Source: a virus | Virus record (IMG/VR): IMGVR_UViG_3300020178_000002 | Coordinates: 186,001 to 250,000 of that record | Length of the DNA stretch: 64,000 nt | Direction: 5' to 3' (one strand) | Notes under the pieces: model-generated | What the model was told of the DNA's origin: nothing | The model's database searches: none | What the model saw: only the letters and a program-made list of their open reading frames with translations | Made by a program: the position numbers and the translations under genes | Shown: positions 1 to 64,000 of the stretch, in pieces | Layout: each line of letters opens with the position of its first letter | Position numbering within the stretch: position 1 is the first letter of the stretch

Positions 1-267
1 CAGGCACAGATAGCCCTGTCACATGATTCTTCTAGGACTACAAAACAATCTTACATAAACCCAGAAGTCATTCTTCACTTCTTAAGCACGGCAAACTTGA
101 AAGGGTCTTTAAAAGACACTATTCTAAAAGGAAAGACGAAACTACACTTTGATCCTCAAATGTTTTTAAGGCAGTCTCAAAGAGTAGCTTCGTCTTTTAA
201 ATTTTCTGGTGAAGTATCAGGGTTCACCCTACATAACATGGTAGAATTGTTAGAACACATTATTTAA
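1..267 (+). CDS. C-terminal end of an unknown protein (5' partial)
   Basis: The frame is open from the first base and stops at TAA 265-267, giving the last 88 residues of a protein whose start lies outside the window. I do not recognise a domain. The segment QRVASSFKFSG carries the RVAS tetrad that recurs in several other proteins of this window, often near a terminus. The next gene starts 10 bases downstream on the same strand, so the two are probably cotranscribed. Function unknown; that it is a real coding end is inferred from the open frame and spacing. Confidence 0.6.
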   Translation, partial: QAQIALSHDSSRTTKQSYINPEVILHFLSTANLKGSLKDTILKGKTKLHFDPQMFLRQSQRVASSFKFSGEVSGFTLHNMVELLEHII

Positions 268-277
268 GGGGTTTTTT

Positions 278-838
278 ATGAGTAATGACTTTGGTGGGGG
301 TAATGAAAGATCTCTCTATATTCCAATGAGTGAAATAGAGATGGAGTTTATCCATAGACTTGTAGAGGCAAAAGAAATCTATGTAGAGATACATGGCTGG
401 GGTCACATCAACCAACCAACTATTACCTTTGGAGATAAGAATCTTCATGTTGGTTTTAAGATGTTCTTTGACAGACCAAACTTTCCAATGCCTGTTTACT
501 TCTTTGATATGGAACTTAAGACTAGATCAAACATTACTCTTTTTAGGGAGAAGATGTCTGCCATGTATGGGGGAGAGCCTTTGAGTGTAATGGAGGGCTT
601 AGAGCTTGATATGGTCTGGGATATATCTATCAAATACATAGACCCTAAACTAATAAAAGCCTTGATGCCAAACACTTTAGGTTTAACAACAAGGCTTCAA
701 GATACTGCCACTCATGATATTACAGTGACAGGTAATATGTCTCTGAATCGAGACTTAAAAGAAAAGGCTTACCATTTAGATCAAATGGAAAAACTAATAA
801 AGGCCGATAACATGCGAAAGATAAAGACTAACTCTTAA
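278..838 (+). CDS. Hypothetical protein, 186 aa
   Basis: The ATG follows an AAGGGG ribosome binding site six bases upstream. The protein has no signal peptide or membrane segment and I recognise no domain. It begins with a Gly-rich stretch (SNDFGGGNE), has an acidic middle (residues 105-115) and a basic C-terminus. Its last bases overlap the convergent SNF2 helicase gene by 11 bases. It follows another plus-strand gene closely, suggesting one transcript that enters from the left. No function is proposed. Confidence 0.65.
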   Translation: MSNDFGGGNERSLYIPMSEIEMEFIHRLVEAKEIYVEIHGWGHINQPTITFGDKNLHVGFKMFFDRPNFPMPVYFFDMELKTRSNITLFREKMSAMYGGEPLSVMEGLELDMVWDISIKYIDPKLIKALMPNTLGLTTRLQDTATHDITVTGNMSLNRDLKEKAYHLDQMEKLIKADNMRKIKTNS

Positions 839-3017
839 AGAGACTTGGATAGTACAGTACTAACTGTCTCCCATACTTTCTTAGGGTAGACCAAACATAC
901 TTTTGAAGATCCACATCGTTTTCAAGTAGTCCACTAATACGAATATGTCTCATATTGTGAGAGTCTGGCTTATTGAAACCAACATTATCTTTCAAGGAAG
1001 CACCATCGCAACGCTCTAGCATTAGATTTAATGCGTCAAAAATATCTTGAGCTTGCTGAGAGTCTGGTGTAGGCAATAGCTTCGAATCGCCAAGAGATTT
1101 CTTAATAGATTTAACTTTCAATGAAGCTTGAGCTTTCATGAGCTTATCAGAAGCTCTTTTAATTGCTTTTTCTCGAGCTTTCATTCTAGCTTCTCTATCT
1201 AAAACACTCTCTTCTTTGATTTGAGAACTAAGGCCATTCTGGTTGCTATTTGGTGTATATTCAATAGAGCCTTCTGCATCAATTGCAGCGTGGATCATTT
1301 TAGCCTTACTATCTAAGATGTTGTATAAGTGAACATCAAGAGAGCAGTTGCTTACTAATCTGATATATTGAAGATTAGAAGCAGTCTGACCGATACGACA
1401 AATTCGATCTTCAGCTTGTAGATTAAGAGCAGGATTCCACTCTAGGTCTACAAAAATCATCTTACTTGCATTTGTAAGAGTAAGACCAACACCACCAGCT
1501 TTGATTGTTAAGGCAATGCCTTTTAGAAATCCATCTTGAAATTTATGAACAAGGTTATTTCTTTCTACAAGACTAGTATCAGATGTAATCACACCCCATC
1601 CATCTCTGACAGAAAGAGCTTCTACAGGTGCTTTATGTGCAGAGAAAACAACTAGAGGTTCATCAGCTTCTTCAAAACTCTCAACAAGATTTAACAAAGC
1701 TGGGATCTTATCTTTAGCAAGCTTTGCCCTTGCTTCTGAGAACTCTTGGAAGTCTGGCAAGCTATCTTGGACTCGAACATCTTTAATCTTCTCATATGCA
1801 ATCTCTAGCATCTGGAAAAGACTTTGATCTTTCACTTCTACAAGCATATCTTGATATTGCTTAGGTGGCAAGTCAGTTAAAACATCAGACTTGAGTCTGC
1901 GTTTCATAACTTTCTTTAACAATAAAGGAACTTCATTAGTAGGTGTTCCAAATTTCCAGCCATACATTCCTTTAGAAGCATTCATGCTAGAGGTGAAGTG
2001 ATTCCAGCTTGTAAAGACCTCTCTTTCCATATCGAAAGAGCTTAGAATACCCCATAGATCCATACCCTTTGATAAGATTGGAGTACCTGTCATTGCCCAA
2101 ACTTTACCACATAGCTTTGATAGCACTTTTGTTCTTTGGCTTTTCTTTGCCTTTGGGTTTTTACAAACATGTGCTTCATCAGCAATGAGGATTGTTTCTT
2201 TCAAGAGAGGCTTCCATGCCTCTGGGCAATTACTTGAATTACCATACTTATCAAGAGGGTCAAATACTTGTGGTAAGATGTCGTAGTTGAGGATAACAAC
2301 CTCACCTTTATCAGGTGGGAAGAATGAGTTCTTCCCATTACAAGTGACAGAAACTAAATCTGGTCGCCATTGTCTTACTTCCTTAGCTACATTAGCTTTA
2401 AGGGTAGCAGGGCAAAGGAATATTGCTCTAGCATCCTTTGGTAGAGCTAAAATAGACTGCATTGTCTTACCCAAGCCCATATCATCTCCAAGAAGTGCCT
2501 TTTTCTTTCCAGCAAGAAACTCAATACCCTCAAGTTGGTAAGGGTAAGCACCTACTGATTGTGCATTATCAATAGTGTCTTGGTAGTCTGGGCTTACGCT
2601 AACTTGATCAAAGCCCTCTGGCATCTTCAAGTTTAGCTTCTTGCAAGACTCTACTACAATCTTTCGATCTTCAGGCTCAATAGAAACAGACCAGATTTTA
2701 GTATCTGGATTAAACTTAGCACCTGGAATTGTTCTAATTACAGGGATTGCATCCCAATCCACAGGGTTGATTAAGATATTACCCTCTGGAGTAATCTCTC
2801 TTTTTGGCTCTAAAAACTCTCTAAGCCCTTCAACCATGTCTACACAAATACTGCTGCTACATACAGCTTTATAACCTTCGTTGAAGTACTTGTATGCAAA
2901 TCCTTGGCCTTCGGCAAGTGGTGTCTTACATTTCGCACAAAAAGAGTTGTACTTATTCAGAAAAGCCTTTTCTAATTTTCCATTCTGAGAAACATTTTGT
3001 GATCCCCATTTAAACAT
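828..3017 (-). CDS. SNF2-family DNA helicase/translocase, 729 aa
   Basis: A superfamily 2 ATPase of the SNF2/SMARCAL1 type. Seen: an N-terminal Cys pair (CAKC, residues 27-30) with two later Cys (53, 58) that could hold zinc; a HARP-like segment (about 85-135); Walker A GDDMGLGKT (177-185); DEAH (280-283); motif III MTGTP (309-313); and a C-terminal helicase lobe with AGGVGLTLT and the arginine-finger motif DRICRIGQ. All motifs are intact, so the enzyme should hydrolyse ATP and move on duplex or branched DNA. Family knowledge suggests fork remodelling, branch migration or annealing, as for phage SNF2 proteins such as T4 UvsW (an analogy of role only). It ends the long leftward gene block and overlaps the convergent gene at 838. 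Confidence 0.95.
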   Translation of the reverse strand: MFKWGSQNVSQNGKLEKAFLNKYNSFCAKCKTPLAEGQGFAYKYFNEGYKAVCSSSICVDMVEGLREFLEPKREITPEGNILINPVDWDAIPVIRTIPGAKFNPDTKIWSVSIEPEDRKIVVESCKKLNLKMPEGFDQVSVSPDYQDTIDNAQSVGAYPYQLEGIEFLAGKKKALLGDDMGLGKTMQSILALPKDARAIFLCPATLKANVAKEVRQWRPDLVSVTCNGKNSFFPPDKGEVVILNYDILPQVFDPLDKYGNSSNCPEAWKPLLKETILIADEAHVCKNPKAKKSQRTKVLSKLCGKVWAMTGTPILSKGMDLWGILSSFDMEREVFTSWNHFTSSMNASKGMYGWKFGTPTNEVPLLLKKVMKRRLKSDVLTDLPPKQYQDMLVEVKDQSLFQMLEIAYEKIKDVRVQDSLPDFQEFSEARAKLAKDKIPALLNLVESFEEADEPLVVFSAHKAPVEALSVRDGWGVITSDTSLVERNNLVHKFQDGFLKGIALTIKAGGVGLTLTNASKMIFVDLEWNPALNLQAEDRICRIGQTASNLQYIRLVSNCSLDVHLYNILDSKAKMIHAAIDAEGSIEYTPNSNQNGLSSQIKEESVLDREARMKAREKAIKRASDKLMKAQASLKVKSIKKSLGDSKLLPTPDSQQAQDIFDALNLMLERCDGASLKDNVGFNKPDSHNMRHIRISGLLENDVDLQKYVWSTLRKYGRQLVLYYPSLFKS

Positions 3018-3087
3018 AACATACCTCTTTCTAATAACTCGTAATATATACTAGTATTATCGAAAGAAGCTAAGGGGGGGCATATAT

Positions 3088-4722
3088 TTATAGTCTTAAG
3101 AACCTTTTCCATCCACCCATTGCTTTTTCAGAACCGACAACAAGAAGGGAGATCAGCCAAGCAACCAGCATCGCTTGATACTGACCTGCTGTGAGGTAAT
3201 CTTTAAAAGTAAATAAAGCAAACAGAGAACCTAGTGTGCTGTGGTCAAAGAACATGAAAACTGTTTTAACCAAAAGCTTTGCTTTACTCGCACTTAGTTT
3301 TAATAGGCGAACCATTGTTTTTACAAATGTAGCTTCTGCTTTTTCATAATCTAAAGGGGTCTCTCCTATAATCCTTTGTAATCTCCCCCCATGAAAGAAC
3401 ATCCATTCATCAATAGTAAAGATCAAATCCTTGTAGTAGTTCTCTGGGCTTGTTTTAACTTCTTCCGCTTTAGCTTTCTTCTTTGCCCATGTCATCAAAC
3501 TATTCAAAGTATATTTTCTGCCGTTCTCATTTCGAATTGTAATATTTGATTTTAGTTTTTTACAGGCAGTGAATCTCACAAGCGTTAAGTTGTACCTTTC
3601 CAGATCTTTAGCTAGAGCTTCTTCTGCTTTGTCGAAAGCAATATCTTTCCAATAGTCAAGTTTAGTTTCTAATCCCTTTCTCATCTTTTCTTTATCTGCA
3701 GCAGGGATTTCTTTTTTCTCAAGCTTCTTAAGAAGTTCCATAAGGTAATCAGATTTATTAAAGAGAGCAGAGATTGTAGCATTGTTCAATAAAGATGCTT
3801 CTCTTACATTTGAAGGTATTGGCATTGGGTTGAACTTTGAAGCTAATTCAACCATCTCCCTATCTTCATGGACTAACCTTTGCCTATACCAATCACCACC
3901 CATAGTAATGAGAGCATAATTGGTTCTATCAAGATTTCTTTCTAACTTAGCTAAGTTCTTTGGCAGGGCTTGTAAGTTATCACCGATGTGCTTATAGACT
4001 TCTTCCCTCAAAGGAGATTTCTCTAGTGAGCTAAGAAGCTGGTTGACAGTTAATCTGATAATGTGTGCTTCAACCCTAGCTTGAGAGACACCACTTGATA
4101 AGATTGACCAGCTAGCTTGGCTTGAACCAACTCTCTTAAGTCTTTGTAAATCACTTTGGGCAGACTCCCAGAAAAGGTTCGGAGCTTCCATTGTCTTGAA
4201 AAAAAGAAAAAAGAATCCAGACCCGAAGATCTTTAAGCCAATCTTTAATAGGAGAGCACCTACTTTCCCATACCTCTTAAGCTTGTTTTTCACATATCGA
4301 ATCTCTGACCCTTTCTGTGGGTATTTAGGTTCTTCACCTAAGAGAGACTGCAAAAAGCTACCATGCTTAATCATCCATGCGTCAAAAATATCATAGAGAT
4401 CCTCAGCCCACTCTTTTGCATCTTCATCATTTCCAGGTGCAGAGAAGTTAGTTTCATGTCTATATAAGAATGTTTGTATTGAAAATACTTCACCAGTTAA
4501 GAAGGGAAAGTCACTCTGATCCGCATAGGGTACAAAGAAAGGCTTTTTTAGCCTTAGCTTTATATTCCAGAGCAAGCTCTTTTTCAGATCAAAACTAACT
4601 AAATCTATACCTAAGGGCTTTAACGCTTTCTTCAAATCTTCCTTAGCAATTTGGATTTCAGAAGCTTTCAACTTCTTCATTTCTTCTAGTATCTTCTTTG
4701 CTTTCTCGATTTCAGTGTTCAT
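3088..4722 (-). CDS. Large membrane-associated protein with an internal duplication
   Basis: I chose the ATG at 4722 because AGGAG lies five bases upstream; a GTG at 4737 would add five residues. Not recognised. Two related blocks can be seen: near residues 105-160 (DLYDIFDAWMIKHG, LQSLLGEEP, then a basic stretch and a hydrophobic segment) and near 440-510 (DLIFTIDEWMFFHG, LQRIIGETP, again followed by basic and hydrophobic stretches). Hydrophobic segments lie near 150-170 (GSGFFFLFF) and in the last 60 residues (two likely membrane spans). The middle is helical and charged. It follows the outer-membrane barrel gene by overlap, so both are probably made together. A virion or envelope role is plausible but inferred. 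Confidence 0.75.
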   Translation of the reverse strand: MNTEIEKAKKILEEMKKLKASEIQIAKEDLKKALKPLGIDLVSFDLKKSLLWNIKLRLKKPFFVPYADQSDFPFLTGEVFSIQTFLYRHETNFSAPGNDEDAKEWAEDLYDIFDAWMIKHGSFLQSLLGEEPKYPQKGSEIRYVKNKLKRYGKVGALLLKIGLKIFGSGFFFLFFKTMEAPNLFWESAQSDLQRLKRVGSSQASWSILSSGVSQARVEAHIIRLTVNQLLSSLEKSPLREEVYKHIGDNLQALPKNLAKLERNLDRTNYALITMGGDWYRQRLVHEDREMVELASKFNPMPIPSNVREASLLNNATISALFNKSDYLMELLKKLEKKEIPAADKEKMRKGLETKLDYWKDIAFDKAEEALAKDLERYNLTLVRFTACKKLKSNITIRNENGRKYTLNSLMTWAKKKAKAEEVKTSPENYYKDLIFTIDEWMFFHGGRLQRIIGETPLDYEKAEATFVKTMVRLLKLSASKAKLLVKTVFMFFDHSTLGSLFALFTFKDYLTAGQYQAMLVAWLISLLVVGSEKAMGGWKRFLRL

Positions 4723-4730
4723 AATAACTC

Positions 4731-5465
4731 CTACCACTTAATCTTGAACTTGATTTTTATTTGAGTGTCTTCACTGACGACACTTTCGGGAGGTCGAGTA
4801 TCGAAGTTATAGTTCAGCTCATTTACTACTGAAAATACCTTATTGATCTTGAACTCAATAGACCCTGTAGTCAGTATTCTGTAGTCTGAAAAGTTGTTAA
4901 ACAAAGGCTGATAATAGGTGATAATCTGACCTTTGATGTGATCATCCCAACTTTTTCCAATCTTCAAATAAGAAGTCCCTCTCGGGTTTAAAGATTTTTT
5001 ATTTGAACCTTTAATCTTCTCATAATCAGACATTCCCCCTATGCCCACAGCTATTAATTCTTTCAAGAAAGTAAATCTTAAACCACAACCTGTGAGCTGT
5101 CTCAAAGTAAGGAGTTTAAAATCATCTTTCTGGAATTGAGTGAATACCTCTGTTCCTAAATTACTCCACCACATTGCTGTCCATCTTAAGTGAGAATAAG
5201 ACTCGTTTTGAAAGGTACTCTCTTGGTTTTCACCATGAGAAGTAGAGCCTATAATCAAACCATGATGGATATCTCCTACAAAGTCTAACCTAAGACCTGC
5301 TTGGTATTGAAAGACACTTACGTTCCCTCTTTGAAGGAAGAGACTAGATTCCACAGACCCATGAGATCCTTTAGGTTTAGAACCTCGATCACTTTCAATA
5401 TTAACGACCTGCCCATAAGAATATAAAGGCAGAGAAAGTAAGATAGACAGCAACAAGTTTCTCAT
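4731..5465 (-). CDS. DUF481-like outer-membrane beta-barrel protein with signal peptide
   Basis: Residues 1-19 form a clear Sec signal peptide (MRNLLLSILLSLPLYSYG) with probable cleavage before QVV. The mature part of about 225 residues alternates polar and aromatic residues as in transmembrane beta strands, and ends with strands containing VVNELNYNFDTRPP and a final aromatic Trp, a usual barrel end. The ending (a strand, then D-x-R-P-P, then a threonine-rich hairpin and last strand) resembles the DUF481/YdiY family of Gram-negative outer-membrane proteins, from memory. It overlaps both neighbours (5462 and 4731), so it belongs to the same transcript as virion-like genes. Possible roles are changing the host outer membrane, blocking superinfection or helping release; these are inference. 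Confidence 0.75.
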   Translation of the reverse strand: MRNLLLSILLSLPLYSYGQVVNIESDRGSKPKGSHGSVESSLFLQRGNVSVFQYQAGLRLDFVGDIHHGLIIGSTSHGENQESTFQNESYSHLRWTAMWWSNLGTEVFTQFQKDDFKLLTLRQLTGCGLRFTFLKELIAVGIGGMSDYEKIKGSNKKSLNPRGTSYLKIGKSWDDHIKGQIITYYQPLFNNFSDYRILTTGSIEFKINKVFSVVNELNYNFDTRPPESVVSEDTQIKIKFKIKW

Positions 5466-5944
5466 AGCAAATCTACTTCAACTACAGGAGGGTGGTTTTC
5501 TAAAAGTAGCTTTGCAAAAGGACATCTTTTTCTTTTAGCATAGGCTTTCAAAAAAGGAAGATGTTCTCTATCTCTTGTGTGTAAAGAGTGTGCAATCTCT
5601 CCAGCATATAAAATGAGGTCTGAAATTGACTTGTGACAAGCTTTTACACAAGAAGGTTTATATCCCATAGGTCCTTTCAAAACCCTAACAGGGGCTTTAT
5701 TTATGAGACATTGACCAGAGAGTGCTTTTGCAGCAGGACATCTACTAACATTCCCTCTCATGGCAAGATAAGAACCAGATTCTTGGTGCTTATTCTCTAG
5801 AGACCTAGACATAGACTCAGTTTTCTTCTGCAACTTGCGTATTGCAGATTCGACATCTCTTTGCACAGCTTTACTAAAACCAAACATTCCAGAGGCTGCT
5901 TGCTTTTCCATGTGTAGAGAGGCAACTCTTTGAATACGATTCAT
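5462..5944 (-). CDS. Cysteine-containing protein with N-terminal RVAS tag
   Basis: The ATG at 5944 overlaps the stop of the upstream gene (TAATG) and has AAGG upstream; a GTG at 5953 is the alternative. The N-terminus MNRIQRVASLHMEKQAA matches the short RVAS tag on several window proteins. The rest is helical and basic, with Cys at CPAAKALSGQC, CVKAC and CPFAK, which could bind metal if it folds in the cytoplasm. No family is recognised. The overlap with genes on both sides suggests coordinated translation with the barrel protein and the His-rich protein. Confidence 0.7.
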   Translation of the reverse strand: MNRIQRVASLHMEKQAASGMFGFSKAVQRDVESAIRKLQKKTESMSRSLENKHQESGSYLAMRGNVSRCPAAKALSGQCLINKAPVRVLKGPMGYKPSCVKACHKSISDLILYAGEIAHSLHTRDREHLPFLKAYAKRKRCPFAKLLLENHPPVVEVDLL

Positions 5945-6897
5945 TATAGCCACCTTGCTTTCTTTTTTTTAACAAAGCGACCTTTGGCCATACCATCTTG
6001 AAGATTATGCTCCTGGATGTTCTGATTTAATCTGGCTGGGTTGAGTTTGCCTTTATTATATGCACCCTCATAGTAAGCCATTTCAGGATGTTTCTCTAAG
6101 TGATCTTCCCATTCTTTTTTAGTCCACTTACGACCAGCCATTCTTTCCTCTTCTTCTGAAAAGAGGTCGAATGCAGACTTGTGCTTTTCTTTAACATCTT
6201 TATACTTTTCAGTATTGGCATCAAAGATTTCTGCGTCTTCTGGATTTTCCTCTTTCCACTTTAACCACTCTTTTCTTCCTTTAGGACCTTCATGGAAGCG
6301 ATTGGTCTTGTAGAACTCAGAAAAGTGTTCATCAGCAAAGCGATGTGACCCTTCATGGAAACCATCTTCGTGGTGATGATGGTGATCATGATGGTGGTCG
6401 TGATGGTCATCATGATGGTGTGTTTTATGAGTATCTCTATACCCAAAGTATCTCGCAACATCAGTAAGAGCAGCGTGTGCGTGAGAGATTTTGTCTTCTA
6501 CCCAATCATCTAAGTGGGGAGAATCTTCCATCATCTCCATCAACATATCAAGTTGGTCATGCATCTCCCTAAGATTTTGCCTACTCATGTAAGAGTGGTC
6601 ATGCTCATCATGTCCAGCATATTTCGAAAGATCACTATCTTCTGCCCAGAAGTGATCTTCGCCATCATATAAAAGGTAAGATGCATTTTTCTTGTTAATG
6701 CCCTCAACTAAACAAGAGCTGTCACCATAGCTAACAACATCTCCTTCAGAAAAAGCCATTCTTGAGGGGAGTGTGCTGTCCTCATAGTCTTCTTCTAAGT
6801 AATCATCTTCAATCAGCTCATCCTCAGCGAGGAAGTCAGCAGCTCTTTTATCGTGAAAGTATTCTCTTTCAATTTGGTCAAAAATATCATCTCTCAT
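5944..6897 (-). CDS. His-rich virion-type protein
   Basis: A 317-residue acidic protein. Residues 157-184 contain a dense histidine run (HHHDDHHDHHH and more) that should bind divalent metal. Just before it, DQLDMLMEMMEDSPHLDDWV and the following DKISHAHAALTDV match, from memory, a short helical module (WVEDKI) seen in structural proteins of large marine and T4-like phages. Residues 45-95 look like a small beta domain (EGDVVSYGDSSCLVEG). The C-terminus is strongly basic. SD AAGGAG precedes the ATG. It begins a transcript that continues into the RVAS-tagged and barrel genes. Role inferred as virion-associated. Confidence 0.75.
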   Translation of the reverse strand: MRDDIFDQIEREYFHDKRAADFLAEDELIEDDYLEEDYEDSTLPSRMAFSEGDVVSYGDSSCLVEGINKKNASYLLYDGEDHFWAEDSDLSKYAGHDEHDHSYMSRQNLREMHDQLDMLMEMMEDSPHLDDWVEDKISHAHAALTDVARYFGYRDTHKTHHHDDHHDHHHDHHHHHEDGFHEGSHRFADEHFSEFYKTNRFHEGPKGRKEWLKWKEENPEDAEIFDANTEKYKDVKEKHKSAFDLFSEEEERMAGRKWTKKEWEDHLEKHPEMAYYEGAYNKGKLNPARLNQNIQEHNLQDGMAKGRFVKKKKARWL

Positions 6898-6930
6898 AAT
6901 TCACTCCTTAATATTAAGTGACTATGTAGA

Positions 6931-6950
6931 GATATAAACAAACTATAATC
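6931..6950 (-). promoter_or_regulatory. Candidate promoter of the His-rich/barrel operon
   Basis: On the minus strand this reads GATTATAGTTTGTTTATATC, about 35-55 bases before the start at 6897. Similar TAGT-Y-T-N-TTTATA strings precede several other leftward genes (see 13561, 43207, 47089). Function is inferred from recurrence and position only. Confidence 0.35.
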
Positions 6951-7227
6951 AGAGAATTAAAGATCTAGGTTTCTGTTCTTTGACCAGATTTAAGATTTCT
7001 TCTAGGGATTCGGATTCTATTACAGAAGAACCATCAGACCTTAAGATATAGGTTTTGGTTTTCGGAGAGTAAGAAATACAAAGATCTATCTCTTTCTCTG
7101 TTTCGGTTATCTTTTGAAACATGAATAGGAATTCACCAAAGAAAGCTTCACCAGAAGAGACTACCTTATATTTTGCAGTGTTCTCGGACAAGAACTTTCT
7201 AATTTTGAAATCTATCTCTGGAAACAT
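6949..7227 (-). CDS. Hypothetical protein, 92 aa
   Basis: Small soluble protein of mixed alpha/beta character (FKIRKFLSENTAKYKVV, then a probable beta meander ending in a helix EEILNLVKEQK). No recognised family. It stands alone, with about 70 bases on either side. Composition is typical of the neighbouring genes. Function unknown. Confidence 0.6.
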   Translation of the reverse strand: MFPEIDFKIRKFLSENTAKYKVVSSGEAFFGEFLFMFQKITETEKEIDLCISYSPKTKTYILRSDGSSVIESESLEEILNLVKEQKPRSLIL

Positions 7228-7300
7228 AACTAAAGACCATATGTTAAAACCTATTTCTTTAACATATGACCTAAAGGAAAGGGTCTGTCAAATATTTTTA

Positions 7301-7519
7301 TTAAAGACCCATCTCTACTTCCATGATCATACATTCTATTCTTCTGATCTCTTCATCTATCAAGCCTAATTTAAGGGTTTCCATGATATGCTGTTTGTTT
7401 GGTCTCTTATTCGAACCAATCATCTCATAGTATTCCTTATACAGGTTAAAAAGTTTAACTGCTTTAGATTGGGCATTGATGTATCTTGAACATACTTTCT
7501 TAGCTAGTTTATTTACCAT
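7301..7519 (-). CDS. Small basic helical protein, 72 aa
   Basis: I chose the ATG at 7519 because AAGGAA lies seven bases upstream and it abuts the preceding stop at 7521; a longer frame reaches 7552 inside the upstream gene. The N-terminus MVNKLAKKVCSRYINAQSKA resembles the RVASRYLR-type tag (VCSRYI). The rest is predicted helical, ending in an acidic amphipathic helix. Unknown function. Probably translated by coupling with the gene above it. Confidence 0.6.
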   Translation of the reverse strand: MVNKLAKKVCSRYINAQSKAVKLFNLYKEYYEMIGSNKRPNKQHIMETLKLGLIDEEIRRIECMIMEVEMGL

Positions 7520-7520
7520 T

Positions 7521-7937
7521 TTAAAATTCCTTATCAAAAATAGGTCGGACATTAGGTCTGGGGTATTTTAGTTTGATCTCTGCCTTCACAGGAAGGTAGT
7601 CTCCTACAGAGAGTTTATCGAAAAGAAGGTATGCCCTGTTATATTCTTCGTAAAACCATTTTTGGATTTTCTTTTTCCCTCTGACTTCACTTACAACAAC
7701 AGACACAAGTGTTTCATCATCATGTATAAAATAAACGAATCCCCCAGCCTCTCCTCTTTTGACACCATTTATAAGAGGCTCTATTAAACCCACTGTTTTG
7801 AAATCAAGCATAAGACCATCCCAATTTTTAGATTGGGGTTTTTTTGCCAAAGCTCTCGCCTTGTCTTTAGCCCTACTATTTGATTGTCTCTCAAGACTAG
7901 CAACTCTAATTTCGAGATTCTTTAATATTTCTCTCAT
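7521..7937 (-). CDS. Hypothetical protein with N-terminal LExRVASLER tag
   Basis: Starts MREILKNLEIRVASLERQS, the N-terminal helical tag found on unrelated proteins at 27293, 39808, 42144, 42613 and 45908. After a basic linker (about residues 20-38) comes a compact alpha/beta domain with many beta strands (FVYFIHDDETLVSVVVSEV). No family recognised. ATG overlaps the previous stop (ATGA), so it is translationally coupled to the membrane protein at 7934-8278. The tag may target it to the virion; the role of the domain is unknown. Confidence 0.7.
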   Translation of the reverse strand: MREILKNLEIRVASLERQSNSRAKDKARALAKKPQSKNWDGLMLDFKTVGLIEPLINGVKRGEAGGFVYFIHDDETLVSVVVSEVRGKKKIQKWFYEEYNRAYLLFDKLSVGDYLPVKAEIKLKYPRPNVRPIFDKEF

Positions 7938-8278
7938 AATGTACCATCAAAGTCTTCATCTGGCTCTGGTTGACCTAAAGGTTTGGTTGGACTTTTAGGT
8001 GCAGGTGGTTTACCTCCACTGTTTTGCTCAAGAGCTGTTGTTGCTACATGAGTGTATTTGTCTAATGCTGCTTGACCTAATATATAGCCAATCTGTATGA
8101 AGCCACTTGTGACTATCATGGTAACTAGAACCATAAAGGCATAATGGTCAATTTGGGTTTTATATTCCCAGACAACATAAAACATGAGGATCTTCCAACC
8201 GATGTCTGCAATCAGATAGGCTAGGAACTTCTTGCTTTTAAGGGGGAGCTTCATTACATCTTCAACTTCTTTATTCAT
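7934..8278 (-). CDS. Small membrane protein with two likely transmembrane segments
   Basis: Two hydrophobic stretches (about residues 13-35, FLAYLIADIGWKILMFYVVW, and 47-67, FMVLVTMIVTSGFIQIGYIL) are separated by a short charged loop, followed by a proline-rich acidic tail (KPPAPKSPTKPLGQPEPDED). This topology would put both ends on one side of the inner membrane. It sits in an overlapping chain of three genes (7934-9088) that all look membrane-linked. A holin-like or envelope role is possible, but nothing in the sequence proves it and no lysis enzyme is nearby. Confidence 0.7.
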   Translation of the reverse strand: MNKEVEDVMKLPLKSKKFLAYLIADIGWKILMFYVVWEYKTQIDHYAFMVLVTMIVTSGFIQIGYILGQAALDKYTHVATTALEQNSGGKPPAPKSPTKPLGQPEPDEDFDGTL

Positions 8279-8628
8279 AATCTCACCTTCAACTTAGATT
8301 TAGGGTTGCTTTGGTTTGCTTGCTGGTTAATTAAGTTTCGATTAGGGTTTCGAATTGCCAGCTTGTTCATAGATTTTTGGAAGTCATCTTCAACAGCTTG
8401 GTCATACTTTTGAGGTGCTCTGCTGAATGCATATATTTCATTCAGCCTTTCCTGCTCAAGTTCAGTCATTGAGGGCAAGAGAGCTAAGAAATCATCTCTT
8501 GCTTTCTGGTTACCATCAGAAAGAAATTCCATGATGAGGTATGCAGGCAATATAGGAGGGTTATCAGGGTCTCCCTCTATACCCTTAAGGGTATTAACCC
8601 CTGTTTTTCTTATCCAATAATTCATCAC
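8275..8628 (-). CDS. Hypothetical protein, 117 aa
   Basis: Overlaps both neighbours: 35 bases with the upstream coiled-coil membrane gene and ATGA with the downstream one. The protein is mostly helical (AYLIMEFLSDGNQKARDDFL; MTELEQERLNEIYAFSR) with a disordered Asn/Gln-rich basic tail. No domain recognised. Tight overlap suggests it works with, or in fixed ratio to, the adjacent membrane proteins. Confidence 0.65.
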   Translation of the reverse strand: MMNYWIRKTGVNTLKGIEGDPDNPPILPAYLIMEFLSDGNQKARDDFLALLPSMTELEQERLNEIYAFSRAPQKYDQAVEDDFQKSMNKLAIRNPNRNLINQQANQSNPKSKLKVRL

Positions 8629-9088
8629 CAGACTCTTTTTCTTTCTTAGATTTTGGAATCCACTCTGCTACTACACCTTTAAGTTCCACATCTTCCTCTG
8701 TCTTTGTCTTAATAACCCCACCATAGTTGACAAAGACAGAGAGCTTCTCAATAACAGCAGTCTGGAGTTCAAAGATTTGTTCCCGAAGCATTTGCATTTG
8801 GATCTGGGCATCTCTTAACCTTCCAATAAGTGCTTCTCTATCTGCATTTGCTTTTGCCAGCTTATCCTTCAAATCTTCAACTTCAGAAGGATCACGACCA
8901 GATGCAATAGCCATCATTGATGAAATAGAGCCTGTGATAACACCCAAGATACCAACAAGGACATCTCTATTTTGATCAACAATCTGCACATAGCTTAGGA
9001 AAACTATAAGCATAACTACTATAACTAAAAAGAATACAGAGAACCACCATCCTCTTTTGACTTTCAAATCTTCTTTATTGTCATTCAT
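8594..9088 (-). CDS. Membrane-anchored coiled-coil protein
   Basis: A basic N-terminus is followed by a strong transmembrane segment (residues 14-34, WWFSVFFLVIVVMLIVFLSY) and a second weaker hydrophobic stretch (44-64, VGILGVITGSISSMMAIASG). A heptad-rich coiled coil runs from about 68 to 125 (EDLKDKLAKANADREALIGR onward), ending with a charged tail. This is a phage-type bitopic protein; some spanins and tail-associated membrane proteins look like this, but I cannot assign it. It is first in the overlapping membrane gene chain and lies just downstream of the nucleotidyl cyclase gene. Confidence 0.7.
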   Translation of the reverse strand: MNDNKEDLKVKRGWWFSVFFLVIVVMLIVFLSYVQIVDQNRDVLVGILGVITGSISSMMAIASGRDPSEVEDLKDKLAKANADREALIGRLRDAQIQMQMLREQIFELQTAVIEKLSVFVNYGGVIKTKTEEDVELKGVVAEWIPKSKKEKESGDELLDKKNRG

Positions 9089-9103
9089 GCCTAAACTCTT
9101 TTC

Positions 9104-9958
9104 TCAAGACGCTATTGTCTTGCTGAAAGCTTCTTTAATCATCTCAATAAAAAAAGAGATATAGTCCACCCACCAAAAATAATGGTCTACTCCCCATAGT
9201 TTTCGAGCACTTGGGTTGCTTAGGAATGGATACACCAATGCAATCATATATATAAGGTTTATGACAGCAAGTCTCTGCATAACCCACCACAGGTGTTCTT
9301 TTAACTTCCTATCTCTCATCCTGCTTTTAATTTTTCTTGGGCCACCTATCCTCTTTACTTTTTCAGAAGATGGGGGAGGCTGTAAAGACTCAATAGTTTT
9401 TCCCACAGCGTATACCTCTTGTGGTTCTCTTACACCCTTAAACCTATACAAGCCAACACAAACATACCTTGTTCCTTTAGGAAGAATTCCATTGATACGC
9501 TTTCTTAAATTAATAACGGCTTCTTTTGTTAAAAGAATCTGCTTTGCTTGACATAAGCTCATAGTACGAGCAGCTATGTTTTTTGATAAGCCTTCCAACT
9601 CCACTCTTTTAGCACCAGCACCTACAAACAGGTCATCTTGTTTAACTTCAACAATCTTTCCCCAGTGGATACCTATTCTACTGTTAAGATTCAATTTGGC
9701 AGGTATCATATCTTGATATGCCAGAGCGAAATTTACAGCATCTATAGTCCTCTCAAAAGAAAGTAGAAAGCCATCAGACCTATCAATCTCTCTTCCTTGA
9801 TACTTATAAACTAGAGATCTTGTCATTCGGTCATGTACTTGAAACCATTGAGCAGCGACATGAGCACCATTTTTTTGAACAAAAGCAGTAGACCCTATTA
9901 TATCTAACAAGACTATAGCTAAATATCTTTCTTTCATGTCTACTGTAATAGGTCTCAT
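9104..9958 (-). CDS. Class III nucleotidyl (adenylate/guanylate) cyclase with C-terminal membrane segments
   Basis: Residues 10-185 form a class III cyclase catalytic domain that would make cAMP, cGMP or another cyclic nucleotide from an NTP. Seen: the first metal aspartate in LLDIIGST (D19); the second in REIDRSDGFLLSF (D62); a conserved RIGIHWG strand (94-100); and GLSKNIAARTMSL, which supplies the transition-state Asn127 and Arg131. The motif GAKRVELEGL resembles a bacterial cyclase subfamily, from memory. After a basic linker come two hydrophobic stretches (about 226-247 and 262-280) likely to anchor the protein in a membrane. Substrate specificity cannot be read: the usual purine-specifying Lys is not obvious. 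It lies between a lipoprotein gene and a membrane gene cluster in a leftward block. Confidence 0.85.
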   Translation of the reverse strand: MRPITVDMKERYLAIVLLDIIGSTAFVQKNGAHVAAQWFQVHDRMTRSLVYKYQGREIDRSDGFLLSFERTIDAVNFALAYQDMIPAKLNLNSRIGIHWGKIVEVKQDDLFVGAGAKRVELEGLSKNIAARTMSLCQAKQILLTKEAVINLRKRINGILPKGTRYVCVGLYRFKGVREPQEVYAVGKTIESLQPPPSSEKVKRIGGPRKIKSRMRDRKLKEHLWWVMQRLAVINLIYMIALVYPFLSNPSARKLWGVDHYFWWVDYISFFIEMIKEAFSKTIAS

Positions 9959-9962
9959 CAGT

Positions 9963-10166
9963 CTACTCCCACATATCTCTTATTTCATCACAGGGAGTAT
10001 TTAAAACTTCGTTGGCATTCTTAATGGTGCATTTAATCAAACGAGGTCTAAAGCCTAAGCAACTTTCAATATGATCTAAAGCTTGGTCGCAAGGGCTTCT
10101 ATAAGAATCTGTATTTAAACTTCCTTCACAGGACAACAATAATAGGGATATAAGTATCTTTCGCAT
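9963..10166 (-). CDS. Small cysteine-rich lipoprotein
   Basis: I chose the ATG at 10166 because GAGGAG lies six bases upstream. The N-terminus MRKILISLLLLSCEGS is a short lipoprotein signal with lipobox LLSC, so Cys13 should be lipidated. The mature 55 residues carry four further Cys (SPCDQ, ESCLG, IKCTI, TPCDE), consistent with two disulfides in the periplasm. An outer-membrane anchored role fits the presence of the DUF481 barrel nearby. It could be a spanin-like or exclusion lipoprotein; that is inference. It is five bases from the cyclase gene. Confidence 0.75.
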   Translation of the reverse strand: MRKILISLLLLSCEGSLNTDSYRSPCDQALDHIESCLGFRPRLIKCTIKNANEVLNTPCDEIRDMWE

Positions 10167-10176
10167 CCTAAGCTCC

Positions 10177-10497
10177 TCACACTGATATGAAAGCAAATTC
10201 TTGCTCTTTGACGATCTCTAAAGGAGAAGTTGGGTCTCTTTGAATAACCCATCTTATTCGATAACTGCCAGGTATGAAGCCTGCTGAAAGTCTTTCTGAA
10301 ACATAATAGATGCCAGCTTGATCTTGAAAAGGTATTCTATTTCCCAGACCTACTCTCCACTCTCCCCTGATAGGGTCTTTCCCATAGAACTCGTAATAAA
10401 TAAGATGAGGTTCAAAAGGATTACCTAATTGGTCAAATAGGATAATGGTTAGGTCATTTGGGCCTAGTTGCTGGCCTTGTGTGAAGACAACAGACAT
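10177..10497 (-). CDS. Probable virion protein, beta-sandwich type
   Basis: A 106-residue all-beta protein (VVFTQGQQL, LTIILFDQLGNPFEPHLIYY, AGIYYVSERLSAGFIPGSYR), reading like an Ig- or Big-fold domain of the kind found on phage particle surfaces: a G-x-Y-x-v motif near the end of the fold and a proline-rich turn. One base separates it from the similar gene upstream. Structural role is inferred from fold pattern and neighbours. Confidence 0.65.
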   Translation of the reverse strand: MSVVFTQGQQLGPNDLTIILFDQLGNPFEPHLIYYEFYGKDPIRGEWRVGLGNRIPFQDQAGIYYVSERLSAGFIPGSYRIRWVIQRDPTSPLEIVKEQEFAFISV

Positions 10498-10498
10498 A

Positions 10499-10852
10499 TC
10501 AAATCACCGATATGATATTATTTGAGGGTAAGGTTTGAGCTGGTGGTCTTACTGATATTGTCTGCTCGGCAAAAACCTCACTATCGTCTGCAACCAACAG
10601 AGCCTTATATTCAACAAAGAGTGTCTTCCCAGAGCTATCACTTGGAATCTCTAGTTTAGTGACATACCTATGTGTCTGGTCTGTCTGTTGCATTAAGACA
10701 GGACCGCTTAAAATGGTTCTTACAACCCCATTGTAAAGAAAGAGGGTCGCAGTCACATCTTTAACAGCTAAGGGCTTCGAGTCAGAGTTTAGCCATGAAA
10801 CTTGACAAGGGTGCGATTCACTTGCGGTTGCATTTGAGAAGTAAGTTATCAT
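10499..10852 (-). CDS. Probable virion protein, beta-sandwich type
   Basis: A 117-residue all-beta protein (CQVSWLNSDSKPLAVKDVTA, TLFLYNG, LFVEYKALLVADDSEVFAEQ) with the alternating strand pattern of an Ig-like domain. It is similar in size and style, though not clearly in sequence, to the next gene downstream. The SD AAGGAGG precedes the ATG, and a candidate promoter lies just upstream. No catalytic motif is visible. Confidence 0.65.
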   Translation of the reverse strand: MITYFSNATASESHPCQVSWLNSDSKPLAVKDVTATLFLYNGVVRTILSGPVLMQQTDQTHRYVTKLEIPSDSSGKTLFVEYKALLVADDSEVFAEQTISVRPPAQTLPSNNIISVI

Positions 10853-10877
10853 TAGACCTCCTTTTTAGAAGTCTAAT

Positions 10878-10894
10878 GATATAATAACTATTAA
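10878..10894 (-). promoter_or_regulatory. Candidate promoter upstream of the Ig-like gene pair
   Basis: Minus-strand TTAATAGTTATTATATC, 25-42 bases before the 10852 start. It closely resembles TCTAATAGTTGTTTTATATC upstream of 13522. Identified by similarity only. Confidence 0.35.
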
Positions 10895-10898
10895 CCGA

Positions 10899-11150
10899 CT
10901 ATTCTTCCTTAGCCATATAAGTCAAAGACTTCATGGACCTTATCTCATCAACAAAAGTGAGAGCAGGAACTCTTGAGGTTCTGTTAAAGTACTCTCTCTT
11001 TAGGTCTTTGAAAGATTCTTTTTTCTCAAAGACAAAGATGACCTTGCGACCTTCCTTTTCAGTCTTCAACAAAACCATACCCACAGTTTTTAAATAAGCT
11101 GCAAAGTAAAGGTCTGAAGTCTTGTAGATAGGCTCTGGTGCAAAGTCCAT
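10899..11150 (-). CDS. DUF5659-like small protein
   Basis: An 83-residue protein with the order typical, from memory, of DUF5659: a TSDLYFAAYLKTVG start, a beta strand KVIFVFEKK, then a helix and an aromatic-rich end with FNRTSRVPALTFVDEIRSMK. The function of that family is unknown; members are common in phages and are thought to be small nucleic-acid or protein interaction modules. It is three bases from the previous gene in the direction of transcription, so cotranscribed. Confidence 0.6.
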   Translation of the reverse strand: MDFAPEPIYKTSDLYFAAYLKTVGMVLLKTEKEGRKVIFVFEKKESFKDLKREYFNRTSRVPALTFVDEIRSMKSLTYMAKEE

Positions 11151-11153
11151 AGT

Positions 11154-11369
11154 TTAACTTCCAGGGAGAAGGGATTGAACTCGTTTAGCCCCTTTGTCGT
11201 CAGAAGGTATCTTTACCAACTTTCCTTTTTTATCCCACTTAGCGACAAGTTTCCCACCGCCCCAAGAGGCTCTGAGTTCTTGCCCATCTGTAGTGAGGAC
11301 TCTACCCTCAAAGGGTTTTTTGTCAAGGAAAGCTCCAATAGTCTTCTTATCTAAAAGAGTGATTTTCAA
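11154..11369 (-). CDS. Small basic protein, 71 aa
   Basis: Short lysine- and glycine-rich protein (FEGRVLTTDGQELRASWGGG, then KLVAKWDKKGKLVKIPSDD) that looks like a small beta barrel. No family is recognised. Upstream is the third of three tandem virion-type paralogues, 30 bases away. Function unknown. Confidence 0.55.
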   Translation of the reverse strand: MKITLLDKKTIGAFLDKKPFEGRVLTTDGQELRASWGGGKLVAKWDKKGKLVKIPSDDKGAKRVQSLLPGS

Positions 11370-11399
11370 TTTCTCTTCTTCCTAGTTTAATGGTTATGG

Positions 11400-12071
11400 T
11401 TAAAGTACGTTACCTTCACCATCATATACTACCACATAAGGGTCAAGGTTGACACCATTAACTGTGCGAGTACTCTTCATAAGAAGAAGATCACCTTGAG
11501 CTACAGAAATCCAAAAGCTTGAGTCTTCTTCTAGGACTGGTGACATGATGCTATAGTCAAAGAAGCTTGTAGTCAAAGGCTGGAATGCACCCCCAACTTC
11601 AACTACATGACCTGCTGGAACAGTGTATCTTGCACCTGCAACGATTTGAAGAACATCTTCAACAGTTGCAGTAGAAGTAGCTACTCCAATACCTGCTGTA
11701 GCTACTTCAGCAGCAATCAAAGCATTGATCTGTGCAAGCGTGAGTGAGTTACCTGCAACCATTCTAGCAATGATAGCATCAGCAATATCTTTTGCATTTG
11801 CAGGGGTAATTGCAGCACCTACTGCTGGGTCAGCAGAACCATCATCAAGGTTCACTAAAAGATAACCAGCTAAACCACTAACTTCTTGAGTCACGACACC
11901 ACCAACTACTACAGGAAGAGTCGCAGTCTCAACTACTCGTAAGTAGCGAGGACCTTGAGCAACAGGGTCTAAAACAGGGTTAGCTTGTGATCTATTAGGC
12001 CAAAGGTCTTTAACCATAAGCTGACCATTACTGATTGAAGCATCACGAATACAAATTGCTGGACTTGCCAT
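11400..12071 (-). CDS. Virion-type protein, paralogue 1 of 3
   Basis: Homologous to the two genes upstream. Shared blocks: an N-terminal QxxVxDLxPNxSQxN-like motif, GPRYLRVVE, AKDIADAIIARMVAGNSLTL, a TATVEDVLQIVAGARYTVPA block and a final VVYDGEGNVL strand. The length matches its paralogues (223 versus 235 and 237). The tandem triplication, spacing of about 18 bases with AAGGAG-type SDs, and neighbourhood argue for an abundant particle component such as a fibre, tube or decoration protein. Which one cannot be told. Confidence 0.7.
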   Translation of the reverse strand: MASPAICIRDASISNGQLMVKDLWPNRSQANPVLDPVAQGPRYLRVVETATLPVVVGGVVTQEVSGLAGYLLVNLDDGSADPAVGAAITPANAKDIADAIIARMVAGNSLTLAQINALIAAEVATAGIGVATSTATVEDVLQIVAGARYTVPAGHVVEVGGAFQPLTTSFFDYSIMSPVLEEDSSFWISVAQGDLLLMKSTRTVNGVNLDPYVVVYDGEGNVL

Positions 12072-12089
12072 AATTTATTCTCCTTTATA

Positions 12090-12797
12090 TTAAATGTAGA
12101 GTGAACCGTCGTCACCATAGATGACGACTAAAGGTGCTGCAGTGCCAGCAACTGTTCTTTCTTGGGCTTTTCTAAGCTGACCTCTTTTAGCAGAGATCCA
12201 GAAAGAAGGGTTGTTGTCAAAGTCAGTCCAAAGGCTAGAAGCGTCAGCAGGGTCTGAGAAGAAGCCTGCTTGAGCTGGAGCACCTAAAGCTACAAAAACA
12301 CCACCATTTTGGATGTCTTGCCCTGCTGGGACAGTAAATACTTTATATCCAGATACAATTTGAAGAACTTCTTCAACTGTGCCTGTTGAGTTTCCTAAAG
12401 TACCATCAAGATCATTACCAGCACCGATTTCATCTACAATAGCAGAATTGATATCAGCTAATGTTAAAGATTGAGCTGATTCCATTCTAGCAATGATAGC
12501 GTCAGCTATTGCTTGTGCCTCAGGAGCAGTAAGAGCTACAGTTGCAGCATCTGTATTCTCGACAGTAGTCAAGATATATACTGCTAAACCTGAGAAATTA
12601 GCTGTGGTGGCAAAGTTACCATCGAGAGCAACATCTTCAGTTATATCACGACTATGTGCATAAAGGTATGCAGGACCTTTAAAGTTAGGTGTGATTGTAG
12701 CATTAGATTGAGTTTTGTGAGGGTGTAGGTCTGTAATCTGAACAGAAACACGACCATCTGTAGAGTTAAGAACTCTAGGTGTACACATGAAAGGCAT
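12090..12797 (-). CDS. Virion-type protein, paralogue 2 of 3
   Basis: Middle copy of the tandem family. Key shared parts are VQITDLHPHKTQSNA, KGPAYLYAHSRD, AIADAIIARMESAQSLTLAD, TGTVEEVLQIVSGYKVFTVP and the C-terminal VVIYGDDGSLYI. It is closest to copy 1 over the helical middle and C-terminal beta part. Small insertions distinguish it (NPSFWISAKRGQ region). No transmembrane or catalytic feature. Function probably structural, inferred from family context. Confidence 0.7.
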   Translation of the reverse strand: MPFMCTPRVLNSTDGRVSVQITDLHPHKTQSNATITPNFKGPAYLYAHSRDITEDVALDGNFATTANFSGLAVYILTTVENTDAATVALTAPEAQAIADAIIARMESAQSLTLADINSAIVDEIGAGNDLDGTLGNSTGTVEEVLQIVSGYKVFTVPAGQDIQNGGVFVALGAPAQAGFFSDPADASSLWTDFDNNPSFWISAKRGQLRKAQERTVAGTAAPLVVIYGDDGSLYI

Positions 12798-12808
12798 ATT
12801 AATTCTCC

Positions 12809-13522
12809 TTAGCTGTAGATTGAGCCATCGTTATTGTAAACAGTGAGAAGTGGAGAGGTTGAGCGAACCCCAGCGAACAGATCGCCATTTACAGCATCTC
12901 TAACTGTGGTCAAGCCTCTTAAAGAACCCTCTGAGAAAGAGATTTTCCAAGAAGCATCATTTGGAACAAGGTTACGCATGGTTGAGCCTAAAGTACCTGG
13001 AGAGATAACAGCAGAGAATGTGCCATTAGCAGCTTGAACAGGAATACCACCTGCAACAGTGTACTCCTCACCAGCAAGAATTGAAAGAATGTCAGTAAGA
13101 ACAGCAGTTGAGTTGCCCTCACCGATACCTGAACCTGCACTCACACCATTACATACACCATTAACAGCAGCAACAGTAAGACTTTGACCAGCACGAACTC
13201 TTGCAAGTAGGCCATCAGCGATCTCTTCAGCTTCAGCTATTGTCAAAGCATCTGCAGCACCATTAGGAACTGCTTCAATGTTTGCAACTAAGTAAGCTAC
13301 AAGACCCTTCGCTTCACGAAGAAACTCTGTTGATGTATCAGCGTTTACTTTAATAATAGGTCTTGAAGCACCTGTAGAGCCTATGTTAGCTACACGAACA
13401 TAGAAAGGACCTTGACCTTTAGGGTCATTCACAAGGTTTCTTTGTGAGTCATTTGGAAAAAGATCTGTAACTTGAACAGACCCATTTTGAATTTCACTTC
13501 TTCGAGCAATTATGAAAGGCAT
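12809..13522 (-). CDS. Virion-type protein, paralogue 3 of 3
   Basis: First transcribed copy of the family, with VQVTDLFPNDSQRNL, GPFYVRVANI, EEIADGLLARVRAGQSLTVA, a STAVLTDILSILAGEEYTVA block and the same final strand LLTVYNNDGSIYS. It is the most diverged of the three in the middle. It has its own candidate promoter (13561-13583) and SD, so the three copies probably come from one transcript. Structural role is inferred. Confidence 0.7.
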   Translation of the reverse strand: MPFIIARRSEIQNGSVQVTDLFPNDSQRNLVNDPKGQGPFYVRVANIGSTGASRPIIKVNADTSTEFLREAKGLVAYLVANIEAVPNGAADALTIAEAEEIADGLLARVRAGQSLTVAAVNGVCNGVSAGSGIGEGNSTAVLTDILSILAGEEYTVAGGIPVQAANGTFSAVISPGTLGSTMRNLVPNDASWKISFSEGSLRGLTTVRDAVNGDLFAGVRSTSPLLTVYNNDGSIYS

Positions 13523-13560
13523 AATAGTTCTCCTTATATCTAGTTTTCTATTTAAGGCTA

Positions 13561-13583
13561 GATATAAAACAACTATTAGACTA
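13561..13583 (-). promoter_or_regulatory. Candidate promoter of the three-copy virion gene family
   Basis: Minus-strand TAGTCTAATAGTTGTTTTAT followed by ATC, about 39-61 bases before 13522. It shares the TAGT...TTTATA core with sites at 6931, 43207 and 47089. Recurrence and position are the only evidence. Confidence 0.4.
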
Positions 13584-14300
13584 CTTTTGATTTACCACTG
13601 AGCATCTTATTGTAAATTGTGGGGTAGAGTCTTTTCCTGCAAAGAAGAACTCACCTACAGCACTTGAGTTGAGAGAAAAGTCAGCACCTGGCTTAACTAC
13701 AGTAGGTGGCATTCCAACAGCACAAGAAACATAGAGATCTTCACCAGCAACTTCTGAAAGGTTTACAACTTCAACAGATTGACTAAAGCTAGGAAGATGT
13801 AAATTAACTGCATTATTTGTGAGGGTGTCTGGTAAATCAGCACCAATATCAGGTGCAGTGCCTATCATTGTGAATATTGGGGAAGTCACACTAAAGAAGT
13901 CATAAGGGACAACAACAACAATAGGACCTAAGTTTGTAAACTCCCCTGTACCCTTAATCCGACCTCTAATTCTTAGATAGCAAGTCTCATCATCTGTAGG
14001 GACTCGAGTCGTATTTGCTTTAGGTGTCGTTGCATATTCATCTAGGTTAAAAACAAATCTAGTCAGATCTCTACTATTTTGTTCAAAGTTAACCCCAGAC
14101 TTACGAATAAAAGGACTTTCGAAAGTAAAGTCATACCTAACTTCAAAAATCTTAATGGGATCTGTTTTAGCGTCATCAAAGTTTGAAGCTACTAAGACCT
14201 CAATAAGATCTAAACCTCTAAGGTTTTTGTTCGGCAGGCTCATATCAATCAAGCCTTTACTTCTGTAATTTAAACTTGGTATTAAACGACCTCTACTCAT
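13581..14300 (-). CDS. Probable virion protein, 239 aa
   Basis: All-beta protein without signal peptide or membrane segment (FEVRYDFTFESPFIRKSGV; CYLRIRGRIKGTGEF; GPIVVVVPYDFFSV). The ATG overlaps the preceding TGA (ATGA). A second in-frame Met occurs at residue 20 (MSLPNKN) but lacks a better SD. Its place just upstream of the three-copy family and its strand-rich composition suggest a baseplate, tail or decoration component. Not recognised by sequence. Confidence 0.65.
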   Translation of the reverse strand: MSRGRLIPSLNYRSKGLIDMSLPNKNLRGLDLIEVLVASNFDDAKTDPIKIFEVRYDFTFESPFIRKSGVNFEQNSRDLTRFVFNLDEYATTPKANTTRVPTDDETCYLRIRGRIKGTGEFTNLGPIVVVVPYDFFSVTSPIFTMIGTAPDIGADLPDTLTNNAVNLHLPSFSQSVEVVNLSEVAGEDLYVSCAVGMPPTVVKPGADFSLNSSAVGEFFFAGKDSTPQFTIRCSVVNQK

Positions 14301-14683
14301 TTCTTACTCTCTTTCTCTTTTGCAATAAGTGGCTCATAGGATTCTGTGCTCTTACCCTTAGACTTAGCTAGTTTTTGAGCATCTGACCAAGAGTCTACAC
14401 GCTCACCATCTACATTTGGTGCTAGGGTAACACTCGGAGCATCTTTCTTCATTTCATTCTGTCTAACATCAAGCTTTTCATTCTTTTTACGCATTTGCTT
14501 TTTAATGCGTTCATTTTTAGTACTCCAACCATCTCCTTTGAAGACATGGTTTATACATGGTTTAAAAAGCTTCATGTTTTCAGTAGAGCATTCTGGACAA
14601 GGTTGTGGTGTCTTATGTTCAGACATAGAGATATAGCAAACATAGTCATGGCTGCAATTTGAACATTGGTAATAGTATTTCAT
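14297..14683 (-). CDS. FmdB-like zinc-ribbon protein
   Basis: The N-terminus MKYYYQCSNCSHDYVCYISM with a second pair CPECS forms a C4 zinc ribbon of the FmdB/CxxC_CxxC_SSSS regulatory type, here followed by FKPCINHVFKGDGWSTK, the family's usual tail. A long lysine-rich, probably disordered C-terminus (about residues 60-128) completes it. In phages such proteins are small accessory, possibly nucleic-acid-binding factors. It overlaps both neighbouring genes by ATGA, so translation is coupled with the SWIM-type zinc protein and the next virion-like protein. Confidence 0.75.
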   Translation of the reverse strand: MKYYYQCSNCSHDYVCYISMSEHKTPQPCPECSTENMKLFKPCINHVFKGDGWSTKNERIKKQMRKKNEKLDVRQNEMKKDAPSVTLAPNVDGERVDSWSDAQKLAKSKGKSTESYEPLIAKEKESKK

Positions 14684-15060
14684 AGGTTAGCTCCAAAGTA
14701 GTCTCTCAGAACCACATAAACATGCTTACACACCTTATGTGTCCCATCAGGATCTTTTTTATCTGGCTTAGTTGCCGTACCCTTTGTTTTACCATGCAAA
14801 TACTCATTATTGATAGCATGGTACTCAGAGCCTTGATACTTCCAATAGTTGCAAGTACAGGAGAGATATAAGTCTGGAAACTCTTTATCCCCTTTGGCCT
14901 CTACTATAACTTCGTATTCTCCAACCTTAAACACTATGGGCTTCTTAAATACATTTTTCTCGAATTGAGTAGTCACAGCTTTAATAGAGCTTGCGTTATC
15001 TACTACCTTTTTATCTAAGTTTTCTAGTATTTTCGATAGTGTAGCTGAAGTCTTTCTCAT
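14680..15060 (-). CDS. SWIM-type zinc-finger-like protein
   Basis: I chose the ATG at 15060 because GGAGG precedes it by four bases; 15081 would add seven residues. The middle holds LYLSCTCNYWKYQGSEY and, after a loop, GTHKVCKHVYVVL, giving the CxC...CxH spacing of SWIM zinc fingers, which bind DNA or protein. The N-terminal 35 residues are helical. Next to an FmdB-like zinc ribbon, it may be part of a small nucleic-acid-binding pair; partner and target are unknown. Confidence 0.65.
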   Translation of the reverse strand: MRKTSATLSKILENLDKKVVDNASSIKAVTTQFEKNVFKKPIVFKVGEYEVIVEAKGDKEFPDLYLSCTCNYWKYQGSEYHAINNEYLHGKTKGTATKPDKKDPDGTHKVCKHVYVVLRDYFGANL

Positions 15061-15103
15061 ATATCCTCCATTATATTTCAATGGTGCATATATAAAGGAC
15101 TTA

Positions 15104-15943
15104 TTAAACTTTAGAGAGCCTTTCTACCAGTGTCATAATAAACTTGCGATACTCACCCTCGCCTAGAGCTCTGTACTTAGGGCTTGAAGAATAGACAACA
15201 TCTCCAAATACATCCCCACCCCAGAAAGAAGCAGCTACTTCCCTACAAGAAAAGCCTTCTATGTGCCTATCGGAGGATACGGATATGATTCTTCTTTTAA
15301 CATCATAAACACACATAACACGATTATCTCTATACAGACCGCTAACATCTTCGCCTTTTGTCTTTCTACAGATAAGACCACAAGGGTATTCTTTATAGAA
15401 AGACTCCTCGTCTAGCTTTTCTTGTAAGTAAATATAGGCAGATCCCATACGAGTAGCTACATGACCATCTAGTAATGCTTCTTTAATAAAGCTAAAAGCT
15501 TCTTCACAGAAGTCTCCTATCTCAACATAAGAGAACCCCTCTGCTTCAGAGAGTGGGTCGTTCTCTATCACCCATGCTTTAATCCCATTATAGATAGTCC
15601 AATATTTGCTTTCTGGGTCTTTTTTATCGCTTGCGATATATTTCCAGAAGTCCATGTCAATCATGCTAAGACCCTTAGCCCTCATCAGGCCACCTAGCGT
15701 ATCTAGGTTTAGGTTTTTAACCAGCACAACTTCTTCTTCTTGAAGGACAGGGATTTTATCATCAAGACAAGGAGTAGGTAAATTGTAAAATTTAGTGTTC
15801 TTTGGGGAGTCGTTAATACTTGTGTGTTTTACACCCTCACATATATAAGCCCCATACCTTGTGTTTATTGTTAAGCTAGGTGGGTGTTTTAATGAGTGAG
15901 AAGTAGAAGCACCTTGTGCTGTTAGTGAAGCTATCACTATCAT
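15104..15943 (-). CDS. Hypothetical protein, possibly exported
   Basis: Begins MIVIASLTAQGASTSHS, a short hydrophobic start that could be a weak signal peptide but lacks the usual basic residues, so export is uncertain. The remainder is soluble, with aromatic- and Cys-containing segments (YGAYICEGVKH, KEYPCGLICR, GFSCREVAASFWGGDVFG). The YICEG segment recurs in the small protein at 45477. AAAGGA lies about five bases before the ATG. No family recognised. It is the first gene of the long leftward block. Confidence 0.6.
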   Translation of the reverse strand: MIVIASLTAQGASTSHSLKHPPSLTINTRYGAYICEGVKHTSINDSPKNTKFYNLPTPCLDDKIPVLQEEEVVLVKNLNLDTLGGLMRAKGLSMIDMDFWKYIASDKKDPESKYWTIYNGIKAWVIENDPLSEAEGFSYVEIGDFCEEAFSFIKEALLDGHVATRMGSAYIYLQEKLDEESFYKEYPCGLICRKTKGEDVSGLYRDNRVMCVYDVKRRIISVSSDRHIEGFSCREVAASFWGGDVFGDVVYSSSPKYRALGEGEYRKFIMTLVERLSKV

Positions 15944-15997
15944 TTTTATTCCTTTAATAATAATATATCCCCTAAAGATAATATTTTCGGAGATGCC

Positions 15998-18900
15998 ATG
16001 AAAAATCTAAGTCTGAGACCTGAGATCGAGTTATTTAAATTCTACCTAGCCATATATGGTTTTAAAAGAAAAGGGGGTTCTGAAAGAACTTTAAAAGCTG
16101 GAGCTGATTTATTGAAGAGAAGAACTGACATCAGAAACAATATTATAAAGTCTATTGTTTCGCCTCTTACAGAAGATGTACAGGTTTTTAAAACACTCCC
16201 TAACGTATTAAGAAATAGATTAAGAGGTTCGGCTGGGTCAGAGGAACAAGCTGTTGGCTTAGGTGAAATATTTTATAGTATCTGTTTATACTACTCAAGC
16301 AGAACAACCAAGGTAAAAGAAACCCTCACAGACTCAAAAGAGAGGGGCTATTTTCTGTCTGCTCTCCAAGCCTGTTCTAAAGAAGGTGTTTCACTAAATA
16401 TCTTAATGGGAGACAACCTAAAGGACAAGAGACTTAAGAAATGGGTTGAGAAAGCAAGTGTTGAAGTTAAAGAGTCTACACTTACAGAAGTAAAGGTAAA
16501 TCAACTTAAAGAAATTGAGACTATCTCTAAAGCAATTAAACTTATAGAGAGCAGAATAAAGTCTCCTGATACAACAGACATTGAAAGAATTTCTTTACTT
16601 AAGGAAAAAGAAAAGAGGATGCAATCGCTAGAATCTGCAACTGAAAAAATGGGAGAGGATTCTCCAGCAGCTCTTGCGGTTGTGACTTCTATCTTGAGTA
16701 AGAAATCTGACCACTTAACAGATACAGGTAAAAAGCAAGGTCTGAGCACCGAACAAGAAGACGTTCTTGTTTCAAAGGGAGAGCTAGAAGTTTCTGCTGG
16801 TGCAGGCTCGGGTAAAACTAAAGTGATTGCTAGTAAGGTAGCTTACACAATCCAAGAATTAAATGTCCCATCTGATAAAATGATTGTAGTGTCTTCAACA
16901 AAAGAAAGTTCAGATAACCTAAGAGAAAAGGTTATAAGCTACAGTGGTGCTAATTCAACAGGAAGATTTGTTGGGGTCACCCCAGAGTCCGTTGCATTCA
17001 GTATTCTTGATGAATCTGGTTATTTAAGAGACAAGAACCTTATTTTAGAAGAAGACTTGAGCGAGTGGGTGGATGCATCCATTGAGCAAGTAAGACAGGG
17101 CGAAGGCTCTGAAGCACCTGTAAAGCAAGCAATGTTAAGGAAAGCTTCTATTGGAGAAGATCCAAGACTAAAACCTCTCCTTATTAAAGTTGCAAGAGTC
17201 ATTGCTGAAAAGGCATATCTAACAGAAGCCCCTAATCTCCTGTCCTTAGTTTCTCCTGCTGTTAAAGAAATTTCAGATGGTGAGATTAAGCTTGCTGATG
17301 GCTCAGACTCTATATGGGATGATTTGAACTTTAGGTCTTCTATAAATGATTATATCTCTACCTCTCAAGGAAAAGAAATTCTCAAGTCTGCAAAACCATA
17401 CTCTCAGTTTAGTAGGTTTGCATCTATAGGTTCTAAACCACCTAAGTTAGCTTCTGGTAGGAATGAATGGTTTAACTTAGGTTTTGACCCTATGAGCAAT
17501 GTTTCTAAACCCAATACAAATGAGATGAAAAAGTATATCCTCCAGAAGCAAAAGCAAATGGTATCTGCTTCTGACCTCTGGGCTAAGAGAGATAAAAACC
17601 CACCTCTATCTATCAATCAACTCGAAAAGAGAATTGAAGAAGATATGAAGATAGCGACTTATGGTGCTTTTGAATATCTTAAGAAAGAACAAGGGTCTGT
17701 GGATAGGAGAGATTATGCATTACTTGCAAGTCAAGCTTTGATTGACAATCCTAAGATCTTGGAAAAGATGAATGAAAAGTATTCTCATATCTTTATAGAC
17801 GAAGCTCAGGATTTAAGTAAATCTGAAAAGACTATGTTTGACTTAATCGCAGGCTCTTTAGACCCTAAGACCTTAACTCCCAAAACAGCTTCTGCTGAAA
17901 GCTATTTGTTAATAGGTGACTCTAACCAAAAGAATACTAAAACTGCAAGTGAAGCCAAAAAAGCTGTTCTTACTACTAACTATAGGTCAAGACTGAATAT
18001 AGTAGAAGCAGCTAATAATATCATATCTCCAAGTCTCTTGAGTTGTGAAGCTAGTCCTTACAAAGATGGTGGAGAGATCTACTACAAGATATGTGAGGAA
18101 GGTCTTAGTCCAGGTAAAGAAGAAATAACTCAAGAGATCAAGCAAAAAGTTGAGTTTGAGGGTTGGGTTCACGACAATGAAAACCACAAGTTTGGAATTG
18201 TATGTAGATCCGAAAAAGAAGTAGTAGGGTATGCTTTAGAACTGATGATCAACAAAGTATCTTGTAGTACCAAACATGATATTTTAGATACAGGTTCTGT
18301 TAATGCTCTCACACATATTCTTGGCATAAAGTCTAACAACCCTCTTACTCAATATAAGTCTGTTTGTAATATACACAAATACTTAGACTTTAACCTGCCT
18401 GAAGACTTCAACGACTACCTTAACCCAGAGGGCGAAAGTGTATTAGATGCCCTCTTAAATGAAAGCTTTGCTTTCTCTAAGAGTAAAGAAGTGAAAAGCT
18501 ATGTAGATTACTTAATGAAAGTAATTGAGTATGAAGGAGATTTAGAAAGTCTTTTAGAGTATCTGGCTTTTGAAATCAAAGATGCAGATGACGAAGAGCT
18601 TTTCAAAAAGAATCTTTTAACAAAAGAGGAAAAGCTCTTTTTAGAGAAAGAAGCAATGGGAGAAAAAGTTAGCTCTTATGAGAAGCTTGAATACTTAAAG
18701 TCTGGTTTAGGATTAGTTGCTAGAATCTTCTCAGAGAAAGATTGGATGATTGAAGAAGGTCTTGATTATATGGAGAGCATGAAGAAAGTTTCTAAAATGT
18801 CTTCAAAAGAAAGAGACTTAAATAGAGTCTTAATCAGAACTTGTGAGCAGTGGAAAGGCTTAGAGTGTAGAGATATTTATGTTTCTATGACTCCCACAAG

Positions 18901-19123
18901 ATTCCCTAGAATAGGCTTAGATCTTCAAGGTGAAGAAAAGCTGGGTTATTTAGCTATCACAAGAGGGCAGGACAAAGTTAAAGTCCTTTGTGGAGGAGAC
19001 ACACCTTACTTAGTAGAGAAAGCCTGTTTACTCTCAGAAGAAGAATTCTTAAATAAAACCTCTCAACCAAAGAGTGCAAGCTTTGTTGATGCTATGACTC
19101 TTTGGTTAGAGGAGAATCAGTGA
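15998..19123 (+). CDS. UvrD/Rep-like superfamily 1A DNA helicase, 1041 aa
   Basis: An ATP-dependent 3'-5' type helicase by family. Seen: Q-motif region LSTEQEDVLV; Walker A AGAGSGKT (267-274); motif II DEAQD (601-605); motif III/IV LTTNYRSRLNIVEAANNI; and motif V/VI elements EQWKGLECRDIYVS and YLAITRGQDKVKV. All core motifs are present. Compared with UvrD/PcrA (about 720 residues) it has an N-terminal extension of about 240 residues that is helical and unassigned. It is a lone plus-strand gene whose 3' end overlaps the convergent Rad50-like gene by 7 bases. It likely acts in replication or recombination with the nearby RecA-like and Rad50-like proteins. Confidence 0.92.
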   Translation: MKNLSLRPEIELFKFYLAIYGFKRKGGSERTLKAGADLLKRRTDIRNNIIKSIVSPLTEDVQVFKTLPNVLRNRLRGSAGSEEQAVGLGEIFYSICLYYSSRTTKVKETLTDSKERGYFLSALQACSKEGVSLNILMGDNLKDKRLKKWVEKASVEVKESTLTEVKVNQLKEIETISKAIKLIESRIKSPDTTDIERISLLKEKEKRMQSLESATEKMGEDSPAALAVVTSILSKKSDHLTDTGKKQGLSTEQEDVLVSKGELEVSAGAGSGKTKVIASKVAYTIQELNVPSDKMIVVSSTKESSDNLREKVISYSGANSTGRFVGVTPESVAFSILDESGYLRDKNLILEEDLSEWVDASIEQVRQGEGSEAPVKQAMLRKASIGEDPRLKPLLIKVARVIAEKAYLTEAPNLLSLVSPAVKEISDGEIKLADGSDSIWDDLNFRSSINDYISTSQGKEILKSAKPYSQFSRFASIGSKPPKLASGRNEWFNLGFDPMSNVSKPNTNEMKKYILQKQKQMVSASDLWAKRDKNPPLSINQLEKRIEEDMKIATYGAFEYLKKEQGSVDRRDYALLASQALIDNPKILEKMNEKYSHIFIDEAQDLSKSEKTMFDLIAGSLDPKTLTPKTASAESYLLIGDSNQKNTKTASEAKKAVLTTNYRSRLNIVEAANNIISPSLLSCEASPYKDGGEIYYKICEEGLSPGKEEITQEIKQKVEFEGWVHDNENHKFGIVCRSEKEVVGYALELMINKVSCSTKHDILDTGSVNALTHILGIKSNNPLTQYKSVCNIHKYLDFNLPEDFNDYLNPEGESVLDALLNESFAFSKSKEVKSYVDYLMKVIEYEGDLESLLEYLAFEIKDADDEELFKKNLLTKEEKLFLEKEAMGEKVSSYEKLEYLKSGLGLVARIFSEKDWMIEEGLDYMESMKKVSKMSSKERDLNRVLIRTCEQWKGLECRDIYVSMTPTRFPRIGLDLQGEEKLGYLAITRGQDKVKVLCGGDTPYLVEKACLLSEEEFLNKTSQPKSASFVDAMTLWLEENQ

Positions 19124-20232
19124 TCGAGTCCTCTTTCACAAAGAGGGCAAATCTCACCCATAGAAGAAAGAAGACCCTCAAGATCTGCTACAATAGTAGC
19201 AAGGTTATCTTCTAGGGTAGAGATACTAGAGGCAAGAGCCTTTCTCTCTTTTGTGATATCTAAAGAGTCATCTGCTTTAATATCAGGAAGCTCTAAAGAT
19301 AAAACAGGTTCAATCTCTGAAATAGCCCCTAGAAGATCTTTTCTTTTAGACTGAACACTTTCTAAGGAAGAAGTGTCTGGGATTGATTCAGGGAGATCTG
19401 GGAAGCTTTCTAAGCCTACTCCTATAGACATTGTAGTCATGAAGTGTTTGTTTCTTTCAATATTTAATGCAGTCAGCTCTTTAAGAGATTCTTGCAAAGA
19501 AAGATCCACATTAGGGAGTTCTACATCACCAAGATCCTCTAGAATTTGAATGCTCCTTAGATACTGATTTCTCGCATCCCTAACTCTTGAAAGAGAGTCG
19601 GCTTGAGAAAGAAAGGTTTCTGCTTCTTCCTCAAGTAGGTTCTTTTCTTCTAAGATAGACTCTAAATCAGAAATACCTTCAAAGTTAGCTTCCTTTTCTT
19701 TTTCAAGAAGAAGATCTTCATTCTTAACTTTGAGTCTGGTCTTAGCTTTTCGAGTATCAGAGTTAGCTAGGTCAGAAGCCTTTTCAAGAGCCTGTATCTT
19801 TTCTACATCTGAAAGAGCAGAAGATAAGACACTTGGGGGCATATCTAAAAGAAAGATTTGCTCAAACTGTTTAGCAACTTGAGGCCAAACCTCTTTCCCA
19901 GAAACATCAACAGAGACTACACCAGATGCTTTTACCTCATCTGGAACAGAAGAACCTACCTTGTCTATGAGTTCTCCATCTACAAGGTAGTTGTTTACAC
20001 CCTTGCCTTTTCTCCATTCGATAGTCTTAGAGTCTCCAAAGTCAACAAGGACAGAAGAAAACTTCTCACCTATGCGAACATGAGAGTGCCCTCTAGTGTT
20101 AGAAAAGACTCCAGTTAAAGCTCTAGCACAGGCTGACTTACCTGTGTTATTAGCACCTGAGATAACAGTAAGTCCTTTTACCTCAAATTCTGCTTCTTTG
20201 ATGGACTGATAGTTTTCTATTTTCACTTTCAT
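19117..20232 (-). CDS. Rad50/SbcC-like ATPase ending at a zinc hook (half-length)
   Basis: The N-terminus is that of an SMC/Rad50-type ABC ATPase: MKVKIENYQSIKEAEFEVKG then Walker A GANNTGKS (26-33). A charged, heptad-rich coiled coil follows from about residue 140. The protein stops immediately after ICPLCERGLDH, so the zinc-hook CxxC (Cys362, Cys365) lies at the extreme C-terminus. The second coiled-coil arm with signature motif, Walker B and D-loop of full-length Rad50/SbcC is absent. Stop and downstream genes are clean, with no remnant of the missing half. Possible roles: a stand-alone zinc-hook ATPase, or one half of a split complex with the SbcD-like nuclease at 29790. The second half was not found here. 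Confidence 0.8.
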   Translation of the reverse strand: MKVKIENYQSIKEAEFEVKGLTVISGANNTGKSACARALTGVFSNTRGHSHVRIGEKFSSVLVDFGDSKTIEWRKGKGVNNYLVDGELIDKVGSSVPDEVKASGVVSVDVSGKEVWPQVAKQFEQIFLLDMPPSVLSSALSDVEKIQALEKASDLANSDTRKAKTRLKVKNEDLLLEKEKEANFEGISDLESILEEKNLLEEEAETFLSQADSLSRVRDARNQYLRSIQILEDLGDVELPNVDLSLQESLKELTALNIERNKHFMTTMSIGVGLESFPDLPESIPDTSSLESVQSKRKDLLGAISEIEPVLSLELPDIKADDSLDITKERKALASSISTLEDNLATIVADLEGLLSSMGEICPLCERGLDH

Positions 20233-20268
20233 ATGACACCTCTAAACTATCATACCTAGAAGATAGGG

Positions 20269-21480
20269 TTAGCTTCCAAAAATCTCATTGATTTCATCTA
20301 GAGCGTCACAAGCGTCACCTTCAAGAGCATTTGCATCAGAGGCATCTTCCACATCTTTGGTCTTAGAAGTGAGGTATGGCTTTACTTGTGCAAACATAGT
20401 AGACAACCAATCCTCTGGGAGAAGATTTCGGAAGTTATCAAGACCTTGACCTTTATACTCTTGACCACTCTTAGGGTCTGACCATGTATACCATGCACCA
20501 CCTTTTTTAATCAAGCCCACAGTGATTGCAAGCTCAAGGACAGTACGCTCATTGTCTACACCAATACCATTTACAAGGTAGAAGTCTGCTTCATGCTTAT
20601 AGGCATCTGAAACCTTACACTTATCCAGAACAGCACGAACAAGATTACCTTTTACAGTATCAATCATCTTATTTTGAAGACCATCCCACTCTTTACCTCT
20701 ATCCTTACCTACAACTTTAAGCATCATCTTTAGTGTAGAGTAGTAAGTCCAAGCTTGACCACCTTGTGGCTTGCGAGTAGGTCCGCCACCAAAGCCACCC
20801 ATACCACCAATCGCTTCACGCAACTGAGATATACCAATGACAGCAGTGCCTGTTTTAGAAATCACACGCTTGAATAAAGGTAAGAACTGAGACCATTGAC
20901 GAGCAAGCAAACCAACGGCTGCTTGGTCTCCAGCTTCTTTTTGAGCCATCTTCTCGGGCACACCTGCACCCACAGAGTCAACAACAATAAGATCAACCCC
21001 AGCTTGTGCAAACTTAACCATGAGCTTAAATCCTTGCTCAAGGGTTTCAGGCTGAAGAAGCATGAACTTGCTTTTGTCTGTGACAGGAACACCGAGTTTA
21101 GAAGCATAACGAGGTTCTACTTCATTTTCCCAGTCGATATACACACATGTACCACCTTCAGAACAAGCAGTTGCTGCTGTCTGTAAAGCGATAGTGGTTT
21201 TACCTGCACCAGCCAAACCATAAATGTTTGTAATGCGACCTCTTGGAATACCTGGACAAGGGCGAACACCTTGTGAGTTTTCTTTACCACCAATGAGGTA
21301 GTCAAGGGCAACAGAACCTGTGCTGATATGTGCCATAGAGCTTGACAGTGAGTCAATGTCGAGTTCAACAAGAGAGCTTTCGCTTTGTCCTTTTTCTGCT
21401 TCTTTTAGCACAGCAGAGAGGTCAATCCCTTTTTTTGTTTTAGCACTTGTACTTTTTTTGCTTGTGGCTTTCTTTGCCAT
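20269..21480 (-). CDS. uvsX: RecA/UvsX-like recombinase, 403 aa
   Basis: Strand-exchange recombinase of the RecA fold. Seen: MAHISTGSVALDYLIGG (the RecA entry motif), Walker A GLAGAGKT (88-95), a strand CVYIDWENEVEP, Walker B LIVVDSVGAG, the L1/L2 region ISQLREAIGGMGGFGGGPTR, and an acidic C-terminal tail. It should form filaments on ssDNA and pair homologous DNA for recombination-dependent replication and repair. A Lys/Ser/Thr-rich N-terminus (1-20) precedes the core. It is the upstream neighbour of the Rad50-like gene. An inverted repeat with AAGGTRAG half sites lies in its leader (21511-21534). The symbol follows phage usage; recA would be equally descriptive. Confidence 0.93.
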   Translation of the reverse strand: MAKKATSKKSTSAKTKKGIDLSAVLKEAEKGQSESSLVELDIDSLSSSMAHISTGSVALDYLIGGKENSQGVRPCPGIPRGRITNIYGLAGAGKTTIALQTAATACSEGGTCVYIDWENEVEPRYASKLGVPVTDKSKFMLLQPETLEQGFKLMVKFAQAGVDLIVVDSVGAGVPEKMAQKEAGDQAAVGLLARQWSQFLPLFKRVISKTGTAVIGISQLREAIGGMGGFGGGPTRKPQGGQAWTYYSTLKMMLKVVGKDRGKEWDGLQNKMIDTVKGNLVRAVLDKCKVSDAYKHEADFYLVNGIGVDNERTVLELAITVGLIKKGGAWYTWSDPKSGQEYKGQGLDNFRNLLPEDWLSTMFAQVKPYLTSKTKDVEDASDANALEGDACDALDEINEIFGS

Positions 21481-21510
21481 GTTTTAATCTCCTTATTAAA
21501 TACAGTAATA

Positions 21511-21534
21511 CTCACCTTATAAAATTAAGGTAAG
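21511..21534. promoter_or_regulatory. Inverted repeat in the recombinase leader
   Basis: CTCACCTTA and TAAGGTAAG flank a 6-base centre, forming an 8-of-9 base inverted repeat 30-54 bases before the recombinase start. The AGGTAA/AGGTGA half site recurs upstream of thyX, the DnaX-like gene, nrdB and others. It could be an operator or promoter element. Confidence 0.35.
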
Positions 21535-21604
21535 ACCTCAATAGTTTTTGTGTTCTTTTTAGGTGGGTGTTGCTTAACCTATAGAAATGTAAAGGACTTT
21601 CAAG

Positions 21605-21823
21605 ATGAAAAACGAAGACACCGATGAAATCATAGATTCCATACTCAACATACCTGATGTGGAAGGATTGCGTGAATGGAAGACTACACCGACACCTAGC
21701 AAGGTTGTTAAAGAAGTGAACATCATAGATTTGAAAGGCAAGAGATTTAAGTTTCCAGGTCATTTTTTAATGACAGAGGAAAATGGGTCTATTACCTTTC
21801 AAGCAAAGAAATTAAAAGAATAG
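21605..21823 (+). CDS. Small acidic protein, 72 aa
   Basis: A single plus-strand gene between two leftward operons, with AAAGGA upstream of its ATG. The N-terminus is acidic (EDTDEIIDSILNIPD), then a short beta region (KGKRFKFPGHFLMT). No recognised domain. Size and isolation are typical of an early phage modulator protein, but that is only a guess. Confidence 0.55.
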   Translation: MKNEDTDEIIDSILNIPDVEGLREWKTTPTPSKVVKEVNIIDLKGKRFKFPGHFLMTEENGSITFQAKKLKE

Positions 21824-21826
21824 TCT

Positions 21827-22276
21827 CTAGCGATTGTCCCCAGAACCACCAATAACACCCCTAGCTTTCCTATCTAACAGCTTGTCCATATTCTCCTCTG
21901 CAATCTGAGAGAGATTCAGACCAAGTTCATCAGCAAGACGAGCAGCATACCAAAGTACATCTCCGATTTCAGAGGACATAGCTTGTACCCATTCTTCTCT
22001 GGTCATTTTGCTATCTCCATCTCGAATCCATTTCTTCATCTTACCTGCAACCTCACCTGCTTCAGAAGCAATGCCTAGTGAAAGGTAGACCATAGCAAAT
22101 TCTTGTGGGTACTTTGCAGTCTGAGCTGTGGCTTTCTGATAGCCACTAAAAGTCTCGTTAGAGAAGGGAACAAGATTGTTCTCTTTGATATATGCTTCCA
22201 CACTCTCTACACTGCCAGCAGATTCAATAATATCTTTGAGAGTTAGAATTGTTTCAGATTTGTTTACAAATTTCAT
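21827..22276 (-). CDS. mazG: MazG-like nucleotide pyrophosphohydrolase
   Basis: I chose the ATG at 22276 (AAGGATC upstream); a frame to 22306 exists. The core IASEAGEVAGKMKKWIRD and EIGDVLWYAARLADELGL carries the ExxE and ExxD metal-binding residues of all-alpha NTP pyrophosphatases, and the ending LLDRKARGVIGGSGDNR is typical of phage and bacterial MazG-like proteins (the KRxxRGxxxGSGDxR tail). It would hydrolyse NTPs or dNTPs to monophosphates, or lower ppGpp signals as suggested for phage MazG. About 70 N-terminal residues precede the core. Confidence 0.88.
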   Translation of the reverse strand: MKFVNKSETILTLKDIIESAGSVESVEAYIKENNLVPFSNETFSGYQKATAQTAKYPQEFAMVYLSLGIASEAGEVAGKMKKWIRDGDSKMTREEWVQAMSSEIGDVLWYAARLADELGLNLSQIAEENMDKLLDRKARGVIGGSGDNR

Positions 22277-22313
22277 TTTTAGATCCTTGTATCTCTTAAA
22301 ACTCAAACAAGTC

Positions 22314-22781
22314 TTACAGGATTGGAGTTTGCTCAGAGTCAGAGGCTTCTTCTTCCTCTTCTTCAGGGTTCAAGTTAACATCAACTCTCCAATTACCATT
22401 ACGCTCAATCTCTTGAGAGAAGTAGAAGACATCTGGGGTTTGGATAAAGTATTTCATTTCTCCAGTCTTTTCATCTTCGACACCACCAATAAAGCAAAGA
22501 AGATGATCAAGCAAAGCTCTGCGGTGCTCATCATTCAACAATGCCCAACAGTCATTAGCGAGGGTGATTACAAACTTGTATTCACGTTCTCCAAGAACTG
22601 AAAGAATTGCAGGTGCTTTTGCAGTAGTACCCATGATTGGAGTCTCTCCCTTACGACTTGCTTTATCTTTGAAGATAATAGCAATGTCATCCATCACATC
22701 AACAAGGTGAGGATGGCAGTTTCCAACCAGATCGTGAAGAAGTTCATTTGTTAGGCTTGATGCTTTCCATTTTTCGGACAT
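22314..22781 (-). CDS. Phage metallopeptidase-family-like protein with degenerate active site
   Basis: The layout (helical N-terminus with NCHPHLVDVMDDIAIIFKDK, central FVITLANDCWALLNDEHRRA, then LLDHLLCFIGG) fits, from memory, the putative phage metallopeptidase family in which the last segment reads like LLDHELCH. Here the expected HExxH-type zinc site reads HLLCF, lacking the Glu and the second His. Catalysis is therefore doubtful. The C-terminus is acidic (EEEEEEASDSEQ). It is in the operon with MazG. An adaptor or inhibitor role after loss of activity is possible. Confidence 0.6.
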   Translation of the reverse strand: MSEKWKASSLTNELLHDLVGNCHPHLVDVMDDIAIIFKDKASRKGETPIMGTTAKAPAILSVLGEREYKFVITLANDCWALLNDEHRRALLDHLLCFIGGVEDEKTGEMKYFIQTPDVFYFSQEIERNGNWRVDVNLNPEEEEEEASDSEQTPIL

Positions 22782-22828
22782 AAATATTTCCTTTTTTAAG
22801 AGTTAAAGATGTTTCTTGTTATATGATT

Positions 22829-23074
22829 TCAATCTTCATCCTTGAAAAACTTGGACAAAGACTCTCTGACCTTTATATCTACCATTGTGAGTATACTTTC
22901 AATGTATAAAAATATGAGCATCATAAAACTAGGGTCTACACAAAGATATATTCTAGTAAACAGTTTCATCTGTTCAACACTTGCTTCATTGTCTTCACTG
23001 AAAATAAAAGTAGTGTCTCCATCTTTGTGTACTACTATTATAATATCTTCTTTGCTGATGTTTTCATCTTCCAT
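22829..23074 (-). CDS. Hypothetical protein, 81 aa
   Basis: The ATG directly follows the TGA of the upstream gene, so translation is probably coupled. The protein has a beta-rich start (DIIIVVHKDGDTTFIFSEDN) and a hydrophobic middle (PSFMMLIFLYIESILTMV) that could be a membrane helix or a buried core helix. No family recognised. An opposing frame covers the same bases but lacks an SD. Confidence 0.5.
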   Translation of the reverse strand: MEDENISKEDIIIVVHKDGDTTFIFSEDNEASVEQMKLFTRIYLCVDPSFMMLIFLYIESILTMVDIKVRESLSKFFKDED

Positions 23075-23404
23075 TCAAATACCACTTTCTAAGTAACTCT
23101 CTCGAATAAGATGGAGTACCTTATTTCCCACTTCATGGTATTTTGTTTTACCATTGTAAACCACACCCCACATCTTATCTTTACAAATAATGTTGTGATA
23201 CCATGATCTCTCATTTTGTAGAGTAACAATAACCCTCATTTGATTGCACTCTCTATGAACGAATTCAAATAGCTTATCTGGGGGGTTTAAGTAAACAAGC
23301 TCATACCCTGCTTCCTCTAAAAGAACAATAAGATAAGTAGGGTAAGAAAAATCCCCTATATATTCCAGACACACACGCTTTCCATTTTTGATTTCAGATA
23401 ACAC
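23075..23404 (-). CDS. Hypothetical protein, 109 aa, with hairpin-masked RBS
   Basis: Starts with GTG at 23404, nine bases after AGGAGG. That SD lies inside a perfect 8-base-pair hairpin (23414-23439), suggesting translational control. The protein looks like a compact alpha/beta domain (RVCLEYIGDFSYPTYLIVLL; MRVIVTLQNERSWYHNI). No recognised family. It is followed without a gap by the 81-residue gene. Confidence 0.6.
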   Translation of the reverse strand: MLSEIKNGKRVCLEYIGDFSYPTYLIVLLEEAGYELVYLNPPDKLFEFVHRECNQMRVIVTLQNERSWYHNIICKDKMWGVVYNGKTKYHEVGNKVLHLIRESYLESGI

Positions 23405-23413
23405 AACATCTTG

Positions 23414-23439
23414 CCTCCTGTTTCTTTGACTACAGGAGG
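23414..23439 (-). promoter_or_regulatory. Hairpin that can mask the ribosome binding site of the 23404 gene
   Basis: On the minus strand CCTCCTGT and ACAGGAGG pair perfectly around a 10-base loop. The second arm contains the AGGAGG SD nine bases before the GTG start. It has no U-tract, so it is unlikely to be a terminator. Possible RNA switch, thermometer or protein-binding site. Confidence 0.45.
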
Positions 23440-23456
23440 AGAGTATCTAACCTATA

Positions 23457-23723
23457 TTAATCTGAATCTGTGACTAGGAAGCCCATCTTTCTTAGTCTTA
23501 GAGATAAGTCTGCTAGCTTTAAAGGGTCATTTGAAGTAACTATCAATCTGTTTTCATTAACAATTTGAACAGACCAGCCTTCATAGATTAAAGACCTAAC
23601 AAATTTCTCTGGGAATGGGGAGTCTTTTGCATGCACAGTAATATCATATTGATGTTGCATCACACTCTCTATCCACTTTTTGACAATATTCTTGGGCAGA
23701 ACAGCTTTTTCTTCTTTATTCAT
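23457..23723 (-). CDS. Hypothetical protein, 88 aa
   Basis: A short alpha/beta protein (VKKWIESVMQHQYDITVHAK; EGWSVQIVNENRLIVTSNDP). Its start overlaps the end of the two-HTH regulator gene by four bases (ATGA), so it belongs to the same transcript as the regulator and the NusG-like factor. No domain recognised. Confidence 0.6.
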   Translation of the reverse strand: MNKEEKAVLPKNIVKKWIESVMQHQYDITVHAKDSPFPEKFVRSLIYEGWSVQIVNENRLIVTSNDPLKLADLSLRLRKMGFLVTDSD

Positions 23724-24289
23724 ATGATAACCTTCTTTTGAACAAAAGAATCAGGGTCTGTTCTGAGTAATGTAAGATTGTCCCCAACTATCTTCATAGA
23801 CAGATAAACATCTTCTAAGTTTGGGGCTTGAGATAAGCTTTGCATACATTTTAGAAACCTGTACCTGACTTTCCCTTGAGTGTCTCCAAGCATTCGAGCA
23901 ACATGGCTCTGACTAGAGTACAGGTATAAATAAACAAGAACATCTATGTCTTTTTGGTCAGTGAAGAATCCCCTAAGACGCTTCCTAAGCTCTTCTTCTG
24001 TGTATAGGGAAATTTGAAGATAGATTTTGAGTCTTTCTATACCTCTATTGATACGATAATGAACATTAGGCTGGGTATATCCAAAGATTTTACCTAAGAG
24101 AGCTTGGCTAACACCTTTCAACAAATGAAGCTCTACCATATCTGCTTCTACTGGAGATATTAAACTCATGTGACCTAGTATCTCTTGAACTTGGTAATCC
24201 GTTTCTGGTGCTACATATGTGCTATATGAGGGAAGGCTATTAAGACCTTGATCCGAAGAGAAGATTTCTTCCATTAGTTTAGCATCCAT
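23720..24289 (-). CDS. Transcription factor with two sigma4-like helix-turn-helix domains
   Basis: Residues about 38-92 read as a sigma-70 region 4 type HTH: SPVEADMVELHLLKGVSQAL, then LGKIFGYTQPNVHYRINRGI and ERLKIYL. A second, weaker copy at about 105-150 (DIDVLVYLYLYSSQSHVARM, LGDTQGKVRYRFLKCMQSL) has the same length and spacing. No sigma region 2 is present, so it is not a complete sigma factor. It could bind promoters or the host RNA polymerase flap. It overlaps the NusG-like gene by 11 bases, and the pairing suggests a phage transcription control unit. Confidence 0.75.
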   Translation of the reverse strand: MDAKLMEEIFSSDQGLNSLPSYSTYVAPETDYQVQEILGHMSLISPVEADMVELHLLKGVSQALLGKIFGYTQPNVHYRINRGIERLKIYLQISLYTEEELRKRLRGFFTDQKDIDVLVYLYLYSSQSHVARMLGDTQGKVRYRFLKCMQSLSQAPNLEDVYLSMKIVGDNLTLLRTDPDSFVQKKVII

Positions 24290-24815
24290 AATCTACAGCC
24301 TCCACAGATAAGCAATTTGCACTTGTTATGATTTCCACACTTCTCATCTTTATGAGTAGCGTATACATTCTTAGGTTTTCTTTTTTAAAGAGAGAGACAA
24401 CTTCAGCTTCAAAGCCCATAAACTCTCCCTCTACAATCTTAACCCTATCCCCAACATCAAACTTAGCACCTAACTCATCTGCTTTTTTTAACATATGGTT
24501 AAGGTCTTTACTCTCAATAACACCTACACTAATAAGACCTGTTCTACTATCTACCTGACTTACTATATTCGAGACTAGATAAGTTCTTTTCAAGTCATAG
24601 TAGTCAGAAGTACTATATCCAGACTTAATGAAGATATATCCTTCCATCATCCAAATGGAACGACTCCCATGTTTAACTATAGGGATAAATATATCTGATT
24701 CTTTAAAAGGAGAGTTCTCAAGCAACAGATCTTTTAAAAGACCATTTGTTGCTGCTTCCTCTCCTTTTGAGGTTATCTCTAGAATAACCCAAGAGGAAAC
24801 TTCCTTCTTTGGCAT
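24279..24815 (-). CDS. NusG/RfaH-like transcription elongation factor
   Basis: Residues 1-105 fit an NGN domain: a first strand SSWVILEITSKGEEAATNGL, a long insertion, then SIWMMEGYIFIKSGYSTSDY, the usual hydrophobic GYIFI strand. Residues about 120-170 hold a KOW motif, FDVGDRVKIVEGEFMGFEAE followed by VVSLF. The length (178) matches NusG. Host NusG binds RNA polymerase to raise processivity or antitermination; a phage copy would probably modify host RNA polymerase on phage operons. It is translationally linked to the two-HTH regulator. Confidence 0.85.
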   Translation of the reverse strand: MPKKEVSSWVILEITSKGEEAATNGLLKDLLLENSPFKESDIFIPIVKHGSRSIWMMEGYIFIKSGYSTSDYYDLKRTYLVSNIVSQVDSRTGLISVGVIESKDLNHMLKKADELGAKFDVGDRVKIVEGEFMGFEAEVVSLFKKENLRMYTLLIKMRSVEIITSANCLSVEAVDYGC

Positions 24816-24849
24816 AGACGATACTCGCTAGTTTGTAAGTTTTATTTTT

Positions 24850-26046
24850 TTATTTCTCTAACTTACTTTTTACCAACGAAGCGAACATTGACAAGGACAT
24901 TGATTGATTTTCTTTAACATTTCCCTCTTTTGGTGTCTCTACGGGCAAATCTTTTTTCACAAATACGCTCTCTTGCCTTTGTGGTATTTGACCCCCATAC
25001 ATACTCCATTTCAAGAAATCCACTTTAAACATTGCACCCGTTGGTCTTAAAGGGGCAGTCGCTAATGCGTCAGCTAACACTAATAAATTAGTCTGATGCA
25101 TATCCCATGCTTTCTCTAAAATGTCTTTTTTCCAAAAAGGTGGTGGGTTGCCAGCATTTAAGCCAATAGTAATTGCCCATGATGTTGCAGTAAGCAATCT
25201 GTCATACAAAACACCCACAGGAGAACTGCCCAAGAGATCATCAATAATGCCTAAAGCATTAGGAGTGTCTTCAATAAGAAGCTGGGAGATTTGGTCATTC
25301 CTATCAACATGAAGATATGCCCTTACTCCATCAAGACCTACATTACCATCATTTGAACTAGCTACACCCTCAATTGCTTTTAGGGCATCTCTAATATGCC
25401 CCTCTGTGAAGTCTGCAATTAATAAAAGAGCCTCTCTTTCATATGTAAAGCTTTCTTCCTCACAAACCTTAGCAAGTCGGTCTGCAATCTCATCGGACTT
25501 AACATGTTTGATTATAAAAGCAGGGGCACACCTTGAGAGAACAGTCTGTCTCATTTTCTCTGGTTCAGTAGTAGCAAAGATACAAACAAGCTTTTTGTTA
25601 AAGCTACCTTTGTCATTCTCTTCCATCGGTTTCAAAAGAGCATCTAGGGCATCTTTTGAAAGCTGATGAGCTTCGTCAAAAAGATATAGCTTCTTAGATC
25701 CTGAAAATGATGTATATGCGAGATCTTCCAATAGCTTTTTCACATCTGCTTTACCACTATTTGTGGCAGCATCTACTTCAATAAAGCTATCATGTGAGCC
25801 ATCTAACATAGATTTACATGAAACACATTCATCACAAGGTTCACCATCCACAGTAGAAGAACATAACAATGCTCTTGCCATAATCCTACCTAAGGTTGTT
25901 TTACCAGAACCATAAGGTCCTGCAAAAAGGTAAGACTGTCTCCACCCTGCATCTGACTTAATAAACCCTTTAAGGGTCTTAATTGTTTCTTTCTGACCTA
26001 GAACATCACTGTACTTGTAAGGTCTGTACTTTGTATCTAAAGACAT
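24850..26046 (-). CDS. dnaX: DNA polymerase III gamma/tau-like clamp loader subunit
   Basis: AAA+ ATPase of the DnaX type. Seen: RPYKYSDVLGQ box, Walker A GPYGSGKT (43-50), a four-Cys zinc site (C62, C71, C74, C77), sensor region DAATNSGKADV, Walker B DEAH (124-127), sensor 1 FATTEPEKM and the SRC arginine-finger motif (LSRCAP), then the sensor 2 lid (EGHIRDALKAIEG). At 398 residues it lacks the tau extension. With the delta-like and delta'-like proteins at 53179-54677 it could make a bacterial-style clamp loader. The leader has CTTACCTTTA, resembling sites near thyX and recA. Confidence 0.93.
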   Translation of the reverse strand: MSLDTKYRPYKYSDVLGQKETIKTLKGFIKSDAGWRQSYLFAGPYGSGKTTLGRIMARALLCSSTVDGEPCDECVSCKSMLDGSHDSFIEVDAATNSGKADVKKLLEDLAYTSFSGSKKLYLFDEAHQLSKDALDALLKPMEENDKGSFNKKLVCIFATTEPEKMRQTVLSRCAPAFIIKHVKSDEIADRLAKVCEEESFTYEREALLLIADFTEGHIRDALKAIEGVASSNDGNVGLDGVRAYLHVDRNDQISQLLIEDTPNALGIIDDLLGSSPVGVLYDRLLTATSWAITIGLNAGNPPPFWKKDILEKAWDMHQTNLLVLADALATAPLRPTGAMFKVDFLKWSMYGGQIPQRQESVFVKKDLPVETPKEGNVKENQSMSLSMFASLVKSKLEK

Positions 26047-26109
26047 TCAATTCTCCAATCCTATATTTATATACTTACCTTTATAGGATTAGAGCGACAG
26101 ATCGAATAT

Positions 26110-26463
26110 CTATTTCTTCTTCTTTTTCCTGTCTGGGTTTCTTTTTTCATAGTCAGCCCTTGCTTTCCTCAATCTACACCTATCAGAACAATACTTCTTC
26201 CTTGAAGATGCAATTTTCTCGGAACAGCCATAGTGGTTGCAAATGTCCTTAGCTTCTGGTTTAACAGGTTCTGAAATGTCAACTAGCTTTCCTATTCTTC
26301 CAGGACATGATCCAAGCCAGCAATGGGTTTTATCCATTTTAAAACCATAAGAGGATAGTTGGTTTCTACAAGCCCACCTCTCAAAGCCTTGCTTGTCCTG
26401 AAACCACAATACATTGCATTTAGGTTTCCTGATTACTGTAGGGACTTCTTCTTCATCAATCAT
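26110..26463 (-). CDS. Zinc-finger protein with CxxxC/CSDRCR ribbon
   Basis: The C-terminal half contains CNHYGCSEKIASSRKKYCSD then RCRLRKARADYEKRNP, a four-Cys pattern resembling the small CGNR/zinc ribbons that precede a basic helix in DNA-binding proteins. The N-terminal half (CNVLWFQDKQGFERWACRNQ) has aromatic and Cys residues, possibly a second metal site (CWLGSC). The tail is poly-Lys. It lies between the clamp loader gene and divergent thyX. DNA binding is inferred. Confidence 0.6.
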   Translation of the reverse strand: MIDEEEVPTVIRKPKCNVLWFQDKQGFERWACRNQLSSYGFKMDKTHCWLGSCPGRIGKLVDISEPVKPEAKDICNHYGCSEKIASSRKKYCSDRCRLRKARADYEKRNPDRKKKKK

Positions 26464-26506
26464 TTTTTCAAGCCTTAAACTTTTTTCTGCTTTTCATTAG
26501 CCACTA

Positions 26507-26528
26507 GGTAATATTACCACATTGGTGG
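26507..26528. promoter_or_regulatory. Palindromes upstream of thyX
   Basis: GGTAATATTACC is a perfect 12-base palindrome; it overlaps CCACATTGGTGG, an inverted repeat with 4-base arms. Both lie 20-41 bases before the thyX ATG, where a repressor would block transcription. Operator function is inferred. Confidence 0.4.
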
Positions 26529-26547
26529 TTATTCAAAGGATTAAACT

Positions 26548-27300
26548 ATGTCAACAGATTTTCAAAACAACAGAGTCAACATTTATAATGATAACATCGG
26601 GGGTGTCTCTCTTATCCAAAGTATGGGAGATGATCTTACCATCGTAAACGCTGCAAGGGCTTCTTTAGATAAAGTAAGTACAGAATGGTCAGACAGAGAA
26701 GAAAGATTATCCAGCTTCCTCATCAGAGAAGGCCATACCTCTACCACAGAACACAATGTTTTAACATTCTGGATTAAAGTTCCTATGTTTGTTGCTCGTC
26801 AACAAATGAGACACAGAACATTCTCTTACAATGAAATATCTCGCAGATACACTTCAGATAAGATCGAGTTTTATTACCCACAAGAAATGAGAATGCAGGA
26901 CACTAAGAACAGACAAGCGAGTCTCGATGAGACTTTCAACCCTGTGATTGAGTTCGATCCTTACGACCACCCACAGTTCTTAAAGCTGGACAGTGTATCT
27001 GCTATCAAGAACCATGTAAAAGAGTCTGTGAAGCTCTATGACAAGATGATTGATAAAGGGATTGCTAGAGAGCAGGCTAGAATGATCTTGCCACAAAACC
27101 TATATACAACCTATTGGGCTACAGGTTCATTGCACAACTGGGTGAATAGCTTTGTTGCTAAAAGAGACCACCCAGATGCTCAATGGGAGATTAAACTACT
27201 AGCTAGAGAAATCAGTAGACAGATTCAAGCTCTCTGGCCTAAGGCACATGAGAACTTTGTTAAGCATGGAAAGATTCCAGACCTTAACTCCCCTATTTAG
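26548..27300 (+). CDS. thyX: Flavin-dependent thymidylate synthase ThyX
   Basis: Makes dTMP from dUMP using FAD, methylene-tetrahydrofolate and NADPH. The signature RHRTFSYNEISRRY (88-101) is the ThyX motif (RHRxxSxNExSxRY). It is preceded by TTEHNVLTFWIKVPMFVARQ, the usual substrate-side helix, and followed by AREQARMILPQNLYTTYWAT, which includes the conserved Arg and hydrophobic segment of the dUMP site. Length 250 is normal for the family. SD AAAGGA precedes the ATG. The 3' end overlaps the convergent gene by 8 bases. It complements the window's ribonucleotide reductase, dNK and MazG genes in dNTP supply. Confidence 0.96.
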   Translation: MSTDFQNNRVNIYNDNIGGVSLIQSMGDDLTIVNAARASLDKVSTEWSDREERLSSFLIREGHTSTTEHNVLTFWIKVPMFVARQQMRHRTFSYNEISRRYTSDKIEFYYPQEMRMQDTKNRQASLDETFNPVIEFDPYDHPQFLKLDSVSAIKNHVKESVKLYDKMIDKGIAREQARMILPQNLYTTYWATGSLHNWVNSFVAKRDHPDAQWEIKLLAREISRQIQALWPKAHENFVKHGKIPDLNSPI

Positions 27301-27961
27301 AGTAAATAAACTCACCATCCTCCATTGCATTAGGAAGAGTGTCTACAAGAATTTCAATCACTTTTTGTTTAAATCCTGTACTCATTCTTGATGGAAGGTC
27401 TGGGTCTTTTCTTTTTCTCAGGTTAAATGTCCAAACCCTAAGAAGCTCTTCAGCGTACCACTTTTTCTGGTCTAAAGAAGTAATAGGTTTTCTTCTTAAT
27501 ATTCTATCAAGGCTTTCAAGACCTCCCTTGTCAAGAATCAATTGAGCAACTTCTTGAGGGGTCTTCTTAACTACAGGTACTTTAGGAGCTTTTCGTATCC
27601 TACCCTTAGTTATCTTAACTTTGCCTGATTTCTTGAAATACGTTAAAGTTGCCTTGAAAGTTGGCTTGAAGACGGTTTTGCTGAAAACAAAAACAACCTT
27701 TACCTGAGTTGGCTTGTTAAGTGCTTCTAAGATATCATAATGACTGACATTCAACATATTTGCGTATGTGTGGAGAAGCGTTCCCTCTATATCTTCAACA
27801 ACATCTAAATAAACTGTGTCTACGACACCTGGCTGATCAACAATCCATTGTGCAATGTCCTCGAGAGTAGCTTTCTCCATAGGAAGCTGAAACCCTGATT
27901 TCTTCTCAAGGCTAGATGTTCTGGTTTCTAATTCTGCTATTTTTTCTTGTATTGTTTTCAT
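27293..27961 (-). CDS. Hypothetical protein with N-terminal LExRTSSLEKK tag
   Basis: Begins MKTIQEKIAELETRTSSLEK, the N-terminal helical tag shared with unrelated proteins in this window. The body is helical and basic with two domains of about 90 residues joined by a Lys/Pro/Val-rich linker (RKAPKVPVVKK). VFVFSKTVFKPTFKATLTYF suggests a beta-rich part in the first domain. No recognised family. If the tag is a virion signal, this would be an internal virion protein; that is inference. Confidence 0.65.
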   Translation of the reverse strand: MKTIQEKIAELETRTSSLEKKSGFQLPMEKATLEDIAQWIVDQPGVVDTVYLDVVEDIEGTLLHTYANMLNVSHYDILEALNKPTQVKVVFVFSKTVFKPTFKATLTYFKKSGKVKITKGRIRKAPKVPVVKKTPQEVAQLILDKGGLESLDRILRRKPITSLDQKKWYAEELLRVWTFNLRKRKDPDLPSRMSTGFKQKVIEILVDTLPNAMEDGEFIYSK

Positions 27962-27985
27962 ATCTATATCTCCTTAGTTTTATAA

Positions 27986-28153
27986 CTATAGAAAACTTAT
28001 TATCATGGTCGCTATCCCAAAGAGGGTATAGAAAGCCACTTCTGAGTTTGTTTCTTCTTCTGTCAGGTTTTCAGAACCATAGTTAGTGAGCCTATAGGCA
28101 TAGTAGTAGCAGGCAAAACTAACAAGTGCTGAGAATAAGCTGGCATTGTCCAT
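27986..28153 (-). CDS. Small membrane protein, 55 aa
   Basis: Reading MDNASLFSALVSFACYYYAY, then a polar loop NYGSENLTEEETNSE, then a hydrophobic end VAFYTLFGIATMIISFL. Two transmembrane helices with a short acidic loop are likely. The SD is weak (TGGA, six bases before the ATG). It fills what would otherwise be an empty gap, directly upstream (in transcription) of the 27961 gene and downstream of a strong terminator. No family recognised. Confidence 0.5.
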   Translation of the reverse strand: MDNASLFSALVSFACYYYAYRLTNYGSENLTEEETNSEVAFYTLFGIATMIISFL

Positions 28154-28183
28154 GTATTATCCATTTCTAAGTGTCTAAAAACG

Positions 28184-28224
28184 AAAAAAGCCACATACTC
28201 GTAATGTGAATATGTGGCTTTTTT
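28184..28224 (-). terminator. Rho-independent terminator of the 28252-29667 gene
   Basis: A perfect 14-base-pair stem (AAAAAAGCCACATA with TATGTGGCTTTTTT) around a 13-base loop. Runs of A and T at both ends let it act on both strands, but only the leftward gene at 28252 ends just before it. Confidence 0.85.
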
Positions 28225-28251
28225 AAAAGAACCAAAGAACCAATTTAGATT

Positions 28252-29667
28252 TTATGCTTGAGTGGTTAGTCGGAATAGACCCTCAGCGGTGTCTTGGACA
28301 TCTCCAGAGTTTCTATATACAAAGCTATAAAATAGACCTAGACGATTGAGTTTAGCTCCAGAATTCTGTCTAAGGAATCTATCTAAGTTACCCTTAGTTA
28401 AGTGGAGTTGGTCTTTGAAAAGTTTTCGAGGAATCAATACAGCAGCAACGACCTCTCCATTTTTCATAGCAAGTTTGATTTTTGCTTTAGTAAATGTTTC
28501 CCCTACAACACTCCCATCCTTTTGTAGCTTAACTTTGTTAAGACGTTCAACTTGAGCTACTTTGAGAAGCCTCTCTGTAGACTTCTTTACATTTAAGGCT
28601 TTCTTTGCTTCATCATGAACGAAATTGATAATTTGCGTAAGCATGCGAGCAAAAAGTTTTGGATCAGACTCCATCTCAGACTCATCGTACTTTTTATACA
28701 GAGCCTTATAAACTTCTTCCAAAGCAATGCTTTGATTATCCTCAATAGTGTAAATAAAGTTGTTTCTAGGACTTAGCTCTACATAAATATTAAGGTATGC
28801 AGAACGAATAGTACTCGTACTAAAAGTTTCTGAGCCATCTGTGTATGTTTCAGGAATATCATAATCAATGTCAATGCCATTAATTTTTAATGAGGCATAG
28901 ATGGATTCCAATACTGAATCTAACTTATCATTCATCTCTTTTTTGGCCAATTCATGTTTAACATTCTTGTATGCTTTAATTGCATCTCTAATTTTAGATC
29001 TAAAATCACGATTTGAAATTAAACCCTCTTCCATATATCGTAAAGAGCCACTTGTGAAAGTCACATCAAAAGATTCACCTACAACATAGAATGTGATTGA
29101 TCCCTCTTGACCTTCCACAGAGAAGTCAATCTCATATTTTACGCTGAAATTAAGACCCCAATCAGTTTTAATAGCGTGAGTCTCTGAGTCATCAGAAACT
29201 TCAACATCTACACTGACAACCTCAGCCATATTTCTGACCCATTTAATATGGTTATCTTCCAATAACTTAAGAAGATCGTCTTTTGCTTTGTTAAGTTTAT
29301 CAGCTTTACCATCTTCTATTTCTTTAGCTGTGTTCTTGATTCCAGAAACAGCCTCTGCCACAGAGTTATATTCAAGATTCTTCCCCCAAGAGTTGAAAGA
29401 CCCCTTCAAAATAGTATCTTTCTTATCTTCAAGTTCAAAAGTTACTTCGATAGTCTCTGGGTCAATAGATTCAACTGCAACTTCAATCCTATAATCCAGA
29501 GGATTGTCTCCATCTCTATGATGGAGTTTTAGCTCTACAGCCCAATCATCATCTGCAATGCCCTCTTCAAGAGAAACAGCGAGTGAGTTATAGATGTTGA
29601 GACTTCGATCTTCTTCGATCTTGTTGCCAATGGCCTTTAGTGCTTCATAAGCTTCATTTTTAGTCAT
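28252..29667 (-). CDS. Hypothetical protein, 471 aa, repeated beta domains
   Basis: A large acidic soluble protein with repeated segments in which a helix (EAYEALKAIGNKIEED; DKLDSVLESIYASLKINGID) precedes beta strands, at least three times over (starting near residues 1, 125 and 245), suggesting an internal repeat of about 120 residues. Near 375 there is ERLLKVAQVERLN, vaguely like the LExRxAxLE tag, followed by a compact C-terminal domain (AKIKLAMKNGEVVAAVLIPR). No family is recognised. It has its own terminator and is divergent from the SbcD-like gene. Confidence 0.65.
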   Translation of the reverse strand: MTKNEAYEALKAIGNKIEEDRSLNIYNSLAVSLEEGIADDDWAVELKLHHRDGDNPLDYRIEVAVESIDPETIEVTFELEDKKDTILKGSFNSWGKNLEYNSVAEAVSGIKNTAKEIEDGKADKLNKAKDDLLKLLEDNHIKWVRNMAEVVSVDVEVSDDSETHAIKTDWGLNFSVKYEIDFSVEGQEGSITFYVVGESFDVTFTSGSLRYMEEGLISNRDFRSKIRDAIKAYKNVKHELAKKEMNDKLDSVLESIYASLKINGIDIDYDIPETYTDGSETFSTSTIRSAYLNIYVELSPRNNFIYTIEDNQSIALEEVYKALYKKYDESEMESDPKLFARMLTQIINFVHDEAKKALNVKKSTERLLKVAQVERLNKVKLQKDGSVVGETFTKAKIKLAMKNGEVVAAVLIPRKLFKDQLHLTKGNLDRFLRQNSGAKLNRLGLFYSFVYRNSGDVQDTAEGLFRLTTQA

Positions 29668-29789
29668 GATATTTCATCTCTTTCTTTGATTAAGTGTTTA
29701 CCTTATTATCAATAACGTGCGAGGGGGCATGTAATTTTTTAGCTGGGCTAAAGTATTATTTTATAAAGAAACTAAAAAAGGATTTGAAC

Positions 29790-30761
29790 ATGATAAAGCT
29801 AATCTGGAGAACAGATGTACACATGGCAGATAAGACACCAAGAAGAAGGACAGGTTCTTGGACTGATGATGTCTGCAATAAACTTAAATGGATTGGGAAT
29901 CTCTCAAATGAGATAAAGGCAGACTTTGTTCTGGATGGGGGTGACTTCTTTGACGTTAAGTCTCCAACCAAGAACTCACATAGTCTTGTTAAGAACACCT
30001 TTGATGCACATGAGAATTACAACTGTCCTATATACTGCTTAGTAGGAAACCATGATGTTAAATATGGTAAATACGAATACTTGCCAGAACAGCCCTTAGG
30101 GGTTCTTTTCTCATCAGGTCTGTTCAAAGAGTTAGGTGATGAAAAAGAACTCGTTATAGAGCAATCTGGAGTTAAACTGAGGGTAGTAGGTATTCCTTAT
30201 CATGGAACAGTCTATGACTTTGACCGACTCTCTAACATTAAGAAGAAAGATGAAGACATTCTCTTAGTTGCTTGCCACCTCTTAGCTAGGAAAGGCAAGA
30301 CAGGTTCTATGTTTGAATCTGAAGATATAGTAGGCTATGACTTCTTAAATACCATTCCAGATGTAGATGGTTGGTTCTTTGGGCATTGGCATAAGGATCA
30401 AGGGATCACACAACTCCCTAATGGTTCAACAGTTGTTAATGTCGGTTCTTTAACAAGAGGTTCTTTGCACCTAGATGATATGGATAGAGAGCCTTGTGTT
30501 GTAGAAGTTCAAGTCCAGAAAAATAAAGTAGACTTCATTCGACACAATCTCCCTGTGAAACCTGCTTCTGTTGCTTTCAAAGTAGAAGAAGCAATCAGAG
30601 AAAAGGGAGAGGAACAAAGAATGAGTGAGATTGTAGATAAAATGAAAAAGGTCGCTACTTCTGGTTGGTCTGAGTTGACCCTTAAAGAAAGAGTTATGGA
30701 AGTAGATGCATCAAATGAGGCTAGAGAGTTAGCCATTAATTATTTAGAAAAGGTAGAATAA
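29790..30761 (+). CDS. sbcD: SbcD/Mre11-like metallophosphoesterase nuclease
   Basis: I chose the ATG at 29790 (AAGGAT upstream), giving 323 residues; a longer frame reaches 29694 but adds a non-homologous stretch. Metallophosphoesterase motifs are in order: RTDVHMAD (D-x-H), LDGGDFFD (GDxxD), VGNHDVKYG (GNHD), VACHLLARKG (His) and WFFGHWHKDQG (GHxH). Such enzymes act as Mn-dependent exo/endonucleases in double-strand break processing with Rad50/SbcC (phage T4 gp47 with gp46). The partner gene is expected alongside but here is 9.5 kb away and half-length. It is followed directly by a small gene starting at the next base. Confidence 0.92.
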   Translation: MIKLIWRTDVHMADKTPRRRTGSWTDDVCNKLKWIGNLSNEIKADFVLDGGDFFDVKSPTKNSHSLVKNTFDAHENYNCPIYCLVGNHDVKYGKYEYLPEQPLGVLFSSGLFKELGDEKELVIEQSGVKLRVVGIPYHGTVYDFDRLSNIKKKDEDILLVACHLLARKGKTGSMFESEDIVGYDFLNTIPDVDGWFFGHWHKDQGITQLPNGSTVVNVGSLTRGSLHLDDMDREPCVVEVQVQKNKVDFIRHNLPVKPASVAFKVEEAIREKGEEQRMSEIVDKMKKVATSGWSELTLKERVMEVDASNEARELAINYLEKVE

Positions 30762-31277
30762 ATGAGTTTTAATATCCCTAATGAAAACAAAGATCTCGTA
30801 CTCAAGAAGCTCTCTGAGTATATGAGTGAATACACAAACCTAAGTCAAATGTTTAGCTTCTCTGGAACAAAAGAAGACAGAAGCAATTTGAATGAGTATG
30901 CAGCAACTATTTTAGACCAACTCTTTAATGCTTCTTTTGAGGGGGCAGAGAATGATTGGAACTGGCAGGCTTTCCAAGAGGTGAAAAGTAATTGGCAAGG
31001 CCAGAACCATACAAATACGAAAGAAGAGATTATAGAGTATGTTGTATACAATGTTGGGAACTATGATTCTTCAATGCACACAGGAGAAAAGTGGGAATAC
31101 TTAAGAGAAGAAGACAACTGTCTAATCTTCGAGCCTATGAGAGATCACTTCTCTCTTTCAATGAAAGAGGCTCTTGAGTTAAAAGAGCAATTTAGCAACA
31201 TTAAAGATATAGAGTTAAAGACTGTTGGCTTAAACAGCCAAGTGAGGCTCTATATTAGCTTGTATGTCCTTAACTAA
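30762..31277 (+). CDS. Hypothetical protein, 171 aa
   Basis: Starts at the base after the sbcD stop, so the two are probably translated together. The protein is acidic and mostly helical, rich in Trp, Asn and Glu (GAENDWNWQAFQEVKSNWQG), and ends with a hydrophobic segment SQVRLYISLYVLN. The 3' end overlaps the convergent membrane gene by 48 bases. A role with the nuclease is possible from coupling alone. Confidence 0.6.
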   Translation: MSFNIPNENKDLVLKKLSEYMSEYTNLSQMFSFSGTKEDRSNLNEYAATILDQLFNASFEGAENDWNWQAFQEVKSNWQGQNHTNTKEEIIEYVVYNVGNYDSSMHTGEKWEYLREEDNCLIFEPMRDHFSLSMKEALELKEQFSNIKDIELKTVGLNSQVRLYISLYVLN

Positions 31278-32756
31278 ACTAGGTCTGGACTTTATGATCT
31301 CAAGAATTTGAGGGTTCACTTTTTCCTCACCTTTTAGAATATTAAAGAAGACAGAACTAAATTCACCGCCCTTCAAAGAAGATTCTAATTTCTCTGTCAT
31401 CTTCATTGTCATATCTTTTTCGATGTATCTAAAGAGGAAAGAGCTTTCTTCATTAGAAGTCTTAAGACCCTTAACATACTCTACACCTTTACCCATCCAT
31501 TTAGGGAGAAGGTCTTGCCAGCTTTGGTCATCTAAGCCCTTTATGTTTGCAAGGCTTTTTTCAATAGCAGGTCTAACATTATCTTGAAAATCCTTATGGA
31601 CATCTACCATCTTCTTCTTCATCTCGTCATAGGTAAGACTATCATCATCCATAATGGCATCGAGCTTTTTGTTGTATTCTTTTTCTAGTTTTTCTGGTGT
31701 TGCAATACCTATAAAAATCTGCTCCGCAATTTCTTCGTACTCATTCTCTAAAGGCAAAACTATATCGACAACCTTCCAGATTGCTAGAACAATAACGTAA
31801 GCTACTGCATAGCTAATTGCAAAAGAGAGAGCAAAGCCAGTAAGCCCAACAAGTTTCAAGCCTAGTACTTTCACAGCATATTTCGTAATAAAACCATTTA
31901 AGGTACTAGCATGCCCTCCAAAGAACATTGATACTAAACCCAGCACAAGAGGAAGTGCCTGTCTAAGGATAAAATCTGTGAACAACTTAATCATAGGTCG
32001 CATGATTTCCAAGCCAAGCCTTCGAAACGACTGGTTAATGCTCTTGCCGATAGTTTGAAATAAAACTATCGTTGTAGTAACCAGCTTTTCACCAACACTT
32101 CTGCTTTTATCAGTGTTAAAAATTTTGAGGGTGTCAAATCCATCTTTAATACCCTCAATCAAAGGGTCTCCTACTACTGCAACCGAGTGAATCATTTGTA
32201 GAGGTAGCTTTTTTGCAACAGCCTCATACTTTTGTTGTGTCCATGTTCTTTGATAGCCTTCTGTTTTGAAAGACTTACGAATACCCTCTGAAACCTGAAT
32301 AATGTCAGCTTCATAAATCTCTCTTTCAAATCTAACAGGTTTGATCTTATTGTCCTCATAAAAGAGGATTTCCAACTCATGGAAGTCTTTATCTTCTTGG
32401 GCTTGTACAGTTTCTTTTGTTCTCTCCCCTGTCCTTATTTCCATGAGCCACTTTTGAAACATTATTGAAGCATAAGAGTACTTCTGTTGTAGACAATAGT
32501 TACTCTCCCTTCTCAGCTCTGAGATTTCGTGCCACCCATGAAGAACCCAATAACCAATCATTTTACCTTTTTCATAAGGGTGTGGTCCTCTCCAAACTTG
32601 ATTGATATCTTCAAACTCTTTCCAATCTTGGTCAGACATATCTTTGAGGACAGTAATATTTGAGTCTCTGAGATTAACCCTTTTCTTTAGAGGGTTAATC
32701 TCCTGAATCTGTTTTTTAACATCTTCATATAAACCACTTGTTTTCTCAGACTTCAT
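31230..32756 (-). CDS. Large membrane protein, 508 aa
   Basis: The first 190 residues are soluble and charged with several Trp (GYWVLHGWHEISELRR). Hydrophobic segments occur at about 250-330: MRPMIKLFTDFILRQALPLV, LGLVSMFFGGHAS, VLGLKLVGLTGFALSFAISY and AVAYVIVLAIWKVVDIVLPL, i.e. about three or four transmembrane helices. A long acidic helical C-terminus (340-508) follows. No family recognised. A virion-internal membrane-active protein ejected with DNA, or an inner-membrane modifier, are both possible. It has a candidate promoter at 32796. Confidence 0.7.
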   Translation of the reverse strand: MKSEKTSGLYEDVKKQIQEINPLKKRVNLRDSNITVLKDMSDQDWKEFEDINQVWRGPHPYEKGKMIGYWVLHGWHEISELRRESNYCLQQKYSYASIMFQKWLMEIRTGERTKETVQAQEDKDFHELEILFYEDNKIKPVRFEREIYEADIIQVSEGIRKSFKTEGYQRTWTQQKYEAVAKKLPLQMIHSVAVVGDPLIEGIKDGFDTLKIFNTDKSRSVGEKLVTTTIVLFQTIGKSINQSFRRLGLEIMRPMIKLFTDFILRQALPLVLGLVSMFFGGHASTLNGFITKYAVKVLGLKLVGLTGFALSFAISYAVAYVIVLAIWKVVDIVLPLENEYEEIAEQIFIGIATPEKLEKEYNKKLDAIMDDDSLTYDEMKKKMVDVHKDFQDNVRPAIEKSLANIKGLDDQSWQDLLPKWMGKGVEYVKGLKTSNEESSFLFRYIEKDMTMKMTEKLESSLKGGEFSSVFFNILKGEEKVNPQILEIIKSRPSLVKDIQANIEPHLAV

Positions 32757-32795
32757 ATCCAGACCGCCTTTTAGCTTGAGTTTACTTTTAAAGAT

Positions 32796-32813
32796 AGTAT
32801 AAAGAGACTATTA
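32796..32813 (-). promoter_or_regulatory. Candidate promoter of the 508-residue membrane protein
   Basis: Minus-strand TAATAGTCTCTTTATACT, 40-57 bases before the 32756 start. It shares the TAGTCT-N-TTTATA core with the 43207 and 47089 sites. Prediction by motif recurrence. Confidence 0.35.
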
Positions 32814-32828
32814 GTATAAGGAGAAGCA

Positions 32829-33254
32829 ATGGACTTTGATAATGTTCTGACATCAAATGCGATGTTTATAAAAGAGTACTTGGCTCATAAGGAAATACCG
32901 ATTGAAGAAGCAGAGCCTATGGTGACTTACTTTAGGATTTATGAGAAAGAAGGCAAACTTCTTGCACATCATAGTATTCCTCCATTAGAGCTTGGCGATG
33001 AAGATCCAGAGATGTGGTCTACTTTAATCAACCATAAGCTACACAATCAAGATCTACCCAACTTTATGTTCTTCGGTATCTGTGAGATTGAAGAAGAAGA
33101 CTTACTGTTTGTAGTCTGCTATTTTGGAGGCGAGGGTAAAATTGAAAGCCGATTATTTGACTTAGAGCTTAAGGACATGTCTGAGTTTGATGTTAAAGAT
33201 GCTTTCCCTAACTTTGACATCATTGACTTTAGTAAAGCCGATATCGCCCACTGA
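32829..33254 (+). CDS. Hypothetical acidic protein, 141 aa
   Basis: A single plus-strand gene with AAGGAGAAGC upstream of the ATG. It is strongly acidic (IEEAEPMVTYFRIYEKEGK; ELGDEDPEMWSTLINHKL; EEEDLLFVVCYFGGEGKIE) and appears as a beta-rich domain. It overlaps the convergent gene at 33229 by 26 bases. The acidity recalls DNA-mimic inhibitors, but nothing specific supports that. Confidence 0.55.
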   Translation: MDFDNVLTSNAMFIKEYLAHKEIPIEEAEPMVTYFRIYEKEGKLLAHHSIPPLELGDEDPEMWSTLINHKLHNQDLPNFMFFGICEIEEEDLLFVVCYFGGEGKIESRLFDLELKDMSEFDVKDAFPNFDIIDFSKADIAH

Positions 33255-34242
33255 AAACCATTCTTAGGTATCTTGAAGCAACTCTGGAAGCAGTCTTTCC
33301 TTTTTCTTCTTTTTCCTTAGAGCCTTTGTTTATAACCTCAACATACTTTTTAGCTCTGTCTTTTACTTCATTCAGAGCTTTCTCCATCTCTTTTTCATAG
33401 GCTTCTTGATCAAAGACCCCATCCTTAATAAAAGAGGATAGGGCTTTTACTTCATCTTTTGATGGAACACTATAGATTCCTTTGTAAAGTTGATCGAGAA
33501 GATCTTGGCTGGTGACTTCCTTTGCAGATTTCTTTTTATACTGCTTGGCTTCAGCTTCATTTCTACTTTTAACATATTTCTCATGCTTATCTATTTTATT
33601 TAGATCTAAGAGATTCACTCCCGCTTCAAAAAGGAAAGGAATTGCATAAATACCACCTGCAATAGCCTTACCAGAAACAGACAAAGCTGCCCCAGCTAAT
33701 CCTGTCATTGCAGAAATGCCGTACCTGCCAACCTCTTTGCCGATTTCTTTAGAAGCTTCTGAAAGATGTTCCATAGCAGTAGTCTTACTTTTCATAAGGC
33801 TATCTGTCATCTTTTCTTCTTCACCTTCTTTAAGGTCTTTCTTAAAGACTTTCTTGAAGAATTGACCCATCTCTTTTTTGATCTTCTCTTGGCTTTTAGG
33901 GTCAGGGTTTGCAAAAAGGTTGAAGCCTTTTTCAAAAGCAGTTGAGGGATTGTCTATTTTAGCTGAAAGGCTTCTAGGGATTCTTTTAAGTACCTTGACC
34001 GCACCTCCAGCCATAGTGGAGTTCCAATCTTTGAGTGCCCTTGCAGCAGACTCGTCATAATTCTCCATAATCCTATCGGTGAAGAACTCTTTCTTATTAT
34101 AGTACTTTTCTTTTTTCTTCTTATAGCTCTCCAAGAACTTTTTAGCATCTTCATGCTGGGCACTATCAGGGTCAGAGGCATAAGACTCAACAGTATCTAA
34201 GTAGATTTTCTTCTTTTTATAATAGACTACCTTTTTAGCCAT
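33229..34242 (-). CDS. Lys-rich protein with C-terminal RVASRYLR tag
   Basis: A very basic N-terminal region (VVYYKKKKIYLDTVESYASD), a helical middle with a Gly/Ala-rich hydrophobic stretch (about 175-210, MTGLAGAALSVSGKAIAGGI) that could insert in a membrane, and a charged helical C-terminal third. The protein ends TASRVASRYLRMVFSGRYRL plus Tyr, the most complete form of the RVASRYLR tag in the window. A virion-internal protein is a reasonable guess. It sits six bases from the C39-peptidase gene. Confidence 0.7.
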   Translation of the reverse strand: MAKKVVYYKKKKIYLDTVESYASDPDSAQHEDAKKFLESYKKKKEKYYNKKEFFTDRIMENYDESAARALKDWNSTMAGGAVKVLKRIPRSLSAKIDNPSTAFEKGFNLFANPDPKSQEKIKKEMGQFFKKVFKKDLKEGEEEKMTDSLMKSKTTAMEHLSEASKEIGKEVGRYGISAMTGLAGAALSVSGKAIAGGIYAIPFLFEAGVNLLDLNKIDKHEKYVKSRNEAEAKQYKKKSAKEVTSQDLLDQLYKGIYSVPSKDEVKALSSFIKDGVFDQEAYEKEMEKALNEVKDRAKKYVEVINKGSKEKEEKGKTASRVASRYLRMVFSGRYRLY

Positions 34243-34247
34243 CTTAT

Positions 34248-35831
34248 TTACCTTCTCTCAAGCTCAATAATTTGTTTTGTGTTGTAGATACTTGCAGGGT
34301 AGGGGCTTAGAGAGATGTTGAAGAAGAGATAATGAGAACCATACTCTGACTCCTTCTTTAAGTCACCTGCCTCAATAGTGTAAGTGCCCTCTGAAAGAGA
34401 CCTACTTTGCATGGAGTTGTATCTTTGGATGGCACTTTGAAAAAACTTTAAGATAGTCTCCATCTTCCTTTCTTGACTGCTAGTAAAAGGAGTGCTTGAT
34501 TCTACTTCAAATCTAAATTGAACAGGGGAATCTGGGAGTGTTTTAGGTGTTTCAGATACAACATGGTTTGCGAAAGAGCTTCTTGTCTGCGTTTCCATTT
34601 TTTTAATAAGTTGTAATGGGATGGTCTTTTTAATAGAGGCTTGTTTCTCGGGACTCCTTTTCTTATGCTTAATCTTCCTAGAGCTACCTTTAGCAACATC
34701 TCTTTCTCTGTTCTGGTGTACACCTTTTCCAGAGCTGCCTACTCCATCTTCAAACATACCAGAGGTGTTAGGGTCTCTGAACTTAGGCATCTTGTTAGAA
34801 GGTTTACGCTTCTTTTTCTTTTTTTTCCCTGCAAGCCTAGACATGTTGTCTAGGTCTCTGAGGGCGAGGTCTATCATACTAAACCTACCTGTAATCGCAT
34901 GACCATCAAGTAAGTTAGCAAGCATTATAGCTTTCTCTCTCCTTGAGATGCCCTCAGGTAAAGACTCAAGAGCTAATCTAGCTTCTTCATCACCTACTGT
35001 AGTTTGAGATTGAATGCAGGGTAATACAGAAGCCATTCTTGAAGTTTGCTTAGGTAGGTGTCTGATAATCTCTGGAAATCTTGAGATTTCTTTAATGGTT
35101 CTTACAACTCTCCTACCCTCAATAAGCCTTACAGAGGGGATAGGGCTTCTTTCAAATTCGAGAGTGTAGTCTTCAATGCCAGGCACAGAGATTTTGTAAG
35201 TAGGGTTTTCATCAGTAGTTGACCATTGGTTTTCTACAATCAAGAAACCGAGGTGTCTTATGTTAGAAACTATTTCTCTAACTGCTTGAGGGAATGTTGT
35301 CCCTAAGCTAGCCATGATTTGTCTGCCATCAGGAGTAACTTCTCTGTCTATCATAAGAGCAGGTCTTCTAACTAAAAAGTTAGGCCATTTCTCAAACCAC
35401 TTGTTGTAGAAGTCATCTTCCCCAACAACTCTTACAGTTTTATCTGGGTTAGGGATATTGGGGTCTGCAACATGTACTTCATAACTTCCCTTTTCACCTG
35501 TCACATCATAAATCAGAGATGCGTGACTCCAATCACGACCCTCAGGATTCCATGCAATGAGAACAGGTCTACCTGAATCTGTCCATTCTTTAACTTGAGT
35601 GAGGGTAGCTGGTGTGGTGAGGGTAGCTCTACAACCGAAGTATTGGCAGCAGGCAAGTACTTCTTCCCACCTTGATCCTCTTAGTGCTTGAGCACCAATG
35701 ATCTCATTAACAGTTTCCTCATCACACTTTACACCTAGTGCTTGTAAAGCCATGCATGTAGAGGTTGCAACACAAGTGAACTGTGTTCTTTGTCTAATTG
35801 GCTTAACATCAGCTTTTGCTTTTCTTCTCAT
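34248..35831 (-). CDS. C39-like papain-fold cysteine peptidase fused to a structural-type region
   Basis: Residues 10-165 form a peptidase C39-like domain: catalytic Cys20 in RQRTQFTCVATSTCMALQAL, His103 in GRDWSHASLIYDV, and Asp123 in VADPNIPNPDKTVR. The next region (PDGRQIMASLGTTFPQAVRE) continues a layout I recall from large phage genomes. A Lys-rich linker (about 345-400) leads to a beta-rich C-terminal domain. KQTSRMASVLPC near residue 265 again resembles the RVAS tag. Such an enzyme could mature virion proteins or cut bacterial peptides; no substrate is shown here. Confidence 0.75.
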   Translation of the reverse strand: MRRKAKADVKPIRQRTQFTCVATSTCMALQALGVKCDEETVNEIIGAQALRGSRWEEVLACCQYFGCRATLTTPATLTQVKEWTDSGRPVLIAWNPEGRDWSHASLIYDVTGEKGSYEVHVADPNIPNPDKTVRVVGEDDFYNKWFEKWPNFLVRRPALMIDREVTPDGRQIMASLGTTFPQAVREIVSNIRHLGFLIVENQWSTTDENPTYKISVPGIEDYTLEFERSPIPSVRLIEGRRVVRTIKEISRFPEIIRHLPKQTSRMASVLPCIQSQTTVGDEEARLALESLPEGISRREKAIMLANLLDGHAITGRFSMIDLALRDLDNMSRLAGKKKKKKRKPSNKMPKFRDPNTSGMFEDGVGSSGKGVHQNRERDVAKGSSRKIKHKKRSPEKQASIKKTIPLQLIKKMETQTRSSFANHVVSETPKTLPDSPVQFRFEVESSTPFTSSQERKMETILKFFQSAIQRYNSMQSRSLSEGTYTIEAGDLKKESEYGSHYLFFNISLSPYPASIYNTKQIIELERR

Positions 35832-35882
35832 AGGTCTACTCCTTTTTTTCCAGCTAACTATAAAAGGAGTATAAATAGAAAG

Positions 35883-37139
35883 CTATCTCAGATACCTGGA
35901 CACAACTCTTTGTATAGAAGACTTTCTTCTTCTAAAGAGCCTATCCAATAAGCTACCCTCTTCTTTTTTCAACTCTTCGATTTTTGTTTTAGCAAATTCT
36001 TTAATTTCATCCACCTTAGCTGTAAGGCTTGGGTTTCTAGATTCTGAATTTTTTGACATACTATCAAGATCTATTAAGAGGTCTTTGACCTGCCTTATAG
36101 ACCTTGAACTTTTAATCTCATCTTCTCTTTTTAGAACATTGCTTGCGAACTCTACAGTTTGCTTAAAGGCTTCGACCTCTAAGAAGAAAGCTGATTCTTT
36201 TCTGATATCCTTCCCAAGTACTTTCTTCATTTCAACAATCCAAGAGTTAACAATTCTTAGAGACTCTTTTAGTTTTGAGTTAGAGATCATAGAGGGGTCT
36301 TTTTTTACTCGAAGTATAATCTTAGCAACTTTTCCTTTAATCTCAGTAACTCTGTTTCCTTTTTGCTTTTTTGCAATCTCCCTCATCTCATCAGTCATGC
36401 CCTTAACATCTCTCATTTGAAAGATTCTGTAGGGGTCTATTCCTTTAAGACCATTTACATTTCGACCTGATAAAGAAAAGGATCTAGGGAAATATGTATT
36501 TTTAAACTCAAAGCCATTAAGATTATAGTTTTTAATGTGGGCACAGAATGTACCTCCCTCAAAATAAAAACTGCCCTCTGATTGAATTCTAAGCTGGTCA
36601 CAATTAACATCACCCATTTTTGTATCTTTAAAAGTACAGTTCTTGAAGATGAGTGTGAAGCTTGAGCCTAATGTCCCGAACCTACAGCTTTTAAAGTGAC
36701 AGTTCACAAACTCAAAAGAACCACCTCTCTCCTTTAACCTCTCAGCTCTCTGGAAAGAATTTTCAAGACCCAAAGAGTGTGAAAAATAGGTATCTTCAAA
36801 TATTTCTCCACTAACTTCACCACTGTCTCTCTTTCTTTCTTTTCTCTCACTCGCATTGTCGAAATCATAGAAAATTGCTTCAAAGACAGTTGAGTTTTTT
36901 ACTTGGTCAACCCATTCCTGAGAAGACTCTTCTTCTTTGTTGTAGAAATCTTCATTGAGGTCTTCAAAATGGGTAGAAGCATCATCATAGCTGTCGAATT
37001 CAAATTTCTCTACTTCTCTAGACAGCTCTACCTTACTCCCCTTTATAATTTGATAGGTTATGACAGGTACATAATACACTATAGATTTATCATGTGAGGG
37101 ATTGCTGAAATTGAAATGCTTATGTGAATTTTTTCTCAT
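35883..37139 (-). CDS. Pentapeptide-like beta-helix protein with RVVSRYLR C-terminus
   Basis: Residues about 130-235 contain quasi-pentapeptide repeats with Phe/Cys at regular steps (FEFVNCHFKSCRFGTLGSSF, TLIFKNCTFKDTKMGDVNCD, FYFEGGTFCAHIKNY), a right-handed beta-helix pattern. The C-terminal 180 residues are helical and charged, ending SSIQRVVSRYLR, a second example of the C-terminal tag. Related beta-helix proteins lie at 39808 and 40477. Pentapeptide proteins can mimic DNA, but a particle role is equally possible given the tag. Confidence 0.7.
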   Translation of the reverse strand: MRKNSHKHFNFSNPSHDKSIVYYVPVITYQIIKGSKVELSREVEKFEFDSYDDASTHFEDLNEDFYNKEEESSQEWVDQVKNSTVFEAIFYDFDNASERKERKRDSGEVSGEIFEDTYFSHSLGLENSFQRAERLKERGGSFEFVNCHFKSCRFGTLGSSFTLIFKNCTFKDTKMGDVNCDQLRIQSEGSFYFEGGTFCAHIKNYNLNGFEFKNTYFPRSFSLSGRNVNGLKGIDPYRIFQMRDVKGMTDEMREIAKKQKGNRVTEIKGKVAKIILRVKKDPSMISNSKLKESLRIVNSWIVEMKKVLGKDIRKESAFFLEVEAFKQTVEFASNVLKREDEIKSSRSIRQVKDLLIDLDSMSKNSESRNPSLTAKVDEIKEFAKTKIEELKKEEGSLLDRLFRRRKSSIQRVVSRYLR

Positions 37140-37214
37140 AGTCCGATACTCCTTTTTTTTTGAGGGTTTTATAAATAAGGTATTAGCTTTTTATAGACTA
37201 TATATAAAATCACC

Positions 37215-37235
37215 TATATGGTCATTGACCATATA
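37215..37235. promoter_or_regulatory. Operator-like perfect inverted repeat before the AsnRS-like gene
   Basis: TATATGGTCA and TGACCATATA are perfectly complementary around a single T. It lies 24 bases before the ATG at 37259 and about 76 bases from the divergent start at 37139, the size and symmetry of a dimeric repressor site. No cognate repressor is evident. Confidence 0.5.
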
Positions 37236-37258
37236 ATCCCCACAAAGAAAGGAATTGT

Positions 37259-38074
37259 ATGTTAGATACATTCGGATACCACCACACTTTATTAAAAGCT
37301 CGAGAGTTCTTCCTATCAAAAGGACTTATCGAAGTACCTGTTCAATCAAGACTTTCTATTCTCGCTGCTTGCGAAGATCCAAAAACAGTCAGAACTTTTG
37401 AATATGATAACATTATTTGGCCTCTTCCCCAGACTGGTCAAATGTGGCTTGAGCATGAATTGTTAAAAAACCCGACACAAGTTGGGTTTTTTTGTGTCTC
37501 CACATCATACAGAAATGAGCCAAACCCTATACCAGGTCGTCATGAAAAGATCTTCCCAATGCTTGAGTTTGAAATGAAGGGTAATCAGGAAGACCTTATT
37601 CAGTTTGAAATCGACTTTGTTGAGTTTTTACTTGGTGAGAAGTCTATTGAAGTAGACTATGAGGACATGAGTGCAAAGTATGGTGTTTCTATTTTAGAGA
37701 ATGAGCATGAGGAGCAAATCTGCAAAGACCATTCTGCTTCTACTATCCTAAAAGATTTCCCTAGAAGAACCAGCCCTTTCTGGAATATGAGAAGACATGA
37801 TGGGACAAAAGAACACTACAAGAAAGTAGATGTTCTTATTGATGGTATTGAAACCATAGGTTCAGCAGAGAGAGCAGTAAGTGTTGAAGAAATGAAAGAG
37901 GACTTCTACACAATTTCTGATGGTGAATATGCAGAGCTTCTATTTGAGAAGTTTGGCAAAGAGCGTGTAGAAGCAGAACTTAATGAGTATCTATCAAACG
38001 ATTTCTTTGAGCGTTTTGGTGGTGGTATTGGCATGACCAGATTAGCTCAAGCATATAACAGAAGATTCCTCTAA
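37259..38074 (+). CDS. Class II aminoacyl-tRNA-synthetase core of AsnRS/AspRS type (asparagine synthetase-like)
   Basis: The protein is the catalytic core only. Motif 2 is STSYRNEPNPIPGRHEKIFP (Arg of the flipping loop plus acidic residues). Motif 3 is FERFGGGIGMTRL, with Arg. GSAERAVSVEEM also resembles the AsxRS family. There is no N-terminal OB-fold anticodon-binding domain, and 271 residues is far shorter than AsnRS (about 430-460). Archaeal relatives of this form make asparagine from aspartate (AS-AR type); other short paralogues adenylate amino acids for other acceptors. A metabolic or protein-modifying role is thus more likely than tRNA charging. An intrinsic-terminator-like hairpin lies inside the gene (37465), and a palindromic operator upstream. 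Confidence 0.85.
   Translation: MLDTFGYHHTLLKAREFFLSKGLIEVPVQSRLSILAACEDPKTVRTFEYDNIIWPLPQTGQMWLEHELLKNPTQVGFFCVSTSYRNEPNPIPGRHEKIFPMLEFEMKGNQEDLIQFEIDFVEFLLGEKSIEVDYEDMSAKYGVSILENEHEEQICKDHSASTILKDFPRRTSPFWNMRRHDGTKEHYKKVDVLIDGIETIGSAERAVSVEEMKEDFYTISDGEYAELLFEKFGKERVEAELNEYLSNDFFERFGGGIGMTRLAQAYNRRFL
37465..37493 (+). terminator. Intragenic terminator-like hairpin in the AsnRS-like gene
   Basis: AAAAAACCCGAC pairs with GTTGGGTTTTTT (one G-U) around ACAA, followed by more T: the shape of an intrinsic terminator about 205 bases into the coding sequence. It encodes KNPTQVGFF, a conserved stretch, so it may be a by-product of codon choice or an attenuator. Confidence 0.4.
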
Positions 38075-38146
38075 TACTTTATTTGTCCTTTTCTACTCTC
38101 TGAATCATATAAGAAATGATATATACAGAGACAAAGGATAAACTAA

Positions 38147-38899
38147 ATGGAACAGAAAATTGCTTGTGAAGCCATTGTAGAGGCAATTAAGAAAGACAAT
38201 GCTCGTAAAGGGTCGAAGAGGAAAAAAGTAGACCATTGGAAAAAGGCTGCTTGTGCTTCTTTAGAAATCAAGAAGATGGGCAATGCAAGATGGACAGCGA
38301 TCTTGGAGTATGGCTATAAGAACCAATACTTCAAAAAAGATATGTATGGAGATAAAGAGATTCTCTCTCTTGCTGATAAAGCTCCTATTCTGGACTTCTT
38401 ATCTTCTGAGAAGCCTATTGTAGAAGAACCTAAACCACCTGCTAATGAGAAAAGAGATTCTAAGGGATATAAGCCCTCAGATTATCTTTCAGGGAATATT
38501 CTCAAGACTTCTGCCACTAGACCTAAATCTATCAAAGAAAACAGCCACAGAGCAGATTACGCACCCAGAGAGGGTGATCTTATGTGGGCTATCTATCCAG
38601 ATGGAAAATTAGTCCATGTTGAAATCCAAGAGGTCAGCTTTGGGCTTCATGTAGTACCTATGAACAAAAAAGATGGTCATTGGAGCTACCTTACCTCAAA
38701 TGATGTATTTGAAGATAAAGACTCTGCAAAGAATGCCCAGAGCGAGAGAGTTATATCCAGAGACAAAAAAGGTATCTATTGGTCAAAAGACGCAATGGGT
38801 CAGGAAGAATATGCCTTGTTCAAAGAGTATGAGGAACACAGGGAAGAGTTTAAAAGATTTTTAGAAAGTAAGAGCAATGAATCTAACGAAAATAGTTAA
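38147..38899 (+). CDS. Hypothetical protein, 250 aa
   Basis: SD AAAGGA lies about seven bases before the ATG. N-terminal 90 residues: basic helical (AIKKDNARKGSKRKKVDHWK). Residues about 140-205 look like a small beta barrel (REGDLMWAIYPDGKLVHVEI) similar in style to Tudor/SH3-like modules. The C-terminus is a charged helix. No family recognised. Overlaps the next gene by 23 bases. Confidence 0.6.
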   Translation: MEQKIACEAIVEAIKKDNARKGSKRKKVDHWKKAACASLEIKKMGNARWTAILEYGYKNQYFKKDMYGDKEILSLADKAPILDFLSSEKPIVEEPKPPANEKRDSKGYKPSDYLSGNILKTSATRPKSIKENSHRADYAPREGDLMWAIYPDGKLVHVEIQEVSFGLHVVPMNKKDGHWSYLTSNDVFEDKDSAKNAQSERVISRDKKGIYWSKDAMGQEEYALFKEYEEHREEFKRFLESKSNESNENS

Positions 38900-39329
38900 T
38901 GGTAAAAGGTCTATAAAGAAACTACCTCATTGGTATTGTCTTCAAAAAAGCACTCCAGAAAGCTGGTTTGAAAGGTGGATTACTTTCACCTGCCATTTAA
39001 TGGTAGAGCTTGGGTTTAAAGTTCAAAAAGATACAGGAACTGTAAAGTTAAAAGGTATTGGATATAGTCAATACGTTATTTTTGAACACAAAGATATAGG
39101 AGAACTCTCTTTCTATTTTGAAAGGAAAAGAGTTCAAGAAGGTGGGATTATCACCATTAAAGACGTTATTAATGCAGGAGATGATTTTACCATTGAGGTA
39201 GAAATTAACACAGTCGCTAATTGTAAACTAAACCCTAATTCTTCCCCATACATGAGCAGGATAGATGTGGGAAGTTCAATGATTGAGACAATCAGAAAAT
39301 TTTGGATAGAAAAGTCAAAAAAGCAATGA
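38877..39329 (+). CDS. Tandem duplicate family protein, copy 1
   Basis: Paralogous to the next gene. Shared: IVNGKRSIKKLP, WY, KSTPExWFERW, FEHKxIG, ERKRxQxGG and a C-terminal PYMSRxDVG. The first ~45 bases of both genes are almost identical (38890-38935 versus 39339-39384), implying recent duplication or ongoing gene conversion. Protein of 150 residues, alpha/beta, not recognised. The start lies inside the previous gene; it is supported by the homologous start of copy 2. Confidence 0.65.
   Translation: MNLTKIVNGKRSIKKLPHWYCLQKSTPESWFERWITFTCHLMVELGFKVQKDTGTVKLKGIGYSQYVIFEHKDIGELSFYFERKRVQEGGIITIKDVINAGDDFTIEVEINTVANCKLNPNSSPYMSRIDVGSSMIETIRKFWIEKSKKQ
38890..38935. repeat. Near-identical DNA repeat, copy A (copy B at 39339-39384)
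   Basis: The 5' ends of the two paralogous genes share about 46 bases with only two differences (both near the 3' end of the block), far more alike than the rest of the genes. Marks a recent duplication or recombination site. Confidence 0.7.
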
Positions 39330-39769
39330 ATATAACGGAAATAGTTAATGGTAAAAGGTCTATAAAGAAACTGCCTCGTTGGTACTCCTGTAATAAAAGT
39401 ACCCCAGAAAGATGGTTTGAAAGGTGGGCTAAATTCACTGATGATTTAATGATAGAGCTTGGATTTGAATCCTTACAAGATTCAGACATTATGAAGTTTG
39501 GTAAAGGCAAGGCATGGAGCAGAGTTCTTAATTTTGAACATAAAGAAATAGGCTCAATTGAAATCACTCTTGAAAGAAAGAGGTCTCAAGATGGAGGATT
39601 GATCATCGTTAGGAACACAGCCATACCAACAGATGGTGCTGTTGAGGTAGATATTAACACAGTCCTCAAGAATCCATCTATTAACCACAACAATCCCTAT
39701 ATGAGTAGGGTAGATGTTGGAAATGCAATAATCAGCTCTATTAGACTCATCTGGCGAAAAAACCAATAA
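39326..39769 (+). CDS. Tandem duplicate family protein, copy 2
   Basis: The ATG overlaps the stop of copy 1 (ATGA), giving a start aligned with copy 1; a longer frame from 39302 is less likely. 147 residues, about half identical to copy 1 by eye, with diverged centre (DIMKFGKGKAWSRVLNFEHK). Unknown function. Conserved Trp/Arg residues (WFERW) suggest a shared fold and ligand surface. Confidence 0.65.
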   Translation: MNITEIVNGKRSIKKLPRWYSCNKSTPERWFERWAKFTDDLMIELGFESLQDSDIMKFGKGKAWSRVLNFEHKEIGSIEITLERKRSQDGGLIIVRNTAIPTDGAVEVDINTVLKNPSINHNNPYMSRVDVGNAIISSIRLIWRKNQ

Positions 39770-39807
39770 GACTATTTTAGGTGGAGTATAAATAGACTAC
39801 AAAGACC

Positions 39808-40434
39808 TTAGATCTTTGTAAGAAGAAGCCTCTCAAAGTGGAGTCTGTCTCCTCTGTTTAGTTTCTGCTCAAGCAGGTTCTTTATCTGCTTCTCAGTCAG
39901 AGCTTCTTGATTCTCTATCTTTCTTAAATTCTTTGCTTTAGAGAAGTCGCAGTTGTCGAATCGACCAGAGATAAGCCTAACACCTGTGAAGTCTGTCATC
40001 CAGAATGTAGTGTTCCTGAAAACACAACTTGCAAAGATACTGTTCTTTAGAGAGCCTTTAGAGTAATGAACACCTATGAACTGACATTGGAGAAAGTCAC
40101 AGTTAATGAAATAGTTGTCTTTAAAACGCTGGCTTATGAACTTTACTTTTTCAAAGCTCTTGCCATCAATTTTCAGTCCTATATTTTCTTCTGCTTCATA
40201 TTCTTTATTTGAGAATGAATCAGTAAGAGCTATTTCTTGTTTCTTTTCTAATTTAGACAAGGCTGCATCGAATTCTTCTTTAGTAATCTTACCTCCCATG
40301 TAGATTTTATTTAGAAATTTATACTCTCTATAAAAAACCTTATCCATTTCTTTTTCCAATTGGTTGAATGGGATTGAAGATGCTTTTTCAAGTCTGGCGA
40401 TTCTGATCTCAAGGGATTGTATTTTATCTTTCAT
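39808..40434 (-). CDS. Pentapeptide-like protein with LEIRIARLEKA tag, copy 1
   Basis: N-terminus MKDKIQSLEIRIARLEKASS is the N-terminal tag. Residues about 95-165 carry pentapeptide-like repeats (FINCDFLQCQFIGVHYSKGS; FASCVFRNTTFWMTDFTGVR; FDNCDFSKAKNL). The last 30 residues (LLEQKLNRGDRLHFERLLLT) are nearly identical to those of the next gene upstream. Beta-helix fold inferred; ligand unknown. Confidence 0.75.
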   Translation of the reverse strand: MKDKIQSLEIRIARLEKASSIPFNQLEKEMDKVFYREYKFLNKIYMGGKITKEEFDAALSKLEKKQEIALTDSFSNKEYEAEENIGLKIDGKSFEKVKFISQRFKDNYFINCDFLQCQFIGVHYSKGSLKNSIFASCVFRNTTFWMTDFTGVRLISGRFDNCDFSKAKNLRKIENQEALTEKQIKNLLEQKLNRGDRLHFERLLLTKI

Positions 40435-40476
40435 CTTGTTTCTTTCTAAGTTTAGAATACAAAAAAATATAGGGTC

Positions 40477-41127
40477 TTAGATCTTTGTAAGAAGAAGCTT
40501 CTCAAAGTGGAGTCTGTCTCCTCTACTAAGTTCCTGGTCAAGCAAATTACTTATCTGTTTATTAGATAATACGTCTTTATTTAATAGTTTTAAATTCCTT
40601 GCTTTTCTAAGGTCGCATCTCTCAAATCTGACTGATTGAAGTCTAGCACCCTTAAAGTCTGTCATGTAAGCTGTGTAGTCTTTAAAAACACAAGCTAAAA
40701 TAAAAGAATCTACGAAAGACCCTTTAGAATCGGATGTTTGATAAAAATTACATTCAGACAAAATACAGTTTAAGAAATGAGTATTCTTAAGTCGCATTCT
40801 TCTAAATGTGACCTTTTCAAGATCTGATCCCTCAAACAGATTATTTGTAAACTTGCCACCTTCAAATTCATAATTTTTGATGTCATGCTTCCCTGTCACA
40901 CCACCGATAGAGTCATCCATATTCTCAAGATAGTCATGAGAATAATATTTCGTAGAATCCAAATAGTAATCATCTTCCCTAGTCAAATCATAGAAGGTCT
41001 GCTCCTTTGGGATCTTCTTATTGTACTGTTTCCTGATTATCTTTCTTAGTTCCATTTCGTCCTTTGATGGCTTCCTGTATTTATATTCATTGAGATTATA
41101 TGGGAGTGGATATTTATTTTTTGACAT
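40477..41127 (-). CDS. Pentapeptide-like protein, copy 2
   Basis: I chose the ATG at 41127 (MSKNKYPLPYNLNEY); the frame is open to 41205, but the extra part is hydrophobic and lies in the terminator region. The central repeats are FEGSDLEKVTFRRMRLKNTH, FLNCILSECNFYQ and ARLQSVRFERCDLRKARNLK. The C-terminus LLDQELSRGDRLHFEKLLLT matches copy 1 with conservative changes. The N-terminal part is unrelated to copy 1 and lacks the LEIRIARLE tag. Part of a small beta-helix family with 35883 and 39808. Confidence 0.7.
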   Translation of the reverse strand: MSKNKYPLPYNLNEYKYRKPSKDEMELRKIIRKQYNKKIPKEQTFYDLTREDDYYLDSTKYYSHDYLENMDDSIGGVTGKHDIKNYEFEGGKFTNNLFEGSDLEKVTFRRMRLKNTHFLNCILSECNFYQTSDSKGSFVDSFILACVFKDYTAYMTDFKGARLQSVRFERCDLRKARNLKLLNKDVLSNKQISNLLDQELSRGDRLHFEKLLLTKI

Positions 41128-41183
41128 TTCTATCTCTTTCTTTAAGTTGGTTTTGTCTACATAGAGTGTGTGTATATAAATAA

Positions 41184-41227
41184 TAAAAAAAAGGGCTGAC
41201 CCCAAACAAATGGAAGCCAGCCCTTAG
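41184..41227 (-). terminator. Terminator of the SSB-like gene
   Basis: Leftward RNA forms AAGGGCTG...CAGCCCTT followed by a run of U (A7 on the plus strand at 41184-41190). It is 40 bases past the stop at 41271. A second small hairpin (GTAGG...CCTAC) lies between the stop and this terminator. Confidence 0.8.
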
Positions 41228-41270
41228 AGCGTAGGCGAAACACCTACTTGACGAAACCAGAGTTTATAGC

Positions 41271-42023
41271 TTAGAGCATATCCTCTAGGATGTCATCTGC
41301 ATCAAAAGATGCTTGGAAACCACTGTTATTAGTAGCTGGGCTACCAACAGAGCTGTTATTTGAAGAGAACTTCTCAACAAGCTCCTCATAAGTGTAAACA
41401 TTTACAGAGTCTTGGATAGTGCTATGCACAAACTGTGCTCGTTTTACAATGCTGTTAAAGAGTTCTGGCTTCTTCTCTGAAAGAGTTTTCAACAAGCTCT
41501 CTTTACGAGGTGTAAAAGTCATTTGGTGCATATCATTAGTAACAGAAATACTTAGATCATGCTGTGAGAAAGGATAATCTCGAACAAGTGCACCAAGTTG
41601 TGCAAATTTAGTCTTAGTAAAGCCGTAAGACTTTACTTCAAACTCGCCATTCTGAACTCGGTTCATATCAACTTGACCCTTATGGTCTAAAGGCCAAAGG
41701 ACAAGAGTTGTATACGCTTTTGTACTTGCCTTTGCAGGAGAGCCATCTCGATTTGCAGGGATCCCAGGAATCTTAGCGAATCGTGGTTCACTTACAAGGA
41801 ACTTACCAACACCTTTACCACCCCACATTGAAGTAATAGGGATAAGCTCTGGGTTAGTCTCATTACCATCAGCATCTACAAATTGTAGATTACCTTCTTT
41901 TAGACCTGGCAATGCCACAAAAGAAACTCGATAGTTGTCACCCTTCTTGGGCTTAAGTTCAGTACCTTCAGTTGAAAGCTCAGAGGGAGTAGACCCTCCT
42001 AGTGTGAATGATGAAAATGACAT
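41271..42023 (-). CDS. ssb: Single-stranded DNA-binding protein (probable)
   Basis: Two ATGs are adjacent; the one at 42023 is six bases from AAGGAG, the one at 42026 only three. The protein has an OB-fold-like core (NYRVSFVALPG; YTTLVLWP; GEFEVKSYGFTKTKFAQLGA; DLSISVTNDMHQMTFTP) and ends in an acidic tail DADDILEDML after a disordered Ser/Asn linker, as in phage gp32-like and bacterial SSB proteins whose tails bind partners. Location with replication genes and its own terminator support abundant expression. Not certain without a homology search. Confidence 0.6.
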   Translation of the reverse strand: MSFSSFTLGGSTPSELSTEGTELKPKKGDNYRVSFVALPGLKEGNLQFVDADGNETNPELIPITSMWGGKGVGKFLVSEPRFAKIPGIPANRDGSPAKASTKAYTTLVLWPLDHKGQVDMNRVQNGEFEVKSYGFTKTKFAQLGALVRDYPFSQHDLSISVTNDMHQMTFTPRKESLLKTLSEKKPELFNSIVKRAQFVHSTIQDSVNVYTYEELVEKFSSNNSSVGSPATNNSGFQASFDADDILEDML

Positions 42024-42143
42024 CATTGTCTCCTTACGTTATATGTTTAAAAAAAGAGCTTTGGGTTTTCAGAACTATCTGCTTTCCCTTTGCTCATAGG
42101 TCTTATACAATATATGAATAAGGAGTGAAATTATTTTTCACCT

Positions 42144-42611
42144 CTAAGAGAAATAATCAAATACCTTGAGGATGAGTTGCTTTAATTTCAAGAAGCCACC
42201 AAAGATAGACTTAAAAATAGTCTGCAAGAAAATAACTACAACAGCTAAAGTAGCAATAGCTAACATAGTAATCTCAGGCAAGTAGTATCCTATTGCAACT
42301 AAGTCAAAGTCAGAGAGTGGAGCTGCTACTTTGGTTTTATGGCTATCTAAAATATATTCAATCTGATTTACAGGGTTTGAACCAGCTTTGGCTTTAACCA
42401 TTTTAAGATACTTTTTAAAACCAGAAGATCGAGTGACTGATGGGAAGTGCTTAAGGATATTCTTCTTTCCTGCACTATGAAATACATCTGAGACTCTTTC
42501 TTTAATCCTCACAAACTTTTTAAAGTGTTTTGAAGTGATTAAATCTATCTCAAGCATTGCCACCTTGTCCTCAAGGATAGCGATTTTCTCTGATGCTGTT
42601 AAGATCTTCAT
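42144..42611 (-). CDS. Membrane protein with N-terminal EKIAILEDKVAMLE tag, paralogue of the next gene
   Basis: I chose the ATG at 42611 (GGAAG seven bases upstream); an upstream Met lies within the neighbour. Starts MKILTASEKIAILEDKVAML, the N-terminal helix tag. Homologous to 42613-43167: both have FKK, GSNPVxQ and a hydrophobic segment (YYLPEITMLAIATLAVVVIF). The C-terminus is a basic amphipathic helix. Likely an inner-membrane or membrane-active virion protein. Confidence 0.7.
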   Translation of the reverse strand: MKILTASEKIAILEDKVAMLEIDLITSKHFKKFVRIKERVSDVFHSAGKKNILKHFPSVTRSSGFKKYLKMVKAKAGSNPVNQIEYILDSHKTKVAAPLSDFDLVAIGYYLPEITMLAIATLAVVVIFLQTIFKSIFGGFLKLKQLILKVFDYFS

Positions 42612-42612
42612 G

Positions 42613-43167
42613 TTAGCTTCCAGACTTGCCCATGAACCAGCCAACAATAAATGTCACTAAACTCATCCAGAAAGCAGTTCCAATTGAGACATCAAAGAAA
42701 GCTTCTTTGTTTTGAGAACCTAGCTTCTTAATACCTGTCACATTAAGCACCCATACAACAATAGAACCTACAAGAAGGCAAGCAACAATAAGAATCTCTG
42801 GGTTTAAAATAAACTCCATCAAGTCAAAGCTTACACGATTCATTGAAGCCATTCTTCTCTGAGCGTTATTTCTCTCTTCAAGAATAAACTTAACTTGCTT
42901 TACAGGATTAGAACCTACTTCCTTACGAAGTGCAGCTAAAGCTTTTTTAAACTCAGGTGTCTTTGAAACACGACCATACTCTTTTGCAACTCTTTTTGGA
43001 CCGCCTGCTTTCTTGAAAACTTGACCTACTTTACTTTGAACACCTTTGAAAGCTTGAAGGCCTTCTGAAACCTGTTGTCTCATTTCATCAAGAATGGCTT
43101 GCTTTTCAAGTTGAGCAACTCTGTTCTCAAGAATTGCAATTTTCTCTGATGCCGTTAAATGTCTCAT
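42613..43167 (-). CDS. Membrane protein with N-terminal ILENRVAQLEKQA tag
   Basis: MRHLTASEKIAILENRVAQL is again the N-terminal tag. Helical body (KVGQVFKKAGGPKRVAKEYG; KKALAALRKEVGSNPVKQ), then two transmembrane segments (ILIVACLLVGSIVVWVLNVT and GTAFWMSLVTFIVGWFMG). Paralogue of the gene downstream, with one base between stop and start. Candidate promoter at 43207-43223. The pair could be ejected membrane proteins or inner-membrane proteins; not decided here. Confidence 0.7.
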   Translation of the reverse strand: MRHLTASEKIAILENRVAQLEKQAILDEMRQQVSEGLQAFKGVQSKVGQVFKKAGGPKRVAKEYGRVSKTPEFKKALAALRKEVGSNPVKQVKFILEERNNAQRRMASMNRVSFDLMEFILNPEILIVACLLVGSIVVWVLNVTGIKKLGSQNKEAFFDVSIGTAFWMSLVTFIVGWFMGKSGS

Positions 43168-43206
43168 TGCTTTTTCCTTTTGTTAAAGATTATAAAGGAC
43201 AGCGTA

Positions 43207-43223
43207 GGTATAAATAGACTATA
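43207..43223 (-). promoter_or_regulatory. Candidate promoter of the paralogous membrane gene pair
   Basis: Minus-strand TATAGTCTATTTATACC, 40-56 bases before 43167, the same core as 47089 and 39787. On the plus strand it reads TATAAATAGACTATA and could also serve the divergent dNK gene, resembling a T4-like late TATAAATA box. Direction is unresolved. Confidence 0.4.
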
Positions 43224-43252
43224 AACGTAATATATTTTAAACAGGAGGCTGC

Positions 43253-43825
43253 ATGAGAGTTATTGTAGAGGGGTTGATTGGAGTAGGCAAAAGCACATTC
43301 ACAACGGAGTTTGCAAGAATACATAAGCTAAACCCAATGTATGAGTCTGTTGATGATAATCCTTTTCTCTCAAAGTTCTATTCAGACCCAGAGAGATGGG
43401 CTTACACTCTTCAAATGCATTTCCTCTACGACAGATACTCAAAGCACCTTCCAGAGAACATCATCTTAGACAGGTCTATCTGGGGTGACCTTTGCTTTGC
43501 AAACATACTAAGAGAAGATGGTACTCTGACAGAAGAAGAGTATGAGTCTTATTTGAGCCATTCAAAAGTTTTAACAAACCATGTCCCTAAAGTAGACTTG
43601 TGTATACACCTTGATGTACCTGTCTATAAAGCAATGGACAGGATTAGTAAAAGGGGGAGAGGTTTTGAGACTTCTATTTCAGAAGATTACTTGGTTAGGC
43701 TCAAGAAAGAAATAGACTCACTCCCCTCTTTCTTACCCTCTGACATTAAGTATGTTAAAATTGATTGGGAAGACATGAGCCTAGATGAAATATCTAGATA
43801 TATTTCAAATATAGATTTAAAATAA
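43253..43825 (+). CDS. Deoxynucleoside kinase
   Basis: Phosphorylates a deoxynucleoside to its monophosphate, feeding dNTP synthesis. Seen: P-loop EGLIGVGKST (6-15), LDRSIWGD (the ERS/DRS substrate motif), and the LID/Arg region RISKRGRGFE. Length 190 matches bacterial/phage dNK (about 200-220). SD AGGAGG precedes the ATG. Its 3' end overlaps the opposing methyltransferase-locus frame by 9 bases. Specificity (dA/dG/dC/T) cannot be read. Confidence 0.9.
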   Translation: MRVIVEGLIGVGKSTFTTEFARIHKLNPMYESVDDNPFLSKFYSDPERWAYTLQMHFLYDRYSKHLPENIILDRSIWGDLCFANILREDGTLTEEEYESYLSHSKVLTNHVPKVDLCIHLDVPVYKAMDRISKRGRGFETSISEDYLVRLKKEIDSLPSFLPSDIKYVKIDWEDMSLDEISRYISNIDLK

Positions 43826-45355
43826 GGATACTTGACCTTTCTCATCTAGCTTTAGTCTTTCTTCTTTATATATTTCGCAGCTATTTTCGTTTACTTGTTC
43901 CCTTAAGTTTGAAGGTGCTGATCTGCCTTTCCTCGTTGTATTCGCTTGTCTTCTTAGTGCTTCATCAGACCTTAAAGGTAAGGAATCCATAGTGTTAGGG
44001 GTTGCCCATATAGATTCCTCTATATCTACACCCCTCTCCTCAGCTTCAACTTGAACCTGTAGAGTAGGTGCGAAGGTCTCTTTGCCCTGCTCTAAGCGAC
44101 TCTTCATTCTTGAGATATAATGACGTAGGTTCTCACCCCTCTGTGAAGCTGGAGGAGTTGACCAATTCTCTCCATAAATCAACGAAGGCTCTTCTTGCAG
44201 TATCTGGAACAACTCCATTTCCAAGCATTCTGAGCTCATCCGTTCTATTATCAAAGGACTCGTACAGCTTGGTTGCACCCACCCTATTGGAAGCCCCATC
44301 AAGGTCTCTACCCACCTCGGGTTCAACTTCATTGCAGCGTCCTTGCCCATGCTCACACGATCTGCGAAGTTCAGAGAGTGTGACTCCCCCACCCCTTTCG
44401 CTTTCCTTCGACCCGTCATTGTCAGAGTTATCTCTTTGTGGTGTATTTCCTGCGTTGTTGGAGTTGGCCACCCATATAAAGGGATGCTCGCTTCCTTCTC
44501 TTGAGTCTCCTTCAGGAGATCCTGATATATCTCTATTGCGTGAGGGTTCACCTGCTCCCGTAGATTGCCTGGATGGGAGCGTCTTTTCCTCCCCCCTGCT
44601 CTTGCTAGTCTTCTCAATGCCTCGTCGCTCCTCTGGTCTAGATGATCGAGAGTATTGGGAGTCCCCCAGAGTGACTCTTGGAGGCTCCCATGAGTATTGG
44701 TCTCTTCCTCTTGAGGATGGGTATATAGAGCCACTTGTGTCTCGGTTTCGGTCAAGGAGTCCATTGACCCATTCCAAGCTTTCTCTTTCGGTACCTCTTT
44801 TAATACCAAGAATGAAGACTCGCTTCCTTCTATGTGGAGCACCGACTTCTCTCGCTGAGAATATACCTGCCGTTGCTTCGTAACCCACCCTCTCCAATTC
44901 TCTAAGAACATGGAGCAAAACCGATGTTCCTTTTGGATCTGACCAATCATCTGATTTGAGTTCTGCTGAGAGGATTCCTTCGACATTCTCAAGGAAAATA
45001 ACGGAAGGTTGAGATACTTTAACTCCTCTGATGATATGTGGGAAGAGGTGTCTTGGGTCTGAGTCTGCTTTTCTTTTTCCTGCTGAACTAAAGGGCTGAC
45101 AAGGGAAGCCTCCTGACAAGATATCCACTTTTCCACGAAAGATTTCCCAGTCGAGGGTTTTAAGATTCGACCAGATAGGTGCTGGCTCAATAAACCCTTT
45201 TTCCATCTTTGCAACCAAGTTGCAGATTGGGAAGCTTTCGATCTCCACATAAGTGATTGTTCTGACATCTCCGAGAGCTTTTTTAAGTCCGATGTCGATT
45301 CCCCCATAACCTGCACAGAGTGATAGGTGTTTAAGTTCTTTGGTACTATCCACAT
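43817..45355 (-). CDS. Second long frame through the cytosine methyltransferase gene, with MTase-associated motifs
   Basis: Frame open for 512 codons, overlapping all of dcm (44133-45353) in the +1 frame and running 316 bases past its stop. It starts ATG at 45355, six bases from AGGAG. It holds motifs I recall from phage C5-methyltransferase-linked proteins: YGWPTPTTQ and LNPRWVETLMGLPIGW, read from the same bases as EPEVGRDLDGASNRV in the dcm frame. Two copies of a block WxTPNTxDxLxxRSDEALRR...NLREQVN...EIY occur, one inside the overlap and one (SIWATPNTMDSLPLRSDEAL) mostly beyond it, which argues for selection on this frame. It could be a separate protein or the C-terminus of a frameshift product. 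The first ~170 codons look less protein-like. Confidence 0.6.
   Translation of the reverse strand: MWIVPKNLNTYHSVQVMGESTSDLKKLSEMSEQSLMWRSKASQSATWLQRWKKGLLSQHLSGRILKPSTGKSFVEKWISCQEASLVSPLVQQEKEKQTQTQDTSSHISSEELKYLNLPLFSLRMSKESSQQNSNQMIGQIQKEHRFCSMFLENWRGWVTKQRQVYSQREKSVLHIEGSESSFLVLKEVPKEKAWNGSMDSLTETETQVALYTHPQEEETNTHGSLQESLWGTPNTLDHLDQRSDEALRRLARAGGRKRRSHPGNLREQVNPHAIEIYQDLLKETQEKEASIPLYGWPTPTTQEIHHKEITLTMTGRRKAKGVGESHSLNFADRVSMGKDAAMKLNPRWVETLMGLPIGWVQPSCTSPLIIERMSSECLEMELFQILQEEPSLIYGENWSTPPASQRGENLRHYISRMKSRLEQGKETFAPTLQVQVEAEERGVDIEESIWATPNTMDSLPLRSDEALRRQANTTRKGRSAPSNLREQVNENSCEIYKEERLKLDEKGQVSLF
44133..45353 (-). CDS. dcm: DNA (cytosine-5) methyltransferase, 406 aa
   Basis: C5 methyltransferase transferring a methyl from S-adenosylmethionine to cytosine, probably for protection against restriction. 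Motif I LSLCAGYGGIDIGLKKAL, motif IV GGFPCQPFSSAGKR with catalytic Cys, motif VI ENVEG, motif VIII RRKRVFILG, and C-terminal motif IX/X region ELRMLGNGVVPDTARRAFVD are all present. Between VIII and X is a long hydrophilic variable region (residues ~205-370), the target-recognition segment, rich in Arg/Ser/Glu. GTG start eight bases from AGGAG; an ATG two bases earlier opens the other frame. Length is normal. The variable region is shared with the overlapping 43817-45355 frame. Confidence 0.93.
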   Translation of the reverse strand: MDSTKELKHLSLCAGYGGIDIGLKKALGDVRTITYVEIESFPICNLVAKMEKGFIEPAPIWSNLKTLDWEIFRGKVDILSGGFPCQPFSSAGKRKADSDPRHLFPHIIRGVKVSQPSVIFLENVEGILSAELKSDDWSDPKGTSVLLHVLRELERVGYEATAGIFSAREVGAPHRRKRVFILGIKRGTERESLEWVNGLLDRNRDTSGSIYPSSRGRDQYSWEPPRVTLGDSQYSRSSRPEERRGIEKTSKSRGEEKTLPSRQSTGAGEPSRNRDISGSPEGDSREGSEHPFIWVANSNNAGNTPQRDNSDNDGSKESERGGGVTLSELRRSCEHGQGRCNEVEPEVGRDLDGASNRVGATKLYESFDNRTDELRMLGNGVVPDTARRAFVDLWRELVNSSSFTEG

Positions 45356-45411
45356 TAATTTCTCCTATAATAACATGCTACACTTATATATTATACCTAA
45401 ACCCCCCAGAC

Positions 45412-45452
45412 AAAAAAGCCCCACTTCCCAGTTAAGGGAAGCAGGGCTTAAA
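45412..45452 (-). terminator. Terminator between the small 45477 gene and dcm
   Basis: Leftward RNA folds AAGCCCTGCTTCCC with GGGAAGTGGGGCTT (two mismatches) around a short loop, then U6. It separates the 98-residue gene from the methyltransferase, which therefore needs its own promoter. Confidence 0.75.
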
Positions 45453-45476
45453 AAGATACCAACATAGAACTTTTAA

Positions 45477-45773
45477 TTAGTTTGTTGGAGGACTTGTTCT
45501 CTTACACTTTTTATGGAAGTCAATGCTGTGGTATGACTCTCCATTAGATAGTGTCCATCTCTTCTTTGAAGTGTTTTTTGCTGTCTGGACTCCATCAATG
45601 CCTTCACAAATGTATGTTTTGTGCTCTTGCATCTCTGATACAGAAGCAACACACAAGTACATCATGAAGAAGCCAATGAGGAGTCTAATATCATCTCTTA
45701 AAAGACCATACATAAAGGTCGCAAGAGACATTAGGAAGAACACACAAAAAATAATTGTCTGACCATCTTTCAT
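45477..45773 (-). CDS. Small membrane protein, 98 aa
   Basis: Two hydrophobic helices (IIFCVFFLMSLATFMYGLL and IRLLIGFFMMYLCVASV) are followed by a soluble tail with Cys (KTYICEGIDGVQTAKNTSKK). The YICEG element also occurs in the protein at 15104. Topology suggests an inner-membrane protein with a tail of about 50 residues. Unknown family. Its own terminator follows. Confidence 0.65.
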   Translation of the reverse strand: MKDGQTIIFCVFFLMSLATFMYGLLRDDIRLLIGFFMMYLCVASVSEMQEHKTYICEGIDGVQTAKNTSKKRWTLSNGESYHSIDFHKKCKRTSPPTN

Positions 45774-45907
45774 TTTAAAAACCTTTCTTAATAATTTAAT
45801 CTACTTAAAGTTATCTGTCCAGAGAGGGGGGGTGAAAAAACTTAACCTCCGCTTGCTGGTAATAAGGCTATTATCTAAAAAATGAAGAAATTGTTAAAAA
45901 TCTTATG

Positions 45908-46282
45908 CTAGCCATTCCATTCAAAATTAAAGAATGGGCTATGGAACATCCCTTTAACTTTCCATTCCAGAAGCCAGCTTTCGTCAAGCCTATCTGAATA
46001 TATTTTTATAGGCTCTTTGTTTTTAATAGCTCTAGCAAACTCATTTTTCTTGACATAGAGCTTCTCATTCTTAGTGACCCTAGTAGGTACACCCGTGCCT
46101 CCTAATGGTCTTAGAAGCAAGTTTGTTGTATTTGGGAAATAAACCCCATCCCCCATATTTTTTCTAAGGAATGTTCTAATGTGCTTGTACCTGAAGTACG
46201 CTTTGTTTTTATTCCCACCAAAGAAAAAAGCTTGCTTCTCTAATCTGGCAATACGACTTTCAAGGTTTGCGATGCTGTCCAT
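45908..46282 (-). CDS. Hypothetical protein with ESRIARLEKQAF tag
   Basis: I chose the ATG at 46282 because GAGGAGAG lies just upstream; a start at 46306 adds eight residues. Begins MDSIANLESRIARLEKQAFF. The rest, about 100 residues, is basic and beta-rich (YFRYKHIRTFLRKNMGDGVY). No family recognised. Another bearer of the N-terminal helical tag on an otherwise unrelated body. Confidence 0.65.
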   Translation of the reverse strand: MDSIANLESRIARLEKQAFFFGGNKNKAYFRYKHIRTFLRKNMGDGVYFPNTTNLLLRPLGGTGVPTRVTKNEKLYVKKNEFARAIKNKEPIKIYSDRLDESWLLEWKVKGMFHSPFFNFEWNG

Positions 46283-46330
46283 GATCTCTCCTCTTCTTTT
46301 ATTCAATAAGGAGATGCCATAAAGAGGTTA

Positions 46331-47047
46331 TTAACTAGAAGCCCAGCCAAAGAAAACAAAGCCTTTGGTCTTGTTGCTTAACTTACTTTGAACCAATTTA
46401 CCTCTTACAGTGTAGGTAGCAAGTTTAGAGGAATCTTGATAAGACATACCTCCTTGGTCTTGAACCTTTAAAATACGAATAACTTCGTCTGGGTCTATTC
46501 TGTTTGTAACTTGCATAAGCTCTTTCAAACGAGCAACAGCTTCTTTCTTTGTAGAAAACTTCTCAGAGGTGTTACTAGACCTCACAAAGTAAACATCACC
46601 TGTTGGTTTATGTGTTACAATCTTCCTTTTCCCTGCTGGTGTTGTCAGAACAACACCATCCCTCCAAGAAATCTCAACCTCAAGGATAGCTCCTGCTCTT
46701 TTTCTTTTGAGTTTCATCTTCTCTTCGACAATCCTTCGTGCTTCATTCCCATCTTTAGCTTTAACTTTCACTTCAAAGTCCTTTTCAACAAGCACTTTTT
46801 TTTCAGCGAAAGCTACACAACTAGCGGGATCCCACTTTGTAATTTTAAAATTATTATCCTCAGCATACTGATGAGCTTGTTCTTCAGTCATAACTTGACT
46901 AGTAGCCATGACAAAACTGTCTTTTTCAGCAATAGTTCCAGTATAGCCTCTGCTTCCATACTCATACCTTGCATCCTCCACAAGGGAATTAAATACTTTT
47001 CGAGCATCTGACCCATAGCCAACTTCGATAAATGATTGTGCACCCAT
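46331..47047 (-). CDS. Conserved large-phage protein, 238 aa (family recalled, function unknown)
   Basis: Starts MGAQSFIEVGYGSDARKVFN with RGYTGTIAEKDSFVMA and ends KTKGFVFFGWASS, a layout I recall from large phage genomes. It reads as two domains, one helical/alpha-beta (1-100) and one beta-rich (130-238). No catalytic motif. It has AGGAG before its ATG and a candidate promoter at 47089. Probably virion-associated, by inference only. Confidence 0.65.
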   Translation of the reverse strand: MGAQSFIEVGYGSDARKVFNSLVEDARYEYGSRGYTGTIAEKDSFVMATSQVMTEEQAHQYAEDNNFKITKWDPASCVAFAEKKVLVEKDFEVKVKAKDGNEARRIVEEKMKLKRKRAGAILEVEISWRDGVVLTTPAGKRKIVTHKPTGDVYFVRSSNTSEKFSTKKEAVARLKELMQVTNRIDPDEVIRILKVQDQGGMSYQDSSKLATYTVRGKLVQSKLSNKTKGFVFFGWASS

Positions 47048-47088
47048 AATAGTTTCTCCTATTCTATTGTTTCTTATATACTATTTTT

Positions 47089-47103
47089 ATATAAATAGAC
47101 TAC
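47089..47103 (-). promoter_or_regulatory. Candidate promoter of the 46331-47047 gene
   Basis: Minus-strand GTAGTCTATTTATAT, 42-56 bases before 47047, the clearest match to the 43207 site. Motif recurrence is the only support. Confidence 0.4.
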
Positions 47104-47126
47104 AAAGTAGGAAAAATAAATGCCCA

Positions 47127-47174
47127 CTATGCCGAGATATTTGACCAATCCCAAGGTTGCACTGAGTCATGCAA
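47127..47174 (-). pseudogene. Remnant of an nrdB 3' end
   Basis: Fifteen codons ending VQPWDWSNISA and TAG, with TAGTGGGCATTT at the stop, match the real nrdB end (GEWDWDKITA, TAGTGGGCATTT) at 48738. About 31 of 37 bases agree, including 15 in a row. It lies on the far side of the homing endonuclease, so it may be the original nrdB terminus displaced by insertion. Confidence 0.55.
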
Positions 47175-47329
47175 TCAAAGAACTGAGCGATTAATGGGGA
47201 ATCTTCTGTAAGAACTTACATTTAAGATTGAATAAACAATCTACCACTTACGAATACCGAAACACTTGACACTAACTTGTTGAGTACTTAGATTTGAAAT
47301 ATGTAAAACTTTCCTCAAAGGAATCAGAC

Positions 47330-47575
47330 ATGAAGAAAACTATTCTTATCGCAACTCTTTTTATGTTCATCTCGTCAGTTGCTGTCGCCCAAAGCCCTAT
47401 GGCTCGTTGGAACGGACTCGCAGGAAGTGGTCATCAGGGTGGAAGCTCAAAGAGCAGTGGAAGCTCAAAGAGCAGTGGTGGCTCAAAGAGCAGTGGAAGC
47501 TCTAAGAGTGGTGGCTCAAAGGGTGGTGGAAGCTCTAAGAGTGGTGGCTCAAAGGGTGGGAAGAAAGGGAAATAA
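47330..47575 (+). CDS. Secreted Gly/Ser/Lys repeat protein
   Basis: I chose ATG 47330 (AAAGGA upstream). MKKTILIATLFMFISSVAVA is a textbook signal peptide with cleavage after AVA. The mature part has about 60 residues, largely built from SSKSSG, SSKSGG and SKGGG units, ending in a basic GGKKGK. Such a chain would be disordered and positively charged in the periplasm or outside. It lies inside the segment between the nrdB end and its remnant, on the opposite strand to the endonuclease. Origin by cargo transfer is possible. Function unknown. Confidence 0.65.
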   Translation: MKKTILIATLFMFISSVAVAQSPMARWNGLAGSGHQGGSSKSSGSSKSSGGSKSSGSSKSGGSKGGGSSKSGGSKGGKKGK

Positions 47576-47583
47576 GAATTTTC

Positions 47584-48663
47584 TTATAGGGACTTGGTAC
47601 TCACAGCTTCATAACCTCGCTTGCTGCCAAGCTCCCAATCTCCCCTCTTCAGCAACAAACTCTTAGCCTTACCCTTGCCTAAGATGCAAGTCTGCTTGAG
47701 AGTGTGGTTTCTCACCTGTAAGTTCGCACTCTTAAAGGTATAGCCCTCCTCTAACTTGTCCAAGTAAACCTCACGAGGCACAAGCTCTACCTCACCCTCT
47801 AAGTTAATCAACTTCACAGGCTTCAAAGACCAATTCCCCATCTGACCCTTAGACTTGGCCTCCCGAACACCCTCTAACTTAGAGATCACATCATAGTTGA
47901 CCCTCTCTAAGTCATAGTGAGTTCCAAACTTGAACCCATGCTCCAAAACAAGATGCTTCACCACATCATGCTGACCACAACTATATATCCCAATGTCCAT
48001 ATGGTGAATGTTCACAACACCCTTAGAGCAAAGCGACCAACCCAGCCTAAAGTACTCCGCTAACTGCTCTCTTGGTATCTCGATCTCAACTCCGTCTTTC
48101 TCTACCTTGATCGGTTTCATATTTCCGTCCCTACATTTACCTTTCCACTCGATATTGTCATACATAACATCTCTTTGCTTCTTCTTAAACGAGGGGTCCT
48201 TTATAGTCTTAGTATAAGACTCATGCCACCTCTGTCGTGCTTCTCCCTCTCTTGAAGCAAGAACCTTCTCACGATAGCCCTCATCCTCCCATAAGGATTT
48301 CGTCCTCTCACTCATCTCCATCCTAACGATAGAGTCCGAGCAATAATGCTTCAAAGCGTTAGATGAAGAACCCATACCCCCACTGTTCATGTTCAAACAA
48401 AGTGGGTCGTGGTCATCACCACCGATATACTTCTCGCCCACAATATCTGCCTCATAAGCGTAAGCTTCACTCTCCTCATCAAACTCCTTTAAGATTTCTT
48501 TCTCAAACTCATTAGGGTGAGCTTTCATCTTACGCAAAAGCAAGATGCCAGAGCCTTGATACTTACTTCCATCTGGATCTCGATCAGAGTAAGTACCCTT
48601 GCCGATGTAATACTCGCCTGTCCTCTTGTTAAACTGACGATAAACATAATAACCTTTAGCCAT
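47584..48663 (-). CDS. GIY-YIG-type homing endonuclease
   Basis: The N-terminal ~95 residues contain a GIY-YIG module (GYYVYRQFNKRTGEYYIGKG) with FEKEILKEFDEESEAYAYEA, i.e. the catalytic Tyr pair, downstream helix and acidic residue, and LNMNSGGMGSSS. The C-terminal ~230 residues hold two related blocks of the type seen in phage Seg/VRR-like homing enzymes: MKPIKVEKDGVEIEIPREQL with EYFRLGWSL, and LKPVKLINLEGEVELVPREV with KLEEGYTF, each likely a DNA-binding repeat. It lies immediately beyond the nrdB 3' end, its likely home site. Same strand as nrdB. Confidence 0.8.
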   Translation of the reverse strand: MAKGYYVYRQFNKRTGEYYIGKGTYSDRDPDGSKYQGSGILLLRKMKAHPNEFEKEILKEFDEESEAYAYEADIVGEKYIGGDDHDPLCLNMNSGGMGSSSNALKHYCSDSIVRMEMSERTKSLWEDEGYREKVLASREGEARQRWHESYTKTIKDPSFKKKQRDVMYDNIEWKGKCRDGNMKPIKVEKDGVEIEIPREQLAEYFRLGWSLCSKGVVNIHHMDIGIYSCGQHDVVKHLVLEHGFKFGTHYDLERVNYDVISKLEGVREAKSKGQMGNWSLKPVKLINLEGEVELVPREVYLDKLEEGYTFKSANLQVRNHTLKQTCILGKGKAKSLLLKRGDWELGSKRGYEAVSTKSL

Positions 48664-48737
48664 CTCAAATGCCCTTTCAAAGTATTTATTGAAAAGTGTA
48701 CTTGAGTGCTAAGATTTAGTCAATCCTAAAATGCCCA

Positions 48738-49712
48738 CTATGCTGTGATTTTATCCCAATCCCACTCGCCCGAAAGACCATTATTTGAATAATCTGAGAC
48801 AACCCCCTCAAAGAAGTTCTTAAAGCTATCACCACTTACGACCCAATCGAGCCATTTTAGGGGATTATTTTTCTGACCGAAGACAGGTTTGAGTCCGAGT
48901 TGTAGGAGTCTTCTATCTGCAAGGTATCGAACATAAGTCTTAACCTCTTGAGAGGTGAGACCTTGAAGTTCTACACCTTGGAAAACAAGATCTACAAGAG
49001 CATCCTCAAGCTCAACGGCTTTTTCATAGTTTGTGTAGATGTAGCTCTTGAGCTTATCTGTCACAACTCTGGGGTGTTCCTTGCAGTATTCCTGAAAGAG
49101 CTTAGTCATACCTTCTACATGAGTGCTTTCATCTCTAATGCTCCATTCAACAATCTCACACATGCCTTTCATCTTCCCAAAGCGTTGGAAGTTGAGCAGC
49201 ATAACAAAAGCAGAGAAGAGACTCATGCCCTCATTGCAGACAGAACGTGCAAGTTCAAATGCAAGGTGAGTGGCCTTCCCCAGACCCTCAGGAGCTTCTG
49301 TCATGAATTCAATCTTCTCACGCATCTCATCAAACTTGAGAAATGCGGAGTATTCTTTTTCTGCAAGACCCAGAGTATCATTAAGTAAAGCATATGCTCT
49401 CTGGTGAGTACCCTCTCTATTTGCGAAAGAGAGAAGCATATTCCTAATCTCATTGTTCTTAAACTCTTTAATAAAAACATCACAGTAGTTGCCACCGACT
49501 GCAACATCACTCTGGGTGAAGATTCTTAGGATTTGAGTAATGAAATCTCTTTCTTGGTCTGTAAGACCTTGACCTTTCCATTGGTTTACATCATCTTGAA
49601 GCTTTGCTTCCCAAGTACCCCAATGGATTTTTTCATGTTCTTCACTGATCTGCATAGCCCAAGGGTATTGGAATGGTTTAAATGCTTTACTGAAACTTGT
49701 TAATCCTGACAT
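48738..49712 (-). CDS. nrdB: Ribonucleotide reductase beta subunit (class I)
   Basis: Provides the radical to NrdA for making deoxynucleotides. I chose the ATG at 49712 (AAAGGA upstream). Diiron ligands and radical Tyr are present: D69 in FTQSDV, then REGTHQRAY (Glu100, His103, Tyr107), then RSVCNEGMSL and RDESTHVEGM (Glu and Glu/His ligands). The length (324) is normal. The C-terminal end NNGLSGEWDWDKITA replaces what may have been an older end now found at 47127. Its leader contains several hairpins, a TTACCT site and a possible broken small ORF. Confidence 0.95.
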   Translation of the reverse strand: MSGLTSFSKAFKPFQYPWAMQISEEHEKIHWGTWEAKLQDDVNQWKGQGLTDQERDFITQILRIFTQSDVAVGGNYCDVFIKEFKNNEIRNMLLSFANREGTHQRAYALLNDTLGLAEKEYSAFLKFDEMREKIEFMTEAPEGLGKATHLAFELARSVCNEGMSLFSAFVMLLNFQRFGKMKGMCEIVEWSIRDESTHVEGMTKLFQEYCKEHPRVVTDKLKSYIYTNYEKAVELEDALVDLVFQGVELQGLTSQEVKTYVRYLADRRLLQLGLKPVFGQKNNPLKWLDWVVSGDSFKNFFEGVVSDYSNNGLSGEWDWDKITA

Positions 49713-49762
49713 ATATCTTTTCCTTTTGATGAACACAGCTCAAAACAAAGCTGCTTAATACT

Positions 49763-49833
49763 GCCTTTAAAGGCATCTTACCTGTGTGCTAATAACTCTA
49801 AATCTTTGAAACAATATTCTTGCACTTTAGAGT
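49763..49833 (-). promoter_or_regulatory. Structured nrdB leader
   Basis: GCCTTTAAAGGC (49763-49774) is a perfect palindrome, and ACTCTAAA/TTTAGAGT (49795-49802, 49826-49833) can form a longer stem. A third hairpin, TCTAGC-AGAA-GCTAGA, lies upstream near 49865. The set could be an RNA control element or the fold of the broken ORF. Confidence 0.35.
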
Positions 49834-49895
49834 TGGTAACAATACTAGCAAAATCAATATAAGGTCTAGCAGAAGCTAGATCATTATCCTTACAT
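49778..49895 (-). pseudogene. Possible frame-broken small ORF in the nrdB leader
   Basis: ATG at 49895 follows GAGGAATA, but the next codon is TAA. Omitting one T after the ATG gives a clean 38-residue frame (MKDNDLASARPYIDFASIVT, then NSKVQEYCFKDLELLAHR and stop) that looks protein-like. Either a single-base insertion broke a small gene, or a +1 shift is used. No homologue known to me. Confidence 0.35.
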
Positions 49896-49956
49896 TATTC
49901 CTCAATGAAATTAAATCCCTAAAGCCAGATTTAAATTTTGAGTTTTTTTTAGACAT

Positions 49957-49996
49957 AAAAAAAGGCAGAGGGCTGTGAAGCCTCTCTACCTTTTCT
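49957..49996 (-). terminator. Terminator of the 50058-52638 operon
   Basis: Leftward RNA pairs AAGGTAGAGAGGC with GCCCTCTGCCTTT (G-U pairs), followed by U7. It lies 60 bases past the stop at 50058 and before the nrdB leader. Confidence 0.75.
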
Positions 49997-50057
49997 AACT
50001 CTTCCTACTACAACAAGAAGTAATCTACACTCATTATAGGGTGATGGCAAGCATAAA

Positions 50058-50810
50058 TTATGTCCATTCATCAAATAATTCATCTAGGTTTACATCATCA
50101 ACATTTGTGTTGACCTTATCTAATGAAATCTTTTCAATCACAGCAATAGATGCGGTGTTATTTGTAGGTAGTTCTTTTCTCTTGGTAGAAGATAGAAGAT
50201 TGACAATCTCCTCTCCAGAGGTATTTTCTTCTTTTTCAACTCCCTGAGAAACAAAGTTATCTATAATATCATTTAAGCCAGTGCTTGATTCTCGGTTAAT
50301 ATTAAACGACTTAGACCCCCATCGTTGACCTAAAGCAATTTGCTCTTGGCAAAGCTTAAGCTGATCTCTGAGTCGGCCTTGAATGTCTTTTAAGTCTGAC
50401 CTTTTTGCTTTGATAACAACAAGCAGGTCTTCAAGGTCGTGTACAGAGAGACTAAAGTCATTAATCTTACTTTGAATATGTACTAGTCGAGTAGCTGCTA
50501 GAGCTTCACGTTCTTTTTGACTTCTACCAGACCTAACATGAGGGTCATTTGCAATAAGCTGAGTCTGCTCGAGAGTATATTCAGTTTGCTTTACAAGCAG
50601 AGATCTCTTTAGCTTTTGCTGGTTATGACTTACTTCCATAAAGATCTTCTCTGTGGCAGAGAGAAATCCTCTAACTTCACTAACTTTATAGTTTAGTCTA
50701 CTTGGACCAAACTCAATAGGGTCAGCATCTAGCTGTACATCCATTTCAGATAGTTTTGTATATATGCGATCAATGTACTCTTGTGTAATCATAGCTCTCT
50801 CCATCATCAT
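50058..50810 (-). CDS. Coiled-coil protein, 250 aa
   Basis: Helical, charged, with heptads over about residues 20-165 (YTKLSEMDVQLDADPIEFGP; QTEYTLEQTQLIANDPHVRS). The ATG at 50810 overlaps the upstream stop (TAATG); a later ATG at 50792 also has a GGAGAG SD. The C-terminus is acidic and ends VNLDELFDEWT, which could be a peptide ligand for another protein. I recall similar proteins in phage genomes but not a function. Confidence 0.6.
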   Translation of the reverse strand: MMMERAMITQEYIDRIYTKLSEMDVQLDADPIEFGPSRLNYKVSEVRGFLSATEKIFMEVSHNQQKLKRSLLVKQTEYTLEQTQLIANDPHVRSGRSQKEREALAATRLVHIQSKINDFSLSVHDLEDLLVVIKAKRSDLKDIQGRLRDQLKLCQEQIALGQRWGSKSFNINRESSTGLNDIIDNFVSQGVEKEENTSGEEIVNLLSSTKRKELPTNNTASIAVIEKISLDKVNTNVDDVNLDELFDEWT

Positions 50811-51136
50811 TACTTTTCTCCTGCAAGCAAGAGTTGTTTGTAGTTGGCTTTAGTTCCTGCAACCGCTTCGTTCATTTCATTAACAGAAATAATACCTGAT
50901 GCACAGGCTTGTCTAAAAGCTAGCACATTAACTTCTAAAGACAACAGGTTTGAAGCAATCCTTGCTTCATCTGTTGAGAGACCCTCGTCATAGTTTGACA
51001 CCATAGATAAGAAAACATCACCACCATTACGGGGTACTTTCACTATACGACTTGCAGTGATCTGCGTAATCTTACCTTTTTCTCGAATCGTTTCAATTTT
51101 TGTTTTTAAGTTATCCAAATCAATATCCTTTCTCAT
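50810..51136 (-). CDS. Hypothetical protein, 108 aa
   Basis: Mostly helical with a short beta hairpin (ITASRIVKVPRNGGDVFLSM). Overlaps the next gene by TAATG, so translation is coupled. No recognised domain. The pair sits downstream of a small membrane protein and the 439-residue gene on the same leftward transcript. Confidence 0.55.
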   Translation of the reverse strand: MRKDIDLDNLKTKIETIREKGKITQITASRIVKVPRNGGDVFLSMVSNYDEGLSTDEARIASNLLSLEVNVLAFRQACASGIISVNEMNEAVAGTKANYKQLLLAGEK

Positions 51137-51178
51137 TATTCTATGTGTATTATAGGATTGACTTGGACTCCTCTTAAT

Positions 51179-51313
51179 TTAATCTTCTTCTCTGCTGTAA
51201 TATTTGCCGTTTATATACTTGTGATGCTGGTGTAAAACCATGAAGCAAAAAACAACAGCACTTGTTACCAATAAGATTAAGATAACAAGCAATACAAGAA
51301 TCGCATATGTCAT
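51179..51313 (-). CDS. Small single-span membrane protein, 44 aa
   Basis: MTYAILVLLVILILLVTSAV plus VFCFMV gives one strong transmembrane helix, followed by a basic/aromatic tail (LHQHHKYINGKYYSREED). The ATG lies six bases after the stop of the upstream gene, within reach of coupling. Small phage membrane proteins of this form include holins and antiholins, but no assignment is possible. Confidence 0.55.
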   Translation of the reverse strand: MTYAILVLLVILILLVTSAVVFCFMVLHQHHKYINGKYYSREED

Positions 51314-51318
51314 AAAAT

Positions 51319-52638
51319 TCACTTAAGCCTCTTTACAGTCAAAACAGGGTCTGACCCCTCTACTTTAATCGCTATTCTAAATCGTTCCTTATAAACCAAA
51401 TCCCCATATTTGTTTCTTCTGCCTTTTGCTGAATCATGATCTAAGACTTGGCAATCAGGAATTTCATGGGTATCTAAGTACTCTTTAAGTACCCACACTC
51501 TCCTATAGTGTGAAGAATAATATCTGGGGTCTACTTCTTTTCTATTTCTCTTAACAGAAGAAGCCCATTCTGGCTCACCTCCAGAGATATATGTGATCTT
51601 ATAGTATTCACCATTTGATTTCTTCACTTTTCCATAGAAAGGTGTTTGAGCGTTTTTCTTTCTTGAGGCCACTCTAGTTTTCTTAGTAGTGACTTCTTTT
51701 GATCTTGCATACAGAAGAGTCTTAATCCCTATATCCATAGCTTCTCCCATTCTGGAGAGTTCCAGATTGAAGCTATCAGAAGTCTCTGCTTTGAAAGAGT
51801 AGTTTCTATCAACACTAATATCAAACTCGAAACCAAGACTCTCTCCGAGTCCGAGTTGAATAAACTCTATCTTCTCTTTCAGATCTGACATATCTTTTGC
51901 ATACAGTCTAGCAAGAGAAAAGGTACTTTCATGATTTGGTTCAGATACTAGATGAACAGCAATAGGATTTCTAGTTCCTAAATACCTTTCAAAGTGATCT
52001 TTTGAAACTTCCCATTCCTGACCATTCATCTTTTCAAAGTTAACAATCAGGACACCACCTACTTTTGATTCGTTCGCAGAAAACTTGTATCCACTTTTGG
52101 TTTGAAAAGACTCATTACTATCAGAGAAAGCAATTGCAGATTTAACATACAGAGAAGAGTTGCTTGTACTCACCCAACTAATAGCAGGTAGATCAACCAG
52201 ATCTTCATAAGGAGTTTTATCTACAGGGATAGCTTTCAGTGATTCTATTAACTCATCTTTGATAGAATACTCATCAGCACCTTTAACGTAGTAGTTTAGC
52301 AAGTAGTTTATTTCTTGAGGAATCATCAACAGGTAGTTGAGAGCTAACTCAACAACATCTGTTTCTATTTCTCCTACATAAACTTTTACATCTTGCCATG
52401 CAGTATCTTTATTTTCTTCCAGATCTATTTCATCTTTTTGATGAGCAATCAAACCATATGCTCTATCATTCAGAGATTGAGTAACTACTTGAATCAATCT
52501 CTCATGTAAGTCTTTCCTATACACAGGAAGACTTACTTTTCTTAATTCATTCTTAAGGGAGTTAAAGAAATCTTTAGTCATAGAATCAGATTCTATACGT
52601 TTTAGAAGACTATCTTTAGGAATAGTTGTTGTTATCAT
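51319..52638 (-). CDS. Hypothetical protein, 439 aa, with internal TRVASRKK segment
   Basis: Helical N-terminal ~130 residues, a beta-rich middle (ISWVSTSNSSLYVKSAIAFS; GGVLIVNFEKMNGQEWEVSK), and a basic C-terminal domain (DPRYYSSHYRRVWVLKEYLD). At about residue 325, KKTRVASRKKN resembles the RVASRYLR tag but is internal, between two apparent domains, where it might be a processing or targeting site. A low-complexity Ser/Thr/Asn stretch lies in frame just upstream without a start codon. No family recognised. Confidence 0.65.
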   Translation of the reverse strand: MITTTIPKDSLLKRIESDSMTKDFFNSLKNELRKVSLPVYRKDLHERLIQVVTQSLNDRAYGLIAHQKDEIDLEENKDTAWQDVKVYVGEIETDVVELALNYLLMIPQEINYLLNYYVKGADEYSIKDELIESLKAIPVDKTPYEDLVDLPAISWVSTSNSSLYVKSAIAFSDSNESFQTKSGYKFSANESKVGGVLIVNFEKMNGQEWEVSKDHFERYLGTRNPIAVHLVSEPNHESTFSLARLYAKDMSDLKEKIEFIQLGLGESLGFEFDISVDRNYSFKAETSDSFNLELSRMGEAMDIGIKTLLYARSKEVTTKKTRVASRKKNAQTPFYGKVKKSNGEYYKITYISGGEPEWASSVKRNRKEVDPRYYSSHYRRVWVLKEYLDTHEIPDCQVLDHDSAKGRRNKYGDLVYKERFRIAIKVEGSDPVLTVKRLK

Positions 52639-53178
52639 ATTTGTAAAACCATTTGTTGTATGAGTTGTATTAGAACTACTACTATTAGCTGAAGCTATAT
52701 TAGTATTGGTATGTGTTATATGATTAGTTGTAGAAGAAGAACTAGATTATGTTTTCTTTTTTTTCGTAAACCTTAGACGATACAAGTATCTTACTAACCT
52801 TTACTCAAACTATTAGAGTCTTACATCCTCTAATAGATATATACTTAAGTAATGTTATCTTTGTAGATACTAGAAGAGACTAGTTAGAGATAGTTGCCTA
52901 TCAGATATCTCAACGGAGTAATGAGACTAACCTTCTCCCAGAAAGCATATCCTCTAAAGTTTATTTTTAGAGGATACCTATAAGCCTTCATAGCGTATGA
53001 ACAGTTATTTGATAGCTAGGTGCGTACTAACAAGTAGCTTATCCCACCTAGTAGGTATTACCTACCTCTCTACCTGTAAGAGTTGAGAGGGCTGGTTCTC
53101 TTTATACAATAATTCATGCTGAGTGCAAGAAAATTTATAAGAGGGGTTGAACAAAGAAAAATAAAAGGAGAGAGATTG
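52639..53178. other. Divergent intergenic region with several inverted repeats
   Basis: No convincing gene in 540 bases. TATCCTCTAAA/TTTAGAGGATA (52948-52958, 52966-52976) is a perfect 11-base stem; CTAGGTG/CACCTAG (53016-53022, 53045-53051) and GTAGGTATTACCTAC (53051-53065) adjoin; CTCTC/GAGAG follows. It separates the leftward operon from the rightward clamp-loader/nrdA operon, so it holds both promoters. The palindromes suggest an operator, RNA control element or origin-like site. Confidence 0.4.
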
Positions 53179-53769
53179 ATGATTGTTATACATCATGGGA
53201 GTGGAGTAGAAACAGCTTTAGGAGAGCTGCTAGAAGATAAGAATCTTGTTAAGCCACCTTATAAGGATTTAAAAGCAGATGCTGTGAGAGATCTTGTAGC
53301 TACTTATTCACAAGTATGGCCTATTAGGAATCCTGTAATAGTTGCTGGTCCTCTTGATGAAGCTAATCCCTCAACTTTAGATATTCTGTTGAAAAGAATA
53401 GAAGAACCTCTTGAGGGTTCTCCAGAGTTAATTCTGTGGGCTAGAGATTATGGTTCTGTTCCTCCAACTATTAGATCACGCTGTGGTGAACAGTTTCATT
53501 ATCAGTTTGTAGGTCAACATGAACTATATCAGTTAGCAGAAACGCTCTTAAAAGGACTTTTAGAGAAAAACCTAGTGGTTGTATCGGATTCACTAAGAAA
53601 AGTCGATACAGGTCAATACAGAGCTTTTCTTGAAGCTTATGTGGAAGTTGTTTTAGATAAGAAAGAAGTAGATTTGTATACAGAAGATCTGAAGATGGTT
53701 TTAAGAAGACCTAGAGTAAGTCAAATAGCCTTGTATGGATTCTTTTTAGGGGGTCTGAAATGTCAGTAA
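53179..53769 (+). CDS. holB: DNA polymerase III delta'-like clamp loader subunit
   Basis: I chose the ATG at 53179, which follows AAGGAGAGAGATTG; the frame extends to 53116 without an SD. AGPLDEANPSTLDILLKRIE matches the delta' sensor region (LTxxAxNALLKxLEEP), and ELILWARDYGSVPPTIRSRC carries the SRC arginine-finger motif. No Walker A, as in delta'. Overlaps the delta-like gene. With the DnaX-like and delta-like subunits it suggests a bacterial-type loader built by the phage. Confidence 0.75.
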   Translation: MIVIHHGSGVETALGELLEDKNLVKPPYKDLKADAVRDLVATYSQVWPIRNPVIVAGPLDEANPSTLDILLKRIEEPLEGSPELILWARDYGSVPPTIRSRCGEQFHYQFVGQHELYQLAETLLKGLLEKNLVVVSDSLRKVDTGQYRAFLEAYVEVVLDKKEVDLYTEDLKMVLRRPRVSQIALYGFFLGGLKCQ

Positions 53770-54677
53770 TGGTTTTACATGGGAACTCAAAGAGTTATAT
53801 CCAGATTAGATCTCAAGAGATTCTTGAAGAATACAGAGCGAATGGTTATGAAGTCAGAGATCTTTCCCCAAAGAGTGAACTCTCTCTGGAAGAGTGTTTC
53901 AGCTCTGGTTTGTTTGACACAAGCCCTATTTTAGTTTTTGTTAAGAACCCTATGAAAGTTAAAGGTCTTAGTGCTTACTTGAAAGATACAAGGGGTTGTG
54001 AGGTTCTTGTATGTTATGACAAGGATAAATTGCCGAAGATGTTAACAGGCTATATGTCTCAATGTTTTACAGAGCCTAAATACGACAATCAGAAATTAGA
54101 TTGGTGTGCTAAGTTTGTATCAGACTATGTAGAAAGGCACGGGAAGAAGATTTCGAAAGATCTTTCAAAGGCTGTTGTTTCAAAAGTAGGTACAGATCTT
54201 GGTGTCCTTCGATTTGAGGTCTTGAAATATGTCATGTCAAGCGAGGGGGAAGATATTACTCCACGAACCATTGCAGGGAACTTGGGGGATTTGACAGGGC
54301 CAGAGTCTTCTGATTTGATTGACTCTATCATAAGCAGAGACTCGAGAAGATTTCTTAAGGTATGTGCCAAGATAGAAAAGAGTAGTTCAACAGATCAAAC
54401 GATGGCTGTTTGTAATGGTCTTTTGTTCTACACTTTAAGACAGTTATTTGACGTAGGTGTTTTGCTTGCAGAAAAATATACACCCGATCAGATTGCAAAT
54501 GATTTAGGAAAGAACCCTTGGTTGGTACAAAATATATTAAAGCCTCAAGTTGAGTCATTGGGTCTTGAAAGAATTATTCTTTTAATAGAGTCTCTATATA
54601 ACTCAGAGAATTCTGTTCTGAAAGGTTCACGAAACCCTTGGAGCAAATTCAAGTCAGAAATCTTAAGAAACATTTAA
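53760..54677 (+). CDS. holA: DNA polymerase III delta-like clamp loader subunit
   Basis: 305 residues, laid out as in HolA: VMVLHGNSKSYIQIRSQEIL at the N-terminus, then FSSGLFDTSPILVFVKNP (delta clamp-opening region), then helical domains II and III (LDWCAKFVSDYVERHGKKIS; QTMAVCNGLLFYTLRQLF). No ATPase motif, as expected. The start overlaps the previous gene; nrdA follows. The assignment rests on layout and context more than on invariant residues. Confidence 0.6.
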   Translation: MSVMVLHGNSKSYIQIRSQEILEEYRANGYEVRDLSPKSELSLEECFSSGLFDTSPILVFVKNPMKVKGLSAYLKDTRGCEVLVCYDKDKLPKMLTGYMSQCFTEPKYDNQKLDWCAKFVSDYVERHGKKISKDLSKAVVSKVGTDLGVLRFEVLKYVMSSEGEDITPRTIAGNLGDLTGPESSDLIDSIISRDSRRFLKVCAKIEKSSSTDQTMAVCNGLLFYTLRQLFDVGVLLAEKYTPDQIANDLGKNPWLVQNILKPQVESLGLERIILLIESLYNSENSVLKGSRNPWSKFKSEILRNI

Positions 54678-54715
54678 ATGAAGCCCACAAGGTTATAGTG
54701 GGCGAAGGATATGAA

Positions 54716-57391
54716 ATGAAGGTTCAATTCTCAGACCACGCAAATTCTTTGTTGAAATCTTATTACATGAAAGATAGTGATGCTTCTGTTGAAGATGCTT
54801 TTAAAAGAGCCTCTTTTGCATACACACCGAACAAGGAGTTGGCTCAAAGAATATATGAGTATGCTTGTAAGGGCTGGTTTATGTTTAGCTCTCCAATTCT
54901 ATCTAATGCTGAAAGTTCAGGTATGCCTATTTCTTGCTTTCTCTCGTATGTAGAAGACACAGTAGAAGGGTTGATTGAACACACGGAAGAATTAAGATGG
55001 ATGTCTGTGATGGGTGGTGGAGTAGGAGGCCATTGGGATCATGTTCGTTCAGTGAGCAAGAAATCTCCTGGTCCTATTCCTTTCTTAAAGACTGTTGATT
55101 CAGATATGGTTGCATACAGACAAGGATTAACTCGAAAGGGTTCTTATGCAGCATATATGGATGTGAGTCACCCAGACATTATTGAGTTCTTGAACTTGAG
55201 ATTGCCAACAGGTGGAGACCCAGCTAGGAAATGTTTTAATCTTAACAATGCAGTAAATCTGACTGATGAGTTCATGAGTGCAGTTATGGCTGGTGATAAG
55301 TGGGATCTTGTAGACCCTAAGGACAAGACTGTTCGTAATACAGTAGATGCTCGTGAGCTTTGGCAAAGAATCCTTGAGGTTCGCTTTAGGACAGGAGAAC
55401 CTTATCTTAACTTCATTGACGAGGCGAACCGACACCTACCTCAACCTCTCAAAGATAAGGGCTTGAAGATTCATGGTTCAAACCTTTGTGTTCGAGGTGA
55501 CACACAAGTACTTACTCGTGATGGTTATTTCCAGATCTCATCTTTGGATAATCAAGATGTTGAGGTTTGGAACGGAAAAGAATGGTCTATGACCACCGTT
55601 GTCCAAACAGGAGAAGATCAAGAGATCCTTGAGGTTGTTCTTGACAATGGGACTACTCTTTACACAACACCTTATCACAAGTTTTATGACCATAAGGGTC
55701 ATGTGGCAGAGGCCAAAGATTTAACCACTTCCACAAAGCTCTTGAAGTTTGAGATGCCTGTGGTTGAGGGTAGGGGCGATTGGGAGAACGCTTATTCTTG
55801 TGGGTTCTTCACAGGAGACGGGACATACAACCACCTCCATCAACCAATATCTTATCTTTACGGTAAGAAGAAGGCATTACTTGACAGGGTCGCCACACCT
55901 CTTTGTCGAGTCCACACAGGTTCTAAATCGGATCGGTTTTCAGTTCTCCATGACAAGTCCGAAATCAAAGCAAAGTACGAAGTGCCTCTTGGTATGTCCT
56001 TAAGCACTCGCTTAAAGTGGCTCTCGGGACTCTTAGATGCAGATGGTTGCGTGGCTAGGAATGGGCTAAATCAAAGCTTACAGCTTGCGTCTACAAATCG
56101 AGACTTTCTCACCGATCTGTGTCTCATGTTAAATACACTTGGAGTTCAGCCCAGAGTGTCAGACTTCATGCCTGAGAGAACGGTAAACTTTGGCTCGGAG
56201 AGGGGTGGTGAGTATCGTTGTAAGGAAGCATGGAGGATCTTAATCAACTCTAACGATACTCAAAAGCTACTTGGATTGGGCTTGGAAACTCATCGTCTAG
56301 TCTTGAAGGAGCACAAGCCACAAAGGTCAGCTTCAAGGTTTGTTCGTGTCCTTAGTGTCTCTAAGTCACAGGATGCAGACACTTATTGTTTCAACGAACC
56401 GAAGAGACACATGGGGGTGTTTAATGGTGTTCTTACAGGCAACTGTAATGAAATTCATCTCCCAACAGGTAAAGGTAGGTCTGCTGTTTGTTGCCTTTCA
56501 AGCCTTAATGTGGAGATGTTTGATGAGTGGAAAGACACAACTATTGTTGAAGACTTGATTGAGTTTCTTGATGATGTTTTACAGTACTTCATTGAGAATG
56601 CTCCCCCTCAGTTAGGGAAAGCTATCTACAGTGCCAAGAGAGAAAGGTCTTTGGGTCTGGGTACTATGGGTTTCCATGCTTACCTCCAAAAGAAGGGTCT
56701 TCCCTTTGAGTCTGTCTTTGCTGTTTCAGCTAATCGTAAGATTTACTCAACCATTAAGGAAAGGGCAGTTGCTTCTTCAAAGCGTCTAGCAGAAATCAAA
56801 GGTGAGTATCTTGATGGTATTGGATCTGGCATGAGAAATAGCCACCTGCTTGCTATTGCTCCAAATGCTAACTCAGCTATTATTCTTGATACAAGCCCAA
56901 GCATTGAACCTTGGAAGTCAAATGCTTTCACACATAGAACCAGAGCAGGTTCTTTTCTTCAGTTTAATAAGCATCTAATGGCTGTGCTTGAAAAGCATAG
57001 TCCAGAAGAAGATAAGCAAGAGTGGATTGACTCACAGGTTCAGTCTATTATTTTAGCTCAAGGTTCTGTGCAACATTTAGAGTATTTAAGTGACTTTGAG
57101 AAAAATACTTTTAAGACAGCATTTGAGATTGACCAGATGTGGATAGTGGAACACGCTTCTGTAAGACAGGAGTGGGTCTGTCAGGGTCAATCTGTAAACT
57201 TGTTCTTCCCTGCTGGTTCAGACAAGAACTATGTGAACGCTGTTCACCTTTCAGCATGGAAGAAGAAGCTCAAGGGTCTGTATTATCTCCGAACCAATGC
57301 AGGTGTAGTTGCTGACAAGGTTAGTGAGAAGATTGAGCGTAAGGCATTGAAGGATTATGACATTGATGAATGTATGAGCTGTCAGGGTTAG
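54716..57391 (+). CDS. nrdA: Ribonucleotide reductase alpha subunit (class I) interrupted by an intein
   Basis: Reduces ribonucleoside diphosphates to deoxy forms. I chose ATG 54716, six to eight bases after AAGGA; a TTG frame opens at 54638 inside the previous gene. Extein features: GMPISCFLSYVEDT (first redox Cys), the SNL|CNEIHLPT active-site strand with thiyl-radical Cys and Glu, AVCCLSSLNVEMF (second redox Cys) and a C-terminal ECMSCQG pair that is re-reduced by thioredoxin or glutaredoxin. There is no N-terminal ATP cone, so allosteric activity control may be missing. The intein (55487-56443) splits the catalytic strand. Operon mates are clamp loader subunits; NrdB is at 48738. Confidence 0.96.
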   Translation: MKVQFSDHANSLLKSYYMKDSDASVEDAFKRASFAYTPNKELAQRIYEYACKGWFMFSSPILSNAESSGMPISCFLSYVEDTVEGLIEHTEELRWMSVMGGGVGGHWDHVRSVSKKSPGPIPFLKTVDSDMVAYRQGLTRKGSYAAYMDVSHPDIIEFLNLRLPTGGDPARKCFNLNNAVNLTDEFMSAVMAGDKWDLVDPKDKTVRNTVDARELWQRILEVRFRTGEPYLNFIDEANRHLPQPLKDKGLKIHGSNLCVRGDTQVLTRDGYFQISSLDNQDVEVWNGKEWSMTTVVQTGEDQEILEVVLDNGTTLYTTPYHKFYDHKGHVAEAKDLTTSTKLLKFEMPVVEGRGDWENAYSCGFFTGDGTYNHLHQPISYLYGKKKALLDRVATPLCRVHTGSKSDRFSVLHDKSEIKAKYEVPLGMSLSTRLKWLSGLLDADGCVARNGLNQSLQLASTNRDFLTDLCLMLNTLGVQPRVSDFMPERTVNFGSERGGEYRCKEAWRILINSNDTQKLLGLGLETHRLVLKEHKPQRSASRFVRVLSVSKSQDADTYCFNEPKRHMGVFNGVLTGNCNEIHLPTGKGRSAVCCLSSLNVEMFDEWKDTTIVEDLIEFLDDVLQYFIENAPPQLGKAIYSAKRERSLGLGTMGFHAYLQKKGLPFESVFAVSANRKIYSTIKERAVASSKRLAEIKGEYLDGIGSGMRNSHLLAIAPNANSAIILDTSPSIEPWKSNAFTHRTRAGSFLQFNKHLMAVLEKHSPEEDKQEWIDSQVQSIILAQGSVQHLEYLSDFEKNTFKTAFEIDQMWIVEHASVRQEWVCQGQSVNLFFPAGSDKNYVNAVHLSAWKKKLKGLYYLRTNAGVVADKVSEKIERKALKDYDIDECMSCQG
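55487..56443 (+). mobile_element. NrdA intein with LAGLIDADG homing endonuclease
   Basis: 319 residues inserted immediately before the catalytic Cys. N-terminal splice block CVRGDTQVLTRDGYFQI, block B GTTLYTTPYHKFYDH, two LAGLIDADG-type helices (SCGFFTGDGTYN and LSGLLDADGCVA), block F YCFNEPKRHMGVFNGV, and C-terminal block LTGN|C. Cys1, terminal Asn and extein Cys+1 are present. The penultimate residue is Gly rather than the usual His. The endonuclease motifs look intact, so the element is probably still mobile. Confidence 0.93.
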
Positions 57392-57452
57392 TATTTTATT
57401 AGTTTCTTTATCTAAAATTCTATAACACATAGAAAAGATAAAGGACTGAAAA

Positions 57453-57863
57453 ATGATAGAAGTAGAATACCAACATGACCAATATGCTAGCATTCCTCAA
57501 CCACCTAGCAAGTCTAAAAAGATGAGTAAGGCTCAACTTATTAAGTTGATCAATGAATACTCAAATAGAGCAGATGAGCTAGCAGAACAGCTTGAATCAA
57601 AAGACCCTCTTTATGAGAGGAGAGATTCAGCTAACTACTCAAACTTCAAAGTAGCTAAAGTACTACATAAGATGAACTTTGAGGATAAACCTAATGCAGC
57701 ATACCCCCCAAGAATCTGGGTAGACATCTATGTTTATTCACTAGAAAATGGTGGTGAAACCTTTTTCCGAAGTTCGATAATCATAAATGCAAAGGATTTC
57801 TTGTTCCACACAGGAGCAAGAACCTTAAGCAACAAGATCAGAGCACTTAAGGGCTTACTTTAG
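57453..57863 (+). CDS. Hypothetical protein, 136 aa
   Basis: SD AAAGGA lies seven bases before the ATG. Residues 25-50 form a charged helix (SKAQLIKLINEYSNRADELA); the C-terminal half is beta-rich (RIWVDIYVYSLENGGETFFR; SSIIINAKDFLFHTG). Overlaps the convergent portal gene by four bases. Downstream of nrdA on the same strand, possibly cotranscribed. No family recognised. Confidence 0.6.
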   Translation: MIEVEYQHDQYASIPQPPSKSKKMSKAQLIKLINEYSNRADELAEQLESKDPLYERRDSANYSNFKVAKVLHKMNFEDKPNAAYPPRIWVDIYVYSLENGGETFFRSSIIINAKDFLFHTGARTLSNKIRALKGLL

Positions 57864-59527
57864 AACCTGCCACCCTCTTCAGCAGGCTTGCTGTATTTGA
57901 GAGATAGATTCTTAGCTATTGTTTCAATAACTTCAGTGTTCTCAGCAAGCATACGACCAGCTTCACCATAGATACCTCTAAGTACCTCGTTAAACTGAGA
58001 ATCGTTAAGAGTCCACATGTCTCTTTCCAACTTAGCTTTGGTAGAGATGGGGTCTACATTAAGAAGCTCTAAGATAACATCAATGTCCAAAGAACCTTTT
58101 TGGTAAAGGTTGAACAGAGCATCAAATGTATCTTGGTTGTCTCGAAGCCCAAGGCGAGTAAAGCTAAGGGTTGGGTGTAGAACTATCTCTTCCCCATCTT
58201 CATCTTCTTCGATGAAGCCCATACGCTTACACATAGGCTTTAGGATATTTTCCTCTACCATTTCTTGGAGGACTTCTCTCATAAGCATATAACGTGTATT
58301 GATGACTTCAAGATTGATTCTATCTCCAGAATAGCTTGACTCTCCAGATAGAAGAGACTCTGTGACACCAAGACCAGCATACATTTGTCGGTCTGTCATA
58401 TCATACTCACCAGAGAGTTCAAGCAGACGAGAATCAGCACCCATCTCTTCCCAAGAAACTTGGAAGTTGGCAATGATTGAGTAGTCTGGGTCTTGGAGAG
58501 CAATGTCTACTTGTTCTCTCAATGCTTCAACATCAGCAGCATCCATATCCTCTGCATAGACAAGTCGAATAGGTGTCATGTGTCTTGAAGCGATAGAGGT
58601 TTGTGCCTGTCTGAGTTTGTCTCTGTAAACCAAGATCCTTAAACAACGCTCAAGCATTGAGTGTCCTCTGGGTTCATATTGAGATTTCTTACGAGCCATG
58701 TAGTAAACAAAAGACCCTTGATCTGGATCTGTGTTTAGTCTGATGTTTCTACCTTCTCTAATTGCTTCTACAACATCTTCAGGCATTGACTCTACAACCC
58801 TTAATGCAGAGGGGTCTTGTAAAGTTGCTCTTTCTACAATGTCTTTAGTCTTACTGTCAGGTATAAGCTCTATAATTTTTTCACTTGTGAAAGGAAAGCT
58901 TTCCATATGAACTTGCTCTGGAGGTAGGACTCTTAGACCTGTCCAGCCTTTGTAGTTCTTCTTGAGCCATCTGTAAGCTCTAACATTTGAATCCGAGTAT
59001 TCTTCCCACTCTGTTGCAGCACTGCCATCTTCCCTAAGTACATTTCGTTCTTTATGTGTAACAGACTTAGGCATATCAGGGTTATTATCTTCACAGAACA
59101 CAAAAACTTCACCTAAGAGATTGTATTCATGGAGGATTTCTATGAGTCTGTGCAAGAGACCTGTTCTTTTAGCCCACTTCTCACAGAATCTGAGTGCTTC
59201 ATTGGCCATTTCATGGTTTCTAGCTTTTGGTAATCCAAGTCTGATTTTACTAAGAGGCAATTCAGTGTGCAGGTCAACAGCTTGACCAACAAAGGGGTCT
59301 GTTCTATAGAAGAATCTAAAATAGTTTCTTTGCTCATCTTGGCTTTGGGGTAGTTCTAAAAAGTCGGTAGACAATTCAGGACTGTAGAAGTTTCCCCCAG
59401 AGCCCATCATAGTTCCATTTGTAGTCATAGCAACTTTGACTCTGGACTTCATATCTTTGAGATCAAACTTTCTAGTGGTTGCTTTTGATCTTGATTGAAC
59501 TTTCCCAATAATATCTTCCTCACTCAT
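57860..59527 (-). CDS. Portal protein (probable)
   Basis: 555 residues, with the layout of large-phage portals: a basic N-terminus, then MTTNGTMMGSGGNFYSPELS, DEQRNYFRFFYRTDPFVGQA and VDLHTELPLSKIR (clip/wing entry), NLLGEVFVFCEDNNPD, the stem region with RMASTSIASRHMTPIRLV-like helices (DKLRQAQTSIASRHMTPIRL), MYAGLGVTESLLSGESSYSG and a C-terminal crown. The portal is the dodecameric ring through which DNA enters and leaves the head. The terminase and major capsid genes are not in this window. Overlaps the small gene upstream by ATGA. Confidence 0.8.
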   Translation of the reverse strand: MSEEDIIGKVQSRSKATTRKFDLKDMKSRVKVAMTTNGTMMGSGGNFYSPELSTDFLELPQSQDEQRNYFRFFYRTDPFVGQAVDLHTELPLSKIRLGLPKARNHEMANEALRFCEKWAKRTGLLHRLIEILHEYNLLGEVFVFCEDNNPDMPKSVTHKERNVLREDGSAATEWEEYSDSNVRAYRWLKKNYKGWTGLRVLPPEQVHMESFPFTSEKIIELIPDSKTKDIVERATLQDPSALRVVESMPEDVVEAIREGRNIRLNTDPDQGSFVYYMARKKSQYEPRGHSMLERCLRILVYRDKLRQAQTSIASRHMTPIRLVYAEDMDAADVEALREQVDIALQDPDYSIIANFQVSWEEMGADSRLLELSGEYDMTDRQMYAGLGVTESLLSGESSYSGDRINLEVINTRYMLMREVLQEMVEENILKPMCKRMGFIEEDEDGEEIVLHPTLSFTRLGLRDNQDTFDALFNLYQKGSLDIDVILELLNVDPISTKAKLERDMWTLNDSQFNEVLRGIYGEAGRMLAENTEVIETIAKNLSLKYSKPAEEGGRF

Positions 59528-59769
59528 TTGCTCTTCCTTTTCTTAATTGCTTTCAGATAGCTCTTAATTATTTTTTTAAGTAAAACAATATGATCTGGGT
59601 TTCCTTCAAAAAAGGCAGCCCAAGACCCACCTTTTTTTTGATATACCAGAGATACCTTCTCCAGAACATCTTGTGAAGGCTTAGAAAAGCCATAGATAGT
59701 GAAGATCTTTTTTATAATCCTAAGATCTGCTCTTTCTTGCTCTCTGAATTCATATCTTTTTTTAGTCAT
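59524..59769 (-). CDS. Small basic protein upstream of the portal gene
   Basis: 81 residues, helical and basic (MTKKRYEFREQERADLRIIK), with GGSWAAFFEGNPDHIVLLKK at the centre. Overlaps the portal gene by four bases (ATGA), so it is made with it. GGAGGAG precedes the ATG. Could be a head-assembly helper; unproven. Confidence 0.6.
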   Translation of the reverse strand: MTKKRYEFREQERADLRIIKKIFTIYGFSKPSQDVLEKVSLVYQKKGGSWAAFFEGNPDHIVLLKKIIKSYLKAIKKRKSK

Positions 59770-59808
59770 ATCTCCTCCTTTATTATACTAGAGGAGATAA
59801 AAACTATA

Positions 59809-60321
59809 TCAAGACTCTACAACTTTTAAGTACAATTTTTTCCACTGACCCATTTTTGGTTCGGGGTGAGAGGAAAGCATATTAAAAGCTTCCCAGAGCT
59901 TAAGGGAATCTTCTAAAGGTATATCTTTCATTTTATAACTGATGGTCATTTCAGTTCTTTTCTTCAATATATCAATGTCAGAAACTGCATCTTGGCTTGT
60001 TTCTTCAAAGATGTCTTCTTTCTTTTTATATACCCAAGGAGTCAAGTTGTACTTGGACTCTAATAGATAACAGGCTTTATTAAACTCAACTCCCTCTATC
60101 TCCATAACAGTAGATATAGAGTCTCTCGTTTTACCACAGGCAAAGCAATACCATGAGTTAGACTCTGGGTATGCTCTGGCACTAGGTGCGTTGTCTGAAC
60201 CATCACCATGCAAGTCACAACGGAACTGTTGTTCTTTCTCAACGTTGATAACATCATAACCATATCCACTAAGCACAGACATGATTGATATTTTTTCTTT
60301 TATACGCTCAGATCTTTTCAA
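59809..60321 (-). CDS. Stand-alone CHC2-type primase zinc-finger protein
   Basis: TTG start at 60321 with a weak AAAGG. Residues about 30-75 form a CHC2 zinc-binding domain: FRCDLHGDGSDNAPSARAYP then NSWYCFACGKTRDSISTVM, i.e. Cys34, His38, Cys59, Cys62. No TOPRIM or helicase domain follows; the remaining ~95 residues are helical. Full DnaG-type primases need the catalytic domain, so this may be a zinc subunit of a split primase or a DNA-sequence reader. The partner was not found here. Confidence 0.75.
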   Translation of the reverse strand: MKRSERIKEKISIMSVLSGYGYDVINVEKEQQFRCDLHGDGSDNAPSARAYPESNSWYCFACGKTRDSISTVMEIEGVEFNKACYLLESKYNLTPWVYKKKEDIFEETSQDAVSDIDILKKRTEMTISYKMKDIPLEDSLKLWEAFNMLSSHPEPKMGQWKKLYLKVVES

Positions 60322-60360
60322 TACTGAATGCCTTTCTTAGGTTTCTGGAAAAAAGGATAG

Positions 60361-60380
60361 CTTCCAAGTAAGATTGGAAG
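60361..60380. promoter_or_regulatory. Perfect hairpin in the divergent region before the CHC2 gene
   Basis: CTTCCAA and TTGGAAG form a 7-base stem around GTAAGA, followed on the plus strand by GTAAGGCTC. It lies about 40-60 bases before the 60321 start, with no U-tract, so an operator or leader structure is possible. Confidence 0.3.
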
Positions 60381-60516
60381 GTAAGGCTCTTGTTTTCAAA
60401 TTTAACTATGTACATCTTAAAAATCACTTTCAGCTATGGTGGGCTTAAAGATCTTTATAGAAAGTTTATAAGAAGTTCTACTTCAAATATGATTATTTTT
60501 AAGGTGGTTATAAGTT

Positions 60517-60927
60517 ATGAGTAAGAATGTTCCTGTAGACAAAAAGCTCTGGTCTGAAATTCAATCCCTAGCAAAAGGTGAGAGAAAGACACCTGTTTCT
60601 AGGGGCAAAGAAACTGTGAACCCTGTCAACAATGGTTCAGGGTTTAAAGTATTCCCATCTGCTTATGCCAATGGCTGGGCTTTGGCTCAGTACAAAAGAC
60701 TAGGTGGCAAGTGGAAGAAAGAAAGCTCAGAGTTCAAAGAGCCTCGCAAGTGGGACAAAGAACACTGTGAATCTAAGACCTGTGATGAGATGGGCTTTTC
60801 AGAAAAGGCATCTTGTAGACCTTATAAGAACTGCTACAAGAAATCGAGTACTGAAGAATCTCTATTGTATAATGTTGTAAACAGATACATGGAGAAAATA
60901 TATGACAGTCGAAGAGATCGTTTTTAA
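60517..60927 (+). CDS. DUF5872-like protein with NRYMEKIY C-terminus
   Basis: The motif KVFPSAYANGWALAQYKRLG followed by GKW, plus a Cys-rich end (HCESKTCDEMGFSEKASCRP and YKNCY), matches a conserved small phage/algal-virus family in which both parts recur (from memory, DUF5872-like). The last residues YNVVNRYMEKIYDSRRDRF resemble the RVASRYLR tag. SD AAGGTGG precedes the ATG. Overlaps the methyltransferase gene by 26 bases. Function unknown. Confidence 0.65.
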   Translation: MSKNVPVDKKLWSEIQSLAKGERKTPVSRGKETVNPVNNGSGFKVFPSAYANGWALAQYKRLGGKWKKESSEFKEPRKWDKEHCESKTCDEMGFSEKASCRPYKNCYKKSSTEESLLYNVVNRYMEKIYDSRRDRF

Positions 60928-61915
60928 GATCAAAAGTTTAGAATGGGATATTCAAAATCTTAGCTTGGATAATTCCAGAGTCCAAAAGATTACAATGGCT
61001 CTTTCTTCTTTGAATAACTTAGTCCAGAATAAAGTTTCGGAAGCGGACACAGATTCAGGGGACTTAGAGAAAGACGATAGACAGAGGTCTAGCACATTCA
61101 ATGGTATGTCTGCTAAAGAGTGGGTTCTCAATAGCAGGAATGTCTGGTCTGATGTCTTTCAACCACCAAGAACAAAAGAAGAAGCAGAACATGGAGCAAC
61201 TTACCCTAAAAGCCTAACTGATAGGCTTATCTCCATGTATTCAAAAGAAGGCGATTTAGTTTTCGATCCTTTTTTGGGTACAGGTACTTCCTTAATGTCT
61301 GCCATATTTAAGAACAGAGATGCTGTTGGTATTGAACTTAACCCAGAGTTCTTTGAGTTTGCTCAAAAGAGAGTTAACTCAGAGTATTCAATGTTCAGCA
61401 CATGTGATGTAAAGCTATATAACGATAACTGTATGAACTTGGACAACTACTTAAAAGATGAGTCTGTTCAACTTACAGTGACTTCCCCACCTTACGCTGA
61501 CTTTATCCAGAAGTCTTTAGAGGACAGGGCTAAGGTACACAAGGACTCTATTATAAAGAACAAGAATAACTCATCGGTTCGTCAGTATTCTACATCGAAA
61601 GAAGACTTTGGGAACTTACCTTATGATGAGTTCTTAAAAGAGGCACAGGGTCTCCTAAGTCTTATCCTCAAGAAGACAAAGAGTGGAGGTTATGGTGCTT
61701 GGGTTGTTAAAGATTATAGAGACACGAAGAATGGCATTCCTTATGTAGACTTCCATTCTGACTTAGCTAAGGTTGGAGAGGCAGCAGGTTTTAAATACCA
61801 TGACCTTATTGTTTGGGATCAGAGTAATCAGAGAAGTCTTTTTCTACAGGGATACCCTAGTAAGTTTTACACAAACCAAAACTCTAGCTTCATCGTTGTC
61901 TTTAGGAAAGACTAG
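60902..61915 (+). CDS. DNA N4-cytosine/N6-adenine methyltransferase
   Basis: Class I SAM-dependent amino-methyltransferase. Motif I FDPFLGTGTS (121-130) comes before motif IV TSPPY (194-198), with GIELNPEFF as the SAM acidic residue between them. The SPPY form is most often seen in N4-cytosine enzymes. The order (I then IV) is circularly permuted relative to the beta class. The N-terminal 60 residues are an unassigned helical stretch. No restriction partner is adjacent, so a protective role against host restriction is likely. Starts within the previous gene. Confidence 0.9.
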   Translation: MTVEEIVFKIKSLEWDIQNLSLDNSRVQKITMALSSLNNLVQNKVSEADTDSGDLEKDDRQRSSTFNGMSAKEWVLNSRNVWSDVFQPPRTKEEAEHGATYPKSLTDRLISMYSKEGDLVFDPFLGTGTSLMSAIFKNRDAVGIELNPEFFEFAQKRVNSEYSMFSTCDVKLYNDNCMNLDNYLKDESVQLTVTSPPYADFIQKSLEDRAKVHKDSIIKNKNNSSVRQYSTSKEDFGNLPYDEFLKEAQGLLSLILKKTKSGGYGAWVVKDYRDTKNGIPYVDFHSDLAKVGEAAGFKYHDLIVWDQSNQRSLFLQGYPSKFYTNQNSSFIVVFRKD

Positions 61916-61966
61916 TTTCTGTTTTGTAGTTTTTTAATGGTCTGCCTTAAAACACAGGAGGTAGTT

Positions 61967-64000
61967 ATGTCCAAAAAAGCTGTCAAAAGAGATGACCCTA
62001 AAAAAAAGAACACAGGTGAAGGTGGTCTTGATACATGGTTTGCAGGGCATGGTGGTGGTAAACCTGATGAAAGAGCAACATGGGGTGATTGGGTTTCTAT
62101 AACTCCTGTTAAGAAAACAATAACTAAAGAAGATGGATCTAAGAAGACATATGAACCAGGTGACATTGTTGGCCCATGTGGGATATCTAGTGACCCAGAG
62201 TGGTCATCCATTACAGAGAATGGAAAAAAGCCCCTCAAATGTATGCCAAGAGAAAAAGCTCATGATATGGCAAAAAAAGACAGAGCAGAACTCGCTAAGA
62301 ACAAGAAAAAACAAGAGAGTGGTGGAAAGAAGCCTACTAACACTCCTACCTTTTCTGAGGAAGCTAAAGAAGTTTTAGACAAGAAGTCTGCTCTAGGGAT
62401 TACTAGAAACTCTAGGGCTGTATCGAAGCTGAAAAAAGCTATCTTACACCTTTTAGCTTTCTATGCAGAAGATCAAGACAAGAAGATTACAGAGTTCTTG
62501 AGCCTTGTTTTGGATAAAGTCGAGTCTAGGCTTCAAAATCAGTTCAATATCAGAAGGTTTTCTTTAGAATCTGCTTCAATAAATAGGTATGACCCTTCTG
62601 CAACTAACATTTCCCTTTACTATGCGATAAATGGGGGGAGTTATAGGGTAGACCTGAACATAGGGTATTCAAACCAATACTCTAGATTTAATAGCAATGT
62701 TCCTTTGAGAAAGAGAATGGGTGTAGCTCTGTACTCCATAAAAAAGGTGGCAAGTAGTTCTATCTTAATCCCACCCCCACCCTCTGAAGAAGAACACCTC
62801 CGAGAGCTTTCTGAAGTATCGTATCAGTATGAAAATAGATATAATGCTCCAGAGTTGCAGGACGCTTTAGATTCAAGTTCAGAACATCTTTTTTCAAATC
62901 TCTTACTAGAACATGGTCATGTTGAGTCACCTGTTAACATCAAATCTATGATGGATGGGATTCTGGGAAGTATAGTTATTCATAAAAGCTTCTTCAATGT
63001 CTCAAGGCCTAATGTTCTAGCTAGCAAACATGGTATTCCATTTAAGTATGACTACTTAGAGTCTGCACAGACACCTAGCTACCCTAGTGGACACACAGCT
63101 CAGGCTTACTATGCTGCTCTCTTACTTGCTGATAAATACCCTCTCCTGAGAGAGGGTTTATTAAATATAGCCAGGATGGTTGAACAATCGAGAGTAGATA
63201 GAGGTGTCCATTACCCTTCAGACAACAAGGCAGGTAAACTACTCGCTACTGTTCTTTATGAGAATAAGAAGCTAGGAAAGAAAGCAGACTTCTTTAGAGA
63301 AGTATCTCCACCAGATTCTTTAACAAGTTTAAATCAAGGAAGTCATGGTAAGGATGAGAACCCCGATGGTGTAAATGACCACAGTTCTTTGCCTAATGGG
63401 GATTCAGCAAGGAATATAGGCAGACCTTCTCCAGATTCTCCTAATCTGAAGTATAAAGATCTTCACAATCAACCTAGACCTACAAATGTTATAGACAGAG
63501 GGTATGTGAATAACAGTGGTAGTGGTTCAGCGAGGGTCATACCTCAGTCTTTAAAACAAGCTGGTTCTCAACCTGCACAAGATTTAGCTGGTGTGAAGAC
63601 ATGGGTGACTAAGACCAGACAAGATCAAATAAATAATGACACTAACCCCGAAAAGACAAGAGCAGATTATGAAGACGGTAAGCCTCAGAGAGACAGAGTT
63701 CTACCTTTACCTAGTGGACACCCAGAGGGGAGAACGGAAGACAGGGCAGCACCGAAAGGATTTAATACTGTGCCCGATTCTAGTGGTCAGGGTGGACAGA
63801 ATAGACCACCGAAAGATCCAAGTGCATTAAAAGACCAACCAGAGGGTAAAGCACTACACGAAAGACCTCGATCTAGTGCTGTTCCAGGAGAGAACTATGG
63901 ACATCCTTATATAGATCAGTCTACTTCTACGGGTCTTAAACGCAGAATTGTGGGAAATACTGAATTCTGGGATGTTGAAGATGGTGAGGTTGTGGCTGGT
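61967..64000 (+). CDS. PAP2-type phosphatase domain in a large fusion protein (3' partial)
   Basis: ATG after ACAGGAGG. Residues 1-125 start GEGGLDTWFAGHGGGKPDER and GPCGISSDPEWSS, a conserved region I recall from large phages (similar to algal-virus DUF proteins). Residues 330-425 carry all three PAP2 motifs: KSFFNVSRP (340-348), PSGH (373-376) and SRVDRGVHYPSD (Ser408, Arg409, His415, Asp419). This fold hydrolyses phosphate or pyrophosphate esters, often lipid phosphates. From ~440 the chain is low-complexity and Pro/Asp/Gly rich, continuing past the window. No transmembrane helices, unlike most PAP2 enzymes. Confidence 0.85.
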   Translation, partial: MSKKAVKRDDPKKKNTGEGGLDTWFAGHGGGKPDERATWGDWVSITPVKKTITKEDGSKKTYEPGDIVGPCGISSDPEWSSITENGKKPLKCMPREKAHDMAKKDRAELAKNKKKQESGGKKPTNTPTFSEEAKEVLDKKSALGITRNSRAVSKLKKAILHLLAFYAEDQDKKITEFLSLVLDKVESRLQNQFNIRRFSLESASINRYDPSATNISLYYAINGGSYRVDLNIGYSNQYSRFNSNVPLRKRMGVALYSIKKVASSSILIPPPPSEEEHLRELSEVSYQYENRYNAPELQDALDSSSEHLFSNLLLEHGHVESPVNIKSMMDGILGSIVIHKSFFNVSRPNVLASKHGIPFKYDYLESAQTPSYPSGHTAQAYYAALLLADKYPLLREGLLNIARMVEQSRVDRGVHYPSDNKAGKLLATVLYENKKLGKKADFFREVSPPDSLTSLNQGSHGKDENPDGVNDHSSLPNGDSARNIGRPSPDSPNLKYKDLHNQPRPTNVIDRGYVNNSGSGSARVIPQSLKQAGSQPAQDLAGVKTWVTKTRQDQINNDTNPEKTRADYEDGKPQRDRVLPLPSGHPEGRTEDRAAPKGFNTVPDSSGQGGQNRPPKDPSALKDQPEGKALHERPRSSAVPGENYGHPYIDQSTSTGLKRRIVGNTEFWDVEDGEVVAG

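Follow-up and report, generated by a model that had tools for sequence, protein, structure and literature searches.

An N-terminal helix tag on unrelated proteins of a giant uncultured phage as a probable capsid-targeting propeptide

The question raised by this locus is why proteins with unrelated bodies begin with nearly the same short helix. The window, that is the whole stretch of 64,000 nucleotides which was analysed, comprises bases 186,001-250,000 of a 312,136-base IMG/VR virus record and belongs to a giant uncultured phage, a virus of bacteria. A sequence-only reading had claimed six N-terminal motifs in the window, on proteins whose bodies do not resemble each other except for the pair at 42611 and 43167. 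All six motifs are present at the N-termini named, on the minus strand and 6-12 residues past the start codon. The bodies are unrelated as claimed, and the two proteins of the pair share 28% identity (E 2e-10). The tags and the features next to them are the following.

7881-7937, minus strand: tag MREILKNLEIRVASLERQS, N-terminus of a 138-aa protein (7521-7937); profile E 1.8e-7
27896-27961, minus strand: tag MKTIQEKIAELETRTSSLEKKS of a 222-aa protein (27293-27961); profile E 6.8e-11
40375-40434, minus strand: tag MKDKIQSLEIRIARLEKASS of a 208-aa pentapeptide-repeat protein (39808-40434); profile E 1.8e-9
40477-41127, minus strand: untagged pentapeptide-repeat paralogue, adjoining the tagged 39808-40434 protein and 44% identical to it over 156 aa
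42543-42611, minus strand: diverged tag MKILTASEKIAILEDKVAMLEID of a 155-aa protein (42144-42611) with a predicted TM segment; profile E 8e-9
43096-43167, minus strand: tag MRHLTASEKIAILENRVAQLEKQA of a 184-aa protein (42613-43167) with two predicted TM segments; profile E 4.5e-12
43217-43225, minus strand: TTTATAGTC element upstream of the 43167 gene, a late promoter candidate whose TTTATAG core also precedes other tagged genes and the decoration/MCP unit
46229-46282, minus strand: tag MDSIANLESRIARLEKQA of a 124-aa protein (45908-46282); profile E 8.9e-10

The coordinate 42611 corresponds to an ATG codon, and the longest reading of the same ORF begins at 42647 with TTG. The diverged tag at this position is without the [KR]xA[SG] ending. 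The 39808-40434 protein matches PF13599 (E 8.9e-14). Pentapeptide-repeat proteins are numerous in the genome of this phage (G000) and mostly untagged (window 39808-41127; L008, L009, L006, L003, L011 and L007).

The tag is a helix-forming segment of about 18-27 residues with the consensus M-[RK]-[RK]-[ST]-A-S-E-[IV]-I-R-N-LExRIARLE-[KR]-x-[AS]-[SAG]. Its heptad core reads I-xx-L-E-x-R-[IV]-A-R-L-E. The information profile shows near-invariant L/E/R/A/L/E residues and falls to background past position +12. Two flavours of the tag are present, SA(S/Q)xIxRN.. and TAS(E/Q)KIA.., the latter frequently borne by proteins for which TM segments are predicted (7/10 vs 9/108). The whole-genome motif search that had been asked for earlier was run, and it revealed 27 clear tagged proteins, so that the original six were an undercount. 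These are the matches at E < 2e-6 of a profile of 21 tags across the 312-kb record, about one fifth of which was covered by the profile search alone. The clear matches coincide with usable gene starts, and their LExRxAxLE core comes 6-12 residues past the start codon. Diverged copies at genome positions 26,818, 171,055 and 10,246 bring the phage total to about 30. The copy at L014:3055-3525 (genome 171055-171525), directly after the sheath gene, carries the diverged tag LFLRVAKLEAAS; this form is possibly ancestral, and a similar helix is found on a few G005 and G008 proteins. The motif strings were not found in the literature searched, which consisted of open-access papers.

The motif is built of common helix residues, and random coiled-coil composition had been named beforehand as the explanation that would refute the proposal. 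This was tested in several ways. When an HMM was trained on just the six window tags, it recovered, among 1,890 ORFs, at least 20 more tags lying outside the window (E < 1.3e-3), each of them at a usable gene start. In the opposite direction, an HMM trained solely on tags from outside the window ranked the six window tags as the top six of 515 window ORFs (E 8e-11 to 0.016; the seventh had E = 1). With the same HMM, reversed or shuffled proteins gave best matches of only E >= 0.84. The six control genomes phiKZ, T4, RaK2, phage G, Tunturi_5 and LR745208 contained no tag match at E <= 0.5. Among the proteins called here, the loose core L..[RK][IVL][AKSQ].[LI] was counted 24 times within the first 30 residues, where the internal rate predicts about 1.5, a 16-fold enrichment; the motif is almost absent from other parts of proteins. 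Chance composition is refuted by the N-terminal enrichment, the empty control genomes and the reversed and shuffled controls, and we give it practically no weight. The synonymous codons at the fixed residues vary, which shows that the constraint acts on the protein and not on the DNA; a DNA-level element within the tag was ruled out on this ground.

A motif that is not due to chance could still have been inherited together with its bodies. When the 118 distinct tagged proteins of the phage and its metagenomic relatives are grouped by body, 84 clusters result, and the 29 from this phage alone give 22. The clustering was performed by BLAST/phmmer on simple gene calls, so very distant body homology could escape it. 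Most tagged bodies gave no family match; pentapeptide repeats, WGR and JmjC/cupin domains are among the exceptions. The largest tagged paralogue family has 7 members in this genome and 11 overall, and its AlphaFold model (pLDDT 57) is too poor to use. A 445-residue ORF in L218 (G040:C1:22500-24300), also found in G033, is a fusion of three cargo proteins. In the G040 frame, the order is tag, body, partial tag, second body, full internal tag and third body, and the bodies differ. A reading by shared descent only would make the tagged proteins ancient paralogues whose bodies diverged past recognition while an ordinary N-terminus was kept, and the paralogue family and the homologous 42611/43167 pair do agree with it. 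It is nevertheless very improbable, since recognisably different folds are found among the bodies, untagged paralogues exist and tags are fused in tandem within one ORF. Shared descent would account for the origin of the tags, but not for the conservation of the N-terminus alone. A single diverged paralogue family as the whole explanation is ruled out by the body clusters, the differing folds, the untagged paralogues and the tandem fusion. A second shared N-terminus, TE[IV]VNGKR, was considered as another tag and rejected, as it looks like one diverged small family. The small proteins with the N-terminus T[EK][IV]VNGKR (window 38877-39769, plus strand; L005:1797-2829; L013:5051-5404) seem likelier to be diverged paralogues than bearers of a second tag.

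A short N-terminal peptide is common to proteins with unrelated mature parts, as in the capsid-targeting sequence (CTS) of phage T4. The internal proteins of T4 carry N-terminal propeptides of 10-19 residues, which direct them to the scaffold core and which the head protease cuts off (PMC9026906). The CTS of IPI, IPII and IPIII (Mullaney & Black) is likewise a short N-terminal peptide on unrelated mature parts, near a protease site. The bodies of T4 internal proteins differ between relatives, and Ip1, Ip2 and Ip3 inhibit type IV restriction enzymes (PMC12373910). We propose that the tag described here is likely to be an N-terminal, cleavable capsid-targeting propeptide, carried by about 28 proteins with about 20 unrelated bodies. 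The parallel with the T4 CTS, as a tag for prohead targeting and/or a protease mark, had been drawn in the sequence-only reading; it is supported computationally by the modularity described above, by [KR]x[AS][SAG] endings and by gene placement.

The phage genome contains tail sheath, baseplate, UvsX, clamp loader and helicase genes. The MCP is homologous to gp27 of Bacillus phage G (PDB 6wkk, E 6.3e-63), which indicates a phage G-type head; its identity is 38% to phage G, 47% to Tunturiibacter phage Tunturi_5 (tblastn) and 89% to the uncultured huge phage LR745208. A putative head maturation protease gene lies in the head cluster. It is assigned by one PHROG match (phrog_18299, E 1.6e-16) and by synteny, its counterpart being Tunturi_5 gp331; the gene order around the protease and the MCP is identical to that of Tunturi_5. 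Pfam and PDB sequence searches with this protein gave no protease match, and its AlphaFold model (pLDDT 50.6), which is too poor, gave no structural match. Pfam Peptidase_S77 (PF03420) found nothing in the phage genome, nor did the T4 portal profile (PF07230), in a search run without a positive control. No near relative of the window was found in INPHARED by megablast and one tblastn, and genome_contigs gave matches in two MAG contigs only. In IMG/VR, 516 stretches encode MCP relatives; the best 80 of 516 were kept, all of them 91-100% identical. In the window itself, the ribonucleotide reductase large subunit ORF (54638-57391, plus strand) is split by a likely intein, which contains a LAGLIDADG domain.

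The number of tags differs strongly among the relatives. The MCP-bearing relatives carry 31, 14, 12, 12, 10, 7, 5, 5 and 1 tags, and three have none. Twelve of the 18 smaller MCP-bearing contigs have 1-6 tags and six have none, and ten contigs recruited by the tag DNA pattern carry 4-14 tags each. The close relatives G005, G008, G012 and LR745208 are without the expanded tag set. A de novo search for a different recurrent tag in G005, G008 and G012 yielded none, apart from a few diverged versions of the core already described.

If the tag is removed during head maturation, a recognisable site is expected near its end. The motif [KR]x[AS][SAG] immediately follows the tag in 44/117 proteins (0.62 expected) and lies within 15 residues of it in 75/117, compared with 6% of other 15-residue stretches; the strict form [KR]xAS is found within 15 residues in only 28/117, and neither form follows the tag at 42611. 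The same strict motif is enriched in head-assembly proteins. In comparison with same-composition shuffles, it occurs 36 times (3.8 expected) in four homologues of the scaffold-like protein, sequences which are homologous and of low complexity, and 11 times (1.1 expected) in the head protease. The scaffold of this phage alone contains 6 copies (0.63 expected, p = 5e-4), and the tagged bodies contain 36 (11.5 expected). Related motifs are conserved at defined positions: R[VI]ASG in the N-terminal region of the protease, where A27 and S28 are invariant in 11 homologues, IS[KR]xAS in the C-terminal region of the scaffold and KLAAS in the N-terminal region of the MCP of relatives. In most of the 11 members of the largest tagged family, [KR]xAS is located about 22 residues from the C-terminus, much as it is near the scaffold C-terminus. 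This distribution is what a common prohead processing enzyme would produce, and cleavage would then take place at [KR]xA[SG]. A UvrD-like helicase of the window (15998-19123, plus strand) contains six [KR]xAS motifs (0.9 expected, p 5e-4) and might be a protease substrate or head-associated.

The tagged genes are scattered over the genome. A dense array at 146-158 kb adjoins the sheath/head cluster (168-182 kb), which is directly followed by two further tagged genes at 183-184 kb. In G003, two tagged genes are located about 8 kb upstream of the MCP, within the head region. The weakly tagged gene at genome position 26818 adjoins baseplate genes. The element TTTATAG is found upstream of 7/24 tagged genes and 10/230 others; the p value of 3e-4 is optimistic and this line is weak, since the element was selected for its enrichment upstream of tagged genes. 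TTTATAG also precedes the decoration/MCP unit.

These observations bear on two further explanations. The tag might be a general oligomerisation helix, by which the tagged proteins associate with each other inside the infected cell, as coiled-coil bundles or one common complex, and have nothing to do with the head. The core is indeed an amphipathic helix of 2-3 heptads, the A3 model shows it as helical with low confidence, and the two flavours, with the second preferring predicted-TM proteins, would fit such a role. Oligomerisation leaves unexplained, however, why the tagged proteins have the [KR]x[AS][SAG] ending in common with head-assembly proteins, why [KR]xAS recurs near the C-terminus of the main tagged family, why an upstream element is shared with the decoration/MCP unit and why the tag keeps a near-fixed N-terminal position; this reading is regarded as unlikely. 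Alternatively, the tag could be a sorting signal to another site of the infected cell, such as the membrane, a replication compartment or the tail/baseplate, instead of the prohead. The predicted TM segments of some tagged proteins and the baseplate neighbourhood of the gene at 26818 point in this direction. A sorting signal would not predict the link to a protease site, TM segments are predicted for only a minority of the tagged proteins, the genes of the tagged proteins are scattered and the densest gene cluster adjoins the sheath/head genes; this explanation is more doubtful still than oligomerisation.

A capsid-targeting propeptide of the T4 type would be expected to bind the scaffold core, and a candidate dock is offered by the scaffold-like protein (L014:10170-11819; genome 178170-179819). 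This protein has long acidic repeats, and its length is strongly variable among relatives. In tag-rich relatives, the variable acidic protein retains the helix LAEEIATLKAANARLARKVRKLA, whose heptad core positions are I, L, N, L, V and L and resemble a leucine zipper. In relatives without the tag set, the zipper is diverged (G005, G012) or absent (G008, LR745208), and it is missing from some contigs with 2-3 tags (L063, L067, L069). A strict zipper-tag link was therefore not upheld, because the zipper is absent from some tagged contigs and present in diverged form in tag-free ones; phylogeny may confound the association. The scaffold zipper as a dock for the tag is plausible.

According to the proposed mechanism, the tag helix would dock on the scaffold core during head assembly, possibly on the zipper-like helix, and would in this way carry its cargo into the prohead. 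The tag would then be cut off by the head maturation protease, acting at [KR]xA[SG]-type sites. The freed cargo would share the head with the DNA and would probably enter the host cell alongside it, like the T4 internal proteins. It is plausible that the cargo includes anti-defence, takeover and membrane proteins. A more far-reaching and tentative idea, to which we give slightly less than an even chance, is that of a cargo-loading code. Dozens of interchangeable proteins would be loaded via one docking helix matched to the scaffold zipper, and new cargo would be acquired by tag fusion, even as protease-cut poly-cargo ORFs. The flavours would serve cargo classes such as membrane proteins.

The proposed system resembles known ones in part. 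As in T4, a phage with a scaffold and a head protease carries a candidate cargo repertoire that differs among relatives, and as T4 Alt is cut at both ends, so may be the largest tagged family. The T4 CTS has no sequence similarity to the tag (no match in the T4 genome, E <= 0.5) and is not its homologue. Furthermore, the candidate site [KR]xA[SG] differs from the LxE/IxE-type site of T4 gp21, and the cargo set per genome is far larger here; the likeness in working is read from sequence alone. In phage P1, DarB has an N-terminal targeting sequence of less than 30 residues, and there is no consensus among the Dar proteins (PMC9024508). The N-terminal 30 residues of DarB suffice to carry a reporter into the head, and the cargo is anti-restriction. 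Unlike the Dar N-termini, about 28 proteins share one consensus here. In the giant phages SPN3US and phiKZ, head and ejection proteins have N-terminal propeptides cut by the head protease (PMC10052503, PMC5694885). The propeptides cut from SPN3US head proteins are mostly long (PMC10052503), 111-254 aa in most cases and 20-24 in two, and are not a shared tag; the sites reported are of another type (e.g. E-124, ARE-12). Bacillus phage G and Tunturi_5 have a homologous MCP, and Tunturi_5 also the same head gene order, but neither has the tag.

If the proposal is true, a 24-position profile reads the head cargo of widespread uncultured jumbo phages from sequence alone. It would bring together, in one testable class, 118 candidates for injection; these proteins form 84 body clusters, and most of them are without a known domain. 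Since T4 internal proteins inhibit type IV restriction enzymes, the tagged cargo is worth searching for anti-defence proteins not yet described. For the loading of foreign proteins into phage particles, such a short tag would be a new tool, and one taken from a phage with no relation to T4 or P1. For the phage itself, it would mean that dozens of helper proteins could reach the host together with the viral DNA.

Follow-up and report, generated by a model that had tools for sequence, protein, structure and literature searches.

A phage C5-cytosine methyltransferase predicted to be split between two overlapping reading frames of one gene

The dcm locus described here is best explained as encoding a split C5-cytosine methyltransferase with predicted activity, one gene giving both chains through two reading frames; we hold this reading to be about 87% probable. 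Frame A, the α chain, would fold as a catalytic domain with motifs I–VIII, an unstructured stretch and motif X, and frame B, the β chain, would bring in tandem modules that begin with W.TP as well as motif IX, i.e. the small-domain elements that α is without. A single Shine-Dalgarno sequence would serve both chains, initiation at an ATG giving B and initiation at a GTG two bases further on giving A. We infer that both chains are translated and associate with each other, such that target recognition and motif IX would be supplied by B, and SAM binding and catalysis by A. The assembled enzyme would methylate phage DNA, most likely as an escape from host restriction, a presumed role that follows from the usual function of phage methylases. 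Each chain would carry a useless translation of the region that belongs to the other.

Two reading frames in one locus

The window, by which we mean the whole stretch of 64,000 nucleotides that was analyzed, is part of a 312 kb virus record, and the features of the locus are collected in Table 1. Frame B spans all of frame A and then runs on for 105 codons past the dcm stop; its first, second and third codon positions coincide with the second, third and first positions of frame A, respectively (B1 = A2, B2 = A3, B3 = A1). A preliminary description of this DNA had noticed that dcm and the +1 frame are both open, that EPEVGRDLDGASNRV in dcm and LNPRWVETLMGLPIGW in the other frame are encoded by shared bases, and that this also holds for LGDSQYS and WGTPNTLD. 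These readings were confirmed. What the description missed is the identity of the second frame, which supplies motif IX and putative recognition modules that are absent from the dcm frame.

The start context ATGTGGATA is found in 41 of 54 non-redundant relatives. Downstream, a deoxynucleoside kinase gene is convergent with frame B, the 3' ends of the two overlapping by 9 bases. The ribonucleotide reductase small chain and the tRNA synthetase-like protein encoded elsewhere in the window are typical of large phage; no tRNA gene was found within the window.

Table 1. Features of the dcm locus and selected neighboring genes, in coordinates of the window
Feature	Position	Strand	Basis
Frame A (dcm), α chain, C5-cytosine methyltransferase, 406 aa, GTG start	44133–45353	-	PF00145, E 6.6e-37
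Frame B, proposed β chain, +1 frame, 512 aa, ATG start, stop at 43817	43817–45355	-	
ATGTG, overlapping starts (ATG of B, GTG of A)	45351–45355	-	sequence
GGAG, Shine-Dalgarno-like, common to both starts	45362–45365	-	inferred from spacing
Frame A motif IV, catalytic Pro-Cys-Gln (A residues 84–86)	45096–45104	-	invariant in alignment
Frame A residues 209–368, predicted unstructured filler	44250–44729	-	AF2 and A3/A1 substitution ratio
Frame B putative recognition module 1, WGTPNTLD...LREQVNP (B residues 230–295)	44471–44668	-	
Frame B putative recognition module 2, WPTPTTQEIHHKEIT... (B residues 296–343)	44327–44470	-	
Frame B putative motif IX, LNPRWVETLMGLPIGW (B residues 344–359)	44279–44326	-	
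Frame A motif X, ELRMLGNGVVPDTARRAF (A residues 373–390)	44184–44237	-	invariant columns; AF2 about 93
Frame B tail past the dcm stop, with most of two further W.TP modules	43820–44134	-	
Deoxynucleoside kinase gene	43253–43825	+	PF01712, 3.1e-38
Ribonucleotide reductase small chain	48738–49736	-	
Class II tRNA synthetase-like protein	37259–38074	+	

Both frames are under selection

A search of viral contigs with frame B yielded at least 590 related stretches, the best 80 of which formed a first set of relatives (54 of them non-redundant). In these best 80 of at least 590, and in phage C75C1, the dcm homology has the same frame offset from B, and the two frames stay open for about 290–580 codons, except for two loci with a broken frame A. 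Because this set was seeded on frame B, the openness test was repeated from frame A with a second set of 80 loci seeded on dcm motifs: a B-type motif IX occurs in the +1 frame in 62 of the 80, and frame B is open up to motif IX in 61. The relatives thus keep both frames, and the alternative that homologues would keep just one open while the other collects stops was examined and failed.

When the dcm codons of the window were shuffled synonymously, frame B acquired 7.6 stops on average, and none of 3000 shuffles left it stop-free. Over the 54 non-redundant relatives, synonymous shuffling predicts 438 stops in frame B and 0 are observed, a count biased by the choice of region, which ended at frame B's own end; the unbiased version therefore covers A codons 1–185 of the dcm-seeded relatives (77 loci), where 2 stops are observed versus 237.9 expected. 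The third frame of these loci has 617 stops over the same codons versus 657 predicted, and six ordinary phage methylases, used as controls, show no deficit (99 stops versus about 104 predicted). Reciprocally, shuffling the B codons synonymously in the recognition region leads one to expect 314.8 stops in frame A, where there are 0. With stop deficits in both directions, both frames are held readable by selection, and there is strong support for the earlier suggestion that one stretch has been maintained as coding sequence in both. The exceptions, L077 and L064, have several frame A stops after motif VIII, across the recognition-module region, with frame B open; L077 keeps motif X downstream in frame A despite the interruption. 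Both may have recently gained modules in which frame A is not open.

Since the sequence pairs used for substitution rates are not independent, these rates serve as contrasts and not as formal tests; over motifs I–VIII, the A3 rate is 0.484 at 50–60% identity versus 0.63 in control genes of the same loci, and 0.115 versus 0.231 at identities of at least 90%, with first-position rates similar to those of the controls at 50–60% identity. In the WATPNTMD module, the commonest one of the variable region, the B3/B2 ratio rises from 1.9 at 50–60% identity to 7.1 at 90–99%. The A3/A1 ratio in the 3' part of frame A is about 1 at 20–60% identity and drops below 1 among the small number of pairs that are most alike. 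In the tail of frame B, the window and L003, its closest relative among the matches listed, differ at 15, 11 and 48 positions in B1, B2 and B3, respectively, as in a normal gene. The main coding frame is A over motifs I–VIII and B over the variable region, and the best-coding frame changes from A to B near codon 185.

It could be reasoned that frame B is not translated and passively echoes the conservation of dcm, codon use being biased, given that frame-shifted readings of conserved proteins resemble each other and that A constrains B. However, B avoids stops relative to synonymous shuffles, has a third-position excess in the variable region and coding-type substitutions past the dcm stop, and control methylases have normal stop counts. 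Such an echo is refuted by the shuffles, the codon-position rates and the control genes, and we give it practically no credence.

Motifs and modules of the two frames

By computation, motif IX is found in B only and motif X in A, and the modules are folded in B and absent from A. Frame A carries motifs I–VIII and X, of which I, IV (PCQ), VI, VIII and X were located in order from the PF00145 match and invariant columns. In its AF2 model, only residues 1–205 and 370–400 have high confidence, and Foldseek matches M.HaeIII/M.HhaI over about 180–190 of 327 residues. Residues 209–368 score below 50 and are without secondary structure; we propose, on the basis of this model, that they are a wrong-frame reading of the recognition modules of B. 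In the model of frame B, scores exceed 90 over most of both WATPNTMD-type modules and are about 74–83 in the motif IX helix. The first 130 residues, mostly of low confidence, may be a merely tolerated lead-in.

Searched separately, frame A matches PF00145. Frame B has no domain match in Pfam, NCBIfam or the PDB, and in PHROGs it matches phrog_1008 ('DNA methyltransferase', 1.8e-6) and unnamed families only. Foldseek gave no usable structural match for frame B in the PDB or BFVD, as half of the model is of low confidence; accordingly, the module fold is either new or too small to detect.

A pattern search found no canonical motif IX in frame A, which does not combine this motif with the others in the same chain as a monomer would. 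The pattern is insensitive, matching one of six ordinary methylases, so that the case is built on the B-type motif, single-chain relatives and the alignment to HhaI. Judging by its sequence, LNPRWVETLMGLPIGW of frame B is motif IX. Bacterial genomes and viral contigs were scanned with a DNA pattern for LNPxWVExLMGxP that is blind to dcm, and of the 216 matches listed that have a detectable dcm, 209 have the motif in the +1 frame relative to it (bacterial, 108 of 110; viral, 101 of 106). In a single-chain relative, L398, PF00145 extends over residues 2–333, and LNPDWVEWLMGYP stands directly before motif X in the same frame, aligned with M.HhaI 270–318; L216 resembles it in having motif IX in the same frame as dcm. 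The local alignment of motif IX to HhaI is weak when taken alone (5.7–6.0 bits) and in the right place, for which reason the assignment draws on position and on the single-chain relatives.

These rare relatives, in which motif IX shares a frame with the catalytic part, and the switch of the best-coding frame near codon 185 could also point to one chimeric enzyme made by programmed frameshifting, in which translation would begin in A, cross to B once past motif VIII and maybe return for motif X. We consider this unlikely: frameshifting does not call for an open upstream part of B, where 2 stops occur versus 238 expected; B has its own conserved ATG, and in Shelly-type genes it starts internally. 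Moreover, motif X lies in A in 178 scanned cases and in B in 8 (among the matches listed), so most genes would need two shifts. The preliminary description had left a choice between a separate overlapping protein and an alternative C-terminus reached by frameshifting. The former fits, since B has its own ATG and is open from the first codon in the window's branch; the latter does not, given the unneeded openness upstream and the internal starts.

The split methyltransferase would draw its specificity from the W.TP modules, its putative target-recognition domains. Each frame B contains 2–11 segments starting with W.TP, and the modules, of about 30–65 residues each, are arranged in tandem. As single-linkage clustering merged everything, a stricter clustering was used in its place, and it recovers the same module types at varying ordinal positions and in varying orders in different phages. 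That nearly every member of the B-seeded set has the WATPNTMD module is in part an ascertainment effect, because this peptide was a search seed. In 12 pairs, modules are at least 85% identical while the catalytic parts are less than 60% identical, and between the window and L003, module 1 has been replaced as a unit by an unrelated module with the flanks conserved. These swaps look like an exchange of target-recognition domains. The window has two more modules after motif IX, essentially past A, an arrangement that few relatives share; they comprise B residues 398–449 and 450–490, the second being a WATPNTMD paralogue of module 1. More tentatively, and with less than even confidence, we suggest that the specificity of a large class of phage and prophage 'Dcm' enzymes might reside wholly in a hidden, unannotated second frame of interchangeable cassettes, and that the extra cassettes past the catalytic gene in the window's branch might be additional or reserve specificities that enter the overlap by recombination.

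Known systems and distribution

The β gene of M.EcoHK31I reportedly lies inside the α gene in another frame, as Lee and colleagues are said to have described in 1995, and the window's putative β gene likewise overlaps its α gene in another frame. In M.EcoHK31I (YGGCCR), α contains motifs I–VIII and X, and motif IX alone is found in the small subunit (PMC3404938). By motif layout, the window's enzyme is alike, with I–VIII and X in α and motif IX in a second polypeptide. Unlike in M.EcoHK31I, frame B of the window begins 2 bases upstream of A, spans A completely, exceeds it in length and has extra modules past the α stop; furthermore, the literature places the predicted TRD of M.EcoHK31I in α, whereas the selected variable-region modules of the window are in B. 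M.AquI (CYCGRG) is split after motif VIII, its β chain comprising the distal variable region and motifs IX and X (PMC3404938). The window shares with it a second chain with variable region and motif IX, and differs in that motif X lies in A, not alongside motif IX in β. An AquI-like build was observed in L179, L182, L313 and L326, where A ends after motif VIII and B has motifs IX and X, the two overlapping in two frames.

The multispecific C5-methyltransferases of the Bacillus phages SPR, phi3T and rho11s are single chains in one frame, with tandem modules between motifs VIII and IX that have been swapped between phages. The window resembles them in its several tandem, exchangeable modules and differs from them in that these lie in a second frame.

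In ShiLan, a hidden HNH homing endonuclease is inserted in a phage methylase gene (PMC11855218). The window likewise has a second frame within such a gene, but frame B is without HNH, overlaps the whole gene where ShiLan has a removable insertion, and supplies a missing enzyme motif. Given that phage methylases are known to harbor out-of-frame elements (PMC11855218), and that B is joined to a PD-(D/E)XK domain in L012, B could be thought of as an independent overprinted protein unrelated to methylation, such as a homing endonuclease or an anti-defence factor. We find this very improbable, as B carries motif IX, which is absent from A, overlaps all of A and is no removable insertion; frame B has no HNH or other nuclease match in Pfam or PHROGs. 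In L012 (3001–6204), B runs in frame past the dcm stop into the nuclease-like domain (PDDEXK_1, 1.4e-05); this open frame has 1067 residues, and fusion, read-through or assembly error are all possible.

The two-frame arrangement that we ascribe to a split methyltransferase recurs across hundreds of further phages and prophages of bacteria, including phages of Salmonella, Klebsiella, Acinetobacter, Pseudomonas, Stenotrophomonas, Paenibacillus, Bacteroides and Synechococcus as well as a prophage of E. coli PT62 (L418). Frame B starts at or near the A start in some lineages and near codon 55 in others, and in the scanned cases among the matches listed, it has no stops between codon 67 and motif IX. 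Some records name frame A alone (S9-5, ABMM1, E. coli PT62), others frame B alone, as hypothetical (Ssp-JY39, phPA-G). PHROG 1008 represents the same B protein, gp56 of Paenibacillus phage Shelly matching phrog_1008 at 8.2e-74; the Shelly record names both frames, with B annotated without a role as 'g55 internal gene' and, unlike in the window, starting inside dcm at codon 62. A literature search, mainly of freely accessible papers, found no description of such an arrangement in phages.

So far, split, dual-coded methyltransferases have passed for an oddity confined to one or two restriction systems. Our analysis suggests instead that split dual-coding is a common build of phage and prophage C5-methyltransferases, and that most annotated records examined show half the enzyme. 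If so, these genes would be inactive or non-specific when expressed as annotated, the annotated protein would not allow their targets to be predicted, and the peculiar low-complexity 'variable region' seen in many phage Dcm proteins would be recognition modules read in the wrong frame. As a natural example of dual-frame selection, the arrangement is also very large, extending through several hundred codons, and the dominant frame changes halfway along.

Among plasmids, a search with frame B recovered two Paenibacillus plasmids only. In the methylase of P. polymyxa plasmid pAP1 (L088, CDS 1056–2546), motif IX occurs twice in the +1 frame, with about 70 residues between the copies.
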